From positions 1 to 53,839 of the forward strand of contig JAGQOH010000016.1 in assembly GCA_020427635.1 (NCBI GenBank): a stretch of DNA of 53,839 bases. The letters are read 5' to 3'. Of the stretch, positions 1 through 53,839 are shown piece after piece (the first letter of the stretch is position 1; each line of letters starts with the position of its first letter). Both the position numbers and the translations under genes were made by a program. The notes below the pieces were generated by a model. That model searched no databases and was not told where the DNA came from. It worked only from the letters and a program-made list of their open reading frames with translations. Source of the stretch: Phycisphaerales bacterium (GTDB taxonomy: Bacteria > Planctomycetota > Phycisphaerae > Phycisphaerales > UBA1924).

Positions 1-710
1 GCAAGCAACTGGCCATAGTTGGGGGCCTGGTCACCAGGCGCCATCGCGCCCAACTGCTGGGTTTGGTTGACCACACGCAGCGCGGCGTCGAGCCGCTGGG
101 CTGGATCAAGACCTGTCGCTGCGCCTGCTGCCAGTCCGAGGGCCGCATCAACGAGCATCGACGTCGCCATCGTTGCTGCGTGTGCCTGCGCCTGCGCTGA
201 CTGTGCGCGAAGCCAGAAACCGCCCGCCACAATGACGCAGGTCACGAGCGCCAGCGCAATAGCGCCGGCATGTTGTCGCCGTCGCCGGTGGGCCATGCGG
301 CTCGGCACATACTGCCCCCGCCGAAATTCCATCATCTTGGCTACATCGATGCCGTCGGCGGCGTCCTGCACAAACGCAGGCACGGTTGTCGGGCATAGGG
401 AAACGTCGTCGATCTGCTCGATCAGACTTTGCAACAGTGCATGTTCGACGCCGCAGGCGATCACCTTGCCATCACCCAGTCGCACGAACCGTGCTTCGAT
501 CTCATCGATGGGCAGCGGCAGCCATTGCTCGAATGCCGCCAGGAGCGCGTAGTCGCTCAGACGATCCGGCAGATGCTCGAGGATCGCCCAGTAGCAGGCG
601 TCGGCCCCGAGCCCAATCGGAGCCTCGCCAGGTGTCGTGCGCGCGGTGGGTTTGGGCTCGAGGAGCGTTTCGTCGAGCGCAGCAGGTTGAGGTCGGAGCG
701 ATGGGGTCAT
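1..710 (-). CDS. GspL-like type II secretion inner-membrane protein (3' end beyond window)
   Basis: The frame stays open from ATG at 710 to the window edge (about 236 codons seen), so the C-terminus is missing. The ATG overlaps the previous stop (ATGA), so it is translationally coupled to the GspC-like gene. The first 145 or so residues are soluble. An Arg-rich stretch (RMAHRRRRQ) then precedes one membrane segment (AGAIALALVTCVIVAGGFW), followed by an Ala/Gln-rich periplasmic start. A cytoplasmic domain, one TM and a periplasmic domain match GspL, which links the GspE ATPase to the pseudopilus platform, and the place after GspK fits the usual K-L-M order. Sequence similarity to GspL is too weak to see by eye, so the name rests on topology and position; a PilM/PilN-like protein is the alternative. 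Confidence 0.5.
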   Translation of the reverse strand, partial: MTPSLRPQPAALDETLLEPKPTARTTPGEAPIGLGADACYWAILEHLPDRLSDYALLAAFEQWLPLPIDEIEARFVRLGDGKVIACGVEHALLQSLIEQIDDVSLCPTTVPAFVQDAADGIDVAKMMEFRRGQYVPSRMAHRRRRQHAGAIALALVTCVIVAGGFWLRAQSAQAQAHAATMATSMLVDAALGLAAGAATGLDPAQRLDAALRVVNQTQQLGAMAPGDQAPNYGQLL

Positions 711-1228
711 CGGTCAAGCACCTGCTTCACATGACGGCCATTGAGTTCAAAGGTGGCCGACTGTTCATCCATCGCAGCGAGCACCGCGCCACCTGGGGCC
801 TCGTCGCCGAGATGCAGGGCCAGGTACTGCTTCTCCGCAGGATCAAACACAAACGCATACCCGCCTGCCAGAAGCGGATTGACCAACGCGCGAAGCTCGA
901 CCGCCAGCACAGGTTGTGGCGAGGGGAGTTCGGGCTCCGGCACCACGGGCTTGGGAAACAAGTCCGTCCACAGGGCAACGGTCTGCACGTCGGGGCTGAT
1001 GGTCCCATCTGATGTTGCAGACGCCTGCGGTCCAGGTGTCGTCTTCACGGTCTCGTTGGCAAGTGTGGACACGAACGTCGGCGGTCGATCCTGTTGACCC
1101 AGCAGCGCCCAAATGCATGCGCCGATGGAGGCCAGGAGGGCAATGCCGAACACGAGGCCAGCAGGCAGTGGTCTTCGACTGCCGGGGCCGATGGGCCGTG
1201 CGTAGTTTGTCGATCGCTCACGGGGCAT
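707..1228 (-). CDS. GspC/PilP-like protein with HR-type domain
   Basis: 173 residues from the ATG at 1228, which overlaps the end of the GspK gene by 11 bases. An Arg/Pro-rich N-terminus is followed by one TM (residues about 19-37, LPAGLVFGIALLASIGACIW), a Pro/Thr-rich linker, and a C-terminal domain containing YLALHLGDEAPGGAVLAAMD followed by a short FELNGRHVKQVLD strand. The pattern of a GD turn, then an AxxxxxD helix, then an xxLNGR strand is that of the GspC homology region, which contacts the secretin N0 domain. I therefore call it the GspC equivalent. Classical operons place gspC before gspD; here it follows gspK, an unusual order. A longer reading from 1360 would overlap the GspK gene heavily and is not favoured. 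Confidence 0.6.
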   Translation of the reverse strand: MPRERSTNYARPIGPGSRRPLPAGLVFGIALLASIGACIWALLGQQDRPPTFVSTLANETVKTTPGPQASATSDGTISPDVQTVALWTDLFPKPVVPEPELPSPQPVLAVELRALVNPLLAGGYAFVFDPAEKQYLALHLGDEAPGGAVLAAMDEQSATFELNGRHVKQVLDR

Positions 1229-2084
1229 CGAGGACCACCCTTCGCTGCTCCACGATACGCCAGCCCGGTCCGCTGCGTTGCGTTGCGGGCTCCAGGCTTG
1301 CCACGAGCCACCAGGTCCTGGGAGAGAGGCCCGCGCGTGCAATCGTGATCGTGATCCCAATCGCCTCGGAGCGATCAGTCAGGGCCACGAATCGGTCATT
1401 GTTGCCCCCGGCGCGTCGTTGCTGGCGGCGCTCTGCGATGAGCCGCTGGGCGAGGTCTGCGGGGATGGGCGTCTCTGCAGTGCGCGCTGCGAGCACTTGC
1501 GTCGTGGCAGTCGGTTCGAGTCCGATGAGCGCGCCGCGGAGGAGCGGCAGCGGCGCCGTGTGCAGACTAATCGCGCCCGATCCATGCGTCGTCACCCAGC
1601 GCCACGGATCAGTCGCGCGGTCGTCCGGCGGCTGCTCTGTCAGCATCGCTTCAAGCAGCGGACGGGTACCGCTTGTGAGCTCGATGTCATCGGTGCGCAA
1701 TGCCCGCCTGACGGCAGCCGGCAATCCCGACGCCGCAAAGGTGTCCAACTGGTCGACCCGCAGCCGCCCACACAGGTCTAGAGCCTGTACGCGCACCAAC
1801 GTCTTTGCATCCAAACGCTGCTCAAGCCAGGTCAAGGACCCGGGTTGCAACCAATCTGGATCAGCAACCGGGCCAGCTTGTTCACGGAGTCGCGCGAGGA
1901 TCATGTGCGACAGGTCGCGCACGATGGCGCGATCCGCGGCATCAGTTGTGTCTGTGGTGCTTGCAAGCCTGGAAGTCGAGGCGGCGCGAAGGAGGCCCAC
2001 TCCCGTGAGTGACAGGATGGACAGTGCCAGCAGGGCCAGCAACAGCGCCATCCCGCGCCGAGTTGTGAGCGGCGCACAATTCAT
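1218..2084 (-). CDS. gspK: GspK-like minor pseudopilin
   Basis: 288 residues, coupled by ATGA overlap to the gene before it. The N-terminus TTRRGMALLLALLALSIL is a type IV pilin-like leader, with Gly before the cleavage site and a long hydrophobic helix, but no Glu at mature position 5. Lack of Glu5 and larger size than the other pseudopilins are hallmarks of GspK, which caps the pseudopilus tip together with GspI and GspJ. The rest is a mixed alpha/beta domain with helical repeats around LEQRLDAKTLVRVQALD and IPADLAQRLIAERR, consistent with the GspK SAM-like insert. Position directly after the GspJ-like gene supports the call. Secretion role is inferred from family and context. Confidence 0.75.
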   Translation of the reverse strand: MNCAPLTTRRGMALLLALLALSILSLTGVGLLRAASTSRLASTTDTTDAADRAIVRDLSHMILARLREQAGPVADPDWLQPGSLTWLEQRLDAKTLVRVQALDLCGRLRVDQLDTFAASGLPAAVRRALRTDDIELTSGTRPLLEAMLTEQPPDDRATDPWRWVTTHGSGAISLHTAPLPLLRGALIGLEPTATTQVLAARTAETPIPADLAQRLIAERRQQRRAGGNNDRFVALTDRSEAIGITITIARAGLSPRTWWLVASLEPATQRSGPGWRIVEQRRVVLDAP

Positions 2085-2554
2085 TCCAATGCACTCCAGT
2101 GCAATTCCCCGGCCAGGTCATGTTTCAAGAGGCTGACCCTGACCTGCAATGAACGTGGCTTGCTCGGCGCCTCCTCCAAGTCCAGCACTTCGAACATGCT
2201 GACGTCTACCAAGATCGCTCGTCCTGGCGCGCTGACGCATGTGCGAACGAGCTTCCTGCCATCACGCGCCCAGGTGACCTGTTGCCAGCCAGTGTCCGTG
2301 ATCGGATCGCCGGGGAGTGCGTGCGCCGTTCGCACGGTCAACTGGTGCCCTTCGTCCACTTGGATCTCGACGGCGCCGTCAAGATCCTGCTGCAAGGCGG
2401 CGAGGGTGCGGTCGATGAAGACCTGACCATGGTCGCCAAGCACACGCTGCGCCCGGATCATGGACATCATCCACGCGTGCGCACCGACCACGAACGTGGA
2501 CAGCAGCGCCAGCGCCGCAAGGAGCTCGAGCATCGTCATGCCCCTGCGCGTCAT
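2081..2554 (-). CDS. gspJ: GspJ-like minor pseudopilin
   Basis: 157 residues starting with MTRRGMTMLELLAALALLST: a short basic leader, Gly at -1, an N-methylation-type helix and Glu at mature position 5, all typical of a prepilin-peptidase substrate. The downstream beta-rich part (AVEIQVDEGHQLTVRT, then KLVRTCVSAPGRAILVDVS) fits a minor pseudopilin globular domain. Assignment as J rather than I or H rests on order (G-H-I-J-K) and size. Start and stop overlap the neighbouring genes by 4 bases each, so it is translated as part of a coupled chain. The prepilin peptidase needed to process it is not in the window. Confidence 0.7.
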   Translation of the reverse strand: MTRRGMTMLELLAALALLSTFVVGAHAWMMSMIRAQRVLGDHGQVFIDRTLAALQQDLDGAVEIQVDEGHQLTVRTAHALPGDPITDTGWQQVTWARDGRKLVRTCVSAPGRAILVDVSMFEVLDLEEAPSKPRSLQVRVSLLKHDLAGELHWSALE

Positions 2555-2982
2555 TGCGACAACTCCTCTGGCTCAGCCAGAGTCAGGCGAGGGATTCGCA
2601 AGACCTCGGTGGGCGCGCCGCCAGGCTGTTCGAACTCGATGATGAGCCACTGCACATCCACCGCCAGGACCGCTCGGTCAGCCTGAGCCTCAATCGTCGG
2701 GCGGTCGTCCGGATCTGATTGGAGCCCAATGCACCACTGGCGGTTCTGCTTGTCACGACATGACCAGATTGGTCCTGTTGGTGGGCTTTCTGGCGCCGCT
2801 TCAAGGCCGGGGCGACCGAGTGCCTCCCACTGGTTGAGCATGCGAAGCGCGTCCCGCGCAAGTGAGGCGTCCTGTTGCATCGCGCGTGCATCACGCAGGA
2901 GCGCAGCCGAGGCGCCGGCGATCGCGCTCAGGATCACGAGCGCAGCGAGGAGTTCCAGGAGTGTGAACGCGCAGCGTCTCAT
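2551..2982 (-). CDS. gspI: GspI-like minor pseudopilin
   Basis: 143 residues. The N-terminus MRRCAFTLLELLAALVILS is a class III signal with a very short leader and Glu at mature position 5. The residue before the expected cleavage site is Ala rather than the canonical Gly. A helical stretch (QQDASLARDALRMLNQWEAL) follows, then a small beta domain containing WSCRDKQNRQWCIGLQ, whose two Cys could form a disulfide. GspI starts the pseudopilus tip complex with J and K. It is joined to both neighbours by ATGA overlaps. I/J identity is from gene order, so the two could be swapped. Confidence 0.65.
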   Translation of the reverse strand: MRRCAFTLLELLAALVILSAIAGASAALLRDARAMQQDASLARDALRMLNQWEALGRPGLEAAPESPPTGPIWSCRDKQNRQWCIGLQSDPDDRPTIEAQADRAVLAVDVQWLIIEFEQPGGAPTEVLRIPRLTLAEPEELSQ

Positions 2983-3437
2983 GGACTTTCGTCCTCATCG
3001 AGCCGCTGGCCAGTGACGCCGAGCAATGTGAAATACATCTGCGTTCCATCCGGCCTGGTGACTTTGCACCGGATGTCCGTGCTGTATCCGTTGACATCGA
3101 ATGGAATCGGTTCATCCTCGTTGAGCTCGACCCGCCAGCGCCGTGGAAAATGTTCGGTCAGTGCGCGAGCAGTGGGAGCCGGCGCGGGTTGGGGTGCGTC
3201 GGCCACAAGCATCTCGCCCTCGCTCATCAAGACGGCCCCGTTGCTGCGCCGCGCAAGCAAGCTCGTACGCTCCCAGGCGCGCATGACTGCATCGATGGCC
3301 GCTCGTTCCTGGTGGACGTTCGGCAACCGTCCCAGGGCGCCGATCGACAGAGCGCCAACACTGCTCAGCAGGACCAGCACCGCCAGGAGTTCAATGAGCG
3401 TGAAGCAGCGCACATGGGTTCGGGCAGTGAAGCTCAT
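2979..3437 (-). CDS. gspH: GspH-like minor pseudopilin
   Basis: 152 residues beginning MSFTARTHVRCFTLIELLAV: a basic leader and the FTLIELL pilin motif with Glu5. The residue preceding the first Phe is Cys, an unusual -1 residue for a prepilin peptidase site. The downstream helix (VHQERAAIDAVMRAWERTSLLARR) and beta strands resemble the GspH fold (Pfam GspH family), which forms a minor subunit under the pseudopilus tip. It lies directly after the major pseudopilin GspG with a 4-base overlap. The C-terminus is acidic (RLDEDESP). H assignment is by order and by the FTLIELLAVLVLL start. Confidence 0.7.
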   Translation of the reverse strand: MSFTARTHVRCFTLIELLAVLVLLSSVGALSIGALGRLPNVHQERAAIDAVMRAWERTSLLARRSNGAVLMSEGEMLVADAPQPAPAPTARALTEHFPRRWRVELNEDEPIPFDVNGYSTDIRCKVTRPDGTQMYFTLLGVTGQRLDEDESP

Positions 3438-3913
3438 GGTCCGGCCTCATGCGGTTTGCTGCCCAGATCATCGCTCGTGATGTCTTTGTCGTTGCCCGAG
3501 CCGCCTGCCCGACCGTCGGCGCCGTAGGACATGACCTGGTAGGTGCTGCTCGGGCCCGGGATGATGTAGCGGTATGGATTGCCCCAGGGGTCACGGAGTT
3601 TGTCGGGTTTGAGGTAGGGCTCACCACGTTCTTCTGGCGCGCGCGTGAGGACATCGAGACCCTGTTCGAGCGTTGGCAACGACCCCGTCTCAATGGCATA
3701 GGTCTCCAGCGCATTGACGATCACGCCAATCCCGGTCTTGGCGATCTCGACCTTGGCGCGCGCGGTCTGGCCGCGAAAGGACACGGTGAGGACACTGATG
3801 AGCAGCCCAAGCAACACCACGACGGCCAAGAGTTCGACGAGCGTGAAGGCGGTGTGATGTCCGCGCCGAGAGGTGCGCGTCCGGGTTGAGTCCTTGCTGC
3901 ATCCGATAACCAT
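3434..3913 (-). CDS. gspG: GspG major pseudopilin
   Basis: 159 residues. After an unusually long basic leader (about 21 residues) comes the pilin motif AFTLVELLAVVVLLGLLISV with Glu5. The C-terminal half has the GspG signature: LPTLEQGLDVL, LRDPWGNPYRYIIPG and YQVMSYGADGRAGG followed by an Asp-rich loop, which in characterised GspG proteins binds calcium. GspG polymerises into the pseudopilus that pushes substrates through the secretin. Ala rather than Gly precedes the cleavage site. A 32-base gap separates it from gspF upstream; it overlaps gspH by 4 bases. The family is clearly recognised. Confidence 0.93.
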   Translation of the reverse strand: MVIGCSKDSTRTRTSRRGHHTAFTLVELLAVVVLLGLLISVLTVSFRGQTARAKVEIAKTGIGVIVNALETYAIETGSLPTLEQGLDVLTRAPEERGEPYLKPDKLRDPWGNPYRYIIPGPSSTYQVMSYGADGRAGGSGNDKDITSDDLGSKPHEAGP

Positions 3914-3945
3914 GCCAATCTCTACCTTATCTATACAGGGCTGAA

Positions 3946-5163
3946 CTACAGTGCCTGCGTGATCCGGAGCATCGGGGCGATCGCGGCGTAGACGACGAAC
4001 CCCACACCCGCGGCCAGAATCAGAATGGCCGCCGGTTCCAGGATGGCGGCCAACCGATCAATCGAGCGCTTCGCGGTGGCGCGGTAGCGCTCGGCGAGGC
4101 GAGCCAATGTGTCGGGCAACTCGCCGCTCTCTTCGCCGACCTCGATGACGCGGCAAAACACCGGCTCAAACAGCCCATCGGTCGCCAGCGATTGGCTGAT
4201 GGATCGGCCCGCGGCCAAGTCCTTGCGCAGCTGTTCAAAGGCGTGGCGCAGTGCGGCATTCCCCAAGGTCGGTGTGACCAGCCCGATCGATTCGGCGAAC
4301 CCAACACCCGCTCGGAGCAGGCGGGCGAGGGTCGCGCTTGCGGCGGCAAGCTGGGCGCGCATCGATGCGGGGCCCAAGACCGGCGCCTTGAGTCGAATGC
4401 GCGCAAAGCGCGGTTGGCGCATCAAAAAGACAAACGATGTCACGGCCAGTGCAAGCGCGGTTCCGACAAGGAAGGGGTGTTGCGTGATTGCCCTGCCAAA
4501 GCCCAGCAGCACTTGTGTGCTTCTAGGCAAGGCCACCTGCGCGTCCGCAAGCACCGCGGCGAGTTGGGGCAGTGTCACTGTCGTCAGGAAGATGACCACG
4601 CCCAGACCAAAGACCAGCAGCAGCGCCGGATACGCAAGCGCAGTGGCCAGTCGGGTGCGCAGCTCATCGCGATGTGACAGTGACTCGGCAAGCTCACACA
4701 GGGTCTCACCGAGCGTGCCACTCTCTTCCGCCGCTCGGATGATGGCGACATCGACCGGCGTGAACCAATCGGCATGCGGTGCCAGTGCCTCCGCCAGGCC
4801 ATCGCCGTGGCGAACGCGCTCGGCAAGTGAGCGGCACAATGTCGATGCCCTGGCGCGACTGGCGCCCGCAAGCAGCTCCAACCCATCGGTCAAGGTCACA
4901 CCTGATCCGAGCAGGGCGCCAAGTCCGTCAAAGAGCTCGGCCACGGCGGCAGTGCGCCGATCCCGGAGCATGTGCGTGAGTCTGCCCCGCAACAGCCCTG
5001 CATGCGGGCGTCGACGCACTTCATCCACACGCTGGGGCAGGAGCCCCATCTGCCGGAGCGTGGCCCGCACCTGATAGGGCGAGTCTGCGGCAATCTCACC
5101 GCGTTTGTGCAGGGGCTTGCCGGACGCGGTAGGCGTGATCGCGATGTAGCGGTAGATGGCCAT
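3946..5163 (-). CDS. gspF: GspF inner-membrane platform protein
   Basis: 405 residues, the normal size for GspF/PilC. It begins MAIYRYIAITPTASGKPLHK and contains two copies of the T2SSF domain, roughly residues 65-190 and 270-395. Each has the FxxLGxLLxSGVxLxxGLELL / LARLLRAGVGFAESIGLV type start and the EESGTLGETL / EESGELPDTL acidic motif. Three hydrophobic segments (near PALLLVFGLGVVIFLTT, FLVGTALALAVTSFVFLM and PAAILILAAGVGFVVYAAI) anchor it in the inner membrane. It is the polytopic base of the pseudopilus and contacts GspE. AGGA lies 5 bases before the start. It lies 15 bases after gspE. Confidence 0.93.
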   Translation of the reverse strand: MAIYRYIAITPTASGKPLHKRGEIAADSPYQVRATLRQMGLLPQRVDEVRRRPHAGLLRGRLTHMLRDRRTAAVAELFDGLGALLGSGVTLTDGLELLAGASRARASTLCRSLAERVRHGDGLAEALAPHADWFTPVDVAIIRAAEESGTLGETLCELAESLSHRDELRTRLATALAYPALLLVFGLGVVIFLTTVTLPQLAAVLADAQVALPRSTQVLLGFGRAITQHPFLVGTALALAVTSFVFLMRQPRFARIRLKAPVLGPASMRAQLAAASATLARLLRAGVGFAESIGLVTPTLGNAALRHAFEQLRKDLAAGRSISQSLATDGLFEPVFCRVIEVGEESGELPDTLARLAERYRATAKRSIDRLAAILEPAAILILAAGVGFVVYAAIAPMLRITQAL

Positions 5164-5178
5164 GTCATCCTACTCGTG

Positions 5179-6699
5179 CTAATCGATCTCCTCGGCGTCC
5201 AGAAGGGTCACGCGATCAACCTCTTCCATCGTGGTCACCGCGCGTTCGACGAGTCCAAGTCCAGCTCGGCGGAGGGTTGTCATGCCCTCGGCTTCCGCAC
5301 GCTTCTGCAACTCGCTCACGGTCGTACCGATCTGCACCGCGGTTCGTAGTGCGTTGGACATGACCAGCAATTCAAAGAGGCCGATCCGGCCGCGGAAGCC
5401 GGTCCCGTGACAGGCTTCGCAGGATGCCTGGTTGACATCGGAGCATGACGTGCAGCGCCGACGGACCAAGCGCTGGGCGAGAATGGCGCGCAGCGAGGCA
5501 TTGATGAGATAGGGCTCGACGCCCAGGTCGACCAAGCGCGAGACGGCGCCGGCAGCGCTGTTGGTGTGCAGGGTCGAATAGACAAGGTGGCCCGTGAGCG
5601 CGGATTGGATGGCGATGCGTGCAGTGTCGGCGTCACGGATCTCGCCGACCATGATCACGTCGGGATCTTGGCGCAGGATGTGGCGCAAGCCGCTGGCGAA
5701 GGTGACCCCCTTCTTGAGATTGACCTGGGATTGGCTGATGCCAGGGAGCTCGTACTCGATGGGGTCTTCGAGCGTCATCACGTTGAGCTCGCGCGTGTCA
5801 TAGCGGCGCAGGGCGCTGTACAGCGTCGTCGTCTTGCCGGACCCGGTTGGGCCCGTCACCAGAATGAGCCCGTGGGACGATGCACACAGACGCTCGAAAT
5901 GCTGTTGGATCGGCTCGGGCATTCCGAGCTTCGACAACTCAAACTTCCCGCGATCGCGCTTGTCGAGCAGACGGATGACGAGCCGCTCGCCCAACGCAGT
6001 CGGGAGCGTGCTTACGCGCAGGTCGATGGCGGCCTGACCGATCGTCACGGTTGTCCGACCATCTTGGGGAAGGCGACGCTCGGCGATGTCCATGCCGGCA
6101 ATGACTTTGACGCGCGCAACAATGGGCTCGAGCGCCCTGGCAGGCAGGCGCTGGGCATCACGCAAGACGCCGTCGACCCGATATCGCACGGCGACCTGGT
6201 CGGCTTCGGGCTGCACGTGCACATCACTGGCGCGGTCCTGCAGTGCCCGAAAGAGCAAGCCGTTCACGAGTCGGACGACAGGCGCTCGGCCCTGCGTGCT
6301 CAAGAGGTCACGGTCCGATGCTCTCAGCAGCGCTTCCAGATCCGCGTCGACCTCGGTGTCCTCTTCTGCGATCGATGATCCGTCCGAGGGCGTCATCGAC
6401 TGCACGGCTTCGTGCTGTTCGGCAAGCCGATCGATGGCCAGGGCGATGGACTCAGCGTCAGCACTCACTGCAACGCAGGACCGACCCAGGCGCACGGCGA
6501 GATTGTGGAGGACGACCGAGTCGCCTTCGCCGCCCGTCAACGCGATGATCTCCTGCCCGTTGCGCACGCCCTGGCTCAGGACCAGGTGTTCGCGCGCGAA
6601 GGTCAGTGGCACGCGCGTGAGGAAGAGATCCGTTGCGAGGACTGGATCGACAGGAGTCGTGGCTTGCGCTGGCAGAGGTGGCATGGAGACGGCTGACAT
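5179..6699 (-). CDS. gspE: GspE secretion ATPase
   Basis: About 506 residues. I chose ATG at 6699 because GAGGAGG lies 5 bases before it; ATG at 6717, overlapping the gspD stop, and GTG at 6726 are alternatives. Cytoplasmic hexameric ATPase that powers pseudopilus assembly. Seen: Walker A GPTGSGKTTTLYSAL (residues about 283-297), Asp box TLEDPIEYELPGISQ, Walker B DPDVIMVGEIRDADTA (about 345-360), His box TGHLVYSTLHTNSA, and a CxxC...CxxC zinc module (Cys about 416, 419, 427, 430) typical of GspE and PilB. The N-terminal domain that would bind GspL is present but divergent. Function certain; a type IV pilus PilB is excluded mainly by the surrounding gsp genes. Confidence 0.95.
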   Translation of the reverse strand: MSAVSMPPLPAQATTPVDPVLATDLFLTRVPLTFAREHLVLSQGVRNGQEIIALTGGEGDSVVLHNLAVRLGRSCVAVSADAESIALAIDRLAEQHEAVQSMTPSDGSSIAEEDTEVDADLEALLRASDRDLLSTQGRAPVVRLVNGLLFRALQDRASDVHVQPEADQVAVRYRVDGVLRDAQRLPARALEPIVARVKVIAGMDIAERRLPQDGRTTVTIGQAAIDLRVSTLPTALGERLVIRLLDKRDRGKFELSKLGMPEPIQQHFERLCASSHGLILVTGPTGSGKTTTLYSALRRYDTRELNVMTLEDPIEYELPGISQSQVNLKKGVTFASGLRHILRQDPDVIMVGEIRDADTARIAIQSALTGHLVYSTLHTNSAAGAVSRLVDLGVEPYLINASLRAILAQRLVRRRCTSCSDVNQASCEACHGTGFRGRIGLFELLVMSNALRTAVQIGTTVSELQKRAEAEGMTTLRRAGLGLVERAVTTMEEVDRVTLLDAEEID

Positions 6700-6713
6700 C
6701 GCGCCCTCCTCGC

Positions 6714-8951
6714 TCATTCGATCCACACCGGCTGCACGCGTGGCGAGCCGTCATCGACCTGGGCCTCGGCAAGCTCGCGGGCAGAAAGATGTCGCAGCCC
6801 CGCGAAACTCGCGTCGCGGAGAATCGTACCCCGCAGGAAGACGTAGAACCGCGCTTCGGATTGTGTTTCGCTCGTTGACCCAAACAAAGCCCCGATCAAT
6901 GGCAACGAGCCGAGCACGGGCACTTGCGTGCGGCCATCGCCTGTATTCACCGATCGCAGGCCGCCGATCGCGACAGTGAAGCTGTCCGGGATGGTCACCT
7001 TGCCCTGGAGGGTGTTCTCCTGGCTAGGCGGGGGAATGACGCCGCCGCCTTGCAGCGTCTGGGAATCCCCAGTGAACGCGCTGAGTTCCAGGCTGTACTC
7101 GAGTGTGAGATGATCACCCGCAGCAATCTGCGGTGTGATCGTGATCGTGGTCCCGGCGTCCTCGTTGCCCGCGAAGCTCGTGGTGGCCACCGTGTCAGAG
7201 GCGTTAATCGCGGTGAAGGGTTCACGGTTGACCGAGCGCAGGGTGGAAGGTTGGTTGTTGTCGGCGAGCAGGCGTGGCATGCTGACTGCGCGTCCGGCGT
7301 TCGTCGATTCAACTGCGCGAACGAGCGCTTCGAAGTCGCCGGCTTGCATCACGTTGCCGGTGAACCCCGTGCCGGCACTTGTGCCGCCAGTGCCACTGCC
7401 CAAGCCGAACAGTGATGCAAGGTTGGTCACGGTGCGACCATTGCGCCACATGCCATCGAGTTCGACGCCAAGGTCGAGCGTTCGGCCCTCATTAATCGAT
7501 ACAAGTGTGATCTCAAGCATTACTTGGGGCTGGCGGCGGTCGAGATCCTCGATGAGAGGCTCAAGTTGACGAATTGCAAAAGCGTTTCCAACGGCGAGCA
7601 GTGAGTTCGTTGCGGAATCGACCGTGAGTGAGAGGGGCTTGTCCGGGTTGGGCGTCGACGGCGGAGTCGGCGCGCGTCCAGCTCCTTGGCCGGCTTGGTC
7701 CTCGAGCTCTTGCGCGCTTGCGTCGAAGACCTCGAAATCCATAAGTTGGCTCAGGGTCGCGGCGAGTTCGGCTGCATCCCGGTTTCGTATCGCGAATGTA
7801 CGGAGCTCTTGTCGCGCATCAGCCGGTGCAGCTGCAATGGATTCCACAATCGCTTCGATTTTCAAATGTTGCGACCCGGTCGCGCGCACGACAACCGAGC
7901 CTGTGAGTTGCTGCGTGGCGACACGAGTCCGCTGATCTGCTGTGCCGGTGCTGTTTGTTGAGGCAAGTTCGAGTACTTGAGAAATGGCCTCTGCCAACTC
8001 GCGAGGCGCTACTCCCCGTGGGGGCGCATACGTTCGTACTTCAAGCTCCTCAGCTTGGTCGATCGAACGGGCAAGCTCTGTGATCTCTTCGACCTGTGCG
8101 CGGCGAGCGACGACCCACAACATGTTCCCGGTCGGCATTGCAACGAACCGAGGCAGGTCATCCGGCTTTCGTAGTGCTCCTCCTGTGCCGCTGGCCGCAA
8201 TCGTGCCGAGGATCGAGGCCGCTTGGTTGGCCTGGATGTTGTCAAGTTCGAGGAAGAATCCCTCGGCTGTGTCGTCAGCCCGATCTACCAGAGGAAGCAA
8301 GTCCTTGATCATCTGCAGGCGGCGCGATGTATCTGTGAGTAGCAACAGACTGCCATCGCCGATCGCCCGAGCTTGGCCGACGTTGGCGCTCAGGATCGGC
8401 TTGATCGCGGCGATGACTGACTCCGCTTCGCCAGATTGGAGCGGAAAAACGACTGAACCAAAGCTCGCGTGCGAATCGAGTCCGGCGGCCATGTCTGCCG
8501 CAGGCTGTTCGATTCGGCTGAGCGCTTTGGTAGCACTTTGTAACGGAACAATCTCATATAAACTGTCGACTGCGCTTTCGACGACGACAAAGTCTCGGCT
8601 GTCAAGCACGCTTGTCGTGATTGACCAGAGTTCATCCGGCGTGACTGGCCCATCGAGTCGAAACGTGACTTGGCCGCGAAGTTGCTGGGCGTCATAGTTC
8701 AGCGAGAGGTTGGCTTCTCGGGCTGCAAGCTCGACAAGATCGGGAAGCGAAACCTGTGGCGGAAGCCTCACTGTCGCAATATTGCTCACTTGCGCAATAG
8801 ACAGGGATGATGCAAAAAGCAAGCCGACTACGACCGCACCGCACCCGAAATCGATCCGGCGATGTTGTTCAAGCGCTCCACAGATGTCCGTGATGATTCG
8901 CACAATGGGGGTCTCCATACCGCACAGGGTGGTATCAAGTAGCCCTCTCAT
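6714..8951 (-). CDS. gspD: GspD-type secretin
   Basis: 745 residues. ATG at 8951 overlaps the lipoprotein stop (ATGA); the signal peptide core (FGCGAVVVGLLFASSLSIAQ) then sits about 35 residues in, so an internal start at 8918 is also plausible. It contains an N0-like domain (SLPDLVELAAREANLSLNYD), several N-domains with the secretin ring-building pattern, a Gly/Pro-rich linker, and the C-terminal secretin barrel with TITITPQIAAGDHLTLEYSL, IPDSFTVAIGGL and the signature VPVLGSLPLIGALFGSTS. It forms the outer-membrane exit pore. Being coupled directly behind an RHS-core gene and a lipoprotein gene is unusual for a secretin. Confidence 0.93.
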   Translation of the reverse strand: MRGLLDTTLCGMETPIVRIITDICGALEQHRRIDFGCGAVVVGLLFASSLSIAQVSNIATVRLPPQVSLPDLVELAAREANLSLNYDAQQLRGQVTFRLDGPVTPDELWSITTSVLDSRDFVVVESAVDSLYEIVPLQSATKALSRIEQPAADMAAGLDSHASFGSVVFPLQSGEAESVIAAIKPILSANVGQARAIGDGSLLLLTDTSRRLQMIKDLLPLVDRADDTAEGFFLELDNIQANQAASILGTIAASGTGGALRKPDDLPRFVAMPTGNMLWVVARRAQVEEITELARSIDQAEELEVRTYAPPRGVAPRELAEAISQVLELASTNSTGTADQRTRVATQQLTGSVVVRATGSQHLKIEAIVESIAAAPADARQELRTFAIRNRDAAELAATLSQLMDFEVFDASAQELEDQAGQGAGRAPTPPSTPNPDKPLSLTVDSATNSLLAVGNAFAIRQLEPLIEDLDRRQPQVMLEITLVSINEGRTLDLGVELDGMWRNGRTVTNLASLFGLGSGTGGTSAGTGFTGNVMQAGDFEALVRAVESTNAGRAVSMPRLLADNNQPSTLRSVNREPFTAINASDTVATTSFAGNEDAGTTITITPQIAAGDHLTLEYSLELSAFTGDSQTLQGGGVIPPPSQENTLQGKVTIPDSFTVAIGGLRSVNTGDGRTQVPVLGSLPLIGALFGSTSETQSEARFYVFLRGTILRDASFAGLRHLSARELAEAQVDDGSPRVQPVWIE

Positions 8952-10030
8952 CTTGACAGCTCTGGGAGCGAAGGTATCTCGATGACCAATCGCAAGCCCA
9001 CATGATCATCACTTTCAATGGTGCGCAACTGAAGGGGCGCAAGGGCAGCCAACTCGCTACACATTTGCTCCATTCGCATGTCCAGTGTTCCAACATCTCC
9101 GCCGAGACAGATATAGCCCGTACCGTCGATGCCGCTCGCGACTTTGAGCGCGTCTATGCGATTGCCCTTCGAATAGTCGATGAGCTCGGCCATCTTCATG
9201 ATGCCTGCGCGCCGAAGTGCTGTGCGTTCCTCAGGTGTTGGGTCACAGACTTCAGCGACGTTGCCATAGAGGTTGATAAGACCCCAAGGGTTTGGAACTC
9301 CTTCACCGACCAGGTGGATTGGGCGAGGATCAAAGGTGCTTCGCGCCCTCCCCGAAATATCTGGGGGTCGGTCTTCCCACGAGTTACCCCACCAGTCCGC
9401 TTGATCTGTCCCTGCACGGCATGCCCATATCCACTCTGCCAAAGTCGGTGGTCGGATGACGAGTCCGCTGCCAACCGAAGTCAGATAGCACACCTGCGGG
9501 ATCTCTTCCATTCGCGTGATCAGAAATGGTCGTGCAGGACTTGTGATGTACGTGCGTGGGCTCTCGTTCAACGGCCAGGAACTTGCTGACCTTCTCTCCA
9601 GACCGTCCGCCCAATCCGAGAGCACATCCAGGTAACGCATGTTCTCTGCCATTGATGTAGCAGTGACTGAGACGGGCGAACCTGCGACGATGGCGAAGTA
9701 GCTCAGGGGGAACTCTGTAGTTGCGATGTAGTAAGGACGCCTCGGCGCGGGGAGTTCGTGTTCTCCAATGCGTAGGGGTTTCTTGGGTGGGAGCACAAGC
9801 ACGAATTCAAGCGAGGGCGGTTCTGTCTTGACCTCTTCAGGCCACCAGAACGATTGCGGCGTGAGTGTGATATGCGTGGGAAGATCCCAGTCACCGAACG
9901 CAATGGACTCATCCGCAAGCTGTGCTTGCTCCAAATAGTGCCCGAGCAGGCCGGGAGAGTGATCACATGGCTGCTGCGTGGGCGCGCAGCAGCCAGCGCA
10001 AAGGAGCGCGAGTAACAGACTCGTGATCAT
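8948..10030 (-). CDS. Lipoprotein with FGE/SUMF1-like (sulfatase-modifying) domain
   Basis: 360 residues from ATG at 10030, which overlaps the RHS gene stop (ATGA); it also overlaps gspD by 4 bases. The N-terminus MITSLLLALLCAGCC is a lipoprotein signal with the lipobox CAGC. The middle and C-terminal parts carry hallmarks of the formylglycine-generating-enzyme-like fold: PTLAEWIWACRAGTDQADWW, then NPWGLINLYGNVAEVCD (the family GLYDMxGNVWEW position) and the final GLRLVIE strand (family GFRLV). The catalytic Cys pair of true FGE is not evident, so a binding or structural role is more likely. Such domains are widespread in planctomycetes. Its place between a secreted RHS protein and the secretin suggests a role in holding, delivering or protecting against that protein; this is inference. 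Confidence 0.72.
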   Translation of the reverse strand: MITSLLLALLCAGCCAPTQQPCDHSPGLLGHYLEQAQLADESIAFGDWDLPTHITLTPQSFWWPEEVKTEPPSLEFVLVLPPKKPLRIGEHELPAPRRPYYIATTEFPLSYFAIVAGSPVSVTATSMAENMRYLDVLSDWADGLERRSASSWPLNESPRTYITSPARPFLITRMEEIPQVCYLTSVGSGLVIRPPTLAEWIWACRAGTDQADWWGNSWEDRPPDISGRARSTFDPRPIHLVGEGVPNPWGLINLYGNVAEVCDPTPEERTALRRAGIMKMAELIDYSKGNRIDALKVASGIDGTGYICLGGDVGTLDMRMEQMCSELAALAPLQLRTIESDDHVGLRLVIEIPSLPELSR

Positions 10031-10917
10031 TCGCAGCACTGACCGGTATCCTCAAGGCTGACGCTGTACGTTTCGATCACACCAACCGATGCTCCGACAC
10101 CAATACCGACTTCTCCTGCCAAACTGATCAGTCCTCTTACATCCTTGAGGCCACATTCGATCAGCGATCCAAAGTTGAGTGAGAATTTGACTGGAAGGGC
10201 GGTCTTGGCATTGAATGTTCCAAACGCTCGAATCTCACCTCCGGGAAGAACGTGGATTCCCCCCTGAACTTTCAGCTTTAGTGGTACGCCTGCTTCCACC
10301 TTGACGCTAGGACCTACAAGGACGCGGTAATGAGAGCCCTCGTCTTCACACTCACTCGACTCTGCCTTCACCCCTGCGCGATACGAGATTCCGAGTTGAG
10401 CACCGAGGCGCAGCGACGTTCCGGTCGCGGTATACTTGTGCTTTTTACCATCTTTGCAGCACTCGCCCTCGTTGAAAATCGCTTCCGCAATGCCATAATC
10501 GACATTGATTCCCTTGGCTACTTCGTCCGCCACATCGACAGCAAAGTTGGCACACTCCACCAGCTTCCAGAGTGGTCGCCTCTTTTGGTATTCCCGCAAT
10601 AATTCTTGGGCGTACTCGTAGTTCCCGGCATCATTTTCTTGCCGAATGCAACTTGGAACTGGATATGGGCACAGCCCCATCGGATCTCGTGTAGTAATCG
10701 GTCGTGAGCGCACGTACTGATACAGTGCTGTCCCGTCTTTCCAAAGGATCATCGGGAGTTGCTCAAGTGAGCCCTGACTCGGCAGCGTGGCATCCAATGG
10801 ATCTCTCGTAATCCACCGCCCTGTCTTCGCGTCATACCAGCGTGCGTTGGCCTCCGGCGCAAAGCACAGCGACGTGCAGAGAGCAAGCAATAGCGTGACG
10901 ATTGAGCGAGCGTTCAT
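10027..10917 (-). CDS. Short secreted RHS-core protein with beta-rich C-terminal domain
   Basis: 296 residues from ATG at 10917 (GAAGGAG about 7 bases upstream). A Sec signal peptide ends at about PEANA and is followed at once by RWYDAKTGRWITRDPL, then LYQYVRSRPITTRDPMGL. That is the terminal segment of an RHS-repeat-associated core, without any of the preceding YD repeats. A Cys-containing linker (CKDGKKHK) leads into a Gly-rich domain of alternating hydrophobic strands (VKVEAGVPLKLKVQGGI, ISLAGEVGIGVGASVGV) that I cannot name; it could be a beta-barrel or beta-sandwich. In full-length RHS proteins this position holds the variable toxin or tip domain. The gene is coupled to the lipoprotein and T2SS genes downstream, suggesting it is a T2SS substrate. 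Compare the sister gene at 21513-22385. Confidence 0.75.
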   Translation of the reverse strand: MNARSIVTLLLALCTSLCFAPEANARWYDAKTGRWITRDPLDATLPSQGSLEQLPMILWKDGTALYQYVRSRPITTRDPMGLCPYPVPSCIRQENDAGNYEYAQELLREYQKRRPLWKLVECANFAVDVADEVAKGINVDYGIAEAIFNEGECCKDGKKHKYTATGTSLRLGAQLGISYRAGVKAESSECEDEGSHYRVLVGPSVKVEAGVPLKLKVQGGIHVLPGGEIRAFGTFNAKTALPVKFSLNFGSLIECGLKDVRGLISLAGEVGIGVGASVGVIETYSVSLEDTGQCCE

Positions 10918-10947
10918 GATTGCGATACTCCTTCGCGCGAGCACGGG

Positions 10948-12042
10948 CTATTCGTTATTCCTGCTCCGTTGGTTCAGCCGTTGCATTTCCTGTCGGACCT
11001 GGTTCGGAGGCATTTGTTCCAATCGCGTGGAGGCCCTGGCTGGGGGCAGGAGCCTTGCCGCCATCACCCGGCGTTCCTCCAGCGTAAACGCAAGTTCCGC
11101 CCGCCGACCCATCGCCATGACAAGAAACTGAAAAATGTCGCGGCTCTCCGGGAAGCACGAGCGTGCCAGGAGCAGATCCTCCTCCGCCCGTTCCCAGTCT
11201 TTGTGGGCCCACCAATAGCCTGCCCGGTGCTGGAGGAAAACGCCGAGCAGTTGGCGATTCGAGAGCGACGCGAGGTCGGCGCCGTATGCCTTGCCGAGTT
11301 CGTGCAGCCCCAGGTCTCGGGCGTAGTCCTCATCGGAAACCGATACGAACGATCCTGTTGAGCCATCAGACTCCGCGCTTGTTGCCTCCAGATTGAAGCG
11401 AGTCATGCCATCATCCCAGCGGCACCACATGTGGTCGTTGCCTACCACCCCCTTTAGGGGCCAGCCGAGCCGATGGGCGATCGCCAAGTACAGCACTGGC
11501 ATAGTTGCGCAGGTTCCTTCTTTGGAATCGATGAGCCCCCACGCGAACAGCTGCTCAGGTCTGCCGTTGTCGACATCGGCATCAGTGTAAGTAATCCCAA
11601 TACTGGGCCCGGCAAGCGCAACTGCCATGCTGCCCGTGCGCCAGAGGTCAGGATTTTCAACGTAGAGGGGGGACTCAGCTGCCTGGAGCTCCGCCGCGCC
11701 AAGCGCGGCCCGTAGCCTCTCGCCCCATTCATCAACAACCCGAACATACTCCTCAATGGTGCGTTTCTGGCCAGGCAATCCACTTCCCACGATGAGGTTC
11801 AACAGCAGCGGGTCGAACCTGTCAAGCTCACCATCAGTCATTGCAACAAGATCAAGCGCATCAAGAACTTGAGGTTCCTGCAGTGTTGAAGGTAAGTCCG
11901 CACTTGCATCAATGAGCCGGGCGTTTGTTTGGGATGGGCGCTGAGGTTGCGACGGTGTCAGCATGACGAGGCCTACGACAACTGTGCACATCACACAGAT
12001 TTGTGTGATAGAGCGAAGCTTTCCACAGATGTGAGGTTTCAT
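10948..12042 (-). CDS. Exported transglutaminase-like protein
   Basis: About 364 residues from ATG at 12042 (AGGA about 10 bases upstream). An N-terminal hydrophobic segment (ITQICVMCTVVVGLVMLTP) acts as a signal peptide or anchor. The region LVAMTDGELDRFDPLLLNLIVGSG resembles the helical start of SirB1/transglutaminase-like proteins. The core follows: SKEGTCATMPVLYLAIAHRL (catalytic Cys), then GNDHMWCRWDD (catalytic His), then FNLEATS, where families normally have the third acidic residue (FDPT-like); here Asn/Glu stands in its place. The C-terminus is TPR-like (HKDWERAEEDLLLARSCFPE). It starts the minus-strand run 31 bases before the short RHS gene, so it may process or crosslink the exported RHS proteins. 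Activity is uncertain. Confidence 0.65.
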   Translation of the reverse strand: MKPHICGKLRSITQICVMCTVVVGLVMLTPSQPQRPSQTNARLIDASADLPSTLQEPQVLDALDLVAMTDGELDRFDPLLLNLIVGSGLPGQKRTIEEYVRVVDEWGERLRAALGAAELQAAESPLYVENPDLWRTGSMAVALAGPSIGITYTDADVDNGRPEQLFAWGLIDSKEGTCATMPVLYLAIAHRLGWPLKGVVGNDHMWCRWDDGMTRFNLEATSAESDGSTGSFVSVSDEDYARDLGLHELGKAYGADLASLSNRQLLGVFLQHRAGYWWAHKDWERAEEDLLLARSCFPESRDIFQFLVMAMGRRAELAFTLEERRVMAARLLPPARASTRLEQMPPNQVRQEMQRLNQRSRNNE

Positions 12043-12312
12043 AATGCGAACATCCTGCGAACGGCAACCTACAGACGCGGCGCGCCTTGCGTCGTCAGGT
12101 GCAAACATACGAACGTCTAGCACAAACGAAAAGAAAAAAGTCGATCGAAAATGTGGAACTCACTCTTGATCACGGCGCCAACATTTGTAGAAACTCGATT
12201 CGATTCAGCGGCGGTCGCGCGAGGACCGTTACTGGTGGGATGACGAATGACGGGCGGAGCGCTCTCGATGGTGCTTGTTCTGTCATTGACATTCGTCGGA
12301 CGGAGGTCACAA
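12043..12312. promoter_or_regulatory. Divergent intergenic region between the T2SS-side and RHS-side gene runs
   Basis: About 270 bases separate the minus-strand run (starting 12042) from the plus-strand run (starting 12313), so promoters for both must lie here or close by. It is more A-rich than its surroundings around 12120-12160 (AAACGAAAAGAAAAAAG). I see no clear -35/-10 pair, operator palindrome or small gene. Shared divergent control of both runs is an inference from layout only. Confidence 0.4.
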
Positions 12313-13437
12313 ATGCATGCTGTGAGTGGACTGAGCCTGAGCGGGACGCTTCTTGCTGCGGTATTGGTTGGCGCTGCCCAGAAGGAACAACAAAGCGACC
12401 GCGTGACTAATGATCAGCACGCGACGGTCGCGAGCGGTGCATCAACGAGCAACCGTGGTTTGGCGGATGCGGCTCCAGGCAGCGATTCTTCCGCGGCCCA
12501 AGAACCAATCACCAACCCAACGTATGGCGAACCGAAGCTCGATCCGTCTGGTCGCCTCAAAGTCGACCATGGCAGTGTGTTCTTTGGCCCAGCGCCGAAG
12601 GGGACGCACCATTACGCCACGTTTGAATTGACGAATATCTCCTCTGATGAACTCCGAATTGTGCAGACCAAGACGAGCTGTGGATGTACGAAAGCGGTCA
12701 TCAGCAAGCAGGGCCTGCTGCCCGGCGAATCAGCAGATCTCGCAGTTGAATTCGAGATTCGAGGCACGCATGCCAAGGTTGTTCGTCAGACTGCCGCGCT
12801 GTTCCTTGAAGGCGAGCGAACTCCCCTTGAGCTGGAGTTCTCGGGACAGTGCTTGGATCCCCTGAGGATAAGGACCGATCAGCAGACCGAAGTTGCATCA
12901 TCCTACTCCGCTATTGTCGAATCAGTTGGTGGACAACCGTTTCAGATATTGGACGTGCGCCCTCCGGTTCTTGAGTTTTCCGGCGTGGCCAGTCGCAATC
13001 ACCGAATCAGCCTGAATGCAGTCGCTTGGCGTGAGCACGGACACCCTGCGAGCGCAGAGATAAAGACCACTCTCGATGGGCACTGGCATTCGGTCGCGAT
13101 TCAGGGTCGCTTGTTTACTCCAACCCAGGAGGAGCCACGTATCAACGTCGAGCCCAGCCTGTTGGATCTTGGATGGGCGCGCCGAGGCGAGCTCCTCGTC
13201 GAATACATCACGATTAGGGGGGTCAGAATCGAGTCCTTGGATGATCTCACAGTTACCACCGGGACACACAACGTTGCTGTGACAATCGGTGATGTACAGA
13301 TCGTCGGTGAGGATTCTGTTGTTCTTCTCCAACTTGTCGTAAAAACGCGAGCAATCGGTCCGGTGCGAATTGCTCTTCGGGTCTTGCACCGAGACCGCGT
13401 CGCGCTGGTTCCGCTTCTTGTTGATGTCGAAGAATAA
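12313..13437 (+). CDS. Exported DUF1573 (Ig-like) protein
   Basis: 374 residues from ATG at 12313, chosen because GGAGGT lies about 6 bases upstream. A signal peptide (LSGTLLAAVLVGAAQ) is followed by a Ser/Ala-rich spacer and a DUF1573 domain at about residues 70-165: HGSVFFGPAPKGTHHYATFE, LTNISSDELRIVQTKTSCGC (the conserved SCGC motif) and LLPGESADLAVEFEIRGT. Two further Ig-like repeats follow. DUF1573 proteins are periplasmic or surface Ig-fold proteins common in planctomycetes and Bacteroidetes and have no defined activity. It starts the plus-strand run and lies 44 bases before the giant RHS gene, so it may assist folding or surface display of that protein (inference). Confidence 0.8.
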   Translation: MHAVSGLSLSGTLLAAVLVGAAQKEQQSDRVTNDQHATVASGASTSNRGLADAAPGSDSSAAQEPITNPTYGEPKLDPSGRLKVDHGSVFFGPAPKGTHHYATFELTNISSDELRIVQTKTSCGCTKAVISKQGLLPGESADLAVEFEIRGTHAKVVRQTAALFLEGERTPLELEFSGQCLDPLRIRTDQQTEVASSYSAIVESVGGQPFQILDVRPPVLEFSGVASRNHRISLNAVAWREHGHPASAEIKTTLDGHWHSVAIQGRLFTPTQEEPRINVEPSLLDLGWARRGELLVEYITIRGVRIESLDDLTVTTGTHNVAVTIGDVQIVGEDSVVLLQLVVKTRAIGPVRIALRVLHRDRVALVPLLVDVEE

Positions 13438-13481
13438 CACCAAGAATGCACAATCGCTTTGCATTGTAACGAGGCAGTTCC

Positions 13482-16400
13482 ATGAGAAAGCATGTTCTAT
13501 GTTTCGCTGCGGTTGGTGTCGTGACTGCGACCCCCTTAAGGGTGCTCTACTCTCAAAGTATCTGCAACAGTCTGAGCTATATGTGTGTTGAGGATCGAGA
13601 TTCGACCTGCACAGACCTCTTCCCGAGCTGCGCAGATGACCTGGAGGCACAACTCGGTGATCCGTGCGATTTTTCAAGTGGAGTTGGGCCGTGCTGTCCG
13701 GGCATCCCCGATGTTCTTTATTGCTGCTTTCCTTGTGACGACTGTGAATACGGACCAACACTGGGTGAATTTCTAGCGCTGCTTGAGGATCCGGATCAAA
13801 ACGCGAAGTTTGCTTGCCTAGAAGCGGCTGGCGTGTGTCAGACGGGCTGCTTTGGATACGCACCCGGCGCCTGCGATCCCCAATCAAGTGGTGAGGATGA
13901 AGGACTGTGCTGCCTAAAGAACACAATCGAGCGGCTCTGCCGTAGTTACGAGGCGTGCGGCAACTGCCAGGGTGGCACTGCAACACCACCGCCCAGTAGC
14001 CTGATCGCTCAGGCCATATGTAGCAGCGGATGTGCCCCCACTGGTGGTGACTTCTGCGTGGATGGTATCGCACAGCTTGTAGCGGATTCCTCATGCGGTG
14101 TGGAGCTAAGTGATGCTGACCGTGCTGCGATAGCTGCATGCCTGGGGGCGAACAACGATTGCGAAGAAGTCGAGGAGGGCGACGAAGAGGGGAACACCGA
14201 GGAATCTGACAATCCGCAGCAAGACGGAGGCTGCGGCGGCGGGGACGATGGCGGCGATGACGGGCCGAATCCGACGGAAGAAGCGGAGAAGCCCGCATCC
14301 GACGTTGTGCCGGATAATCCTGTTGACTTGGGCTGGGGTGTTAAGTACGAGTCTGCGACTGACATGGTCGTGCGTTTGCCGGGACGCGATTTTGTGTTCT
14401 CGCGCGCCTACAACTCGCGACCGCGCAACATCAACGGAGGTTTTCTTGACTGGGAGTCTCTGAGTACGGTTGGCCGGGGCTGGAATGCGCCTGCAATCCC
14501 CAGGATTCGGAGGCTCCAAAGTTCCGGGGACAAGATCATCGTCTACGGCACGAAGACGCACTCGACGTTTGTCTATCGTGGCGGCAAGAACGTTACTGGT
14601 GCCATTGATCTGGACGACGACGATGAGTCCAGTCGAACCGACTCAAAACGACCCCTGTGGACACCGAACGGTCCATCTCATGAGTATATCGTTGCCACGA
14701 CGATGACCCTCGAAGTCGACATGGACGACAACGGTTCATCCGAAACAGTTACTGTCCCCGTGCTTCGACTCGTGCAGCCGGGCGAGATGCAACAAGATTT
14801 CTACCGGCAGTCCCAGCCGCCGGGCATCCCGTGGACCAACGACGTGGATGGCTCGGCATGGGGTAACGACTGGAGAGACTACTTGTATCGTGTGCGCGAT
14901 CAGGTCGCTCGCCAAACGGACACCTACGGGAATCAGTGGGATTACTTCCATACCGCCTACAACTCGGTGTCTGGCATCTATGTGTCACGGATCGCGCGGC
15001 CAACGAAGATTACCTTCAAGCGGCCAAATGGCACGATTGTGGGCTGGCTCTTCTTTGGTTGGGATTTCCGTGCCAAGACAGACGAAGGTTGGGTGTTCGG
15101 GCTTCGTGGCAAGTTGCGTAGGTTAACGATGGTGCGACCCGGCGTTCCGGATCCCGGCTATGACGGCGATTGGTCGGAGATGAAAAACATCATCGAATAT
15201 CACGAGAAGTTTGATGATTTGGATGAATGGAACTTGGGGAGCAATACGATCACACAACGTGTCGTGTACGACTACCACGAGGGTGGGAACGAAAACGACC
15301 ACGTTAAGGATCAAGGCGATCTCGCCGACTTGTTGGAAGTCAAACAACTCACTCGGCTCGACGACGACGGGTGGCGGACTCGCTTCTGGCAGTACCGGTA
15401 CTACCGTTGGGACACCGGAGGCGGTTGCCCGGGAGCGAGCGGTGCCAACCAGAATTGCGGCAGCGTTGAGGAACCTGACGAGGACTGGGACCACGATGGC
15501 GTCTATGGAGAGAAGGGCTCGCGCCACTTCCTGAAGATGGCGTTCTATCCACGCCAGATTGAATATGTCTATGAGCGGGCGAACCCTGCGCACCACACGT
15601 TCAACAGTGTCGATGATGTTGCTGACAAGTTTAGGGGCCAGCCAGATGAGTTCCCGGTGCATTTGCTTGATGAGCAAGGTAACGATCACACCTATACCCT
15701 CGCGCAGCTTGCGAACAAAGTGATTTCCTACGATCTCGTGGAAGGAGGAGGGGCGCAGTTCTCAGAGTCTCGTTGGCTCGTGTCGCGCCAACTCATCAAT
15801 GCAGATTGCGGCTGCGGAGGACCAAGTGGGTCGCACCGTATCTTGCGCACGTACAACTACGATTGCGGTGGCGACTGCGATCGCTACGCAGACATTGATG
15901 TGGCGCGTGTCACCGAGTGGAAGCCGGGTCAGACCATAAATACATGGGAGCCCTACCGGACCCGAGTCATGCACTACGGTCCGTTTGGCGATCTCGAAGG
16001 CCGCTGGCTGCTCGGCGAGGTGCTGCGAGAAGAAGCCAGTGGTGGAAGGGTGTGGGTACATTCGTACCAGTATCACGACCCCCCAGCGGACGCGAATGGC
16101 GATTATCCGAAGTATCGAGGCCGCCTCGCGACTGTGATCAACCCTTCGGCCGTGACGTCGTATAACGCCGGAACGGGTGTTGTACAAGTTGGGTCGGGAC
16201 TCATCTACGGATTCACATACAACGACGATGGCTATCTTGCCGGACGCTCGATCAATTCCGACCTCGTCGAGAGCTATTCATATCGCACAGGCCCTTCCGA
16301 GGAGCACCTGCTGTCATCTGTGACGCGGCACGCCAGCGCGACCGTTGGCGAAACCACCACGTTTGACTATGGTTTTGGAAGTATTCCCGGCGTGGAATGT

Positions 16401-19400
16401 GGTCCGACCCTTCGTGCGGTGCAGCGCAGCGTAGAGCGCGAGCTGCCCTCGGAGAATGGACTTGCTGAATCAGGCACGACGTTCGACGACTACGCGCTGT
16501 TCGATTCGGATGGCGAGCCTCGCTGGTCCATTTCCGGCGACCTCTCTCTCACCGAGCGCGACTATGATGTCATGACGAGCGCGGTTATTGCAGAGCGGCG
16601 GAACGTCGGCTCATCGAGTGCGCCAAGCGACTTCAACGACGCGTTGAACACTCTGACGAATCCGCCGAGCACGAGCTTCCGCACCGATGGTGGCGCCCTC
16701 GAGATGAGCTACGAAGTGAACCTGCTCGGTCAGGTGACGAAGTCCACCGGCCCTGGTGGCGTCACAACAGAGATGCACCGTCACATGGCTCCAACTCTGG
16801 CGCGCAACGAAAGTGATGATGGCATGGGGAACCAAGTTGTGCCCACGAAGTTGCTCTATGCCGTAGGTGTCCTGCCTCCCAAGGATGCGTCCGGCAATTC
16901 ACTGGGAGCGGCTGTTCAGACGTGGTACGACGCGAGCGATGCAGCAGTGGAGCGTGCCGAGTATGAAGTGCCGCAGAACTTCACCGATTGGGCGAGCGCG
17001 AGCCTGCTCACACCTGCTGGGCTTTGGAGCAATGACCACGATCTGGCTGGCAATGTCATTCGAACTCGGCAGTGGCACGATGTTGCCCAACGCTCGAGCC
17101 TTAGCGGTGCCTATGTGACCACGCGCTCTTATGACCCCTTCGGGCGCCTCGAGCTGATCACGAACCCTGTCGGAACGGTCTTGACGTACACCTATAATGG
17201 CCGCGATGACGAGATCTCCCAGTCTGTTGGAACGACAATTGCTCCCATGAAGGTTACCGAAGGGTACGCGTACGACGAACATCGGGCTGTCGTGACCGAG
17301 TCCGGATCGAGTTGGTGGGGAAGCGACGAATACGACCCCCAAACCACGAGTGCCCTCGGTCAGCATTTCGGTGCGTCTCCACCGACAGGTAGGATCCTGG
17401 GGGGCGAGAGCCTTCCTACGACGGTTTCGTTGTTTGAGACGGATACGACAGCGCGCACGCTTCATCTGAGCTACGACGATCGGAACCGCCAGCTAGGAAC
17501 AGTGCTCAAGGATGCTGCTGATGTGATTGTGAATCCGTCGACGTTCGTTCAGTACGACAATCTCGGCCGCGCTATTGAGCGAATCGAGTACATCGAAAAC
17601 CGAGCCGAGACATCCTGGAACGTGCTTCCCAGCGGCAGTGACATGACGCGCCGGGAATTCACATTCTTCAGCCAGCGCGGGCTACCGTATCGATCCGAAT
17701 TGGCGATCGACCCCACTTCACCCGCGGACCGGCTCAGCCTGAATCGCTGGTTCGACGAGGTAGGGCGTCCAATCAAGGTGCTCGCGCCAGATTCACCCGT
17801 CACGAAGGTGCAGTACGACGGCCTTGGTAGGACATCGGTGCGATATGTGACCGACGGGCGAAATGACGAGGCACCCGGCATCGGGACAACGACCTACAGC
17901 ACGCCAAGTCATCTGGTTGATGTATCTGATGACACCGTCTATGAGCAAGTTGAATTGTCCTACAAACCCGACATGATCGGGAGCGACGCGATTGCCGAGG
18001 GCCAGCTCGAGTGGATTACGACCCGGCAGCGCGCGCATGATGAATCCCCTTCCAGCTCTGGATCATTGTCGGGTCTTACGAATGCCATCGCCTCGTTTGT
18101 GTTCAGACAGTACGATGCTGCGAACCGACTCATACTCACTGCGAACGCAGGTACCAATTCCACTAATGAACTGTTCGAGGCAGGTGGCTCTGCGCCCGCC
18201 TGGACACAGGCCACGACATCTTTTGGTAATGCGCTTCTCACACCGCGAGAGTACGACGCGAAGGGAAGGGTGAGCTTTGAGTATGAACCAGACGATGCGT
18301 CGGCCAAGGAATTCGCGATGGCCTATTTCTACGACGATCTTGATCGCGTGATTGGCATCGCCGAAGCCTTTGAGAAGAGTTCTGGCGCTACACTGGCCTT
18401 CGATGATACGAATCAGCGGTGGAAGTTCGGCACGGCGCCGTCGAGCTTTGTTGGGAAGAACCGGTTTACGACCTTTGTGTACGACGGACTTGGCAACGTG
18501 ACCAAGCGCGTTGCCCATTTGGACGCAACTGCGGTTCAAGAAACGGCGTACGACTACGGACTGACGACGTCAGACGGCCTCGCGAGGAATGACTGGTTGG
18601 CGCGTGTTCGCTATCCGCTGGAGTCTGGGCCCAACGCCGGCGAAGCGGCGAGTGACACCCTGCCGGAGTACAATGTTGTTTACGACTACAATCGGCTTGG
18701 CGAAGTAGTCGCGTCTGTCGATCAGAACCAGACGAGACATGAGTACGAGCGTGATGGCGCCGGGCGAGTGGGGACAGATACAGCCACCGACCTTAGTGGC
18801 GGGTTGTCGGGCGTCAATTTCGATCTCGTCGACAACATCCGGTATCTGTACAACCCTGATGGCACCATCGATGCCGTGCAATCCAAGAAGGGCGGCACCG
18901 TCGTCAATGAACTTGAGTTTGACTACAACTCACTCGATCAGCTCACAGACATGTGGCAGAATCCAGGCGGCTCCGTTGACCGTAGCCAGAATGGATTGGC
19001 ACGCGCGGATGTATCTGGCACCACTACTTTCTATCCAACTGGTGTGGCGCACTATGGCTATGAACTCAATGCATCGTCGAATCGGGCCCGTCTATCGACA
19101 TTGGTCTATCCGTACCAGTTTGACGACAATGGAACAACGACAGATACGGCTGTGAATCTGATCTACGACCAAATCAGTCGGCTCGCAGGAATGGGATGGG
19201 AGGTGGACCAAAGCGCGACGTCGAGTCAAACGGGACATGATGTGACCTATGGCTACGTTGGCCTGTCGACCATCGTCGAAGCCAAGTATGCCTATCCAGA
19301 CCTGCTGCTCAGCCGTTGGCGTGATTCGGCATACTCCGCGACGGATGTGCCGGAAGGCCAACCCGGGGCGTATGCGGGTCTTGATCAATTCGGACGGGTG

Positions 19401-20762
19401 ACGAATCAGTTCTGGGCTCCTGCGGGCAACAACTGGCAAAGTCATGTCTCACCCGGGATTGTTGACTTTGACTACGGCTACGATGTGAACTCCAACATCA
19501 CCGAACGGATTGATGGTCGATCTCCGGCGATGGGGACCTTCTATGACGGTGACCGCGATGAACGATACGAATACGCAGATGAGTTGGATCGCCTTACAAA
19601 GGTAGAGCGCGGGCACGAGCCCGCGTGGACTGAGTATGAATCGTGGGCGGGCCCCAACCCAACCGACGGCCTCGACATCCTTGGCAATTGGCAGACCTTC
19701 AGCTTCCTTGACGAGAACGACCAGCTCCAAACAGAGTCTCGGACGCACAACGCTGCGAACGAAATCCTGACCCAAGGATCGCTCTCGTTCGTTTATGACG
19801 CGGCTGGAAACCTGATTACCCAAGATCTGGATGCGAGTACGCGAAGAACTTTTGAGTATGACGCGTGGAATCGCCTCGTTCGCGTCGGTTCGCAGACCTT
19901 GAATGGATCGGTTTGGGAGGATGACCCGGACCTCATTCGAAACGGGTACTACGGCCTGAATCAGCGTGCTTTCACCGAAATGGACGGTGGGCTTGCTGGA
20001 TATGGTTCAGGTGGTGCTTCCGGCGAGCTCGATCGGCGAGAGCATTTCTACTACGACGCGTCATGGCGCCTTCTTGAACGACGGGCTGACAACTCGTACA
20101 AGCCCGACGATCCAACGGACCCGGATACGCCGTTAGATTTCGGGGCGGATTCTGGCGAGACGTTAGCGACCTGCCAGTTCATTTGGGGCGCACGCTACAT
20201 TGACGAGTTGGTCTACTACCAGGAAGACCTCGGTGGTGATGGCTACTTTGGCTTCGGATTCGATCCCACATCGTATGTTCTGACGGATCGCAATTTCAGT
20301 GTCGTCAGAGTCGACGAGAATGGTGAACGTATCCGCTATGACGCGTACGGAGAATCACGGACGTACAGAAACGGCGATGCCAACAACGATGGCACCATTG
20401 GAATCGACGAACTAAACCCACTGCTTTTTGGATTCGGTAGCACAATAGGGCAGTCCGGATACTCACCTGATCTTGACGTGGCGGGTCGTCCCAATGGTGT
20501 ACTCGATATTCAAGATCTGAACTTCATCCTCTTTAGTTTTGGATCCTATGAGACGGGTCCTCTAAGCAGTGAGGGCAACATCATCGGCTACGCTGGGTAT
20601 GTTCACGAGCCGACTACGGATCTTTATCTCGTGCGCAACAAGCGCTACGTGCCGGTGGAGGGCTGGCTGAGTGTGCCTGATCCGTTTGCCGAACAGACCA
20701 ACACGCCTAGACCTCGCAAGCGACTCAAGCCAACCGATTCATCAGAGGGAGGTGACGAATGA
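13482..20762 (+). CDS. Giant secreted RHS/YD-repeat protein with Cys-rich head and internal dockerin-like segment
   Basis: 2426 residues; GAGG precedes the ATG. Order: signal peptide; a head with about 26 Cys (residues about 28-226, many in CC or CxxC pairs); an acidic Gly/Asp linker to about 281; an RHS N-cap of the DUF6531 kind (NPVDLGWGVKYESATDMVVR, LPGRDFVFSRAYNSRP); about 1900 residues of YD repeats (for example YDPFGRLELITNPVGT, YDAAGNLITQD); a dockerin-like pair of Asp/Asn-rich EF-type loops at about 2297-2357 (GDANNDGTIGIDELN, LDIQDLNFILFSFGS); and an RHS core (GYAGYVHEPTTDLYLVRNK). The chain ends about 30 residues after VPDPF with no toxin domain. YD repeats normally form a hollow beta-cocoon. 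The stop overlaps the next gene (ATGA). Confidence 0.93.
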   Translation: MRKHVLCFAAVGVVTATPLRVLYSQSICNSLSYMCVEDRDSTCTDLFPSCADDLEAQLGDPCDFSSGVGPCCPGIPDVLYCCFPCDDCEYGPTLGEFLALLEDPDQNAKFACLEAAGVCQTGCFGYAPGACDPQSSGEDEGLCCLKNTIERLCRSYEACGNCQGGTATPPPSSLIAQAICSSGCAPTGGDFCVDGIAQLVADSSCGVELSDADRAAIAACLGANNDCEEVEEGDEEGNTEESDNPQQDGGCGGGDDGGDDGPNPTEEAEKPASDVVPDNPVDLGWGVKYESATDMVVRLPGRDFVFSRAYNSRPRNINGGFLDWESLSTVGRGWNAPAIPRIRRLQSSGDKIIVYGTKTHSTFVYRGGKNVTGAIDLDDDDESSRTDSKRPLWTPNGPSHEYIVATTMTLEVDMDDNGSSETVTVPVLRLVQPGEMQQDFYRQSQPPGIPWTNDVDGSAWGNDWRDYLYRVRDQVARQTDTYGNQWDYFHTAYNSVSGIYVSRIARPTKITFKRPNGTIVGWLFFGWDFRAKTDEGWVFGLRGKLRRLTMVRPGVPDPGYDGDWSEMKNIIEYHEKFDDLDEWNLGSNTITQRVVYDYHEGGNENDHVKDQGDLADLLEVKQLTRLDDDGWRTRFWQYRYYRWDTGGGCPGASGANQNCGSVEEPDEDWDHDGVYGEKGSRHFLKMAFYPRQIEYVYERANPAHHTFNSVDDVADKFRGQPDEFPVHLLDEQGNDHTYTLAQLANKVISYDLVEGGGAQFSESRWLVSRQLINADCGCGGPSGSHRILRTYNYDCGGDCDRYADIDVARVTEWKPGQTINTWEPYRTRVMHYGPFGDLEGRWLLGEVLREEASGGRVWVHSYQYHDPPADANGDYPKYRGRLATVINPSAVTSYNAGTGVVQVGSGLIYGFTYNDDGYLAGRSINSDLVESYSYRTGPSEEHLLSSVTRHASATVGETTTFDYGFGSIPGVECGPTLRAVQRSVERELPSENGLAESGTTFDDYALFDSDGEPRWSISGDLSLTERDYDVMTSAVIAERRNVGSSSAPSDFNDALNTLTNPPSTSFRTDGGALEMSYEVNLLGQVTKSTGPGGVTTEMHRHMAPTLARNESDDGMGNQVVPTKLLYAVGVLPPKDASGNSLGAAVQTWYDASDAAVERAEYEVPQNFTDWASASLLTPAGLWSNDHDLAGNVIRTRQWHDVAQRSSLSGAYVTTRSYDPFGRLELITNPVGTVLTYTYNGRDDEISQSVGTTIAPMKVTEGYAYDEHRAVVTESGSSWWGSDEYDPQTTSALGQHFGASPPTGRILGGESLPTTVSLFETDTTARTLHLSYDDRNRQLGTVLKDAADVIVNPSTFVQYDNLGRAIERIEYIENRAETSWNVLPSGSDMTRREFTFFSQRGLPYRSELAIDPTSPADRLSLNRWFDEVGRPIKVLAPDSPVTKVQYDGLGRTSVRYVTDGRNDEAPGIGTTTYSTPSHLVDVSDDTVYEQVELSYKPDMIGSDAIAEGQLEWITTRQRAHDESPSSSGSLSGLTNAIASFVFRQYDAANRLILTANAGTNSTNELFEAGGSAPAWTQATTSFGNALLTPREYDAKGRVSFEYEPDDASAKEFAMAYFYDDLDRVIGIAEAFEKSSGATLAFDDTNQRWKFGTAPSSFVGKNRFTTFVYDGLGNVTKRVAHLDATAVQETAYDYGLTTSDGLARNDWLARVRYPLESGPNAGEAASDTLPEYNVVYDYNRLGEVVASVDQNQTRHEYERDGAGRVGTDTATDLSGGLSGVNFDLVDNIRYLYNPDGTIDAVQSKKGGTVVNELEFDYNSLDQLTDMWQNPGGSVDRSQNGLARADVSGTTTFYPTGVAHYGYELNASSNRARLSTLVYPYQFDDNGTTTDTAVNLIYDQISRLAGMGWEVDQSATSSQTGHDVTYGYVGLSTIVEAKYAYPDLLLSRWRDSAYSATDVPEGQPGAYAGLDQFGRVTNQFWAPAGNNWQSHVSPGIVDFDYGYDVNSNITERIDGRSPAMGTFYDGDRDERYEYADELDRLTKVERGHEPAWTEYESWAGPNPTDGLDILGNWQTFSFLDENDQLQTESRTHNAANEILTQGSLSFVYDAAGNLITQDLDASTRRTFEYDAWNRLVRVGSQTLNGSVWEDDPDLIRNGYYGLNQRAFTEMDGGLAGYGSGGASGELDRREHFYYDASWRLLERRADNSYKPDDPTDPDTPLDFGADSGETLATCQFIWGARYIDELVYYQEDLGGDGYFGFGFDPTSYVLTDRNFSVVRVDENGERIRYDAYGESRTYRNGDANNDGTIGIDELNPLLFGFGSTIGQSGYSPDLDVAGRPNGVLDIQDLNFILFSFGSYETGPLSSEGNIIGYAGYVHEPTTDLYLVRNKRYVPVEGWLSVPDPFAEQTNTPRPRKRLKPTDSSEGGDE

Positions 20763-21451
20763 TCCGGCATCTGAGTTTCGCCATTCTTGCAAGCGCGGTG
20801 TGTTGCACAACGGCGATTGGCCAATCAGCGCTTAGAAAGGACGCCGCCCTCGCCCTCACGAAGATCGGCGCAGGTCCTCAGGAGTTCGCAGCATCCGGTG
20901 TAAGCGCGTCTGCCTACTCGAGCGTGCTGACTTACCTCCAGTCACTTCCGGCCGATCTTGGCGACTACGAGCAGGCACGCATTGCCGCCATCCAAGCCAA
21001 TGCGTCGGTGACCGCCGCTCGCCAAGCGCTAGCGGTCGATCGCGACAATCTATCTCTTCATGATGCGTTGGACGCAGCGGCTCAGCAGGCGGATGCTGCA
21101 AAGGCAGCGGCGGAGGCTGAGGCGAATGTCCTTCGCCAAGCAGTGATCGGTCAAGTCGCTCAATTGAGCGGGTCCACCTCGGCGCAGGCGCTCACCCAGG
21201 TGCTGGCCAATCGTACCCGCCCAGTTCCCGCGCAGTACAAAGTGCTTGACCTTTCGGATGATGACTGGGCGTTATTGGGGGCCTGGCTCAAGATCGAGAA
21301 CAACGCTCAGGTCCAGCCATCGGCTGAGGAGCAGCGTGTTGCTGGTATCGTCAGTTCTTCATCGGCCGTTGCCCTTGCGCGCACCAACCTGACGACGCAC
21401 CTGCCAGGTATTCTGGTGGAATTTCAGGCTTCAATGCAGCCGCCGCAGTGA
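20759..21451 (+). CDS. Secreted Ala-rich helical protein, coupled to the giant RHS gene
   Basis: 230 residues. ATG overlaps the RHS stop (ATGA), and GGGAGGT lies 7 bases upstream, so it is translated right after the RHS protein. Signal peptide MIRHLSFAILASAVCCTTAIG. The mature part is nearly all helix: QARIAAIQANASVTAARQAL and ALDAAAQQADAAKAAAEAEA suggest a coiled coil, followed by VLDLSDDDWALLGAWLKIEN. I do not recognise a family. Coupling suggests one-to-one dosage with the RHS protein, as a chaperone, anchor or partner, but no motif proves it. Confidence 0.72.
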   Translation: MIRHLSFAILASAVCCTTAIGQSALRKDAALALTKIGAGPQEFAASGVSASAYSSVLTYLQSLPADLGDYEQARIAAIQANASVTAARQALAVDRDNLSLHDALDAAAQQADAAKAAAEAEANVLRQAVIGQVAQLSGSTSAQALTQVLANRTRPVPAQYKVLDLSDDDWALLGAWLKIENNAQVQPSAEEQRVAGIVSSSSAVALARTNLTTHLPGILVEFQASMQPPQ

Positions 21452-21512
21452 TCCGAAGCAGACCAAACTCCCGAACCGAACTCCTTGGGTAGAATCACAA
21501 GAAGGGCGCGTC

Positions 21513-22385
21513 ATGACAACCACTATGCTGAAGTCAGTCGTGCTGAGCCTGTTCGCAGTGCTGTTCTTTGCGGCACCCGTCGCTGAAGCGCGCTGGTACG
21601 ACGCCAAGACCGGGAGGTGGATAACGCGGGATCCGCTGGCGCAAGAACGAGTTTTGCAAAGAGCAGCGTATCCTGATGGATCCAGCCGCTATCAGTACGT
21701 CCGCTCTAATCCAGTTCGCTTCGTTGACTTTGGCGGGCTTCAAGCACAAGAGCCGGAAGATGGTAAGGCCGCAGAGAAATCGGATGCACAGGTAAAGTGT
21801 GAGGAGTGGGCAGCACGGGAGGCAAAAAGAGATCAAACTTGGATCAGTGAACTTGACGACTGCCCATGTCAACTGGACATGACGGATCCGAGCAAGCCGA
21901 AAGTCCCATGCGATGCCGAAGGCGAGTGGAACAAACCAGAAGATACTGATGGCAGATGGCATCCCTATCACCCAAATGCGACCTGGCAAGTTCGGGGTAA
22001 AGCGAAGGAGAACAAGTCCGGGCAACAGTGTACGTACGACCAAAACGGAAAGCTGATCACAGACGGCCCAAGTGCGGGAACACCAGATCTTCATTCGCCT
22101 CATTACACTAAGGCCGGGGCCGTCAAGAATGCGGCAAAGGAATCTGCTAGGAGAGGCGTGCTTTGGGTACTTCGGAAGCGCACAGGGATCAAACTTCCGT
22201 ATGGTCCGTCTGGGAATTTCGTTGACCCTTCTGTGGGCTTACATCAGGATTATGACGTTCACCCATTTGTTGCCTGTCGTGACGCAGGAATGCTGGATGT
22301 GTATTTTACATACCGTCCGCCAAGCAAAGGGAAAAATCCTGACGGGACACCCTGTGCGAAGAACACAGTGGATCCCGGCTATTAG
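21513..22385 (+). CDS. Second short secreted RHS-core protein with candidate effector domain
   Basis: 290 residues; AAGGG lies 8 bases before the ATG. The signal peptide ends at VAEA and is followed by RWYDAKTGRWITRDPL, identical in these residues to the protein at 10027-10917, then SRYQYVRSNPVRFVDFGGL: the end of an RHS core with no YD repeats before it. A charged linker leads to a separate domain (about residues 135-280) with QCTYDQNGKLITDGPSAGTP, HSPHYTKAGAVKNAAKESAR and LHQDYDVHPFVACR. The conserved-looking Asp/His clusters resemble enzyme-like domains found behind RHS cores, but I cannot name the family. A WG-repeat membrane protein starts 3 bases after the stop, a layout seen in effector-immunity pairs. 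Confidence 0.78.
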   Translation: MTTTMLKSVVLSLFAVLFFAAPVAEARWYDAKTGRWITRDPLAQERVLQRAAYPDGSSRYQYVRSNPVRFVDFGGLQAQEPEDGKAAEKSDAQVKCEEWAAREAKRDQTWISELDDCPCQLDMTDPSKPKVPCDAEGEWNKPEDTDGRWHPYHPNATWQVRGKAKENKSGQQCTYDQNGKLITDGPSAGTPDLHSPHYTKAGAVKNAAKESARRGVLWVLRKRTGIKLPYGPSGNFVDPSVGLHQDYDVHPFVACRDAGMLDVYFTYRPPSKGKNPDGTPCAKNTVDPGY

Positions 22386-22388
22386 AAA

Positions 22389-23117
22389 ATGGTGTATGTC
22401 AAGATCAAGTCCAGGCGCGTTTGGCGAACACCGTTGATTTGGGTGATTATTGGACTTGCCTGCTTGTGCGCCATTCCATTGCTCTTCGGCCTGAGGATTT
22501 GCATCGCGAATAGTAAGACCATCGCTCAATGGGATCAATGGACAAGCCATCTTTCGGGGCCACCGAGTTCCTGGCAGTCACCCTCTAACGGATTCAGACC
22601 CTTCACGAGCGACATTGTTGCTGTGTCGCAAGAAGGACTCACCTACCATTTGCTAGGGTACAAGGACGAACGAGGGCAGGTTGTGATTCCGCCTCGCTTT
22701 AGTGCGTGCGGTGAACGGTTTTACGAAGATCTTGCGTGGGCTTCAGATCCTGAACAGCGGAAGTCTGGTTACATCAACCCAGATGGATCGTGGACCATTG
22801 TTGTTCCAGGATCTACGCACTCCGACTTCGTCGGCGGCATGGGCGAGTTCCAGGTCATTGGACCCGACGGCTTTCCACTCTTCGGGTTTGTGAATCGCAA
22901 AGGTGAAGTTATCGTTCCGCCTAGGTATCGAAGCGCAGCATGGTATGTCGATGGATATGTCCTCGTCGGCGAGCGCACTTGGGTGGGCAGAGTACTAGAC
23001 AAGATCAGTCTGGAGTTCGGTGTTTCCATTTCCACTTGTATGGATATCAGAAAAGTTCTGCTTGATCACGCGGGCCGAAAAGTGAGTGAATTGGACTGGC
23101 ACCGGCGCAGCCCTTGA
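22389..23117 (+). CDS. Membrane-anchored WG-repeat protein (candidate protector of the RHS effector)
   Basis: 242 residues starting 3 bases after the previous stop. A basic N-terminus precedes one TM (WVIIGLACLCAIPLLFGLRI, residues about 18-37), so the rest should face the periplasm. WG/KWG-type repeats follow: YKDERGQVVIPPRFSACGER, SGYINPDGSWTIVVPG and FGFVNRKGEVIVPPRYRSAA. WG repeats are short beta units that mediate protein binding and have no known catalysis. The last 40 or so residues (LEFGVSISTCMDIRKVLLDH) have no clear match. Tight linkage to a secreted RHS-tip gene and periplasmic orientation are what an immunity or tethering protein would show; this role is inference. Confidence 0.75.
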   Translation: MVYVKIKSRRVWRTPLIWVIIGLACLCAIPLLFGLRICIANSKTIAQWDQWTSHLSGPPSSWQSPSNGFRPFTSDIVAVSQEGLTYHLLGYKDERGQVVIPPRFSACGERFYEDLAWASDPEQRKSGYINPDGSWTIVVPGSTHSDFVGGMGEFQVIGPDGFPLFGFVNRKGEVIVPPRYRSAAWYVDGYVLVGERTWVGRVLDKISLEFGVSISTCMDIRKVLLDHAGRKVSELDWHRRSP

Positions 23118-23152
23118 CCTAAAGAGAATCGACAGCCCCTTGCGACACAGAT

Positions 23153-23953
23153 TCAGCGCCGATTGTTTGCCAGGCGTCGGCGCCTGTTGCTCGACCAGTA
23201 CATGATGATACAACCAAGAATGCTTGAACTCGGGGCGGGAATAACTCTCAGCGACTGCAAGTAAATGTCGGAGACTGTATACGTCGTGCCATCAATGTCG
23301 ACGTTGAAATTCTTCTGCACAAAGGCGTAGCGGTAGTCGGTGAAGAAAATGTCGAGCAAGTGACCATCGATGTCAGAATCGATCCATCCGATTCCGTTTG
23401 CCACATCCTGCGGAGTCACAACGTCTCCGACGATCAGCGCGGGATCATCGGGTGCGCCCTGATACAGATTCACCGATATCGCCGCCTGGAGAACCCCTGT
23501 GTATGTCAGCCTTCCAAGAAACAACTGCTCCGCTTGCCCAAACCCAGGTTTGTCCACCAACACCGACTCGGGCGGGTCCAGACTGCTGACGGCCCAGACG
23601 CCGCGGTAGGTACTTGCCGTAAAACCGGGTGAGCCTGAGAACTGGTTGGATTGTCCATAGCCAGAGCCATCGTAGCCGGGCACGGTTTCAACCGGCCCCG
23701 AGTCGACAGTAAGGTAAGTATCGTACTGAAGCTCCGGGAATAGCGACATAATCGCTTGATTCGGTTCACCTATTCCCGGTGTCTCAAGTGGATGCTGAAA
23801 GAACTCGCCGCTAGCGATGTTGATTCCTGTGCCGGCGACGCCGCCAACAACAGTCCCATCCGACGCATCAACAATGCCCACGCCGAAGTGCTGCCCAAGC
23901 CCGGTCGGGGCGAGCGCGACCATGCACAGGCCACATTGAACCAAGATCCTCAT
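23153..23953 (-). CDS. Secreted protein with PEP-CTERM-like C-terminal tail
   Basis: 266 residues; GGAGAGG lies 5 bases before the ATG. Signal peptide MRILVQCGLCMVALAPTGLG. The mature part is beta-rich and resembles planctomycete extracellular beta-sandwich proteins (SGEFFQHPLETPGIGEPNQA, VWAVSSLDPPESVLVDKPGF). It ends with a tripartite tail: VIPAPSSS, a hydrophobic stretch (ILGCIIMYW), then RRRR and more basic residues. This is a variant of the PEP-CTERM signal (PEP motif, TM, Arg cluster) recognised by exosortase. The TM is shorter than usual and interrupted by Cys. No exosortase gene is in the window. Convergent with the WG-repeat gene, with a 35-base gap in which I see no strong hairpin. 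Confidence 0.7.
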   Translation of the reverse strand: MRILVQCGLCMVALAPTGLGQHFGVGIVDASDGTVVGGVAGTGINIASGEFFQHPLETPGIGEPNQAIMSLFPELQYDTYLTVDSGPVETVPGYDGSGYGQSNQFSGSPGFTASTYRGVWAVSSLDPPESVLVDKPGFGQAEQLFLGRLTYTGVLQAAISVNLYQGAPDDPALIVGDVVTPQDVANGIGWIDSDIDGHLLDIFFTDYRYAFVQKNFNVDIDGTTYTVSDIYLQSLRVIPAPSSSILGCIIMYWSSNRRRRLANNRR

Positions 23954-24059
23954 CGTTCCTCTCCTGCACTGAGATGCTCTTTGACATTACCTCCGGAACC
24001 AGGCCTTTCCAATTGAATTAGTCTGATGACTGACATTTTGAGAGTCTGCCCGCCTACCT

Positions 24060-24113
24060 GCGGAGGACGTAGCTCCCAAGAGGCGGCCGGGTTCGAATTC
24101 CGGCGACCTGCGC
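24060..24113 (+). other. tRNA-like vestige (T-arm and possible D-arm pieces)
   Basis: GGAGGACGTAGCTC resembles a tRNA 5' end with D-arm start, and 14 bases later CCGGGTTCGAATTCCGG forms a plausible T-arm with TTCGAAT loop. The bases after the T-arm (CGACCTG) do not pair with the 5' bases (GGAGGAC), and there is no room for an anticodon arm. I read it as fused fragments of tRNA genes or a chance resemblance, not a working tRNA. Confidence 0.25.
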
Positions 24114-24445
24114 AGAGCCCCTTTCATTGACCTGTCATTGCTAAGCAAGCATGCCAGGCTGTTCTGCCAAGGTGCCTCCGAAGGACTAGTCAGAATTGGC
24201 GTCGTGCCAAGTCAGTACCAGCCTCATGTTGCTCTGGCAGGTGAAACGCCAGCCCCATGGCCGGGCATGCGGCTCGCACGGAAAGAGGTTGATCGAGCAA
24301 TCAGGGCCCTGTATGACCGAACGCTGCAAGAGCGTCCCCGGTTCGCCCTGGAACGGCGGCATGCGACCGCTTCAAGCCACAAGCCAAGGCCGTGAGCCAA
24401 CGATGCGCAAGTCCTGTGCCGTCAGTCTTTTGTGCTTCACAGCGC

Positions 24446-24489
24446 CCGGTTTTCGAAACCGGCGCGTTCAGCCGCTCCGCCACCTCTCC
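24446..24489 (-). pseudogene. tRNA-Ser(CGA) 5' half, truncated after the anticodon arm
   Basis: Read on the minus strand, the sequence GGAGAGGTGGCGGAGCGGCT followed by GAACGCGCCGGTTTCGAAAA is the acceptor 5' strand, D-arm and anticodon arm of a bacterial tRNA-Ser with anticodon CGA (stem CCGGT/ACCGG, loop TTCGAAA). After the anticodon stem the similarity ends: no long variable arm, no GTTCGAATCC T-loop and no CCTCTCC acceptor 3' strand follow within 100 bases. tRNA-Ser genes are common integration targets, and a small HTH-gene remnant lies 240 bases away, so this is probably a leftover of integration or deletion. Confidence 0.7.
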
Positions 24490-24727
24490 AAGTGGAAAAC
24501 CGATCGCGGCGGGGTGCCTGGAGGTCACATCTCTTTGCGACGCCAAGCCTTCCGCGAATGGAGCGTCAGCATTGTACGAGAATCTTGCGGGCAAGATCGG
24601 CAGCCCAGGGCAACCGCTGGCAACCATCCACCCCAAGATCGACCCCAAGACGTGGAGCGGTTGACAACGGTGCCGTTCCACCGCCGGGACCATCGGAGGC
24701 TCCATCAATGCGTAGTCCGCTGGAGGC

Positions 24728-24880
24728 ATGGATGACCAACGCCAAATCCCCCGGCTCCTCCTGACCCAAGAAGAGGTGGCGCGCTGCTGGGGAGTATCAC
24801 CTCGGCACCTGCGGGGCCCTGCGGGCCCGAGGTCGGCAGCCCCTGCCCGCAGCCAATCGGTTGGTGGACACGAGCCTTAG
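24728..24880 (+). pseudogene. Truncated excisionase/MerR-like helix-turn-helix gene remnant
   Basis: 50 codons: MDDQRQIPRLLLTQEEVARC followed by WGVSPRHLRGP. The pattern LLTxEEVAxxxGVSxRHLR is the helix-turn-helix core of excisionase/MerR-family and phage-integrase-associated DNA-binding proteins. After the recognition helix, where a wing with an aromatic residue should follow, the frame turns into low-complexity Gly/Ala/Pro and stops. It therefore looks like a gene broken by deletion. It lies next to a truncated tRNA-Ser, which supports a vanished mobile element. A short but complete regulator is less likely. Confidence 0.5.
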
Positions 24881-24966
24881 TCGGCGTGATAGGACGGCAA
24901 GAGAACTCTTCGCCGATTAGTGCGTTGCAATACGGGATTAACCATGAGGCACGCGTTGATCAACGT

Positions 24967-25359
24967 TCAGCAGCTCATGCCGAAATTGAACAACAGCAAT
25001 TGCAGATCATCGAGATCAACCGTGCCCGAACCATCCAAGTCGCCTTGCGTCGACGACGGCACATTCTGTCCAAAGTTGAAGAGCACAATTTGCAGATCGT
25101 CGAGGTCAATGGTCTGGGAACCATTCACATCGCCTGGGCAAGACTCTCCGGTTTGGCCGGCCCAGAAGCCGCCTTGCAGCGCGTATGTGCCGCCAGCCAG
25201 TGAGCCCGCAGCCGGTTGGCCGATAGTGCCCACAACAGCGTACGTTGGCGTCACAAGTGCGCCTCCGCCCGCGCTGATCGTCGGATGTTCTATCGCATAT
25301 TGAGCGTTCACGGCGTGCGCAACCATGAGTACGGCGGTTGCTCGGACAAACTGCTTCAT
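24967..25359 (-). CDS. Small secreted dockerin-containing protein
   Basis: 130 residues from ATG at 25359 (GGAG 9 bases upstream). Signal peptide FVRATAVLMVAHAVNA. Residues about 19-65 form a beta domain common in planctomycete secreted proteins (IEHPTISAGGGALVTPTYAV, GGTYALQGGFWAGQTGE). The rest is a type I dockerin-like pair: GDVNGSQTIDLDDLQIVLFN and GDLDGSGTVDLDDLQLLLFN, each an Asp/Asn Ca-binding loop plus helix, ending FGMSC. Classical dockerins bind cohesins; in planctomycetes such tails appear on many exported proteins with unknown receptors. An earlier start at 25395 would overlap the upstream gene's stop and displace the signal peptide. Confidence 0.85.
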   Translation of the reverse strand: MKQFVRATAVLMVAHAVNAQYAIEHPTISAGGGALVTPTYAVVGTIGQPAAGSLAGGTYALQGGFWAGQTGESCPGDVNGSQTIDLDDLQIVLFNFGQNVPSSTQGDLDGSGTVDLDDLQLLLFNFGMSC

Positions 25360-25394
25360 GAATCGGCGCTCCAATTGTTTCAGCGCATAGATCA

Positions 25395-28300
25395 TCAGCG
25401 GCGCTCCGAAGTGTGAAAGCGGTTGCGTGTTCCTCGGGGGGCTTCGGCGCTGTCTTGGCGTTGGCCAAGGCGTTGCAGGAACGCGCCTATCGGCAGCACT
25501 TCAAAAGTACGCGGCGGCGCCGCCTGGAAGTCCGGACCCGGATTTTGCACCGTCACCGGCACTTCGCCAAGCACCGCAACATCCTGCGGCAACAGCTTCG
25601 CACGAACCAGCGTGTCGCCCATAAAGAGCGTATCGCGCGGCTGTCCATTGAAGTAGACAACGCAGCCATCACGGAAGTCGCTGCCGACAAGTGTGATGTT
25701 GTATGGCACCGGCATCGGCAGCTGCGCGTCATCAAATGCCGCAGAGTTGACTTCGGCATTCGGCGGGCTCAGCCTCGTAATCCGTGGCTGGCGATAAGCA
25801 ATCGGGAACAGCAACGGTGCCGATTCACCGCCACTGTCGATAAGGCCCTGGAACGCAGGCATTGCGTCCGGAATGCCATCCATGTTGGCATCGATCCACT
25901 TCTCTTCGAAATACTGCGTGCCATTGCTCGGGGTGAACACCGTGATGGAATGATTGCCGGGCTCGATCAAGTCGGGCGGCAAGTCGGCATAGAGCAAAGA
26001 CGAACTGACGAACGTCGTTGCCAAGTCGATGCCGTTGAACCGCACAACAGAGTCGGCATTGAAATTGCCATACTTCGGCTCTTCCCAGCCGGTAAGCGTC
26101 GGCACATGATTCGGGCCCGTAATGCGCAGCTGGACCGGCTGGGCGATCGGATCATCCATCGGATCGAAGTAGTTTTCTTCGTATTCGATGTCCGTCGGCG
26201 AAATTGTTGCTGGCTCGATGGCAGTTGCGACCGGGATTGGTGCCGCGATCGTCAGAATCAGCTCATTGCTCTTGCCGCCGCCGGGACCGGGATTGCAGAT
26301 GTACACGGGCACCGCTTGCGGGCGGTCATACTGCGACTCCGCCAAACGCACGTTGTGAATGCCATTGTCGACCGGCTGCACGAAGCGCGGCAGCGGCACA
26401 TGGACTGAGTCCGCGCTGCCCGGCAGGTCGAGCGACACGCCGGAGAAGATGCCCGTTGTATCGCCATCGGCATTCACAGGGGATCGATCATCGACATCGT
26501 TCGCACCTGCAGTCCCAACACCGAGGTTCTCCAACTTCTGGAGCGGCCAGTAGCCGATGAGCCCAGCTTCGGTGCCGGTCAGGCTTCTGTCATAGTTCGA
26601 CGCGATCTGCTCAGGCGTGCGCATTACGTTCCAGAAGCGGACTTCGGCCATGTCGCCAACAAACTGATTGCCGCCGGCGTCGCCGCCGATCAGAACGGCT
26701 GCACTCGCGTTGTTGATAATAGTGGGGTTGCCGTTGATCGTTTCAGCGTACTCACCATTGATGTAGTAGTTCGCTTCGCCACCGGTATCGAAGACGACTG
26801 CAACGTGCGTCCATACGTCGTCGGGGACGGCTACGGATGAGTGGTAGTTCTGCACGCCAAGTGTGGTGAAATCGATCCGCCCATCCGCGAGGATGCCCCA
26901 GCGAATGCCCATTGCGCGTGGCAGGTCCGTCGTCGCCATCACCTGGTTGAGTCCTGAGGTGCCGGCTGAGTTGACGCGCACCAGCGACTCCACCGTGATT
27001 CCCGCAGTCACATTGTGCTGCGGATTCGGATTGCACATAATCCGACTTGAATCGGACTCCGTGAAGGTCAAACTACGCAGGTCATTCACCGGTCGCTTGG
27101 GCCACATGACCGCCGGAAACGCCGGCAACTGATTGAAATCGAACAGGGGGAAGTAGTCCTGCGCACCGCCTGCAAAACCATCGTCGGTGATATCGCTCCA
27201 CAGCTCATCGCGCATCTTGATGAAGTAATCACGCCGGGCAATGAAAGTGTCGTTGCCCGCGAAAGACTTCGCGTCGATCACGGCGATCGGCAGCACCGCG
27301 AGGTCGGGGTCCGCCGCCCAGAGATTCGGATTCACCGCATCGAGCCGCGGCTTCGGATACGCCACTGTGAGATCGATCGATTCGGACACGCCGAAGTTCG
27401 TCGTCACATGCAGCTTTGCAACACCAGGGAGCAGGCGGAATCGATTGGGCACCTCCACTAGCAACGTATTGTCATTGATCCAGGTCGTGGGCAGCGCTTC
27501 ATTGCGGCCCCAATGCTCAATCTGCGCGACCGATGTGCTGTTCAATCGCTCGCCAAAGAAGAGCATCTTCGCAACGCCATCCGTCGAAACATTGAACGAC
27601 GACGGGCTGGGCGATGTCTGGTCATAGATGATCATGCTCACTGTGTCGCGGCTGGCGGCAACCAAGTGTGGCAACGTCGCCGTCGATCCATTGACCCTGA
27701 GACATGGAAGCTCCACGGGGTCAAAGGGAATCTGCCACGAATCATCGAAGACGTCGAGCGACAGATTCACAATCGTCGGGTTGGGCACGCCAAGTGCTTC
27801 GAGAATCTCGGCGAGATCCCAGTCGTAGCAGAAGATGCATTCCGGCCCAAACGAAAGAACCTCGAACCCGAACGCAGATGCAGCGAGCGCAAACTCGAGC
27901 GTGATCCACTGGAGGCCCGGAAACACCTCGATTGCCGTCCTGTTCATGAAGTCCGCAGACGTCACAACCGTCGGCACGATGTCGAGATGCCCATCAAACG
28001 GATTGGGCAGCGTGAACGAAAGATCCTGCGTGATTGGAATCGTCTGCGATGGAACGCCATCAGAGAACGCATAGTGCACCATCGGCACAACGCCGACATC
28101 GATCTGCTGGCGCGCGCCCATGTCCACCTTGGTAATCAGCTGCAGCGCGCGCCCCGAACCTGAAACGCCAAAGTCCGGATCCTCTTCTTCGCCATCATCG
28201 CCGATGGTTGGCCCGGGCTCATCAAACTCAAACGTCGCCGTGGCGCCGATGATTTTCAGGAGCGCTTCGGTCACACTGATACCAAACACAAAGAACCTGT

Positions 28301-30437
28301 CTTGCGAAACCGTACGGAACGAGTTCGACGAGGGATCAAACGTCCCCTGAGCGAACATCTGCGGCGTGCGGAACTCCGCGGTGAAGAGGCCTTTGGGAGG
28401 CAAATCAATACTGAACCACTCGCCGGGCACTGGGAAACCGACCGCCGACAGAATGTCGAGCAGGTTCAGGCCCGGGACGTAATCCTCCGCAATCATGCGA
28501 TTGATGATGTTCACGAATGTGACATCGAACAACGATTCAGAGAACGCCGTCAGAAACGCGCCTGAGCGCACCGAGTACGTCAGCCCCGCCGTCAGCCCCG
28601 CATTGACCGTTGGCGTAAAGCAGCTTGTGATGCGCGCCGCGGGATCTGGGGTCCAGTCCACATTGATCGTCACGGGCGATCCCGGGGAGAGCTTGGCCAT
28701 GTCGGGGATCGTGTAATCAACTGTGAACGGCAACTGCACATCGCAGGTGCCGCCATCGACTTCCGCCTTGGCGCCCATGCTGAGCGTGCCGGACGTAATG
28801 AAGTCAAACCCGCCGCCAAAATCGCCCAGCAATGGAATCGTGAACGTATCACCAATGTCGATGCCTTCGTTGGTCCACGACTCAGTGAAGAAATGTTCCT
28901 GCGCGACCAGGTTGCCTGCGCCCGGTGCCCAAAGGCTCTGGTCTTCGAACGTGAGATTCGCCGCGGCGCATTGCGTGGTCGGCACGCCTGTGAAGGGCTG
29001 CGTGTACTTGATGACGCGGCGTGCGTTCTGCGGACCGCTTTCGACTGCCGCTGCAGCGGAAAGAACGTTCGAGCCAGCATCGACGATGATCGATCTCGCC
29101 TCGATCGATGTAAAGCCCGACGGAAGTGGATCGAAGTCGGCCCACACGCGCACACCATCCAAACGGCTCCATTTGCTCGTGCTTGACGATCTGTTGACCG
29201 TCCCGAAGACATGGACCGCCGTCGCGTAGGCATTGCCAAAGCGATCAAGCGCAATCGAAGTAATCCCTTCGACTGTGAAGAAATAGCTCGTGGGCAGATC
29301 GTCAGAGATGAAGTTTTGCCACGCAAAGGTGCCGTCCGCCAGGTACCTAATAATGAACCCCGCGTTTGCGGCAGTATCACCAAGATCACGATAGTTGCCG
29401 CCCATCGTGATCGCGCCTTCGCGATCAACGGCACCAACGCGGACTGCCACCGTGGTCGAGCCCCTCGCCGGCGCCATCGTGCGCCGCCACTGCAGCGTGC
29501 CATCAGACGCGATCTTCTCAACCACAGATGAACCTGAGTCCTGGCCAAAGAGAAAGATATTCTGGTCCGCGTCGGTCGCCATGTTGTCCCGACCAAGCGA
29601 GATGCTCATGGCGCGATCGGAACACCAAGCCACCTCGCCATTCCCCGCGTCCAATCGAGCCAGCAATGTGCTTGTGCCGGCGGCGGCGGCATTCATTGCG
29701 CTCACATACAAATTGCCACCCGAGTCCATCCGCATCCTTGCAAAGGCCACATCCGCGATGCAGGTTTGCGCAGCTTCCAGATTCGTACCCCAGCCAATCG
29801 CGCCGTTCATCGGGTTGATCTGGTAAATGCCAGGATCATCTGCTACCGAAGGAACACCAGCGCGATTGCCAGTCGACACAAATACCACACCCTCCGAATC
29901 AACGAGGAGATCTGTGATACCTGAGAAGAAGTTAAGATAGGTCCGTTGCCACTGAATCAATCCCTCCGGTGAGACCTTGATCAATGCCGGAAACATCGTC
30001 GTGCCATTCCCCGCAATGAAGATGTTCCCATCGAGGTCGACAGCACTGACATATGCCTCGCGGAGGTATGGCGCTTCCGTCGTCCAGAGGACACTCGGCG
30101 TCGAGTTCTCCGCTCCATCAAGCTTCTCGACGACAACCCGCCGAGGATTCGAATCGAGATCGGAAGTAATGACAATGATGTTCCCCTCAACATCAACCAG
30201 TGTGCCGCTGTAGAGACGATCCGATGCATCCCATGTCCACACGCGGTCGAAGAAGACTCCGCGTTCATCGTTCTGTTCGAGTCCGTGCTGGCGCAAGAGC
30301 GGCGTAACAAGGTCATTTTGTGCTGGCGACGGCCGATCAATGAAGTCCGTTCGATCGATCTGGGCGTTTGCATCGGGCGCAAACAAAGCCATTACGATCG
30401 CAAGAAGTGCGGCGATGGAGTGCATCTGGAATCGCAT
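25395..30437 (-). CDS. 1680-residue secreted protein: beta-propeller, LamG and IPT/TIG domains
   Basis: Signal peptide IAALLAIVMALFAPDANA. Residues about 60-480 are a beta-propeller of SBBP/PQQ-like strands (VSAVDLDGNIFIAGNGTTMF, DREGAITMGGNYRDLGD). A long beta-rich middle follows. A LamG/concanavalin-like domain spans about 1135-1305 (DDVWTHVAVVFDTGGEANYY, INGEYAETINGNPTII, MAEVRFWNVMRTPEQIAS, GLIGYWPL). IPT/TIG-type Ig domains appear before and after (SSLLYADLPPDLIEPGNHSI, NITLVGSDFRDGCVVYFNG). It is probably an extracellular matrix or carbohydrate-binding surface protein. It ends in a basic tail without dockerin or PEP-CTERM signal; the dockerin protein directly downstream may supply the anchoring part. 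It lies 60 bases after the fibre-like gene. Confidence 0.8.
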   Translation of the reverse strand: MRFQMHSIAALLAIVMALFAPDANAQIDRTDFIDRPSPAQNDLVTPLLRQHGLEQNDERGVFFDRVWTWDASDRLYSGTLVDVEGNIIVITSDLDSNPRRVVVEKLDGAENSTPSVLWTTEAPYLREAYVSAVDLDGNIFIAGNGTTMFPALIKVSPEGLIQWQRTYLNFFSGITDLLVDSEGVVFVSTGNRAGVPSVADDPGIYQINPMNGAIGWGTNLEAAQTCIADVAFARMRMDSGGNLYVSAMNAAAAGTSTLLARLDAGNGEVAWCSDRAMSISLGRDNMATDADQNIFLFGQDSGSSVVEKIASDGTLQWRRTMAPARGSTTVAVRVGAVDREGAITMGGNYRDLGDTAANAGFIIRYLADGTFAWQNFISDDLPTSYFFTVEGITSIALDRFGNAYATAVHVFGTVNRSSSTSKWSRLDGVRVWADFDPLPSGFTSIEARSIIVDAGSNVLSAAAAVESGPQNARRVIKYTQPFTGVPTTQCAAANLTFEDQSLWAPGAGNLVAQEHFFTESWTNEGIDIGDTFTIPLLGDFGGGFDFITSGTLSMGAKAEVDGGTCDVQLPFTVDYTIPDMAKLSPGSPVTINVDWTPDPAARITSCFTPTVNAGLTAGLTYSVRSGAFLTAFSESLFDVTFVNIINRMIAEDYVPGLNLLDILSAVGFPVPGEWFSIDLPPKGLFTAEFRTPQMFAQGTFDPSSNSFRTVSQDRFFVFGISVTEALLKIIGATATFEFDEPGPTIGDDGEEEDPDFGVSGSGRALQLITKVDMGARQQIDVGVVPMVHYAFSDGVPSQTIPITQDLSFTLPNPFDGHLDIVPTVVTSADFMNRTAIEVFPGLQWITLEFALAASAFGFEVLSFGPECIFCYDWDLAEILEALGVPNPTIVNLSLDVFDDSWQIPFDPVELPCLRVNGSTATLPHLVAASRDTVSMIIYDQTSPSPSSFNVSTDGVAKMLFFGERLNSTSVAQIEHWGRNEALPTTWINDNTLLVEVPNRFRLLPGVAKLHVTTNFGVSESIDLTVAYPKPRLDAVNPNLWAADPDLAVLPIAVIDAKSFAGNDTFIARRDYFIKMRDELWSDITDDGFAGGAQDYFPLFDFNQLPAFPAVMWPKRPVNDLRSLTFTESDSSRIMCNPNPQHNVTAGITVESLVRVNSAGTSGLNQVMATTDLPRAMGIRWGILADGRIDFTTLGVQNYHSSVAVPDDVWTHVAVVFDTGGEANYYINGEYAETINGNPTIINNASAAVLIGGDAGGNQFVGDMAEVRFWNVMRTPEQIASNYDRSLTGTEAGLIGYWPLQKLENLGVGTAGANDVDDRSPVNADGDTTGIFSGVSLDLPGSADSVHVPLPRFVQPVDNGIHNVRLAESQYDRPQAVPVYICNPGPGGGKSNELILTIAAPIPVATAIEPATISPTDIEYEENYFDPMDDPIAQPVQLRITGPNHVPTLTGWEEPKYGNFNADSVVRFNGIDLATTFVSSSLLYADLPPDLIEPGNHSITVFTPSNGTQYFEEKWIDANMDGIPDAMPAFQGLIDSGGESAPLLFPIAYRQPRITRLSPPNAEVNSAAFDDAQLPMPVPYNITLVGSDFRDGCVVYFNGQPRDTLFMGDTLVRAKLLPQDVAVLGEVPVTVQNPGPDFQAAPPRTFEVLPIGAFLQRLGQRQDSAEAPRGTRNRFHTSERR

Positions 30438-30497
30438 ATCATTCTCTTTCGACTAGGATCTCTTGAAAGCAGACCGGTGGTTGATGAGCGCTGGCTG

Positions 30498-31844
30498 TCA
30501 ATGCTGCGATGGTTCAATCGCGCCGATGCCCTGCTCCGCCGGCAACCCATACAGCTCAGGCATCAGCAACCGCCCGCGTTCCGCCCCGACCTTTTGAACT
30601 TCAACCGGCGCACCGCGCTGCGCGACGAACGCGTCGTTCCGCCGCGCGATCACTTCCCACGACACCTTCTGCCCCGCTGCACCACCCGCAATCACAAAGG
30701 TGTTGTTGTTGACTTCCTGCGCGACATACAGGTTCGGAGCCGGCGCCCCGATCGGCGTCAACGTGTAGCGGAAGTCCGCATTGATCGCCTGAAAATAGTC
30801 TGGCAGCGCCACCGTGCCAACGCCGTGCGAGTCAAGCACGACATTGCCGTTGTAGCGGTTCTGCGGCTCCGGAGCCTCGCTCGAATAATGCAGCAAATAC
30901 TTGCCCGTCGGATCGAGCGGATGGTCGATCATGAAGCTCTTGGTACCCGATGCGCCAAGCCGCCCATTGGAAAACACGCCCCAGCCGCTGGGGTTCAGGC
31001 ACTGCCCATAGACGCCGAAGGTACCAGTCGTGTTGCTCGCCTCGCCCCGGACACCCGTGCCGGTCGTTGCAATGGCGTGAACGCGCGCCGCAGGGTTGCT
31101 GGTCGACACGCCAATATTGCCATCCGGCGCAGCGACGAGAACAGGGATGTCGACTTGTTCGACCACAAACGCCCCACCTGGAAGTTGCCCGATGTCAACG
31201 AATCCTCCCGCACCCTCAAATCGCACCTGCGGTGCCGCGCCATCGGCGGTGAAAAACCCCATGAGCTTCGTGCCGACGAATGGCGGGAAGTCGACAATTT
31301 GAAAGACATTCCCTTGCGTGGGAGTGACCACATGAAAGGGTGAAAAGGGGTCCGTTCCGATGCCAACGCCGCCACCGGAATTCACCTTGATCCCCCGGGT
31401 GTTGAGCGCGTAGGGGGTCGCCGTAATCGCTTGGCGGCCGAGGCTCGTGTATGTGCCTGCACCCGCCGGCGAGACCTCGACCTCCAGCCACAGCGCCTGG
31501 TTCGGCGTGTAGGGCGAGACGCCAAAGTCAAGCTGCGCCGCAAAGTTGCCATTGTCCGGCGTCAGCGACACGTCCATTGCGGTGCCAACTTCAGAACCCG
31601 CTGCCGCATCGTTCCAGATGTGAAAGCGAAGGTCGACTGGCGTCGTCACTGGTGAGCCGCCGTCCGTTAGGTTGCCCTGGTATGAAAACGCGGTACTGGG
31701 CACCGCGCGGGCTTCAACAAAGGCGCTCGGGCGAGTCTCCCCGAAGGCTGCAACTTCCGGCGGCGACTGCGATTTGGACTGTGCAAATGCAATCGCAGAG
31801 CCGGCAAGCACAACCATCGACACAACAACGGATGAACGGCGCAT
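30498..31844 (-). CDS. Secreted fibre-like protein
   Basis: 448 residues; AAGGAG lies 7 bases before the ATG. Signal peptide RSSVVVSMVVLAGSAIAFAQ. An N-terminal beta domain (FSYQGNLTDGGSPVTTPVDL, DLRFHIWNDAAAGSEVGTAM) is followed by repeated short strands like those of tail-fibre proteins (GVGIGTDPFSPFHVV, NIGVSTSNPAARVHA). The C-terminal module contains KSFMIDHPLDPTGKYLLHYS, RYNGNVVLDSHGVGTVALPD and KVSWEVIARRNDAF, an arrangement recurrent in secreted proteins of planctomycetes and related phyla and resembling S74-type fibre ends, without the peptidase dyad being evident. Likely a trimeric surface or extracellular fibre; function unknown. It precedes the LamG/IPT giant. Confidence 0.7.
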   Translation of the reverse strand: MRRSSVVVSMVVLAGSAIAFAQSKSQSPPEVAAFGETRPSAFVEARAVPSTAFSYQGNLTDGGSPVTTPVDLRFHIWNDAAAGSEVGTAMDVSLTPDNGNFAAQLDFGVSPYTPNQALWLEVEVSPAGAGTYTSLGRQAITATPYALNTRGIKVNSGGGVGIGTDPFSPFHVVTPTQGNVFQIVDFPPFVGTKLMGFFTADGAAPQVRFEGAGGFVDIGQLPGGAFVVEQVDIPVLVAAPDGNIGVSTSNPAARVHAIATTGTGVRGEASNTTGTFGVYGQCLNPSGWGVFSNGRLGASGTKSFMIDHPLDPTGKYLLHYSSEAPEPQNRYNGNVVLDSHGVGTVALPDYFQAINADFRYTLTPIGAPAPNLYVAQEVNNNTFVIAGGAAGQKVSWEVIARRNDAFVAQRGAPVEVQKVGAERGRLLMPELYGLPAEQGIGAIEPSQH

Positions 31845-32010
31845 GGCATGTCTCCTTTGGGGCTCGGTCCAATAAGGGTGCGAGCCTACCTCACGATCCG
31901 AGGAGAGCTACGAGATTGCGTCAAGAATTGGTCAGAAACGACGAGAAGTTCTTGCCACTTCCCCGAACTCCGGAAGCTAGGCAAGCCTGCCATCGCCTCC
32001 TTCAATTAGC

Positions 32011-32595
32011 ATGTTTCTCGTGAGCAACGCCCATCCAACCGGCACCGAGGTGACGCAGCTTCTCATGGAAGCGGAGCAGGGAAGCGCCAGGGCTGCTGGC
32101 AGGTTGATGGATCTCGTCTATGGAGAGCTACGATCGCTCGCAGGCGCCCTGATGCGAAGTTCCCCGCCCGGCACGTTGCTGCAGCCAACGGCGCTCGTCC
32201 ACGAAGCATGGATGAAACTTGTCGGCAACATGGGCGGTGTTGAAAGCCGACGCCATTTCCTGGCTATCGCAGCCAGAGCAATGCGGCAAGTCCTCGCCGA
32301 TCATGCCCGGGCCGCCAAAGCCGCCAAGCGCGGCAGCGGCGCTCAGCGCCTCACACTCGCCGACAGCGACGGCGCGCGCCCGGGTGACCTTGTCGACATC
32401 GTGGCGTTTCAGGAATCGCTCGCGCGACTCGAGAAACTCTCAGAGCGCCAAGCCAAAGTCGTCGAACTGCGCGTGCTGGGCTCACTGACCATCGAAGAAA
32501 CCGCCGTCACCCTGGGCGTGTCGACCGGGACCGTCAAGACTGATTGGGCGATGGCCCGAGCCTGGCTCATGCACGAATTGGCGGGAGACAAGTAA
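32011..32595 (+). CDS. ECF-type RNA polymerase sigma factor (planctomycete TIGR02999-like group)
   Basis: 194 residues. Contains sigma-70 region 2 (LMDLVYGELRSLAGALMRSS, then LLQPTALVHEAWMKLV, the DxxQxxF-equivalent) and region 4 HTH (LSERQAKVVELRVLGSLTIE, ETAVTLGVSTGTVKTDWAMA). The LQPTALVHEAWMKL and FLAIAARAMRQVLADHARA signatures are those of the ECF subgroup abundant in planctomycetes and usually followed by a serine/threonine kinase gene. Here the expected kinase starts immediately downstream but is truncated, so the sigma factor is probably an orphan. It lies divergent from the fibre-like gene, with a 166-base intergenic space. Confidence 0.92.
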   Translation: MFLVSNAHPTGTEVTQLLMEAEQGSARAAGRLMDLVYGELRSLAGALMRSSPPGTLLQPTALVHEAWMKLVGNMGGVESRRHFLAIAARAMRQVLADHARAAKAAKRGSGAQRLTLADSDGARPGDLVDIVAFQESLARLEKLSERQAKVVELRVLGSLTIEETAVTLGVSTGTVKTDWAMARAWLMHELAGDK

Positions 32596-32754
32596 GTGGA
32601 CGCTGCCCGGTTCGAGCGCGTGCGGGAAATCTTCGAGCGGGCAATGGCTGTCCACGGCGACGCTCGCGCCAAGCTCATTGACGCGTGTTGCGCAGGTGAC
32701 ACTGAGCTCCGCAAAGCGGTTGAACTCTTGCTTGCGGCCGCCGACCGCCCAACC
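32596..32754 (+). pseudogene. 5' fragment of a Ser/Thr protein kinase gene
   Basis: GTG at 32596 follows the sigma factor stop with no gap. The first 53 or so residues (ARFERVREIFERAMAVHGDA, DTELRKAVELLLAAADRP) match the conserved N-terminal helical segment of planctomycete kinases paired with this sigma group (family pattern RVxEIFxxAxxLPxxxRxxFLDxACxGDxxLRxEVxxLLAA). Similarity stops at 32750-32757, exactly where the stop codon of the converging dockerin gene lies. The frame beyond is antisense to that gene and has no kinase motif (no GxGxxG, no HRD, no DFG). The kinase was probably truncated by a rearrangement that brought in the dockerin gene. Confidence 0.8.
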
Positions 32755-34143
32755 TCAGCACGCGCTCCCGAAACTGAACAGCACCAGGTTCAGGTCGACC
32801 AGATCCACCGTGCCGTTGGCGTCGCAATCGCCGCCCGTCCCGCTCGGCACCGTGTTCCCGAAGTTGAACAGCACCACGTTCAGATCCCCCAGGTCCGTCA
32901 CTCCCGACCCGTCAATGTCCGTCGGACAAGGCGCCGTCGTGGCATCGCCAAAGATGTACAACGATCCGGCATCGGGCCCATTGTCCGCATCACCGATGGC
33001 CCCGATCACGATGCTGTCACCATCGATGTCGACCGACGTGCCGAAGTAATCGAACTGCACCCCATCACTGGCAAGCAGCTTGTTGATCTGCGCACCGCTC
33101 GTCGCATCAAACAGGTACGCCGACCCCGCGTCAAAACCGTTGTCGCCATCCTGGTGCGCGCCCACCGCCACGATCCCATTGCTGATCGCGATCGAAACAC
33201 CAAAGTTGTCTCGATCATGCCCGTCGGCGGGGAAGATGTAATGCAGCTCATCACCCGTCTGCGCATCAAAGACATACATCGCGCCCGAGTGGTCGAAGAA
33301 AACGCTCCGCCCCCACGCCCCAACCGCAACCAGTCCACCGTCAATGTCAATGTCCTCGGCAAACTGGTCCGTCGACGTCCCGTTGCTCGCCGTCAACGTC
33401 CGAAGCTGGTTGCCGCTCTGCGCATCAAACAGCCACACCGTCCCGAGCCTGAACCCCACGCTTGGCACGAAATGCGCCCGCGATCCCACCGCGACCATGC
33501 TGCCCTCCATCGCGATGGAAATGCCAAAGCTCTGCGAAGCACCACCAACGTCCGGCAACAGCTTGTCCAGCTGCGCGCCTGTCGCGGCGTCGAACAGGTA
33601 CGCCGATCCCGATTGCGTGCCCTGGTCGTCGTCACCATACGCGCCCACGGCCACAATCCCATTGTCGATCGCAACTGACCACCCAAACCAGTCGTTCGCC
33701 GCCCCATCCGCCGGCACAAGCTTGGCCAGCTGCGCGCCCGTACTTGCACTAAAGACGTATACCGACCCCGACCCCACACCGTTGTGCACGTCATACGGCG
33801 CGCCCACCACGACAATCCCGCCCCGCAGCGCGATCGAATACCCAAACTGGTCCCCCGGCGCGCCGTCACTCGGCGTCAGCTTGCGCAGCTGCGCGCCCGT
33901 CGACGCGTTGAAAAGGTACGCCGAGCCCGAATCAAGCCCATTGTCTCCGTCGTGGCACGCCCCGACCGCAATAACGCCCTGGTCCGAAGCGACGTCGCAC
34001 CCAAGCCCGTCGCCAGCAAGGCCATCCGTCGCCACACCCTTCACGCGCTCATTGACAACTTGTCCCAAGCACACAGGCGCAACCAAAGCAAGCCCGGCAG
34101 CAGCGCCCAGGCAGGCCATCAATCGGGTCGGGAACGGGTTCAT
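32755..34143 (-). CDS. Secreted seven-bladed FG-GAP propeller with dockerin tail
   Basis: 462 residues; AAGGAG precedes the ATG. Signal peptide ACLGAAAGLALVAPVCLGQ. Seven FG-GAP-type repeats of about 53 residues follow, with the pattern DxFGxSxAxxxGxVAVGA...SGSAYLFDAxTGAQLxKL (for example DWFGWSVAIDNGIVAVGAYG, GSAYLFDAATGAQLDKLLP). This predicts a complete seven-blade integrin-alpha-like propeller. Blade 5 is the most divergent. A dockerin-like pair follows (DIDGSGVTDLGDLNVVLFNF and DCDANGTVDLVDLNLVLFSF), ending SAC. Likely a cell-surface or matrix binding protein. It sits inside the sigma-kinase unit, ending at the point where the kinase gene is broken. Confidence 0.88.
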   Translation of the reverse strand: MNPFPTRLMACLGAAAGLALVAPVCLGQVVNERVKGVATDGLAGDGLGCDVASDQGVIAVGACHDGDNGLDSGSAYLFNASTGAQLRKLTPSDGAPGDQFGYSIALRGGIVVVGAPYDVHNGVGSGSVYVFSASTGAQLAKLVPADGAANDWFGWSVAIDNGIVAVGAYGDDDQGTQSGSAYLFDAATGAQLDKLLPDVGGASQSFGISIAMEGSMVAVGSRAHFVPSVGFRLGTVWLFDAQSGNQLRTLTASNGTSTDQFAEDIDIDGGLVAVGAWGRSVFFDHSGAMYVFDAQTGDELHYIFPADGHDRDNFGVSIAISNGIVAVGAHQDGDNGFDAGSAYLFDATSGAQINKLLASDGVQFDYFGTSVDIDGDSIVIGAIGDADNGPDAGSLYIFGDATTAPCPTDIDGSGVTDLGDLNVVLFNFGNTVPSGTGGDCDANGTVDLVDLNLVLFSFGSAC

Positions 34144-34287
34144 CGCGCAACACTCCTTTCAACCCGGCCGCAGCCAGGCATTGCAAGGAGGTCTCCACGG
34201 AGAACCCTATCAGGTATTCCGTTTCTGTGCAAGGTTCCCGGGTACCATCCCGCCCCGATTCACCTCGCGCTCACCCACGAAGCCCCC

Positions 34288-35364
34288 TTGACGCACCCGC
34301 CTATCAACATCCCATCGCCAACCCTCACCCCCTGGCGACACCGCGCCCGCCGCGCCACACCATGGCTCTGCTGGGTAGCCGCCTTCCTTGTCGCCTGGCT
34401 GCTCCTCATCACACTTGGCCACCACTGGACCGCAGTCGAACACCACTGGCCCATCGCCCTCGCCATGGCCCTTGGCTCATATGTCGCCGGCTCCACACCA
34501 ATGGGTGGCGGCACCATCGGCTTCCCCGTACTCACACTCATCCTCGACGAGCCCGCACGCCTCGGACGCGACTTCTCCTTCGCCATCCAGTCCGTCGGCA
34601 TGACCAGCGCATCTATCCTCATCTTCTGCATGCGACAACACCTCGCCCGACGCATGCTCGTCTTCGCACTCCTTGGCACGACCGTCGGCACACCGCTTGG
34701 CGTCGCCATCCTCGCACCGCACACACCTGAACTCGCGATCAAACTCGTCTTCGCCATCCTCTGGGCGAGCTTCGGCATCATGCACCTCGTCAAGATGCGC
34801 GAGATCTGCTCGCTCCACGGCCGCACCGGCGCGTCACGCCGCTTCGACGCAACCGCCGGACTCCTCGTCGGATTCGTGGGGGGCACTACAGTCGCCGCCA
34901 TCACAGGGGTGGGCGTCGACATGCTCCTCTACGTCGTCCTCGTCCTGCTCACGCGCTGTGACCTTAAGGCCGCAATCCCTAGCTCCGTCATTCTCATGGC
35001 ATGGACAAGCCTCATGGGCATGGGCGCACGCCTGACCTTGGCCGCCCTGGGTGACGACTCGTACGCACTCCCCGACGAACTGCTGTACTACTGGCTCGCC
35101 GCAGCGCCCATCGTCCTCTTCGGCGCCCCCCTCGGCGCCGTCGTCGTGCGACTCATGCCGCGCGAACCCACGCTCATCTTTGTCTCAGTGCTCTGCGTGG
35201 GTCAGTTCGTCTGGACGATCTACCGCGAATGGCACAACCTCACCGCGCTCGAACTCGGCGCCGCGATTATCGCAGTCTGCGCACTCAACCTCGCCTTCAT
35301 CACCTTGCACCACATCGGGCGCAGATTCGTCGCCTCACGCCGCCCCGACATGCACGGGCCCTGA
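34288..35364 (+). CDS. TauE/SafE (TSUP) family permease
   Basis: About 358 residues. No ATG or GTG lies at a sensible place; TTG at 34288 is the best start because it precedes the first TM (WLCWVAAFLVAWLLLITLGH). ATG at 34468 would lose that segment. Eight or so TMs are visible. The GSYVAGSTPMGGGTIGFPVL segment and its inverted counterpart (LLVGFVGGTTVAAITGVGVD) are the two conserved half-repeats of the TSUP family, which transports sulfite, sulfonates or other small organic anions. The substrate cannot be read. It uses C-ending codons despite lying on the plus strand among G-ending minus-strand genes. Its 3' end overlaps the 3' end of mrpG by 30 bases (convergent). Confidence 0.85.
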   Translation: MTHPPINIPSPTLTPWRHRARRATPWLCWVAAFLVAWLLLITLGHHWTAVEHHWPIALAMALGSYVAGSTPMGGGTIGFPVLTLILDEPARLGRDFSFAIQSVGMTSASILIFCMRQHLARRMLVFALLGTTVGTPLGVAILAPHTPELAIKLVFAILWASFGIMHLVKMREICSLHGRTGASRRFDATAGLLVGFVGGTTVAAITGVGVDMLLYVVLVLLTRCDLKAAIPSSVILMAWTSLMGMGARLTLAALGDDSYALPDELLYYWLAAAPIVLFGAPLGAVVVRLMPREPTLIFVSVLCVGQFVWTIYREWHNLTALELGAAIIAVCALNLAFITLHHIGRRFVASRRPDMHGP

Positions 35365-35808
35365 GTCCTGCGCCACCAAGCGCTGCGGCCCCTCAGGCAC
35401 GCCAATCTCGTCATCGCTCACCGAGCAATTCGGATCAGCTTTGTCCTGCGCAAGCTCATCGCTCAAAGTGCCAGGCCACTGTTCGATCTTGCAATGGTGC
35501 GCCGCCTTCGCCAACAAGTGCGACCCGATGGGCGACGCCACAAACGTGAACACGATCGCCATGATCGCCTTGCCTGCAATGTCAAGTGTCCACACATGCA
35601 AAATCGCCGCGATCAACATCCCTGCCAGCCCAAGCGTTGTGCACTTCGACGCCGCGTGAATCCGCTGATACGCATCAGGTAAGCGCACCACGCCCACCGC
35701 GCCGACGAACATGAAGAACAGCCCGCCGGCCAGCGAAATCGTTGCAAGCAGGTCACGCACGCCCGCCGTCGCATCGTCCGCCGCCAAAACCATTGGTGCA
35801 AGCTCCAT
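35335..35808 (-). CDS. mrpG: Na+/H+ antiporter subunit MrpG/MnhG
   Basis: 157 residues from ATG at 35808, overlapping the mrpF stop (TGATG); GTG at 35811 is possible. Three TMs with the MrpG signature: GGLFFMFVGAVGVVRLPDAY, QRIHAASKCTTLGLAGML and GKAIMAIVFTFVASPIGSHL. It is a small membrane subunit of the Mrp multi-subunit cation/proton antiporter, needed for complex assembly. A soluble, acidic C-terminal extension of about 50 residues (WPGTLSDELAQDKADPNCSV) goes beyond typical MrpG length. It is the last gene of the operon and overlaps the TauE/SafE gene tail to tail. Confidence 0.92.
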   Translation of the reverse strand: MELAPMVLAADDATAGVRDLLATISLAGGLFFMFVGAVGVVRLPDAYQRIHAASKCTTLGLAGMLIAAILHVWTLDIAGKAIMAIVFTFVASPIGSHLLAKAAHHCKIEQWPGTLSDELAQDKADPNCSVSDDEIGVPEGPQRLVAQDSGPVHVGAA

Positions 35809-36149
35809 CACGCCGCGCTCCCTCTGCGCCCAAGGTATTGCGCAAATGCCAGTGTCGATGCGAATCCCAGAATGCCGACCACCAGCACCACATCGAAGAC
35901 GACAAGCGACTCAAATCGGATCGTCAGCAGCAGCACCAAACCCGCAATCTGGATCGAAATCGTGTCCGCCGCCAGACCCCGATCCACAAGCGTTGGGCCT
36001 TTCAGCAGCCGAATCATGCACAACAAGACGCCAACCGACATCAGCACGATGCCGATCGCAATCACTGTGTCGAGCAGACCGCGCGTCCAGGGCGTTCCAC
36101 CCTCCGCCGCAAGCAGCAGGGGGGCCACATTGCCAAACAGGTTGGTCAT
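35808..36149 (-). CDS. mrpF: Na+/H+ antiporter subunit MrpF/MnhF
   Basis: 113 residues from ATG at 36149, overlapping the mrpE stop (TGATG). Three TMs. The segment LCMIRLLKGPTLVDRGLAAD (family RxxxGPtxxDRvvAlD) is the defining MrpF motif, followed by LVLLLTIRFESLVVFDVVLV. It is a small subunit of the Mrp antiporter, reported in other bacteria to affect bile-salt or cation efflux and assembly. It is about 20 residues longer at the N-terminus than typical, with PLLLAAEGGTPWTRGLL before the first TM. Confidence 0.92.
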   Translation of the reverse strand: MTNLFGNVAPLLLAAEGGTPWTRGLLDTVIAIGIVLMSVGVLLCMIRLLKGPTLVDRGLAADTISIQIAGLVLLLTIRFESLVVFDVVLVVGILGFASTLAFAQYLGRRGSAA

Positions 36150-36622
36150 CACGCGAACACCCCTTTCATCAGGTGCGCCTGCAGATCATCGATCTCACGC
36201 CGCGCCGACTCCGGATCCTCCGCATACATGCAGTGCAGGTACAACCACTGCCCATCCGGACTCACATCCACACTCAACGTTCCAGGCGTCAATGTGATCG
36301 CGCTCCCAAGCGTCGTGATCTGCGTTTGTGTCAGATGCCCCACCGGATACCGCAGCAGTCGCGGCTTCTGGTGAAACCCGGGCGTCACCACTTCCTTGGC
36401 AATCTGCCAGTTCGACTTGATCAACAAGCCCGTGAAGTACAGCCCGAAATACAACAGCGCCCAAAGCCGTCCCAAGTACGGCCCCTTCCGCGCAATCGTC
36501 GAGTACGCGACCATCACCAGTGCGCCGATCGCCAGCCCCGCGATGAAATTCCACGGCGTCCCGCTGCCCGTCAGCAAACACCACACCACCGCCAACAGCA
36601 CGTTGAAGAGAAACCGGCTCAT
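36149..36622 (-). CDS. mrpE: Na+/H+ antiporter subunit MrpE/MnhE
   Basis: 157 residues. Begins MSRFLFNVLLAVVWCLLTGS (TM1), then NFIAGLAIGALVMVAY (TM2), a LWALLYFGLYFTGLLIKSNW segment and the soluble C-terminal domain TQTQITTLGSAITLTPGTLS, all typical of MrpE. The LTPGTLSVDV motif is strongly conserved in the family. The subunit is needed for a stable, membrane-integrated Mrp complex. The ATG overlaps the mrpD stop (ATGA), and the stop overlaps mrpF. Confidence 0.93.
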   Translation of the reverse strand: MSRFLFNVLLAVVWCLLTGSGTPWNFIAGLAIGALVMVAYSTIARKGPYLGRLWALLYFGLYFTGLLIKSNWQIAKEVVTPGFHQKPRLLRYPVGHLTQTQITTLGSAITLTPGTLSVDVSPDGQWLYLHCMYAEDPESARREIDDLQAHLMKGVFA

Positions 36623-38229
36623 CGCGAAACCTCCATCGCAACCGTGTCATGATGCCCCGCGGGCGCCGTGTGCGGCTCTGCAACGTCCTGCGGCCCAAGC
36701 ACCGCCGCGATGTACGCCTGCGGATCATCAAGCTCCGCCGTCGCGCGCGTCGCCCACGCAAGCGTCGGCTCCGCCGCAAGCCCATACCCCACAGACACAA
36801 ACACAGTCAGCGCAATCCCCGCCGTCGCAAACCCATACCGCGGCGCTGGACCCGCCTCCGCGCCGTCCGGCACAACAAGCCCCGGCGCACTCGTCTCCCC
36901 CCAGAACGCCCGCACCCAGATCCGCAACATCGCTACAAGCGTCAGCACCGCCGTAAACACCGTCGCGCCCACAAGCCACCACGCATGCGCATCAATGCCT
37001 TCCCGCAGCAGCAGCGCCTTGCCATAAAACCCTGCCAATGGCGGCACACCCGTCAACCCAATCATCAACAAGAAGAACATCACGCCAAGACCAGGCATCG
37101 CCTTCGCAATCCCGCCCAGTTCATCAAGGCGTACGCTCCCCGCACGCTTCTCCAGCATCCCGCAGCAGAGCATCAGCCCTGCCATCACGATCATCTCCTG
37201 ACCCATGTAATGCAGCGCGCCCGCAAAGGCCCCGGGTCGCATGAGCGACACACCAAAGATCAGATACCCCACGTGCGCGATCAAGATCATCGCCAGGATC
37301 CGTCGGACATTCACCGCCGACAGCGCGCAGATGATGGCAATCACCATCGTCGTCCCCGCTGCGATCGGCAACAGTTGCTGCACAAATGTCAGCCCGTCAA
37401 TCCCAGGCGACGCAAACACCGCCGGGAACAGCCGCAGCACCGCATACACGCCCACCTTGCTCAGCAGCGCCGCAAACAACGCGCTGATGCTCGACGGCAT
37501 CGTGTGATACGTATCAGGAAGCCAGAACCACAAGGGGAACACCGCCCCCTTCAGCGCAAACACAAACAGCAACATCACGCTGAGAGTCTGGAACCCCGTC
37601 GGCAGCGGCGCGCCCGTCATCTTCGCTTCACTAACAATCCGCGCCAGGTCCGCATAGTTCAACGTGCCCACCACGCCGTACAGCAACCCCGCCGTCAGCA
37701 CGAACACCGTCGACCCGACCAGATTCAGCACCACGTACTTGTACGCCTGCGCAAGCTGCGCCCGACCGCCCCCCAGCACGATCAAGGCATAGCTCGCCAT
37801 GAGCATGATCTCAAACGCCACGAACAGGTTGAACAGGTCCCCCGTGATGAACGAGAAATTCACCCCCAGAATCAACAGGTGAAACAATGGATGAAACCAC
37901 CCGCGCTCAAGCGCCGGCGCAATCGTATTGAACGAATGCATATACGCCGCAATCGCCACAATATTCGCCACCACCAAGAGCGTCGCGTTTACGCCATCCA
38001 GCGCCAGTGCAATCCCAAATGGCGGCTGCCATGCCCCCATCCACGACACCAACACAGGCGTCTCAGGCGAAATCATGAACGCCAGTGTCCACGCCGTGAT
38101 CGCCGTCGCGCCAAGCACGCAAAGCCCGGCAAACCGTTGCAGCATCACATGCCCGCGCAACGCCGTCGTCACGATGCCGCCCAGCATCGGCAGAATCACA
38201 AACAGTGCAATCCAGTCGTTATGCATCAC
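36619..38229 (-). CDS. mrpD: Na+/H+ antiporter subunit MrpD/MnhD
   Basis: 536 residues with about 14 TMs, homologous to complex I NuoM/NuoN antiporter-like subunits. Seen: FSFITGDLFNLFVAFEIMLM (Glu in TM5), YKYVVLNLVGSTVFVL, LKGAVFPLWFWLPDTYHTMP (Lys of the TM7 region plus the HxxxP loop), SSISALFAALLSKVGVYAVL and GLTGVPPLAGFYGKALLL. These are the proton-channel landmarks of the family. The C-terminus is extended (about 40 residues, ending HHDTVAMEVSR). Overlaps mrpC and mrpE by 4 bases each. Confidence 0.95.
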   Translation of the reverse strand: MMHNDWIALFVILPMLGGIVTTALRGHVMLQRFAGLCVLGATAITAWTLAFMISPETPVLVSWMGAWQPPFGIALALDGVNATLLVVANIVAIAAYMHSFNTIAPALERGWFHPLFHLLILGVNFSFITGDLFNLFVAFEIMLMASYALIVLGGGRAQLAQAYKYVVLNLVGSTVFVLTAGLLYGVVGTLNYADLARIVSEAKMTGAPLPTGFQTLSVMLLFVFALKGAVFPLWFWLPDTYHTMPSSISALFAALLSKVGVYAVLRLFPAVFASPGIDGLTFVQQLLPIAAGTTMVIAIICALSAVNVRRILAMILIAHVGYLIFGVSLMRPGAFAGALHYMGQEMIVMAGLMLCCGMLEKRAGSVRLDELGGIAKAMPGLGVMFFLLMIGLTGVPPLAGFYGKALLLREGIDAHAWWLVGATVFTAVLTLVAMLRIWVRAFWGETSAPGLVVPDGAEAGPAPRYGFATAGIALTVFVSVGYGLAAEPTLAWATRATAELDDPQAYIAAVLGPQDVAEPHTAPAGHHDTVAMEVSR

Positions 38230-38630
38230 GCTGCCTCCGCCGTTGCAAAGTCGTCCGGCATCTCCGGGCGATCCTCTTCGCGCAGCTCCGTCACATCCAT
38301 CGAACGCACGCGCCGATGCTGCGCCACGAGCAACGCCAGCAAGAATCCCGTCACCGCAAAGCTGATCACGATCGACGTCAGAATGAGCGCCTGGGGCAAG
38401 GGATCCACGTGCAACCCCAGCGCGCTCGTCCCCAGAATGGGCGACGCCTTGCGCACCGTCTCACCACCCAGGCTCAGCAAGGGCTGCCCGCTCATCGCGA
38501 TGATCCCCATGTGCGCCGCGTGCGAGAACAGGAACAACCCCATCGCCACGCTCTTCAAATCTCGGCTCGTGAGCAAATACACGCTCACCGCAAAGATCAC
38601 CGCCACACAGATGGAAAGAAGCACAGTCAT
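38226..38630 (-). CDS. mrpC: Na+/H+ antiporter subunit MrpC/MnhC
   Basis: 134 residues, three TMs, homologous to NuoK. Starts VLLSICVAVIFAVSVYLLTS. LKSVAMGLFLFSHAAHMGII carries the family position for the second helix, and DPLPQALILTSIVISFAVTG is the conserved MrpC/NuoK-like segment. A short acidic C-terminal tail (TELREEDRPEMPDDFATAEA) faces the cytoplasm. The ATG shares one base with the mrpAB stop. Small core subunit of the Mrp antiporter. Confidence 0.93.
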   Translation of the reverse strand: MTVLLSICVAVIFAVSVYLLTSRDLKSVAMGLFLFSHAAHMGIIAMSGQPLLSLGGETVRKASPILGTSALGLHVDPLPQALILTSIVISFAVTGFLLALLVAQHRRVRSMDVTELREEDRPEMPDDFATAEAA

Positions 38631-41600
38631 CAGTCAAGCTCCTCCTCGAAGCGGTTGATCATGCCAACCGACACCGCGACCACCACGATGAACACGCCAA
38701 GGTCAAACAGCGCCACGCTCGTCCAGTGATACGTCCCGCCACCAATCAAGGGCACATACGAGTTGTCGCTCGTAAAGAATGGCCCGCCCTCACCCGTAAA
38801 CAAGTGAATCAGCAGCGGTGCCACACCAGTACCCAGCGCCAGCGCCAAGCCCATCGCCGCCGTTAGCCCGGGCTTGATCGGCAAGAGCCGCTTCAGCGCC
38901 GCGCCGCCGTCACTCATCCGATACGCCGCAAGCCCCACCGAGGCAATCAAACCCGCAATAAACCCGCCGCCCGGCTCATCGTGCCCCTTGAAGAACACAT
39001 ACCCCGCAAACAGCAGGCTCAATGGCAGCAACAACTTCATCGCTGTCCGCAACATGTACGTCCGCAAATGCCGTTGCGGCCCGCGCTCTTGCAACCCCAA
39101 CGGCGCCGGACACGCGCCAATGAGCGCAAGCACGCCCATCATCGCAATCGACAGCACCGTGATCTCGCCCACCGTGTCATACCCACGGAAGTCCACCAGA
39201 ATCACGTTCACAACGTTGTTCCCACCGCCGCCGCGCCCGTGCGTATCGGCAGTCGTGCCCATGTACGAGTTCCGCAGCATCCACCCGCCAAGCCGCGTGT
39301 CATCCACCTGGACGAACGGCGCATGATGCTCAGAATCAGCAGCCTCGTGCCCCTCGACATCCGCCGCCGCAAGGATCGCGCCGCCATGCTCCATCTGCGC
39401 ATGCTGCACTTCTCCCTGCTGCTGCGCCATCGCCCACGCATCCAGCGCCGACTTGTCCGCCGCCGCGCCCGCATGCAGCGTGATCCAACCCACGCACAAG
39501 CCCACCAGTGCCGCAAACACAACACGTGGCACAGGGAACGCCCGCACTTGCGCCCCGCGCTCAGGCAGAAGCCGCAGCGCCAGCATGAACAACACCACTG
39601 AAATGATCTCGAACATCACTTGCGTCAACGCCAAGTCCGGCGCCTGATACAGCAAGTACATCCCGATCACGCTGAACCCGCACGTGCCCAACACCAGCAC
39701 ACGCACGACGCGCGACTTTACGATCGGCATGATCAACGCCGACGCACAGATCAGCGCCGTCAGAAGCCAGCCCGCAAGCGTGTAGTCCACATCCGTAATG
39801 CCCGGCACATCGGGCCACTTCAGAAGCGCCCCGCGATCCAGCCAAAACGTCGCCCCCATCGCCGCGATCAGCGCCGTAAGCACCGTCACGACATAGATGC
39901 GCACATCGCCCCGCTGCACCGTCGCAAACACACTGTGCCCAAGCCGCTCGCCACCGCGAAGTGACAACGGAAACAGTTGATTGTGCGGATCGTTGATCGC
40001 CCTCCGCCACATCGGTGCAAGCCCAAGCCCGAGGCCCAGCGCTATCGCAGCCGCCGACAGCCCAAGCGCCGCCGTCGGGTGCGTCAGCGCCTCAAACACA
40101 CTTGGCAAATGCGTCCAATAGTTCTCCGCGCCCGTCTCCACCGGCAGAATGATTCGCTCGAACAACCCCGGCGCAAACCCACCGATGTACTGCCAGATCA
40201 CGAGCGCCGCCGCCGGCCACCAGATGCACGCCCCCCAGAACCCGCGCTCATGCTCGTGATGATGATGCTCCTCATCAGCATGCCCGTGCCCATGCGCACC
40301 CGCCTTCGCAAAGAACGTCGCAGTCATCCGCACGAACACCGCGACGTTGCACATCGCCATGAATACAGCGCCGACCCCAACCAGCCACAACACCGCATGC
40401 GACTCCGCCCCATGCACAATCTGGTACAGGAACGCTTCCTTCGCCGGGAAACTCAACGTAAACGGCAGCCCCGCCATCGCATACGCCGCGAGAAGTGACA
40501 GCACCGCCAGCAGCCGATGACTCTTTATGAGCCCCTTGCACTCGCTCAGCGCCTTGCGCCCCGCAATGTGCATGATCGCCCCCGCCAAAATGAACAAGGG
40601 CGCCTTGTACAACGCATGATTCAGAATCTGCGTGATCGGGTAGATGATGTTCGGATCTCCCGCAGCGGCCGCCAGTTCCGTCGCACCATGCGCCGAACCT
40701 GCATGCTCACCGCCGCCATGCGATCCGTGCAGGAAATCGATCCCGCCAAGTCCATACGCGCACACAAACAAGCCAAGCTGGCTCACCGTCGTGTACGCAA
40801 AGATCTTCTTCAAGACGTCCGAGCGGATCGCCATATACCCGCCGACCACCATCGTCATCACGCCAAAGAACACCAGCGTCGGCATCCACCAATCAAGCTC
40901 GCGCAATACTGGAAACAGCCGAGCCAGAAGATACACGCCCGCCTTCACCATCGTCGCAGAATGCAAGTACGCGCTCACAGGCGTCGGCGCCGCCATCGCA
41001 CCGGGCAACCAGAAGTGCAGTGGCCACTGCGCGCTCTTCGCCGCCGCCCCAACAAAGATCAACGCAAACGCCGTCATCACCATCGGTGCGCCGATCGAAA
41101 ACGTCCCAGCCGCCATCGCCGCTTCGAGCCCGCTGAAACTCCAGATGTTGCTGCTCACACCAAGCGCAATCAATCCCGCCAGCATCACAAGCCCGCCCAG
41201 CCCCGTCACCGCGAACGCCTGCATCGCAAGCTTGCCGCTCGTGCGATCATTCGTGTGCCAGCCGATGAGCAGGAACGAACTCACGCTCGTCAGTTCCCAG
41301 AACACAAACAATCCCAGCAGGTTGTCGCTGAGAACAATGCCCATCATCGCCGTCATGAACAGCCCGAGCATCGGATAGAACCGCGCCAGGTCCGCTTCAC
41401 TGCGCCCGAAGTACCCGCGCGCATACAGCACGATCAAACACCCGATTCCCGACACCAACAGCGCAAAGAACATCCCGAGTTGGTCCGCCGCAAAGCTCAA
41501 CTCCAGCCCAAGTGTCGGCGCCAACGGCAAGCTCGCCACCTGCGTCGACACCCCGTGCTGCAGCAGCGCAACCACCGCGATCACGGGCCCCGCCAGCGCA

Positions 41601-41713
41601 AGCAACACCCGCGGCGTAATCACACCCTTGGGAAGCAACATCGTCAGCGCGCCCGTCGCCACCGGTGCGAACACCGCCAACAACGCAAGCGTCAACCAGC
41701 TCTCAGTGCCCAT
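38630..41713 (-). CDS. mrpA: Fused Na+/H+ antiporter subunit MrpA-MrpB
   Basis: 1027 residues; GAGGGGG lies 7 bases before the ATG. Residues about 1-780 are MrpA (NuoL-like): LSDNLLGLFVFWELTSVSSF (TM5 Glu), FVGAAAKSAQWPLHFWLPGA, PTPVSAYLHSATMVKAGVYL and the C-terminal MrpA-specific TMs (LAGWLLTALICASALI). Residues about 880-1027 are a complete MrpB/MnhB domain (LRTAMKLLLPLSLLFAGYVF, FKGHDEPGGGFIAGLIASVG, HWTSVALFDLGVFIVVVAVS). Fusion of A and B is known in some bacteria. Two insertions stand out: a His-rich loop at about 471-495 (HGHGHADEEHHHHEHER) and an acidic/His loop near 780-800 (GHEAADSEHHAPF), both possible metal-binding loops facing one side of the membrane. Confidence 0.95.
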   Translation of the reverse strand: MGTESWLTLALLAVFAPVATGALTMLLPKGVITPRVLLALAGPVIAVVALLQHGVSTQVASLPLAPTLGLELSFAADQLGMFFALLVSGIGCLIVLYARGYFGRSEADLARFYPMLGLFMTAMMGIVLSDNLLGLFVFWELTSVSSFLLIGWHTNDRTSGKLAMQAFAVTGLGGLVMLAGLIALGVSSNIWSFSGLEAAMAAGTFSIGAPMVMTAFALIFVGAAAKSAQWPLHFWLPGAMAAPTPVSAYLHSATMVKAGVYLLARLFPVLRELDWWMPTLVFFGVMTMVVGGYMAIRSDVLKKIFAYTTVSQLGLFVCAYGLGGIDFLHGSHGGGEHAGSAHGATELAAAAGDPNIIYPITQILNHALYKAPLFILAGAIMHIAGRKALSECKGLIKSHRLLAVLSLLAAYAMAGLPFTLSFPAKEAFLYQIVHGAESHAVLWLVGVGAVFMAMCNVAVFVRMTATFFAKAGAHGHGHADEEHHHHEHERGFWGACIWWPAAALVIWQYIGGFAPGLFERIILPVETGAENYWTHLPSVFEALTHPTAALGLSAAAIALGLGLGLAPMWRRAINDPHNQLFPLSLRGGERLGHSVFATVQRGDVRIYVVTVLTALIAAMGATFWLDRGALLKWPDVPGITDVDYTLAGWLLTALICASALIMPIVKSRVVRVLVLGTCGFSVIGMYLLYQAPDLALTQVMFEIISVVLFMLALRLLPERGAQVRAFPVPRVVFAALVGLCVGWITLHAGAAADKSALDAWAMAQQQGEVQHAQMEHGGAILAAADVEGHEAADSEHHAPFVQVDDTRLGGWMLRNSYMGTTADTHGRGGGGNNVVNVILVDFRGYDTVGEITVLSIAMMGVLALIGACPAPLGLQERGPQRHLRTYMLRTAMKLLLPLSLLFAGYVFFKGHDEPGGGFIAGLIASVGLAAYRMSDGGAALKRLLPIKPGLTAAMGLALALGTGVAPLLIHLFTGEGGPFFTSDNSYVPLIGGGTYHWTSVALFDLGVFIVVVAVSVGMINRFEEELD

Positions 41714-41791
41714 GCGGATCCCCCTCGCAAGCCGTCGACCACCGCGCCGGCCGCCATCATCTATCGTCCGATTACAGGGCTCATCGGCGGT

Positions 41792-43276
41792 TCAGGCCTC
41801 AGCCTTTGCCCCACCTGCCGCAGGCGAACCGCCTTCCGAGGATACCCCAGGCCCTTTCCCCTCTGTTGAGGGGGGCTCCACGCCCTCTGGACCCGCGTCC
41901 TCTCGTCCCGCATCCCCCGATCGGCCAAGCCCCACCTTGAACAGAATGGGCCCCACCAGCTCATGAATCGCGATCGCCGAGATCAGCACCATCTCCAGGG
42001 GCACCGGCCCCGCCGCACCCTCTTCAGGTCGTAGCACGCTCTCAAAATCATGCGTCAGCAAGTACGCCAGCGCCAGAGAAACCCCCGCCTGCGAAATGAA
42101 CGCCGTCCACCCCCAGCGCTGCGTCACCGCGTCCACCCGCGCCACCTTCGCCCCCGCCCACGTCCCAAGCACCACCGCCAGCCCACGCACGATTACCAAC
42201 GCCGCGACCGCTGGCCACACCGTCGCAAACGCCACCGGGTCCGTCTTGCAACCCGCCACCGCAAAGAACACCGCATACACCGGCACGCTCAGTTCCCGCA
42301 CCGTCTCAAACAACGGCGCCGTCTGCGATGGATACACATTCCGCATCAACACGCCCGCCGCCAACGCCGCAAGCAATGGCTCCAGATTGAGCCGCGCGCC
42401 AATCAACGCCAACCCAAAGCTCGCCCCGATCAGCACCAGCGCCAAATGCGCACCGATGAAGTGCACATACGCCGCCAACGCAAGCCCAAACACCGCCCCA
42501 ATCGCAAGCGACCCACCAAGGTGCATCACAAGATGCGCCGCAAGCGAATGCTCCCCTCCCGTATCAACACCCAGCATCGCGCCCGCCACCGCCATGGCAA
42601 TCGCAAACAGCACCACCAGAATCAGGTCCTTGCACACCGTGACCGTGAGCACCGCCTGCGTAAACGCCCCCCTCGCCCGCACCTCCTCAACCAACGCGAT
42701 CACCACCGCCGGGCTACTCGCCGTCGCAATCACCGCCACGACAATCGCGATCGCGATCGCATGCCCCGGCGCCACACCCAACTCGGGCATGAAATGGAAC
42801 ACCGCGACCATCGCGCCACCAACAAGCCCCACGACCACAACCACCTGGCTTCCAACAATGCAACCGATCATCTTGAGCGATTGACGCACGAACCGCAGAT
42901 CAATCTCACCGCCCGCCGAGAGTGCAATCAGTGCAATCGCCAGGTTGTTCGCAAGCTTCAGATAGCGCAGCTCATCCTTCCCAATCACCGCGAAATCCAG
43001 GTTCAGTGCAGCAAAGAAGTGTGGACCAATCACGATGCCGAACAGGATGTATCCCGTGATCTTGCTCAGCTTCGCCAGCTGCGCAAGCTTGCCTGTGAGC
43101 CACGCGCCGAGCAGCATCAGCCCCAGTCCCGTCACCGTCTCGCGCACACCTTGCTCGTAATGGAAGATCGCGCCGTCTCGCGCCGGGGCCGCCTCGCCCT
43201 TGCCGGTCAGCAGACGCGCCAGAAGCGCAAACCCGACGAGCGCCAGAATCGTCAGCACGATGCGCAATGCCTTCAT
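41792..43276 (-). CDS. CPA2-family cation:proton antiporter (Kef/NhaS-like)
   Basis: 494 residues with 12-13 TMs. Landmarks: LGLMLLGAWLTGKLAQLAKL, SKITGYILFGIVIGPHFFAA (family GxLLAGiilGP), LKLANNLAIALIALSAGGEI and the crossed-helix region VIATASSPAVVIALVEEVRA (family ATSvavv position). TVCKDLILVVLFAIAMAVAG holds the Asp-containing helix of antiporters. No C-terminal RCK/TrkA-N domain is present; instead there is a Gly/Pro/Glu-rich tail (about 45 residues). It overlaps the preceding antiporter gene (ATGA), and the Mrp operon begins 78 bases further on. Two CPA2 proteins in tandem may act as a pair. Confidence 0.88.
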   Translation of the reverse strand: MKALRIVLTILALVGFALLARLLTGKGEAAPARDGAIFHYEQGVRETVTGLGLMLLGAWLTGKLAQLAKLSKITGYILFGIVIGPHFFAALNLDFAVIGKDELRYLKLANNLAIALIALSAGGEIDLRFVRQSLKMIGCIVGSQVVVVVGLVGGAMVAVFHFMPELGVAPGHAIAIAIVVAVIATASSPAVVIALVEEVRARGAFTQAVLTVTVCKDLILVVLFAIAMAVAGAMLGVDTGGEHSLAAHLVMHLGGSLAIGAVFGLALAAYVHFIGAHLALVLIGASFGLALIGARLNLEPLLAALAAGVLMRNVYPSQTAPLFETVRELSVPVYAVFFAVAGCKTDPVAFATVWPAVAALVIVRGLAVVLGTWAGAKVARVDAVTQRWGWTAFISQAGVSLALAYLLTHDFESVLRPEEGAAGPVPLEMVLISAIAIHELVGPILFKVGLGRSGDAGREDAGPEGVEPPSTEGKGPGVSSEGGSPAAGGAKAEA

Positions 43277-44526
43277 GACGCCGCGCCCTCCTGCTCAGGC
43301 GCCGCAGCGTTCGCCGCAGTCTCCGGCGCCGTTGCTTTCGGTGCGGGCGTCCGCCGCGCAATCGTCAAGACCTCGCACAACAGCCCCGTGAGCGCCACGA
43401 TCGTCAGGAGTTCCTGAGACGCTTCCGTCGGATGCGCAAGCACCAGACTGACAAGCATCACCGTCGCGATCGGGCTTTGCCGCGCCGCTCCCGCGTACAG
43501 CCGCGACCGCGCTGGCAACTCGCCCTTGCCAGGCGGATCATGTCGGGCCCGTTGCGAACGCAGGGCACCACGCATCATCATGGGTTTGCCGATCAGTCGC
43601 AGCGCAACAAGACTCAGCGCCGCAATCAAGCCACCCCACCCGATCACCGGGTCGAGCAACACACCCGCTACAATCGCAAAGATCACCGCCAGCGCATGCT
43701 CAGCGCCAAGAATGAACCGCTCAAAACGCCGCAGGTCAACACCCTTCAGATTCGCCATCACCGCGCCCGTCAGCAGCGCCGCAAAAAGCGACGGTGTCTC
43801 GAGCTCCGTTGCAATGCCCGCGACAAACGCCACCACGCCAATGAATACCGCAAGCTGATACTCCGTCTGCTTGCCCGCAAGCGTGAGCATGTAACGCCCC
43901 GCAACACCCATGAAAACCGCCAGCGCCGCGCACATCGCAGGCGCAATCACCAGCGCGGGCCACGCTCGCCCGCCCAGCGCGATCGGATGATTCGCATGCA
44001 TAATCCCGATGGCAAATACCACGATCGCCACCACGCTTGCCAAGGAACCACCCGCGCGCACCAACACCGCCAAACGCTCTTCCGCCGCGCCCTCGCCGCG
44101 CAGCGATCGCGTCTCCATCGCCCAACCAACCGCCGCCGCGATCAGCACGATCGTGCCCTCGACCACCGGCGCGTTGGATCGGCCGCGCCAACACCAACTC
44201 AACAGCCCAATGGCCGCGCCACCAAACACCACCGCACTCATCAATGTGTCAACACCAACCAGCTTGCGCAGCGTATTGGGCAGCGCCTTCAGCACCTCCC
44301 GACGCAACTGCAAACCCACCATCAGCCCAATCCAGCCCATCCCCGCCTCGAGCAGCGGGAATGTTTGCAGCAGCGTCGGGCGCGTCACCACATCGAACCC
44401 CGACGGGCCAAGCAGCAGCCCACCGATCATCGCCAACCAGCCGCCCGAAATGAGCGCCGCCATGGGCTTGTTACGCCGCCATCGATAAGCAAAAGGCGCC
44501 GTCGCCAGCAGCCCCATCGCCGTCAC
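43273..44526 (-). CDS. Second CPA2-like sodium/proton exchanger
   Basis: 417 residues if GTG at 44526 is used. However, the reading frame continues upstream with hydrophobic residues (INVFLAILIVTAMGLLATAP), so the real start may be a rarer codon slightly upstream (44532 or 44556 region; GAGG lies near 44566). Seen: GGWLAMIGGLLLGPSGFDVV, LQTFPLLEAGMGWIGLMVGL (family EIGLxFLLFxxGLE), LVGVDTLMSAVVFGGAAIGL and ELETPSLFAALLTGAVMANL. This is the CPA2/KefB membrane domain, shortened, without RCK domain. Ends with an Ala/Pro-rich cytoplasmic tail. It follows the PII-like gene by 62 bases and overlaps the other CPA2 gene by 4, forming one transport operon. Confidence 0.8.
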   Translation of the reverse strand: MTAMGLLATAPFAYRWRRNKPMAALISGGWLAMIGGLLLGPSGFDVVTRPTLLQTFPLLEAGMGWIGLMVGLQLRREVLKALPNTLRKLVGVDTLMSAVVFGGAAIGLLSWCWRGRSNAPVVEGTIVLIAAAVGWAMETRSLRGEGAAEERLAVLVRAGGSLASVVAIVVFAIGIMHANHPIALGGRAWPALVIAPAMCAALAVFMGVAGRYMLTLAGKQTEYQLAVFIGVVAFVAGIATELETPSLFAALLTGAVMANLKGVDLRRFERFILGAEHALAVIFAIVAGVLLDPVIGWGGLIAALSLVALRLIGKPMMMRGALRSQRARHDPPGKGELPARSRLYAGAARQSPIATVMLVSLVLAHPTEASQELLTIVALTGLLCEVLTIARRTPAPKATAPETAANAAAPEQEGAAS

Positions 44527-44588
44527 AATCAGAATGGCTAGGAATACGTTAATCGCGCGCCCTCGACGAGTCCGTGTCGTGCGCGAGT

Positions 44589-45002
44589 TTACCCGCCGCC
44601 CGGCCCTGGCTCCGCCGCCGCCGGGCTCGCCTCAGACTGGTCCCCAAGCACCGCGTCGACCGGCAGCGTGAACGCGATCGGACGATTCTTCTGCTCGATC
44701 TCGTTGGTCAGGAACACAAACACCTGCTCCACAACGTCCGATGTCGTGAACGACAGCACCACCCGGCTGCCGCTCGTCTCAGGCAGCATCGCCGCAAGAC
44801 CAGAGAAAATCGGCATCTCCTCGCGCAACAACGACATCAGCCCGCGCGCCTCGACAACCGTCCCAGGCGCGCCCATATCGAGCAGCCCCGTCAGGATGTC
44901 ATCCAACAATCCTGCATTGCCCACGATCAGCACCATCAGCACGCGCTTGGGCGAGCCGACGTTGGCCACTGGCTCGGGGGCGGGTGTTGCCGCCTCAGCC
45001 AT
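44589..45002 (-). CDS. PII-like small regulatory protein
   Basis: 137 residues from ATG at 45002, overlapping the EIIA gene by 8 bases. A short flexible N-terminus is followed by a ferredoxin-like alpha/beta domain: KRVLMVLIVGNAGLLDDILT, LLDMGAPGTVVEARGLMSLL, SRVVLSFTTSDVVEQVFVFL and NRPIAFTLPVDAVLGD. The beta-alpha-beta-beta-alpha-beta order, the GAPGTVVEARG segment (PII G-x-x-G-x-T...RG strand) and the final IAFTLPVD strand match PII-like proteins (the group including SbtB/CutA-like regulators). The T-loop is short and there is no uridylylated Tyr motif. Lying between an EIIA and an antiporter gene suggests control of the antiporter by a small ligand. Confidence 0.65.
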   Translation of the reverse strand: MAEAATPAPEPVANVGSPKRVLMVLIVGNAGLLDDILTGLLDMGAPGTVVEARGLMSLLREEMPIFSGLAAMLPETSGSRVVLSFTTSDVVEQVFVFLTNEIEQKNRPIAFTLPVDAVLGDQSEASPAAAEPGPGGG

Positions 45003-45459
45003 GCAACCGGTCCTCATCGACAAGTTGCTTGAAAAGCGCCGCGCCGTCGCCGACCGCCCGCAGTCGATCAAGGGCCCCGGGACCACGCGCGATGCGAGCA
45101 AGTCGCGCCAGCAGACGCACATGCCCAAACGGCTTCTCTGAGCACCCGAACGTGCCGAACACGATGTCCGCCGCCGGATGCGACTCCACACCGAAGCTCA
45201 CCCCAGGCCGAAGCAGCGCCGCCACCACCACCGTGTTCTGAATCCCAGGAAGCATCGCGTGCGGAAAGGCCACCCCGTCCGGCGTGCTCGTCGGATAACG
45301 ACGCTCACGCTCCGCCAGCTCGCGCTCAAGGGCGGTCTGGTCCACGCCGTTGAGCGAGCCCAACGCCGCATTCGCCAGTGCGTGCAACACCGACTCCTTG
45401 TCGGACAGGCCTTCCAGCACCAGCACAAGTTCAGGCTTCAGCAGCGGTTCGAGTCGCAT
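44995..45459 (-). CDS. PTS EIIA-type (PtsN/fructose-like) regulatory protein
   Basis: 154 residues from ATG at 45459 (AGGGGGG a few bases upstream). Contains the EIIA-2 fold: LSDKESVLHALANAALGSLN, ELAERERRYPTSTPDGVAFP with the phosphorylatable His in VAFPHAMLPGIQNTVV (family GIAIPHG/R), and PAADIVFGTFGCSEKPFGHV followed by LRLLARLARIARGPGALD-like helices. The usual Gly after the active His is Ala. No EIIB/EIIC sugar-transport partners are nearby, so it is likely regulatory, as EIIA-Ntr is for K+ transporters. It heads the operon with a PII-like gene and ion antiporters, which supports signalling control of ion transport. Confidence 0.83.
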   Translation of the reverse strand: MRLEPLLKPELVLVLEGLSDKESVLHALANAALGSLNGVDQTALERELAERERRYPTSTPDGVAFPHAMLPGIQNTVVVAALLRPGVSFGVESHPAADIVFGTFGCSEKPFGHVRLLARLARIARGPGALDRLRAVGDGAALFKQLVDEDRLHG

Positions 45460-45530
45460 GGGCCCCCCTGACGGCCGGAAGAAGATAACAGCCCGGGCGG
45501 ACCTGCGGGGAGTGCGGAATTCTCGCCGCG

Positions 45531-45547
45531 GGGGTTGGCCAATCCCC
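45531..45547. promoter_or_regulatory. Near-palindrome in divergent promoter region
   Basis: GGGGTTGGCCAATCCCC, with a perfect TTGGCCAA core, lies between the EIIA/antiporter operon (start 45459, minus) and the small membrane protein trio (start 45631, plus). Its place in a 171-base divergent region is suitable for an operator. No regulator is known, and no second copy was noticed. Confidence 0.3.
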
Positions 45548-45630
45548 ACCAGGGTGCGAAAATGGTCCGGGCGGGCTCCCAATGAAGTGTGGGCCCGTGC
45601 TGTATCGCCGGGACCGGGAGGGTGTTGCCG

Positions 45631-45861
45631 ATGGAACTACTCGCATCCGAATTTGGTCAGTTTGTGACCGCCAACGCGTTTTGGGTCATCATGGGCAGCG
45701 TGGGCGTCGTCGCGATCCTCTCCGGCACCGCCAGCTCCATCATCAATACGCGCTTGCGGGAGCGTTCCCGCCGCGAGATCGCCGCATACATCGCCGAGGG
45801 GTCCATGACGCCCGAGCAGGGCGAGCGCCTCATGATCGCCGCCAACCCCGACAAGGACTGA
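45631..45861 (+). CDS. Small single-TM protein, tandem paralogue 1
   Basis: 76 residues from ATG at 45631 (GGGAGGG 9 bases upstream). One TM (FWVIMGSVGVVAILSGTASS), then a basic juxtamembrane stretch RLRERSRREIAAYIAEGSMT and PEQGERLMIA. The motif RREIAAYxAEGxMTPExxERL is a short SHOCT-like or helix-hairpin segment that recurs in small planctomycete membrane proteins. First of three adjacent paralogues, 3 bases before the next. Function unknown; likely a membrane-bound adaptor or scaffold. Confidence 0.75.
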   Translation: MELLASEFGQFVTANAFWVIMGSVGVVAILSGTASSIINTRLRERSRREIAAYIAEGSMTPEQGERLMIAANPDKD

Positions 45862-45864
45862 TCC

Positions 45865-46104
45865 ATGGAACCCATCATTCAAGCCATCGCCAAAGAACCC
45901 GAACTCCTGATCCCGATCCTGGCGATTCCAAGCGGGCTCGTGATCGCGCTGTTCGCCATCGCCTGCCGCACAGGCAACATCAAAGAGCGCGAACGCACGC
46001 GCCGCGAAGTGGCGGCATACGTTGCGGAAGGAACGATCGCGCCGGACGACGCCGAGCGTTTGCTGACCGTGCAGGCGCCGGGCAAGTGCATCCGCAAAGC
46101 GTGA
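45865..46104 (+). CDS. Small single-TM protein, tandem paralogue 2
   Basis: 79 residues. One TM (IPILAIPSGLVIALFAIACR), then IKERERTRREVAAYVAEGTI and APDDAERLLTVQ. Same layout as its two neighbours: short N-terminus, TM, charged linker, RRExAAYVAEG motif and acidic xPDDAERLL helix. It ends with a Cys-containing basic tail (PGKCIRKA). Starts 3 bases after paralogue 1, so co-transcribed. Function unknown. Confidence 0.75.
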   Translation: MEPIIQAIAKEPELLIPILAIPSGLVIALFAIACRTGNIKERERTRREVAAYVAEGTIAPDDAERLLTVQAPGKCIRKA

Positions 46105-46117
46105 GAGGAAACACACC

Positions 46118-46360
46118 ATGGAAGAGTTCATCCACAAACTCGCTCAAGACCCCGCCGAAACTGCGGGGCTCCTGATGGGCTTCATGGCGCTCGGCGGCGG
46201 CCTGCTCATCGGGCTCGTCGCTGTCATCGGCGGATTGCGGCATGCCCGCGAGACCGAGCGCACACGCCGCGAAATCGCCGCGTACGTCGCCGAGGGCACC
46301 ATGACCGCCGAGGACGCCGCGCTCATCCTGAAGACCAAACCCGGCACGAAGTGCGGCTAG
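46118..46360 (+). CDS. Small single-TM protein, tandem paralogue 3
   Basis: 80 residues, preceded by GAGAGGAAAC about 5 bases before the ATG. An N-terminal amphipathic segment (MEEFIHKLAQDPAET), one TM (LLMGFMALGGGLLIGLVAVI), then RHARETERTRREIAAYVAEG and TMTAEDAALILKTKPGTKCG. The C-terminal KPGTKCG resembles the PGKC of paralogue 2. Shared tails and identical motif order show recent tandem duplication. Function unknown. Confidence 0.75.
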   Translation: MEEFIHKLAQDPAETAGLLMGFMALGGGLLIGLVAVIGGLRHARETERTRREIAAYVAEGTMTAEDAALILKTKPGTKCG

Positions 46361-46361
46361 C

Positions 46362-46760
46362 TCAGGCGTAGAGATCCATCGCCTTGCCAACACCCGTGAA
46401 CACCTGGTAGTGCATCACGGGCTGTGTCATATGCGCCGCGCTGCGCCGCTTGATCGGCAGCACTTCGCCCAGCTTGGGCATCAGCCGCGGCACGCACGCA
46501 TCAACCTGATCATCGGCGCATGTGTTCGGCTTGGCCGTCGGCTCGAACTGATCGAAGCCGCGCACCGAGCGCGGATGCGCTGGCCGCTCCGCCGCGCGCG
46601 ACCCATCGAAGGGCGTGTGACATGCGCCGCGGACGAATGGTCCACGCTCGCAGCACGCCGCCCATGGCGGCACCCAGCATCTCTGCAAATCAACACGCAC
46701 CAACCAAGTCTGACCGCGCCCTGGCCTGCCGCCAGCGTTCGCGGCAGGTGACCTGCGCAC
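46362..46760 (-). CDS. Possible small protein, no family recognised
   Basis: Up to 132 residues, convergent with the trio (1-base gap). The C-terminal two thirds have regular codon choice (G/C at third positions) and protein-like composition (PKLGEVLPIKRRSAAHMTQP, VMHYQVFTGVGKAMDLYA), so a real product is plausible. The first 30 or so residues look like noise, and the true start may be a GTG nearer 46667. Several Cys/His residues are present. No fold or partner can be proposed; it may also be a spurious frame in GC-rich DNA. Confidence 0.35.
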   Translation of the reverse strand: MRRSPAANAGGRPGRGQTWLVRVDLQRCWVPPWAACCERGPFVRGACHTPFDGSRAAERPAHPRSVRGFDQFEPTAKPNTCADDQVDACVPRLMPKLGEVLPIKRRSAAHMTQPVMHYQVFTGVGKAMDLYA

Positions 46761-46835
46761 GTACCGATAAGATCACCATTGCTGCGTGTCGCGCTGCGCG
46801 ACATTGCCGGTTGTGCCGACTGGGAAAGGATGCTG

Positions 46836-47945
46836 GTGCGCACGAGCGAGTTGGACTATGACCTGCCGCCCGAGCTGATCGCGACGCGTCCCGCCGAGCC
46901 GCGGGACAGCGCGCGCATGTTGGTCTGCTCGCGGTCTGATCCGACGCGGATCGAGCATGTGACCGTGGCGGCGTTGGATCGGTACTTGGACCCGGGCGAT
47001 GTGATGGCGCGGAATGTGACGCGCGTGGTGCCCGCGCGGATCGCGGGCGTGCGCGCGGATTCGAGCGGCAAAGTGGATGGTTTGTTCCACGTGGAACATG
47101 CGCCGGGCGAGTGGAGGGTGCTGCTGAAGTCGAACGGGAAGTTGCGCGCGGGGCAGCGGATCGACCTGATTGATGCGCGCGCGGGGCGCGAAAATGCGCA
47201 CAAGAGCGCATGGCAGTTGGAACTGATCGAGCAGATCGAAGGTGAGTGGCGCGTGCGGGTTTGGGGCGAAGGGGATGTGAGCGCGCGCACGGTGTTGGCG
47301 GGGATTGGGGCGACGCCCTTGCCGCCGTACATCTTGCGTGCGCGCGCGCAGCGTGGTGATGCGCAGGATGATGCGTGTGATCGGCGCTGGTATCAGACGT
47401 TGTTTGCCGAGGCTGCCGAGATGGCCGGGAGCGCCTCTGTTGCCGCGCCGACGGCGGGGTTGCACTTTACGGAGGCGTTGTTGGGGCGGATCGAATCGCG
47501 CGGCGTTGGTGTGCATGATGTGGTGTTGGAGGTTGGGGTTGGGACGTTCAAGCCGATCGAGACGGACACGGTGGAGGCGCATGACATGCATGCGGAGAAG
47601 TATTGGGTGTCGGGCGGGACGCTGGATGCATTGCGCGCGGCGAAGGCGGCGGGGAAGAAGCGGTTGATCGTGGGGACGACGAGTGTGCGGTGTTTGGAGA
47701 GTGTTGAAGTTGATGCGCGCGGGGATCAGGAAGGCGAGACACGTTTGTTCATTCAGCCGGGGTTTGACTTCACGTGGACAGATGCGTTGTTGACGAATTT
47801 TCATTTGCCGAGGTCGACGTTGATGGCGCTGGTGGGGGCGTTGTTTCCGGCGGGGGTTGAGCGTGTGCGGGAGATCTATGCGGAGGCGGTGCGGGCGGGG
47901 TATCGGTTCTATTCGTATGGGGATGCGATGTTGGTGTTGGAGTGA
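46836..47945 (+). CDS. queA: S-adenosylmethionine:tRNA ribosyltransferase-isomerase QueA
   Basis: 369 residues. I prefer GTG at 46836 because AAAGGA lies 5 bases upstream and the product then starts RTSELDYDLPPELIATRPAE, matching the short QueA N-terminus; ATG at 46830 is the alternative. QueA makes epoxyqueuosine on tRNA anticodons from SAM. Seen: RDSARMLVCSR, DVMARNVTRVVPARIAGVRA (family NdtkVipARl), RWYQTLFAEAAEMAGSASVA, APTAGLHFTE (core motif), VLEVGVGTFKPI, MHAEKYWVS, VGTTSVRCLES and the end TNFHLPRSTLMALVGAL (family TNFHLPkStLlmLvsAf). Cytoplasmic; stands alone between unlike neighbours. Confidence 0.96.
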   Translation: MRTSELDYDLPPELIATRPAEPRDSARMLVCSRSDPTRIEHVTVAALDRYLDPGDVMARNVTRVVPARIAGVRADSSGKVDGLFHVEHAPGEWRVLLKSNGKLRAGQRIDLIDARAGRENAHKSAWQLELIEQIEGEWRVRVWGEGDVSARTVLAGIGATPLPPYILRARAQRGDAQDDACDRRWYQTLFAEAAEMAGSASVAAPTAGLHFTEALLGRIESRGVGVHDVVLEVGVGTFKPIETDTVEAHDMHAEKYWVSGGTLDALRAAKAAGKKRLIVGTTSVRCLESVEVDARGDQEGETRLFIQPGFDFTWTDALLTNFHLPRSTLMALVGALFPAGVERVREIYAEAVRAGYRFYSYGDAMLVLE

Positions 47946-47949
47946 GGAA

Positions 47950-47986
47950 TTCAACCACAGAGGACACAGAGAGCACAGAGAGAAGA
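47950..47986. repeat. ACCACAGAG-type simple repeat, copy 1
   Basis: Just after queA lies TTCAACCACAGAGGACACAG followed by further CACAGAG units, a degenerate tandem of CACAGAG(A). A second copy occurs after mraY (52787-52820). Such ACCACAGAGGCACAGAG tracts are dispersed intergenic repeats in many bacterial genomes; no function is known. Confidence 0.75.
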
Positions 47987-48013
47987 ATTATGTGGGAGAA
48001 GAAGACGGAGAGT

Positions 48014-48076
48014 GGCCCCTCACCCGGTCGCTGCGCGACCACCCTCTCCCCGCGAGGCGCAGGGAGAGGGAGAAAG
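48014..48076. repeat. Palindromic CCTCACCC...CCCTCTCC repeat, copy 1
   Basis: Contains GGCCCCTCACCCGGTCGCTG, a small hairpin GGTCGCTGCGCGACC, then ACCCTCTCCCCGCGAGGCGC and GAGAGGGAG. The shared frame (CCCTCACCC, variable hairpin, CCACCCTCTCCCC, GGGxGAGGGAG) recurs at 48216-48275 and 49291-49356. It lies between queA and murE. Confidence 0.75.
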
Positions 48077-48078
48077 GC

Positions 48079-48104
48079 AACCCCCTCCCTTGCGGTCGGG
48101 GCTG
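48079..48104. repeat. CCCCCTCCC...GGTCGGGGCTG dispersed repeat, copy 1
   Basis: AACCCCCTCCCTTGCGGTCG followed by GGGCTG. The same word with one change occurs at 52918-52943 after mraY. It is part of the repeat mosaic that fills 47946-48432, where there is no supported gene. Also inside that stretch are REP-like hairpins near 48137-48160 (CCGGGCTTG..CAAGCCCGGG) and 48284-48304 (CCCGACTTG..CAAGTCGGG). Confidence 0.7.
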
Positions 48105-48215
48105 CGGGGTGTTGCAGGATGCGCGGGATTTGCAGACCGGGCTTGACGAGCAAGCCCGGGCACCCGGAGGGAGAGCGTGGCCTTCGCGGACTCAGGCCAC
48201 GGCACCCGGAGAAGG

Positions 48216-48275
48216 AGCCCCTCACCCGGCGAAGCGCCACCCTCTCCCCGCAAGCGGGGCGAGGGAGCAAGACAA
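48216..48275. repeat. Palindromic CCTCACCC...CCCTCTCC repeat, copy 2
   Basis: AGCCCCTCACCCGGCGAAGC, then GCCACCCTCTCCCCGCAAGC and GGGGCGAGGGAGCAAG. It is preceded at 48176-48209 by a segment (CGTGGCCTTCGCGGACTCAG) that also recurs at 49258-49291 in front of the murE copy, so flank and palindrome move as one unit. Confidence 0.75.
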
Positions 48276-48432
48276 CAAACCCGACTTGGCAAGCAAGTCG
48301 GGCCACCCGGATGAGCGTTCCGGGAGGCGCGGCGGGTGTGCCGATACCATGGGGGGAAGCGCCGATGGCGGGCTGCTCCATGGAGGGGGCGGCGGGGTGT
48401 GGTTATGGCCCGGGTGGTCCAGGGAGGGACCG

Positions 48433-50139
48433 ATGCGTCTTGGCGAGTTGACGAGCGGGTTGGATGTGCGGGTTCGCGACTCGGCGGAGGCGGCGTCGCT
48501 TGAGGTGAGTTGTGTGGTGGAGGACAGCCGGGCGGCGGGGCCCGGGGCGTTGTTCATTGCGCGCGCGGGGCGGAAGACGGATGGGCGGGCGTTCATTGCG
48601 GATGTGGTGTCGCGCGGGGCGAGCGCGGTGTTGACGGATGCGGAGGGGGAGAAGTGCGTGCCGAGGGGTGTTGGGTGTGTGGTGTCGAAGGATGCCGCGC
48701 GTGATGGGGCGTTGATGGCGGAGCGGTGCGCGGGCGAGCCGACGCGTGTGCTGCACTTGGTTGGCGTGACGGGGACGAACGGGAAGTCGACGGTGGTGGA
48801 GTTTGTGCAGCAGTTGATGCGCGCGGGCGGCAAGACGTGTGGGCTCGTCGGGACGGTGCGGGTGGATGATGGGCGCGTGAGTGAGGCGGCGAAGTTGACG
48901 ACGCCAGGGGCGCCGGAATTGAGCGGTTTGTTTGGGCGGATGGTGCAGCATGGGTGCGCAGCGGCGGCGATGGAGGTGTCGAGCCATGCGCTGGATCAGG
49001 ATCGGGTTGCGGGGTTGCGCTTCAGGGCGGCGATCTTTACGAACCTGACGGGTGATCATCAAGACTATCACGGGACTATGGAGGCGTATGCGGCGGCGAA
49101 GGCGAAGCTGTTTGCGCAATTGCCGAGTGATGGTCTTGCGATCGTGAATGGTGCGGATGGTGCGCGTGTGAAGATGTTGGAGGGATGTGGTGCGCGGGTG
49201 TTGAAGTGTTTCCATGCCCCTCCCCCCGACCCCCTCCCCGAGGGAGGGGGAGCAGGGACGTGGCCTTCGAAGACTCAGACCACGGCATTCGGCCCCTCAC
49301 CCGTCACGCCTTCGGCGTGCCACCCTCTCCCCGCAGGCGGGGCGAGGGAGCAAGAAACGGCGCGGGTGTTTGCGCTGGAGAAGGCGACGTTGGAGGGGGT
49401 GCATGCGCGGTTCGAGGGGCCGTGGGGTGCGATTGAGGCGCGTGTGCCGGTGATTGGGGAATACAACCTGGCGAATGCGTTGTATGCGGTGGCGGCGGCG
49501 TTTGATGCGGGGGTGACGCCCGAGCGGATTGCGTGGGGGTTGGAACGGTTGAAGATGCCGGCGGGGCGGTTGGAGCGCGTGAGGCGCGGCGATGTGCATG
49601 TGTTCGTGGACTATGCACATACGGATGATGCGCTCGAGCATGTGTTGAGCGCGGTGCGCGGGGCGATGGCGCCGGATGCGAAGTTGCATGTGGTGTTTGG
49701 ATGCGGCGGAGATCGGGATCGGACAAAGCGGCCTCGGATGGGGGCGGCGGCGGCGCGGTGGGGGGACTGGCTGTATGTGACGAGTGACAACCCGCGGCGT
49801 GAGCAGCCAATGGCGATCATTGAAGAAGTGCTTGCGGGCGTGCCGGCGAAGCAGCGAGGCGAGGCGTTTGTTGCGGCGGATCGACGCGAAGCGATTGAGC
49901 GTGCGATTGCGGAGGCGCGTGCGGGTGATGTTGTTGTGATTGCGGGGAAGGGGCACGAGACGTATCAGGAGTTGAGCGACGGGCGGGGTGGGACGCACCG
50001 GATTGTGTTTGATGATCGGGATGTTTCGGGGACGGCGCTGACGCGGCGGGGCGCACGGTCCGCTTGCACGTCAAACGACAGGTCGGGAGCCACCTTCTCC
50101 CCGAGGGAGAGGGAGCGAGAGGAAGTTGAAGCGCGATGA
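48433..50139 (+). CDS. murE: MurE, UDP-MurNAc-tripeptide synthetase, with in-frame repeat insert
   Basis: 568 residues from ATG at 48433 (GGGAGGG just upstream). Adds the third peptidoglycan stem residue. Seen: ATP motif GVTGTNGKST (about 111-120), TTPGAPELSGLFGRMVQHG, AMEVSSHALDQDRV, LTGDHQDYHGTMEAY (carbamylated Lys region AKAKLF), DYAHTDDALE, FGCGGDRDRTKRP, TSDNPRREQP (DNPR, the meso-diaminopimelate type) and AGKGHETYQ. Residues about 261-309 (HAPPPDPLPEGGG to GAREQET) are encoded by dispersed palindromic repeats and have no counterpart in other MurE proteins; they fall in a loop of the central domain. The last 25 residues are also repeat-derived. Overlaps murF by 4 bases. Confidence 0.95.
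   Translation: MRLGELTSGLDVRVRDSAEAASLEVSCVVEDSRAAGPGALFIARAGRKTDGRAFIADVVSRGASAVLTDAEGEKCVPRGVGCVVSKDAARDGALMAERCAGEPTRVLHLVGVTGTNGKSTVVEFVQQLMRAGGKTCGLVGTVRVDDGRVSEAAKLTTPGAPELSGLFGRMVQHGCAAAAMEVSSHALDQDRVAGLRFRAAIFTNLTGDHQDYHGTMEAYAAAKAKLFAQLPSDGLAIVNGADGARVKMLEGCGARVLKCFHAPPPDPLPEGGGAGTWPSKTQTTAFGPSPVTPSACHPLPAGGAREQETARVFALEKATLEGVHARFEGPWGAIEARVPVIGEYNLANALYAVAAAFDAGVTPERIAWGLERLKMPAGRLERVRRGDVHVFVDYAHTDDALEHVLSAVRGAMAPDAKLHVVFGCGGDRDRTKRPRMGAAAARWGDWLYVTSDNPRREQPMAIIEEVLAGVPAKQRGEAFVAADRREAIERAIAEARAGDVVVIAGKGHETYQELSDGRGGTHRIVFDDRDVSGTALTRRGARSACTSNDRSGATFSPREREREEVEAR
49212..49356. repeat. Repeat block inserted in frame within murE
   Basis: Three elements in series: CCCCTCCCCCCGACCCCCTC with its partner CCGAGGGAGGGGGAGC (49216-49254); the TGGCCTTCGAAGACTCAG flank (49261-49278); and the palindromic unit CCCCTCACCCGTCACGCCTT ... 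GGGGCGAGGGAGCAAG (49293-49356). The same elements lie outside genes at 48176-48275. Length is compatible with the murE frame (about 49 codons, no stop). Confidence 0.85.
50090..50123. repeat. Partial palindromic repeat at the murE 3' end
   Basis: GGGAGCCACCTTCTCCCCGA and GGGAGAGGGAGCGAGAGG form an imperfect inverted repeat related to the CCACCCTCTCCCC unit. It encodes the last residues of MurE (TFSPREREREE) and supplies the purine-rich stretch before the murF start at 50136. Confidence 0.6.
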
Positions 50140-51599
50140 GTTTTTGGTCGTTGGACAACTTGCGACGAGTGACGCGTGGGACGTGGCTTGCGCGGCCGCG
50201 GCGGACGAGTCCGGGCGCGGTGGTTGGGTTGAGTACGGACTCGCGCGCGATTGAGCCGGGGCGGGCGTTCTTGGCGTTGCGCGGCGAGCAGTTCGATGGG
50301 CATGATTTTCTCGATCAGGCGGCGGCGGCGGGCGCGCGTGTGATGATCGTGGAAGATCGCGATGTGGTGAGCGGGTCGTTGGTGGAGGGATATGAGGGGC
50401 TGTGTGTGTTGTTGGTGGCGAGCACGCGGGCGGCACTTGGGAGTTTGGCGCGCGCATATCGGCGCGAGTTGGACAACACGACGGTGATTGCGGTGACGGG
50501 GTCGAACGGGAAGACGACCACGGTGCGGATGATTGCGGCGGCGTTGGGTTCGGTGATGCATGGGCATGCGAGTGAGAAGAGTTTCAACAATGACATTGGT
50601 GTGCCGCTGACGGTGTTGGGGGCGTCGCCCAACGATCGGTTCTTGGTGTGCGAGGTTGGGACGAATGCGCCGGGTGAGATCGAAGAGCTTGCGCGGATGA
50701 TTGAGCCGGACATCGCGGTGATCACGAACATTGGGCGTGCGCACATCGGGGCGTTTGGCGGGCGCTCGGCGCTTGTGCGCGAGAAGGCGAATCTGCTTTC
50801 GATGGTGCGTCCGGGTGGGACGGCGGTGGCGCCGAGCGATTGTCGGAGTTTGGAATTGCATTTGGCGACGGCGCCGAATGTGGTGCGGTTCGGGCGCGGG
50901 CGGGATGCGGATCTGGTGTTGAGCCGAGTTGAGCAGGATGAGCGTGGGGTGCGGTTTGGGATCGTCGGGAGCGATGTTGAGTTTCAGTTGCCCATGCTTG
51001 GCGAGCACAATGCGTTGAACGGACTGGCGGCGGTGGCAGTTGCTCGGGCGATGGGTGTGAGTGACCAAGATGCGGCGCGCGGGTTGTTGCAGACGCGTAT
51101 TGAGCCGGGGCGGTTGGAGCGGCGGACGATCGCGGGCGTGGATGTCTTGAATGATGCGTACAACGCGAGTCCGGAGAGTGCGGCGGCGGCGGTCGAGACG
51201 TTTGCGGCGCTGAGCAGTGGGGCGAAGCGGAGGATCGTGGCGATCGGCGACATGCTGGAGCTGGGCGCGGATGGCGCGCCGGCGCATGTGGAGTTGGGCG
51301 AGGTGGTGCTGCGGTGTTTTGGGCCAGGCGGGCTTGGGCTCGACATGTTGATCACGGTGGGGCCCATGGCGCTGTTCGTGGCGGATCGGGTGGGTGAGGG
51401 ATTGCCGGATACAAGGCTGATGATTCATTCGGAGCTTGATCGGAAGCAGGCGGATTTGATTGCCGAGCGATTGGAGCCGGGGGATGCGCTGCTGTTGAAG
51501 GGGTCGCGTCGGGTTCGGATGGAGCAGATCGTGGCGGCGCTGGAGCGGAAGGCGCGGATTGAGCGTGCGCGGCATGCGCCGTCGGAGGTTTCCAGTTGA
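50136..51599 (+). CDS. murF: MurF, UDP-MurNAc-tripeptide:D-Ala-D-Ala ligase
   Basis: 487 residues; the ATG overlaps the murE stop (ATGA), with AGAGGAAG upstream. Ligates D-Ala-D-Ala to the UDP-MurNAc-tripeptide in the cytoplasm. Seen: DSRAIEPGRAFLALRGEQFD (MurF N-domain, family DSRxxxxGxlFvALxGexxDGH), ATP motif VTGSNGKTTT (about 120-129), EKSFNNDIGVPLTVLG, VCEVGTNAPGEIEELARM, TNIGRAHIGAFGG, GEHNALNGLAAVAVA, NDAYNASPESAAAAVETFAA and GDMLELGADGAPAHVELG. Length and motif order are normal. Strong use of G-ending codons. Confidence 0.96.
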   Translation: MSFWSLDNLRRVTRGTWLARPRRTSPGAVVGLSTDSRAIEPGRAFLALRGEQFDGHDFLDQAAAAGARVMIVEDRDVVSGSLVEGYEGLCVLLVASTRAALGSLARAYRRELDNTTVIAVTGSNGKTTTVRMIAAALGSVMHGHASEKSFNNDIGVPLTVLGASPNDRFLVCEVGTNAPGEIEELARMIEPDIAVITNIGRAHIGAFGGRSALVREKANLLSMVRPGGTAVAPSDCRSLELHLATAPNVVRFGRGRDADLVLSRVEQDERGVRFGIVGSDVEFQLPMLGEHNALNGLAAVAVARAMGVSDQDAARGLLQTRIEPGRLERRTIAGVDVLNDAYNASPESAAAAVETFAALSSGAKRRIVAIGDMLELGADGAPAHVELGEVVLRCFGPGGLGLDMLITVGPMALFVADRVGEGLPDTRLMIHSELDRKQADLIAERLEPGDALLLKGSRRVRMEQIVAALERKARIERARHAPSEVSS

Positions 51600-52780
51600 T
51601 CTACAACATCATTGAGATGTTGAGTGATTGGCTGACGGCGCACGGGCTGTACCGCTATTTCATGGTGTTTGATCAGCTGAACTTCCGGGTGTTCTGCTCG
51701 GGGTTGATGAGCTTTTTGAGTGTGGTGGTGTTTGGGCCCAAAGTGATTCGGTGGCTCAAGCGGCAGAAGATTGGTGATCGACCTGAGTTTGATCACGCTG
51801 AGATCAACGACAAGATGAAGGGGAAGGCCAACACACCCACGATGGGCGGGATGCTCATCGGCGGGGCGATGCTGGCGTCGATTCTGTTGTTCGCGGATCT
51901 GGGCAATGACTATGTGAAGCTGGCGCTGGCGGTCCTGATCTGGCACGCGGGCGTGGGCGGCGCGGATGACTGGTTGAAACTCACGGCGTCGTCGCGGCCT
52001 GGGCAATCGAGGCAGGGATTGCGGAGTTGGGAGAAGCTGGTCTTTCAGTTGGGCATCGGCGTGATTGTCGGTGTGTTTGCATATCAGGCGGGCGCAGTGG
52101 GCGTGGCGGAGGATGGGGCGCTGTCATTGGCGCACGCGGTGAATCTGCCGTTCCAGAAGACGTATGCGAATCCAGCGGCGGGGGTGAGCCCGGGGCTGAT
52201 CTACCTGAGCCCGATTGCGTACACGCTGTTCATGACGTTGTTCATGGCGGGGATGTCGAACGCGGTGAACATCACGGATGGGATGGATGGGCTGGCGACG
52301 GGGATCGCGGCGGTGATTGGGATTGGGCTTGTGGTGTTGTGTTTGGTGGTTGGGGCGGAGCCTGCGGCGCGGCAGTTGCTGGTGCCGTATGTGCCTGGCG
52401 CGAAGGAACTGGCGGTGGTGGCAGGGGCGCTGGGCGGGGCGACGCTTGGGTTCTTGTGGTGGAACTGTTCGCCGGCGCATGTGTTCATGGGCGATACCGG
52501 AAGTTTGTGCATCGGCGGGCTGATCGGCTACATCGCGGTGGTCATCCGGATGGAGTATGTGCTTGTGATCATGTGCGCGATCTACATCTGGGAGATCTTG
52601 AGCGTCGTGATCCAGGTGGGGTATTTCCGAAAGACAGGCGGCAAGCGATTCTTTCGGTGCGCTCCGTATCACCATCACCTGCACATTCTCGGGTGGCCCG
52701 AACAGAGCATCGTGGTGCGGTTCTGGATCCTGACGATCGTCTCGGCGGGGATCGCGCTTGCGAGTTTGAAGCTGCGGTAG
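51596..52780 (+). CDS. mraY: MraY, phospho-N-acetylmuramoyl-pentapeptide transferase
   Basis: 394 residues starting at TTG 51596, which overlaps the murF stop (TTGA). Transfers phospho-MurNAc-pentapeptide to undecaprenyl phosphate at the inner membrane, forming lipid I. Multi-TM. Seen: MKGKANTPTMGGMLIGGAML (family KxGTPTMGG; here Lys-Ala-Asn), GVGGADDWLKLTASS (Asp-Asp Mg site, family GFxDDxxK), SNAVNITDGMDGLATG (NLTDGLDGL), AHVFMGDTGSLCIGG (FMGDxGSLxLG) and PYHHHLHILGWPEQ (HHHxE..GW, with the usual Glu replaced by His). An about 25-residue stretch around VAEDGALSLAHAVNLPF lengthens a loop. murE-murF-mraY is the usual order. Confidence 0.95.
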   Translation: MIYNIIEMLSDWLTAHGLYRYFMVFDQLNFRVFCSGLMSFLSVVVFGPKVIRWLKRQKIGDRPEFDHAEINDKMKGKANTPTMGGMLIGGAMLASILLFADLGNDYVKLALAVLIWHAGVGGADDWLKLTASSRPGQSRQGLRSWEKLVFQLGIGVIVGVFAYQAGAVGVAEDGALSLAHAVNLPFQKTYANPAAGVSPGLIYLSPIAYTLFMTLFMAGMSNAVNITDGMDGLATGIAAVIGIGLVVLCLVVGAEPAARQLLVPYVPGAKELAVVAGALGGATLGFLWWNCSPAHVFMGDTGSLCIGGLIGYIAVVIRMEYVLVIMCAIYIWEILSVVIQVGYFRKTGGKRFFRCAPYHHHLHILGWPEQSIVVRFWILTIVSAGIALASLKLR

Positions 52781-52786
52781 GCCGGA

Positions 52787-52820
52787 TTCAACCACAGAGC
52801 ACACAGAGATCACAGAGAAG
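52787..52820. repeat. ACCACAGAG-type simple repeat, copy 2
   Basis: TTCAACCACAGAGCACACAG then AGATCACAGAGAAG, nearly the same as 47950-47986. Both copies lie 5-10 bases after a stop codon (queA and mraY). Confidence 0.75.
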
Positions 52821-52917
52821 ACTCTTGTCAGCCAAGGAGGCCGACTGCTTGTGGCTGATCTTTGCGGCGGCGGTTTCGCGAACCCCGTCGCTTGTGCTGG
52901 GGGCTCGCAGGAAGAAC

Positions 52918-52943
52918 AACCCCCTCCCTCGCGGTCGGGGCTG
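52918..52943. repeat. CCCCCTCCC...GGTCGGGGCTG dispersed repeat, copy 2
   Basis: AACCCCCTCCCTCGCGGTCG followed by GGGCTG, one base different from 48079-48104. The 211-base stretch 52781-52991 holds this and the preceding repeat; no other feature is seen there apart from the start region of the next gene. Confidence 0.7.
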
Positions 52944-52991
52944 GCCGGGTGTCACAGACTGGCGAACGATGCTTGCGGATATGATGGTTGG

Positions 52992-53839
52992 GTGAACACA
53001 TACATCAATTGCAATCCAGATGTTCCAGACCTTGCCGCGGGCGGGGCGAGGCGGTCTTCGGGTGTGCTTATTACCGGCGCGGGTGGCGAGGTCGGGCATG
53101 GCCTGATCAAGGCGTTGCATGCGCAGGGGTATGAGCAGATCGTCGCGGTGGATATTCGGGAGTTGCCCGCGGAGCTGCAGAGTTGCTGCCGGGAGACGTT
53201 TGTCGGGGATATCTGCGATGCGGCGCTGCTCGGGCGGATGATGGCGCGGTATGAGATCACGGAGATCTATCACCTTGCGGCGTTGTTGAGTACGCGATCG
53301 GAGTTTGTTCCCGAGACCGCACACGCGGTGAATGTGGATGGAACGATCAACCTGCTGCGGCTGGCGCATGAGCAGGCGCGGTCGCACGGGCAGGTGGTGA
53401 AGTTCATTTATCCATCGTCGATTGCGGTGTACGGGATGCCGGACTTGAAGACGAAGCGCGCGGCGGGGGCGGTGGCGGAGGACCAGTTCCTCGAGCCCAC
53501 GACGATGTATGGGTGCAACAAGCTGGCGTGCGAGCATTTGGGGCGGTATTACGCGCGACACTATCGGCAGCTGGCGCAGGATGCGGTGGCGGGGTTGTTG
53601 GACTTTCGGTGCGTGCGGTATCCGGGGTTGATCAGCCCGGACACGCTGCCATCTGGTGGGACGAGTGACTATGGCCCGGAGATGGTGCATGCTGCAGCAT
53701 CGGGGCGGGCGTACAAGTGCTTTGTGCGTCCGGACACGCGGATCCCCTTCATGATGATGCCCAAGGCGATCGAGGCGACGCTGGAGCTTGGGGCGGCGCC
53801 GGCGGGGAATCTGACGCGGTGCGTGTACAACATTTCGTC
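52992..53839 (+). CDS. SDR-type L-threonine 3-dehydrogenase-like protein (3' end beyond window)
   Basis: Open from GTG at 52992 to the window edge (282 codons seen). Extended SDR fold: NAD motif GVLITGAGGEVGHGL (GxxGxxG), VAVDIRELPAEL (Asp for NAD), GDICDAALLGRMMARYEITE, YHLAALLSTRSEFVPETAHA, VNVDGTINLLRLAHEQA, FIYPSSIAVYG (catalytic Ser) and PTTMYGCNKLACEHLGRYYA (YxxxK). The later part RYPGLISPDTLPSGGTSDYG and YKCFVRPDTRIPFMMMPKAI closely follows bacterial SDR threonine dehydrogenases (threonine to 2-amino-3-ketobutyrate). A sugar epimerase is less likely. The first about 25 residues before the Rossmann start are extra. Start is uncertain because no clear ribosome site precedes it. Confidence 0.85.
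   Translation, partial: MNTYINCNPDVPDLAAGGARRSSGVLITGAGGEVGHGLIKALHAQGYEQIVAVDIRELPAELQSCCRETFVGDICDAALLGRMMARYEITEIYHLAALLSTRSEFVPETAHAVNVDGTINLLRLAHEQARSHGQVVKFIYPSSIAVYGMPDLKTKRAAGAVAEDQFLEPTTMYGCNKLACEHLGRYYARHYRQLAQDAVAGLLDFRCVRYPGLISPDTLPSGGTSDYGPEMVHAAASGRAYKCFVRPDTRIPFMMMPKAIEATLELGAAPAGNLTRCVYNIS

What the first reader, a model, noticed from the sequence alone, without database searches (positions are those of the whole stretch)
8948..23117. Candidate T2SS-linked split RHS system
A T2SS operon (GspD onward) is coupled by 4-base overlaps to a lipoprotein gene and a short secreted RHS-core gene. A divergent run holds a giant RHS protein, a coupled helical protein, a second short RHS-core protein and a membrane WG-repeat protein. 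RHS toxins are classically tied to T6SS, Tc or wall-associated export; a dedicated T2SS joined to RHS-core genes is, to my knowledge, not a described arrangement. Seen: the overlaps and domains. Inferred: that the RHS proteins are the T2SS cargo.
Basis: partly seen in the sequence, partly recalled or inferred. Interest (0 to 1): 0.88.

Follow-up and report, generated by a model that had tools for sequence, protein, structure and literature searches.

The report
Type II secretion-linked RHS toxin locus
In a group of planctomycete bacteria a type II secretion machine is encoded back to back with a giant RHS protein, a predicted toxin that it likely exports, and in this genome the predicted toxin tips are separate small proteins with their own predicted export signals, which would be a new way to arm and launch such weapons.

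Summary
In relatives, 58 of 72 non-redundant gspD genes of the window's type have an RHS gene just upstream, 51 divergent; with the window, 59 of 73. Of 20 gspD genes of another T2SS lineage in the same genomes, 0 do. RHS class was exchanged repeatedly on the GspD tree. Some relatives' giants end in known toxin domains: DddA-like, GH-E, ribonuclease, Ntox35. The helical gene is in 43 of 47 class-A and 0 of 18 class-B RHS loci.

The window is a split variant. Its giant stops inside the RHS core; two short exported proteins carry the closing segment plus a C-terminal domain. One domain is the tip of a giant in another family, followed there too by an FGE-like protein. A transglutaminase-like gene precedes such short RHS genes in 18 of 20 places and is fused to one in another.

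T2SS export of the RHS proteins remains inference. I found no paper on a T2SS operon linked to RHS genes.

The parts
6714..8951 (-). gspD secretin (745 aa)
   Evidence: Pfam Secretin 2e-28, Secretin_N 1e-25 (over cut-off), GspD N0 1e-4 (below cut-off); ATGA overlaps on both sides
5179..6717 (-). gspE ATPase
   Evidence: Pfam T2SSE 2e-128; ATGA overlap with gspD
3946..5163 (-). gspF
   Evidence: Pfam T2SSF 2e-49
3434..3913 (-). gspG major pseudopilin
   Evidence: Pfam T2SSG 1e-27
2081..3437 (-). three minor pseudopilin genes (gspH/I/J-like), joined by ATGA overlaps
   Evidence: Pfam N_methyl in each: one over its cut-off, two below it; overlaps
1218..2084 (-). gspK-like gene
   Evidence: no Pfam hit; position and size, and phmmer relatives at the same place in some other operons
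3..1360 (-). gspC-like and gspL-like genes, the latter cut by the contig end
   Evidence: position and reading by eye only; no NCBIfam hit for the C-like frame
8948..10030 (-). exported lipoprotein with FGE-sulfatase-type domain; candidate immunity or partner protein of mini-RHS1
   Evidence: Pfam PF03781 5e-7; lipobox by eye; its best relative elsewhere in 150 genomes is the gene directly after the giant whose tip resembles mini-RHS1
10027..10917 (-). mini-RHS1: predicted signal peptide, RHS closing segment, C-terminal tip
   Evidence: TIGR03696 positions 34-76; aligns to the C-terminus of giant L072 (E 7e-17); family alignment A5
10948..12057 (-). transglutaminase-like protein, Cys and His motifs present by eye
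   Evidence: Pfam Transglut_core2 2.5e-5; next to a short RHS gene in 18 of 20 places, fused in one
12247..13437 (+). DUF1573 / HYDIN-like Ig protein in the divergent gap
   Evidence: Pfam 5e-15; a relative lies directly before the giant in L059
13482..20762 (+). giant RHS protein (2426 aa), predicted signal peptide, ends inside the RHS core without a tip; dockerin-like stretch near the end by eye
   Evidence: RHS_repeat 3e-7, YD_repeat 3e-12, core 11-55 only, ends of the protein read
20759..21451 (+). helical exported protein, partner of class-A giant RHS
   Evidence: family in 43 of 47 class-A, 0 of 18 class-B RHS loci, 0 of 20 controls (classes); AF2 model pLDDT 93, no PDB match at E<=1e-3
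21513..22385 (+). mini-RHS2: predicted signal peptide, RHS closing segment, AMOP-type tip
   Evidence: TIGR03696 36.1 bits; AMOP 4e-10; weak similarity to the L033 giant's tip (1e-7) and to mini-RHS L231 (1e-18)
22389..23117 (+). membrane WG-repeat protein directly after mini-RHS2; candidate immunity protein
   Evidence: PF14903 6e-15; position

Best explanation
This is a planctomycete locus in which a type II secretion operon of a particular lineage stands beside a giant RHS protein, a predicted polymorphic toxin that the T2SS likely exports after Sec-dependent transport to the periplasm. Shown: the gene linkage across many genomes, known toxin-type domains on some giants of relatives, the class-specific helical partner, and the broken RHS core here. 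Inferred: the giant folds into an RHS shell in the periplasm, possibly helped by the helical protein, and is passed to the T2SS, which takes folded cargo. In this genome the giant lacks the closing end of its core and a tip. Two small proteins with predicted export signals, each with the RHS closing segment plus a C-terminal domain, either act as free effectors or dock on the giant. The FGE-domain lipoprotein and the WG-repeat membrane protein that directly follow them likely protect the producer.
For: (1) 58 of 72 window-type gspD loci have an RHS gene upstream (frame of at least 1000 aa in 57 of the 58; median gap 969 bases between open frames; 51 divergent) against 0 of 20 gspD genes of another T2SS lineage in the same genomes. 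(2) In the GspD tree one clade (support 100) of 67 holds 57 of the 65 RHS-linked rows; RHS class A or B changes 13 times on the tree, so the T2SS keeps an RHS neighbour while the RHS type is exchanged. (3) One genome (G060) carries five such modules, each with its own giant (L048, L070, L084, L118, L119). (4) Tips of giants: DddA-like 2e-12, GH-E 2e-16, ribonuclease 7e-14, Ntox35 4e-5, one each, and PT-HINT in 4, of 44 tips scanned out of 48 listed. (5) Hydrophobic, signal-peptide-like N-termini on most of 38 giants, read by eye. (6) The helical gene is in 43 of 47 class-A loci (31 of the 43 on the gspD strand within 3 kb before it) and in 0 of 18 class-B loci. (7) The mini-RHS1 domain is the tip of giant L072 (E 7e-17, to both C-termini), and both are followed by FGE-like proteins that resemble each other (E 1e-18; best match elsewhere in 150 genomes). 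(8) 12 mini-RHS proteins from 10 loci share the closing segment right after the signal peptide but have different tips.
Against: No secretion data exist. By my hand count of the truncated listing, only 14 of 41 listed giants (frames of 1900 aa or more) lie by a window-type gspD, so RHS genes do not need a T2SS in cis. RHS classes A and B are only weakly clustered on the GspD tree (13 changes for B, shuffled mean 17.0, as low in 2 of 500), which argues against tight machine-cargo fit. 14 of 72 loci lack RHS, and so do 14 of 21 at score 200-280. The relative of the lipoprotein at L072 shows no clear lipobox by eye. The RHS segment here has lower GC than the gsp genes. The same-genus genome G001 lacks this T2SS type. 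Whether a folded RHS shell passes a secretin pore is uncertain (not tested). The RHS profiles were built from giants in these loci, so the class-B call is partly circular; Pfam RHS_repeat confirms 9 of 12 class-B giants tested, and Pfam saw nothing in the cut or broken ones L042 and L068.
Confidence: 0.66

Rival explanations
1. The linkage is real but the giant RHS is not T2SS cargo: the two are co-regulated parts of a surface or predation programme, and the RHS is exported or surface-held by another route.
For: Giant RHS loci without a nearby gspD exist (L129; 27 of 41 giants by hand count, some of them near contig ends); RHS class exchange shows no tight fit; regulators that look ArsR-like by eye form a cluster in 11 loci on the upstream side of gspD.
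Against: 0 of 20 control T2SS have the neighbour while 58 of 72 do; several modules per genome each pair one gspD with one giant.
Confidence: 0.2
2. The RHS proteins here are adhesins or recognition proteins rather than toxins, like eukaryotic teneurins.
For: The window giant has no tip; Dockerin_1 is found in 4 of 44 C-terminal pieces; AMOP and WG domains are not known to me as toxins.
Against: Related giants carry deaminase, nuclease and ribonuclease tips; mini-RHS-type proteins include SLT, Tlde1 and M35 peptidase families.
Confidence: 0.12
3. The split is decay: the window giant is a truncated remnant and the short genes are leftover orphan cassettes.
For: The giant ends with a short charged tail after the core; orphan cassettes lie beside several giants in relatives.
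Against: Orphan cassettes seen elsewhere keep an upstream core stretch and no clear signal peptide, whereas mini-RHS have a signal peptide set at the closing segment in many genomes and a fixed partner gene, and the giant frame is open and overlaps the helical gene.
Confidence: 0.15

Closest known systems
T6SS-associated Rhs polymorphic toxins (e.g. P. laumondii Rhs1, PMC8636562, passages read)
   Same: RHS/YD shell with C-terminal plug region and variable toxin tip; linkage to a dedicated secretion machine.
   Different: No PAAR domain in the window giant (Pfam); the neighbour machine is a T2SS; predicted signal peptide instead of a PAAR/transmembrane N-terminus.
T2SS/Sec class of polymorphic toxins in Zhang et al. 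2012 (PMC3482391, passages read)
   Same: Signal peptide plus RHS repeats plus toxin domains, with solo cassettes; N-terminal transglutaminase domains (called inactive there).
   Different: There 'T2SS' means the default signal-peptide route with no signature genes nearby; here a gsp operon is the neighbour. Here the transglutaminase-like protein is mostly a separate gene, with Cys and His motifs visible in the window and several relatives, fused in one case (L245).
Orphan rhs-CT cassettes (Salmonella, PMC7043789, passages read)
   Same: Tip genes lacking the delivery shell, beside a full-length rhs gene, with an immunity gene.
   Different: The window's short genes have their own predicted signal peptide set at the closing segment and, for mini-RHS1, a conserved upstream partner gene.
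Tc toxin TcB/TcC subunits (recalled)
   Same: An RHS shell whose parts are separate proteins that assemble.
   Different: No SpvB or TcdB-type domains found by Pfam on the giant; the split point is at the closing segment, not mid-shell; T2SS neighbour.

Membership tests
Type II secretion system | GspD secretin, GspE ATPase, GspF, GspG major pseudopilin in one operon | tested here: met
   Pfam hits over cut-off for all four
Type II secretion system | minor pseudopilins and GspC/L/M inner-membrane parts | tested here: inconclusive
   N_methyl motifs in three genes, one over cut-off; C and L only by position and eye, contig ends in the L-like gene
Type II secretion system | secretes proteins from the periplasm | not testable with these tools
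   no experiment possible
RHS polymorphic toxin | RHS/YD repeats in a large protein | tested here: met
   RHS_repeat 3e-7 and YD_repeat 3e-12
RHS polymorphic toxin | complete Rhs-associated core followed by a variable toxin tip on the same protein | tested here: not met
   window giant matches core 11-55 at 16.2 bits, under the cut-off, and has no tip; many relatives' giants meet it
RHS polymorphic toxin | cognate immunity gene directly after the tip | tested here: inconclusive
   FGE-like protein follows the related tip in two families; protection untested
T6SS Rhs effector | PAAR domain on the RHS protein | tested here: not met
   Pfam scan of the giant at E<=0.1 shows none
Tc toxin B/C subunit | SpvB / TcdB-type N-terminal domains | tested here: not met
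   Pfam scan of the giant at E<=0.1 shows none
Orphan rhs cassette | no export signal of its own | tested here: not met
   predicted signal peptide directly before the closing segment in both window genes and in 42 of 67 database relatives by a crude rule

The most novel reading that the evidence does not exclude
A new launcher class for RHS weapons: a T2SS lineage devoted to RHS toxins, with the helical protein as RHS-specific loader. In this genome shell and tips are made as separate Sec-exported proteins that meet in the periplasm through the RHS closing segment, so one shell and one T2SS can send out interchangeable tips; the transglutaminase-like partner joins or processes them.
Probability: 0.28. 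Interest if true: 0.93.

Novelty: new variant of a known kind. Interest (0 to 1): 0.82.

Why it matters
RHS toxins are known mainly as T6SS, T7SS or Tc-type cargo. A T2SS lineage that keeps an RHS neighbour through repeated exchange of the RHS class would add a secretion route for polymorphic toxins and would suggest what some planctomycete T2SSs are for, which is largely unknown (my general knowledge). The split tips raise a testable question of shell-tip assembly in the periplasm. The transglutaminase-like / mini-RHS unit is a second set of toxin candidates; where a source names the mini-RHS proteins at all, it is mostly as 'hypothetical protein'. The tie of the helical gene to one RHS class gives a concrete handle on how the giant is folded or loaded.

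Tried and rejected
Chance adjacency: rejected (58 of 72 against 0 of 20). My arithmetic: with one to three giants per roughly 3.4 Mb genome, a random 24 kb zone would hold one in about 1-2% of cases.

Helical protein as a T2SS part or known chaperone: unsupported. It is absent from all 18 class-B loci and from the 20 control loci and present by a giant RHS without gspD nearby. Foldseek against the PDB gave no match at E <= 1e-3.

Strict machine-cargo co-evolution: not supported.

Mini-RHS as generally T2SS-linked: not supported. Of the 23 loci L225-L247, a gsp gene was seen only in L227, where gspE and C-, L- and M-like genes precede the unit (the last three by eye). Many of these contigs are short.

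Other cargo at T2SS loci without RHS: G006:C65 (L116) has two large non-RHS frames upstream; not followed.

The protein search with short RHS1 found only itself. Pfam on L042 and L068 found nothing, though the class-B profile matches both (L042 was in that profile's seed). Simple lipobox rule after mini-RHS: 5 of 16 by rule, hydrophobic N-terminus in 12 of 16; the rule missed some that look like lipoproteins by eye.

Dropped before the 72: 22 window-type loci with under 4.8 kb upstream, and rows with the same GspD end. Paralogues in one genome are counted apart. Of 48 giant C-terminal pieces listed, 44 went to Pfam; one piece each from L068, L079, L114 and L179 was left out (broken or cut frames). 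One of the 58 (L181) has only a 499-aa RHS frame.

Literature: in the rows listed (1 of 1; 0; 0; 13 of 13; 25 of 156; 15 of 108; 10 of 24; 15 of 16) I saw no paper that describes a T2SS operon linked to RHS genes; I judged these from titles and abstract starts. Of PMC3482391, PMC8636562, PMC7043789 and PMC12057145 I read passages only (the last: giant PVC protein with an Rhs-like region, no T2SS). All others were seen as listings.
Full report
WHAT IS THERE. The window is one whole contig (C32) of a 3.06 Mb, 123-contig genome that is 92% complete. The minus strand carries, in order of transcription, a transglutaminase-like gene, a short RHS gene (mini-RHS1), a lipoprotein gene with an FGE-sulfatase-type domain, and gspD, E, F, G, three pseudopilin-like genes and K-, C- and L-like genes up to the contig end (C and L by eye). 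mini-RHS1/lipoprotein, lipoprotein/gspD and gspD/gspE meet in ATGA overlaps. The plus strand carries DUF1573, a giant RHS (2426 aa), the helical gene (ATGA overlap), mini-RHS2 (AMOP-type tip) and a WG-repeat membrane protein. The three Rhs-core matches seen in the whole genome all lie here. The stretch 8948-23953 is 6-7 points lower in GC than its sides.

LINKAGE TEST. I searched 150 genomes (the window's own and 149 relatives) with the window GspD and 90 genomes of its family with TIGR03696, then fetched regions around gspD genes, plus 20 gspD genes of a separate T2SS lineage in the same genomes as controls. A scan of named genomes with a GspD alignment added 80 loci, mostly Phycisphaerales, Phycisphaerae or unplaced planctomycete MAGs, many of them the same contigs as before. 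RHS genes were detected with two profiles built from giants, as frames of at least 300 aa at E < 1e-10. After removing repeated GspD ends and loci with under 4.8 kb upstream, 58 of 72 window-type loci (phmmer score at least 280) have RHS upstream, 51 divergent and 7 co-directional; 7 of 21 at score 200-280; 0 of 1 below 200; 0 of 20 controls (one control has only 3.8 kb upstream). In 57 of the 58 the frame is at least 1000 aa. Adding the window gives 59 of 73. Independent support for the RHS label: TIGR03696 marks 14 giants at these loci (hand count), and Pfam RHS_repeat hits 9 of 12 class-B giants. The reverse link is weaker: 14 of 41 listed giants lie by such a gspD (hand count; the listing is truncated).

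HISTORY. In a FastTree of 111 GspD sequences the controls form one clade of 19 (support 100), and a clade of 67 (support 100) holds 39 class-A, 18 class-B and 10 RHS-free rows; an outer group of 25 has 8 with RHS. RHS class changes 13 times on the tree; class B is weakly clustered (shuffled mean 17.0, as low in 2 of 500). In G060 closely related GspDs stand beside both classes, and the two KLAP126 GspDs L151 (class A) and L188 (class B) are close sisters. So the T2SS lineage keeps an RHS neighbour while the RHS type is replaced.

WHAT THE GIANTS ARE. Most of 38 have a hydrophobic, signal-peptide-like N-terminus, read by eye with a hydrophobicity scan. Of 44 C-terminal pieces (of 48 listed), Pfam names one DddA-like deaminase, one GH-E nuclease, one ribonuclease, one Ntox35, four PT-HINT, one AMOP and four dockerin repeats; most have no toxin family. 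Orphan tip genes follow several giants; they keep part of the upstream core and no clear signal peptide. In a published Rhs structure the C-terminal plug closes the barrel and is the aspartyl protease domain linked to autocleavage (PMC8636562, passages).

THE HELICAL GENE. Relatives occur in 43 of 65 RHS-linked loci, 3 of 28 RHS-free loci and 0 of 20 controls. The 22 RHS loci without it are all 18 class-B loci (classes) and 4 class-A loci, so 43 of 47 class-A loci have it. In 31 of the 43 it lies on the gspD strand within 3 kb before gspD; in the window it follows the giant. It has matches in 48 of 150 genomes, including G003:C11, where a giant has no gspD in the 20 kb fetched (L129). An AF2 model is confident (pLDDT 93, pTM 0.83) and all-helical, with no PDB match at E <= 1e-3. 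I read it as an RHS-specific loader or chaperone (inference).

THE SPLIT. The window giant ends at '..GWLSVPDPF' plus a charged tail of about 24 residues, where relatives continue with the closing segment and a tip. Both mini-RHS proteins begin, right after the predicted signal peptide, with that closing segment. Twelve such proteins from ten loci (the window and L225-L233) in four families of the order share 13 invariant residues, 12 of them in the closing segment, but not their tips. A database search with this alignment gave 68 hits; 42 of the 67 not from the window have signal peptide plus core by a crude rule, with SLT, Tlde1 (2), M35 peptidase (2), Ntox44 and AMOP among the families found. 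These lean to envelope targets while the giants' named tips lean to nucleic acids; the numbers are small and most have no named family.

PARTNER GENES. mini-RHS1 aligns over its whole mature length to the tip of giant L072 (27%, E 7e-17). The gene right after that giant (L072:17328-18410) is an FGE-like protein similar to the window lipoprotein (29%, E 1e-18) and is the best match to it elsewhere in 150 genomes (6e-15, next 1e-11); it shows no clear lipobox by eye. This fits a toxin-immunity pair. Upstream, the transglutaminase-like gene has 20 places in 150 genomes; a short RHS gene is directly next in 18 (15 by profile or in the window, 3 by eye: L235, L244, L246), fused in L245, and not seen in the frame-broken L247. 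The next gene after mini-RHS has a hydrophobic start in 12 of 16. In L227 this unit follows gspE and C-, L-, M-like genes (the last three by eye), the only second T2SS link seen for mini-RHS.

LIMITS. No step of export, folding, assembly, toxicity or immunity is shown. Most data are MAGs. The RHS profiles come from the loci they score. Paralogues and relatives are not independent. Signal peptides and lipoboxes were judged by eye and simple rules.

PRIOR WORK. Zhang et al. 2012 list RHS toxins under 'T2SS/Sec-dependent' as the default route with no signature neighbour, speak of 'dedicated secretory systems (i.e. those other than T2SS)', and describe inactive N-terminal transglutaminase domains in polymorphic toxins (passages). 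Salmonella orphan rhs genes lack the delivery part (passages). In the rows listed by eight searches (listings partly capped) I saw no T2SS operon linked to RHS genes; the library lacks most subscription papers and all bioRxiv preprints.

Noticed in passing
window 25395-30437 and 32755-34143: A 1680-aa protein with LamG, TIG and BamB-like domains and a protein with 7 FG-GAP repeats lie beyond the locus; possibly other exported surface proteins.
   Followed up: no
window around 46000: GC skew flips from about -0.25 to +0.3 near 46 kb, with A-rich strand bias before it.
   Followed up: no
L048, L070, L084, L118, L119 (G060): One genome has at least five T2SS-RHS modules with similar GspD; three contigs end inside gspD, as if near-identical copies broke the assembly.
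   Followed up: partly
L065, L132, L135, L167, L185, L189 and others: ArsR-like regulators (by eye) lie on the upstream side of gspD; the cluster spans 11 loci.
   Followed up: no
L116:3308-15846: G006:C65 has a gspD with two large non-RHS exported-looking frames (1104 and 3092 aa) divergent upstream, a possible other cargo type.
   Followed up: no
L227:6083-7776: A mini-RHS with a phospholipase A2-like Cys-rich tip (by eye) abuts an ankyrin-repeat lipoprotein, downstream of gspE and C-, L-, M-like genes.
   Followed up: partly
L245:1077-3563: A transglutaminase-like domain and RHS closing segment plus a long tip in one open frame of 828 aa.
   Followed up: yes
L193, L204: Records titled Leptolyngbya sp. 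PLA1 and Candidatus Binatia hold planctomycete-type modules; likely mislabelled or misbinned.
   Followed up: no
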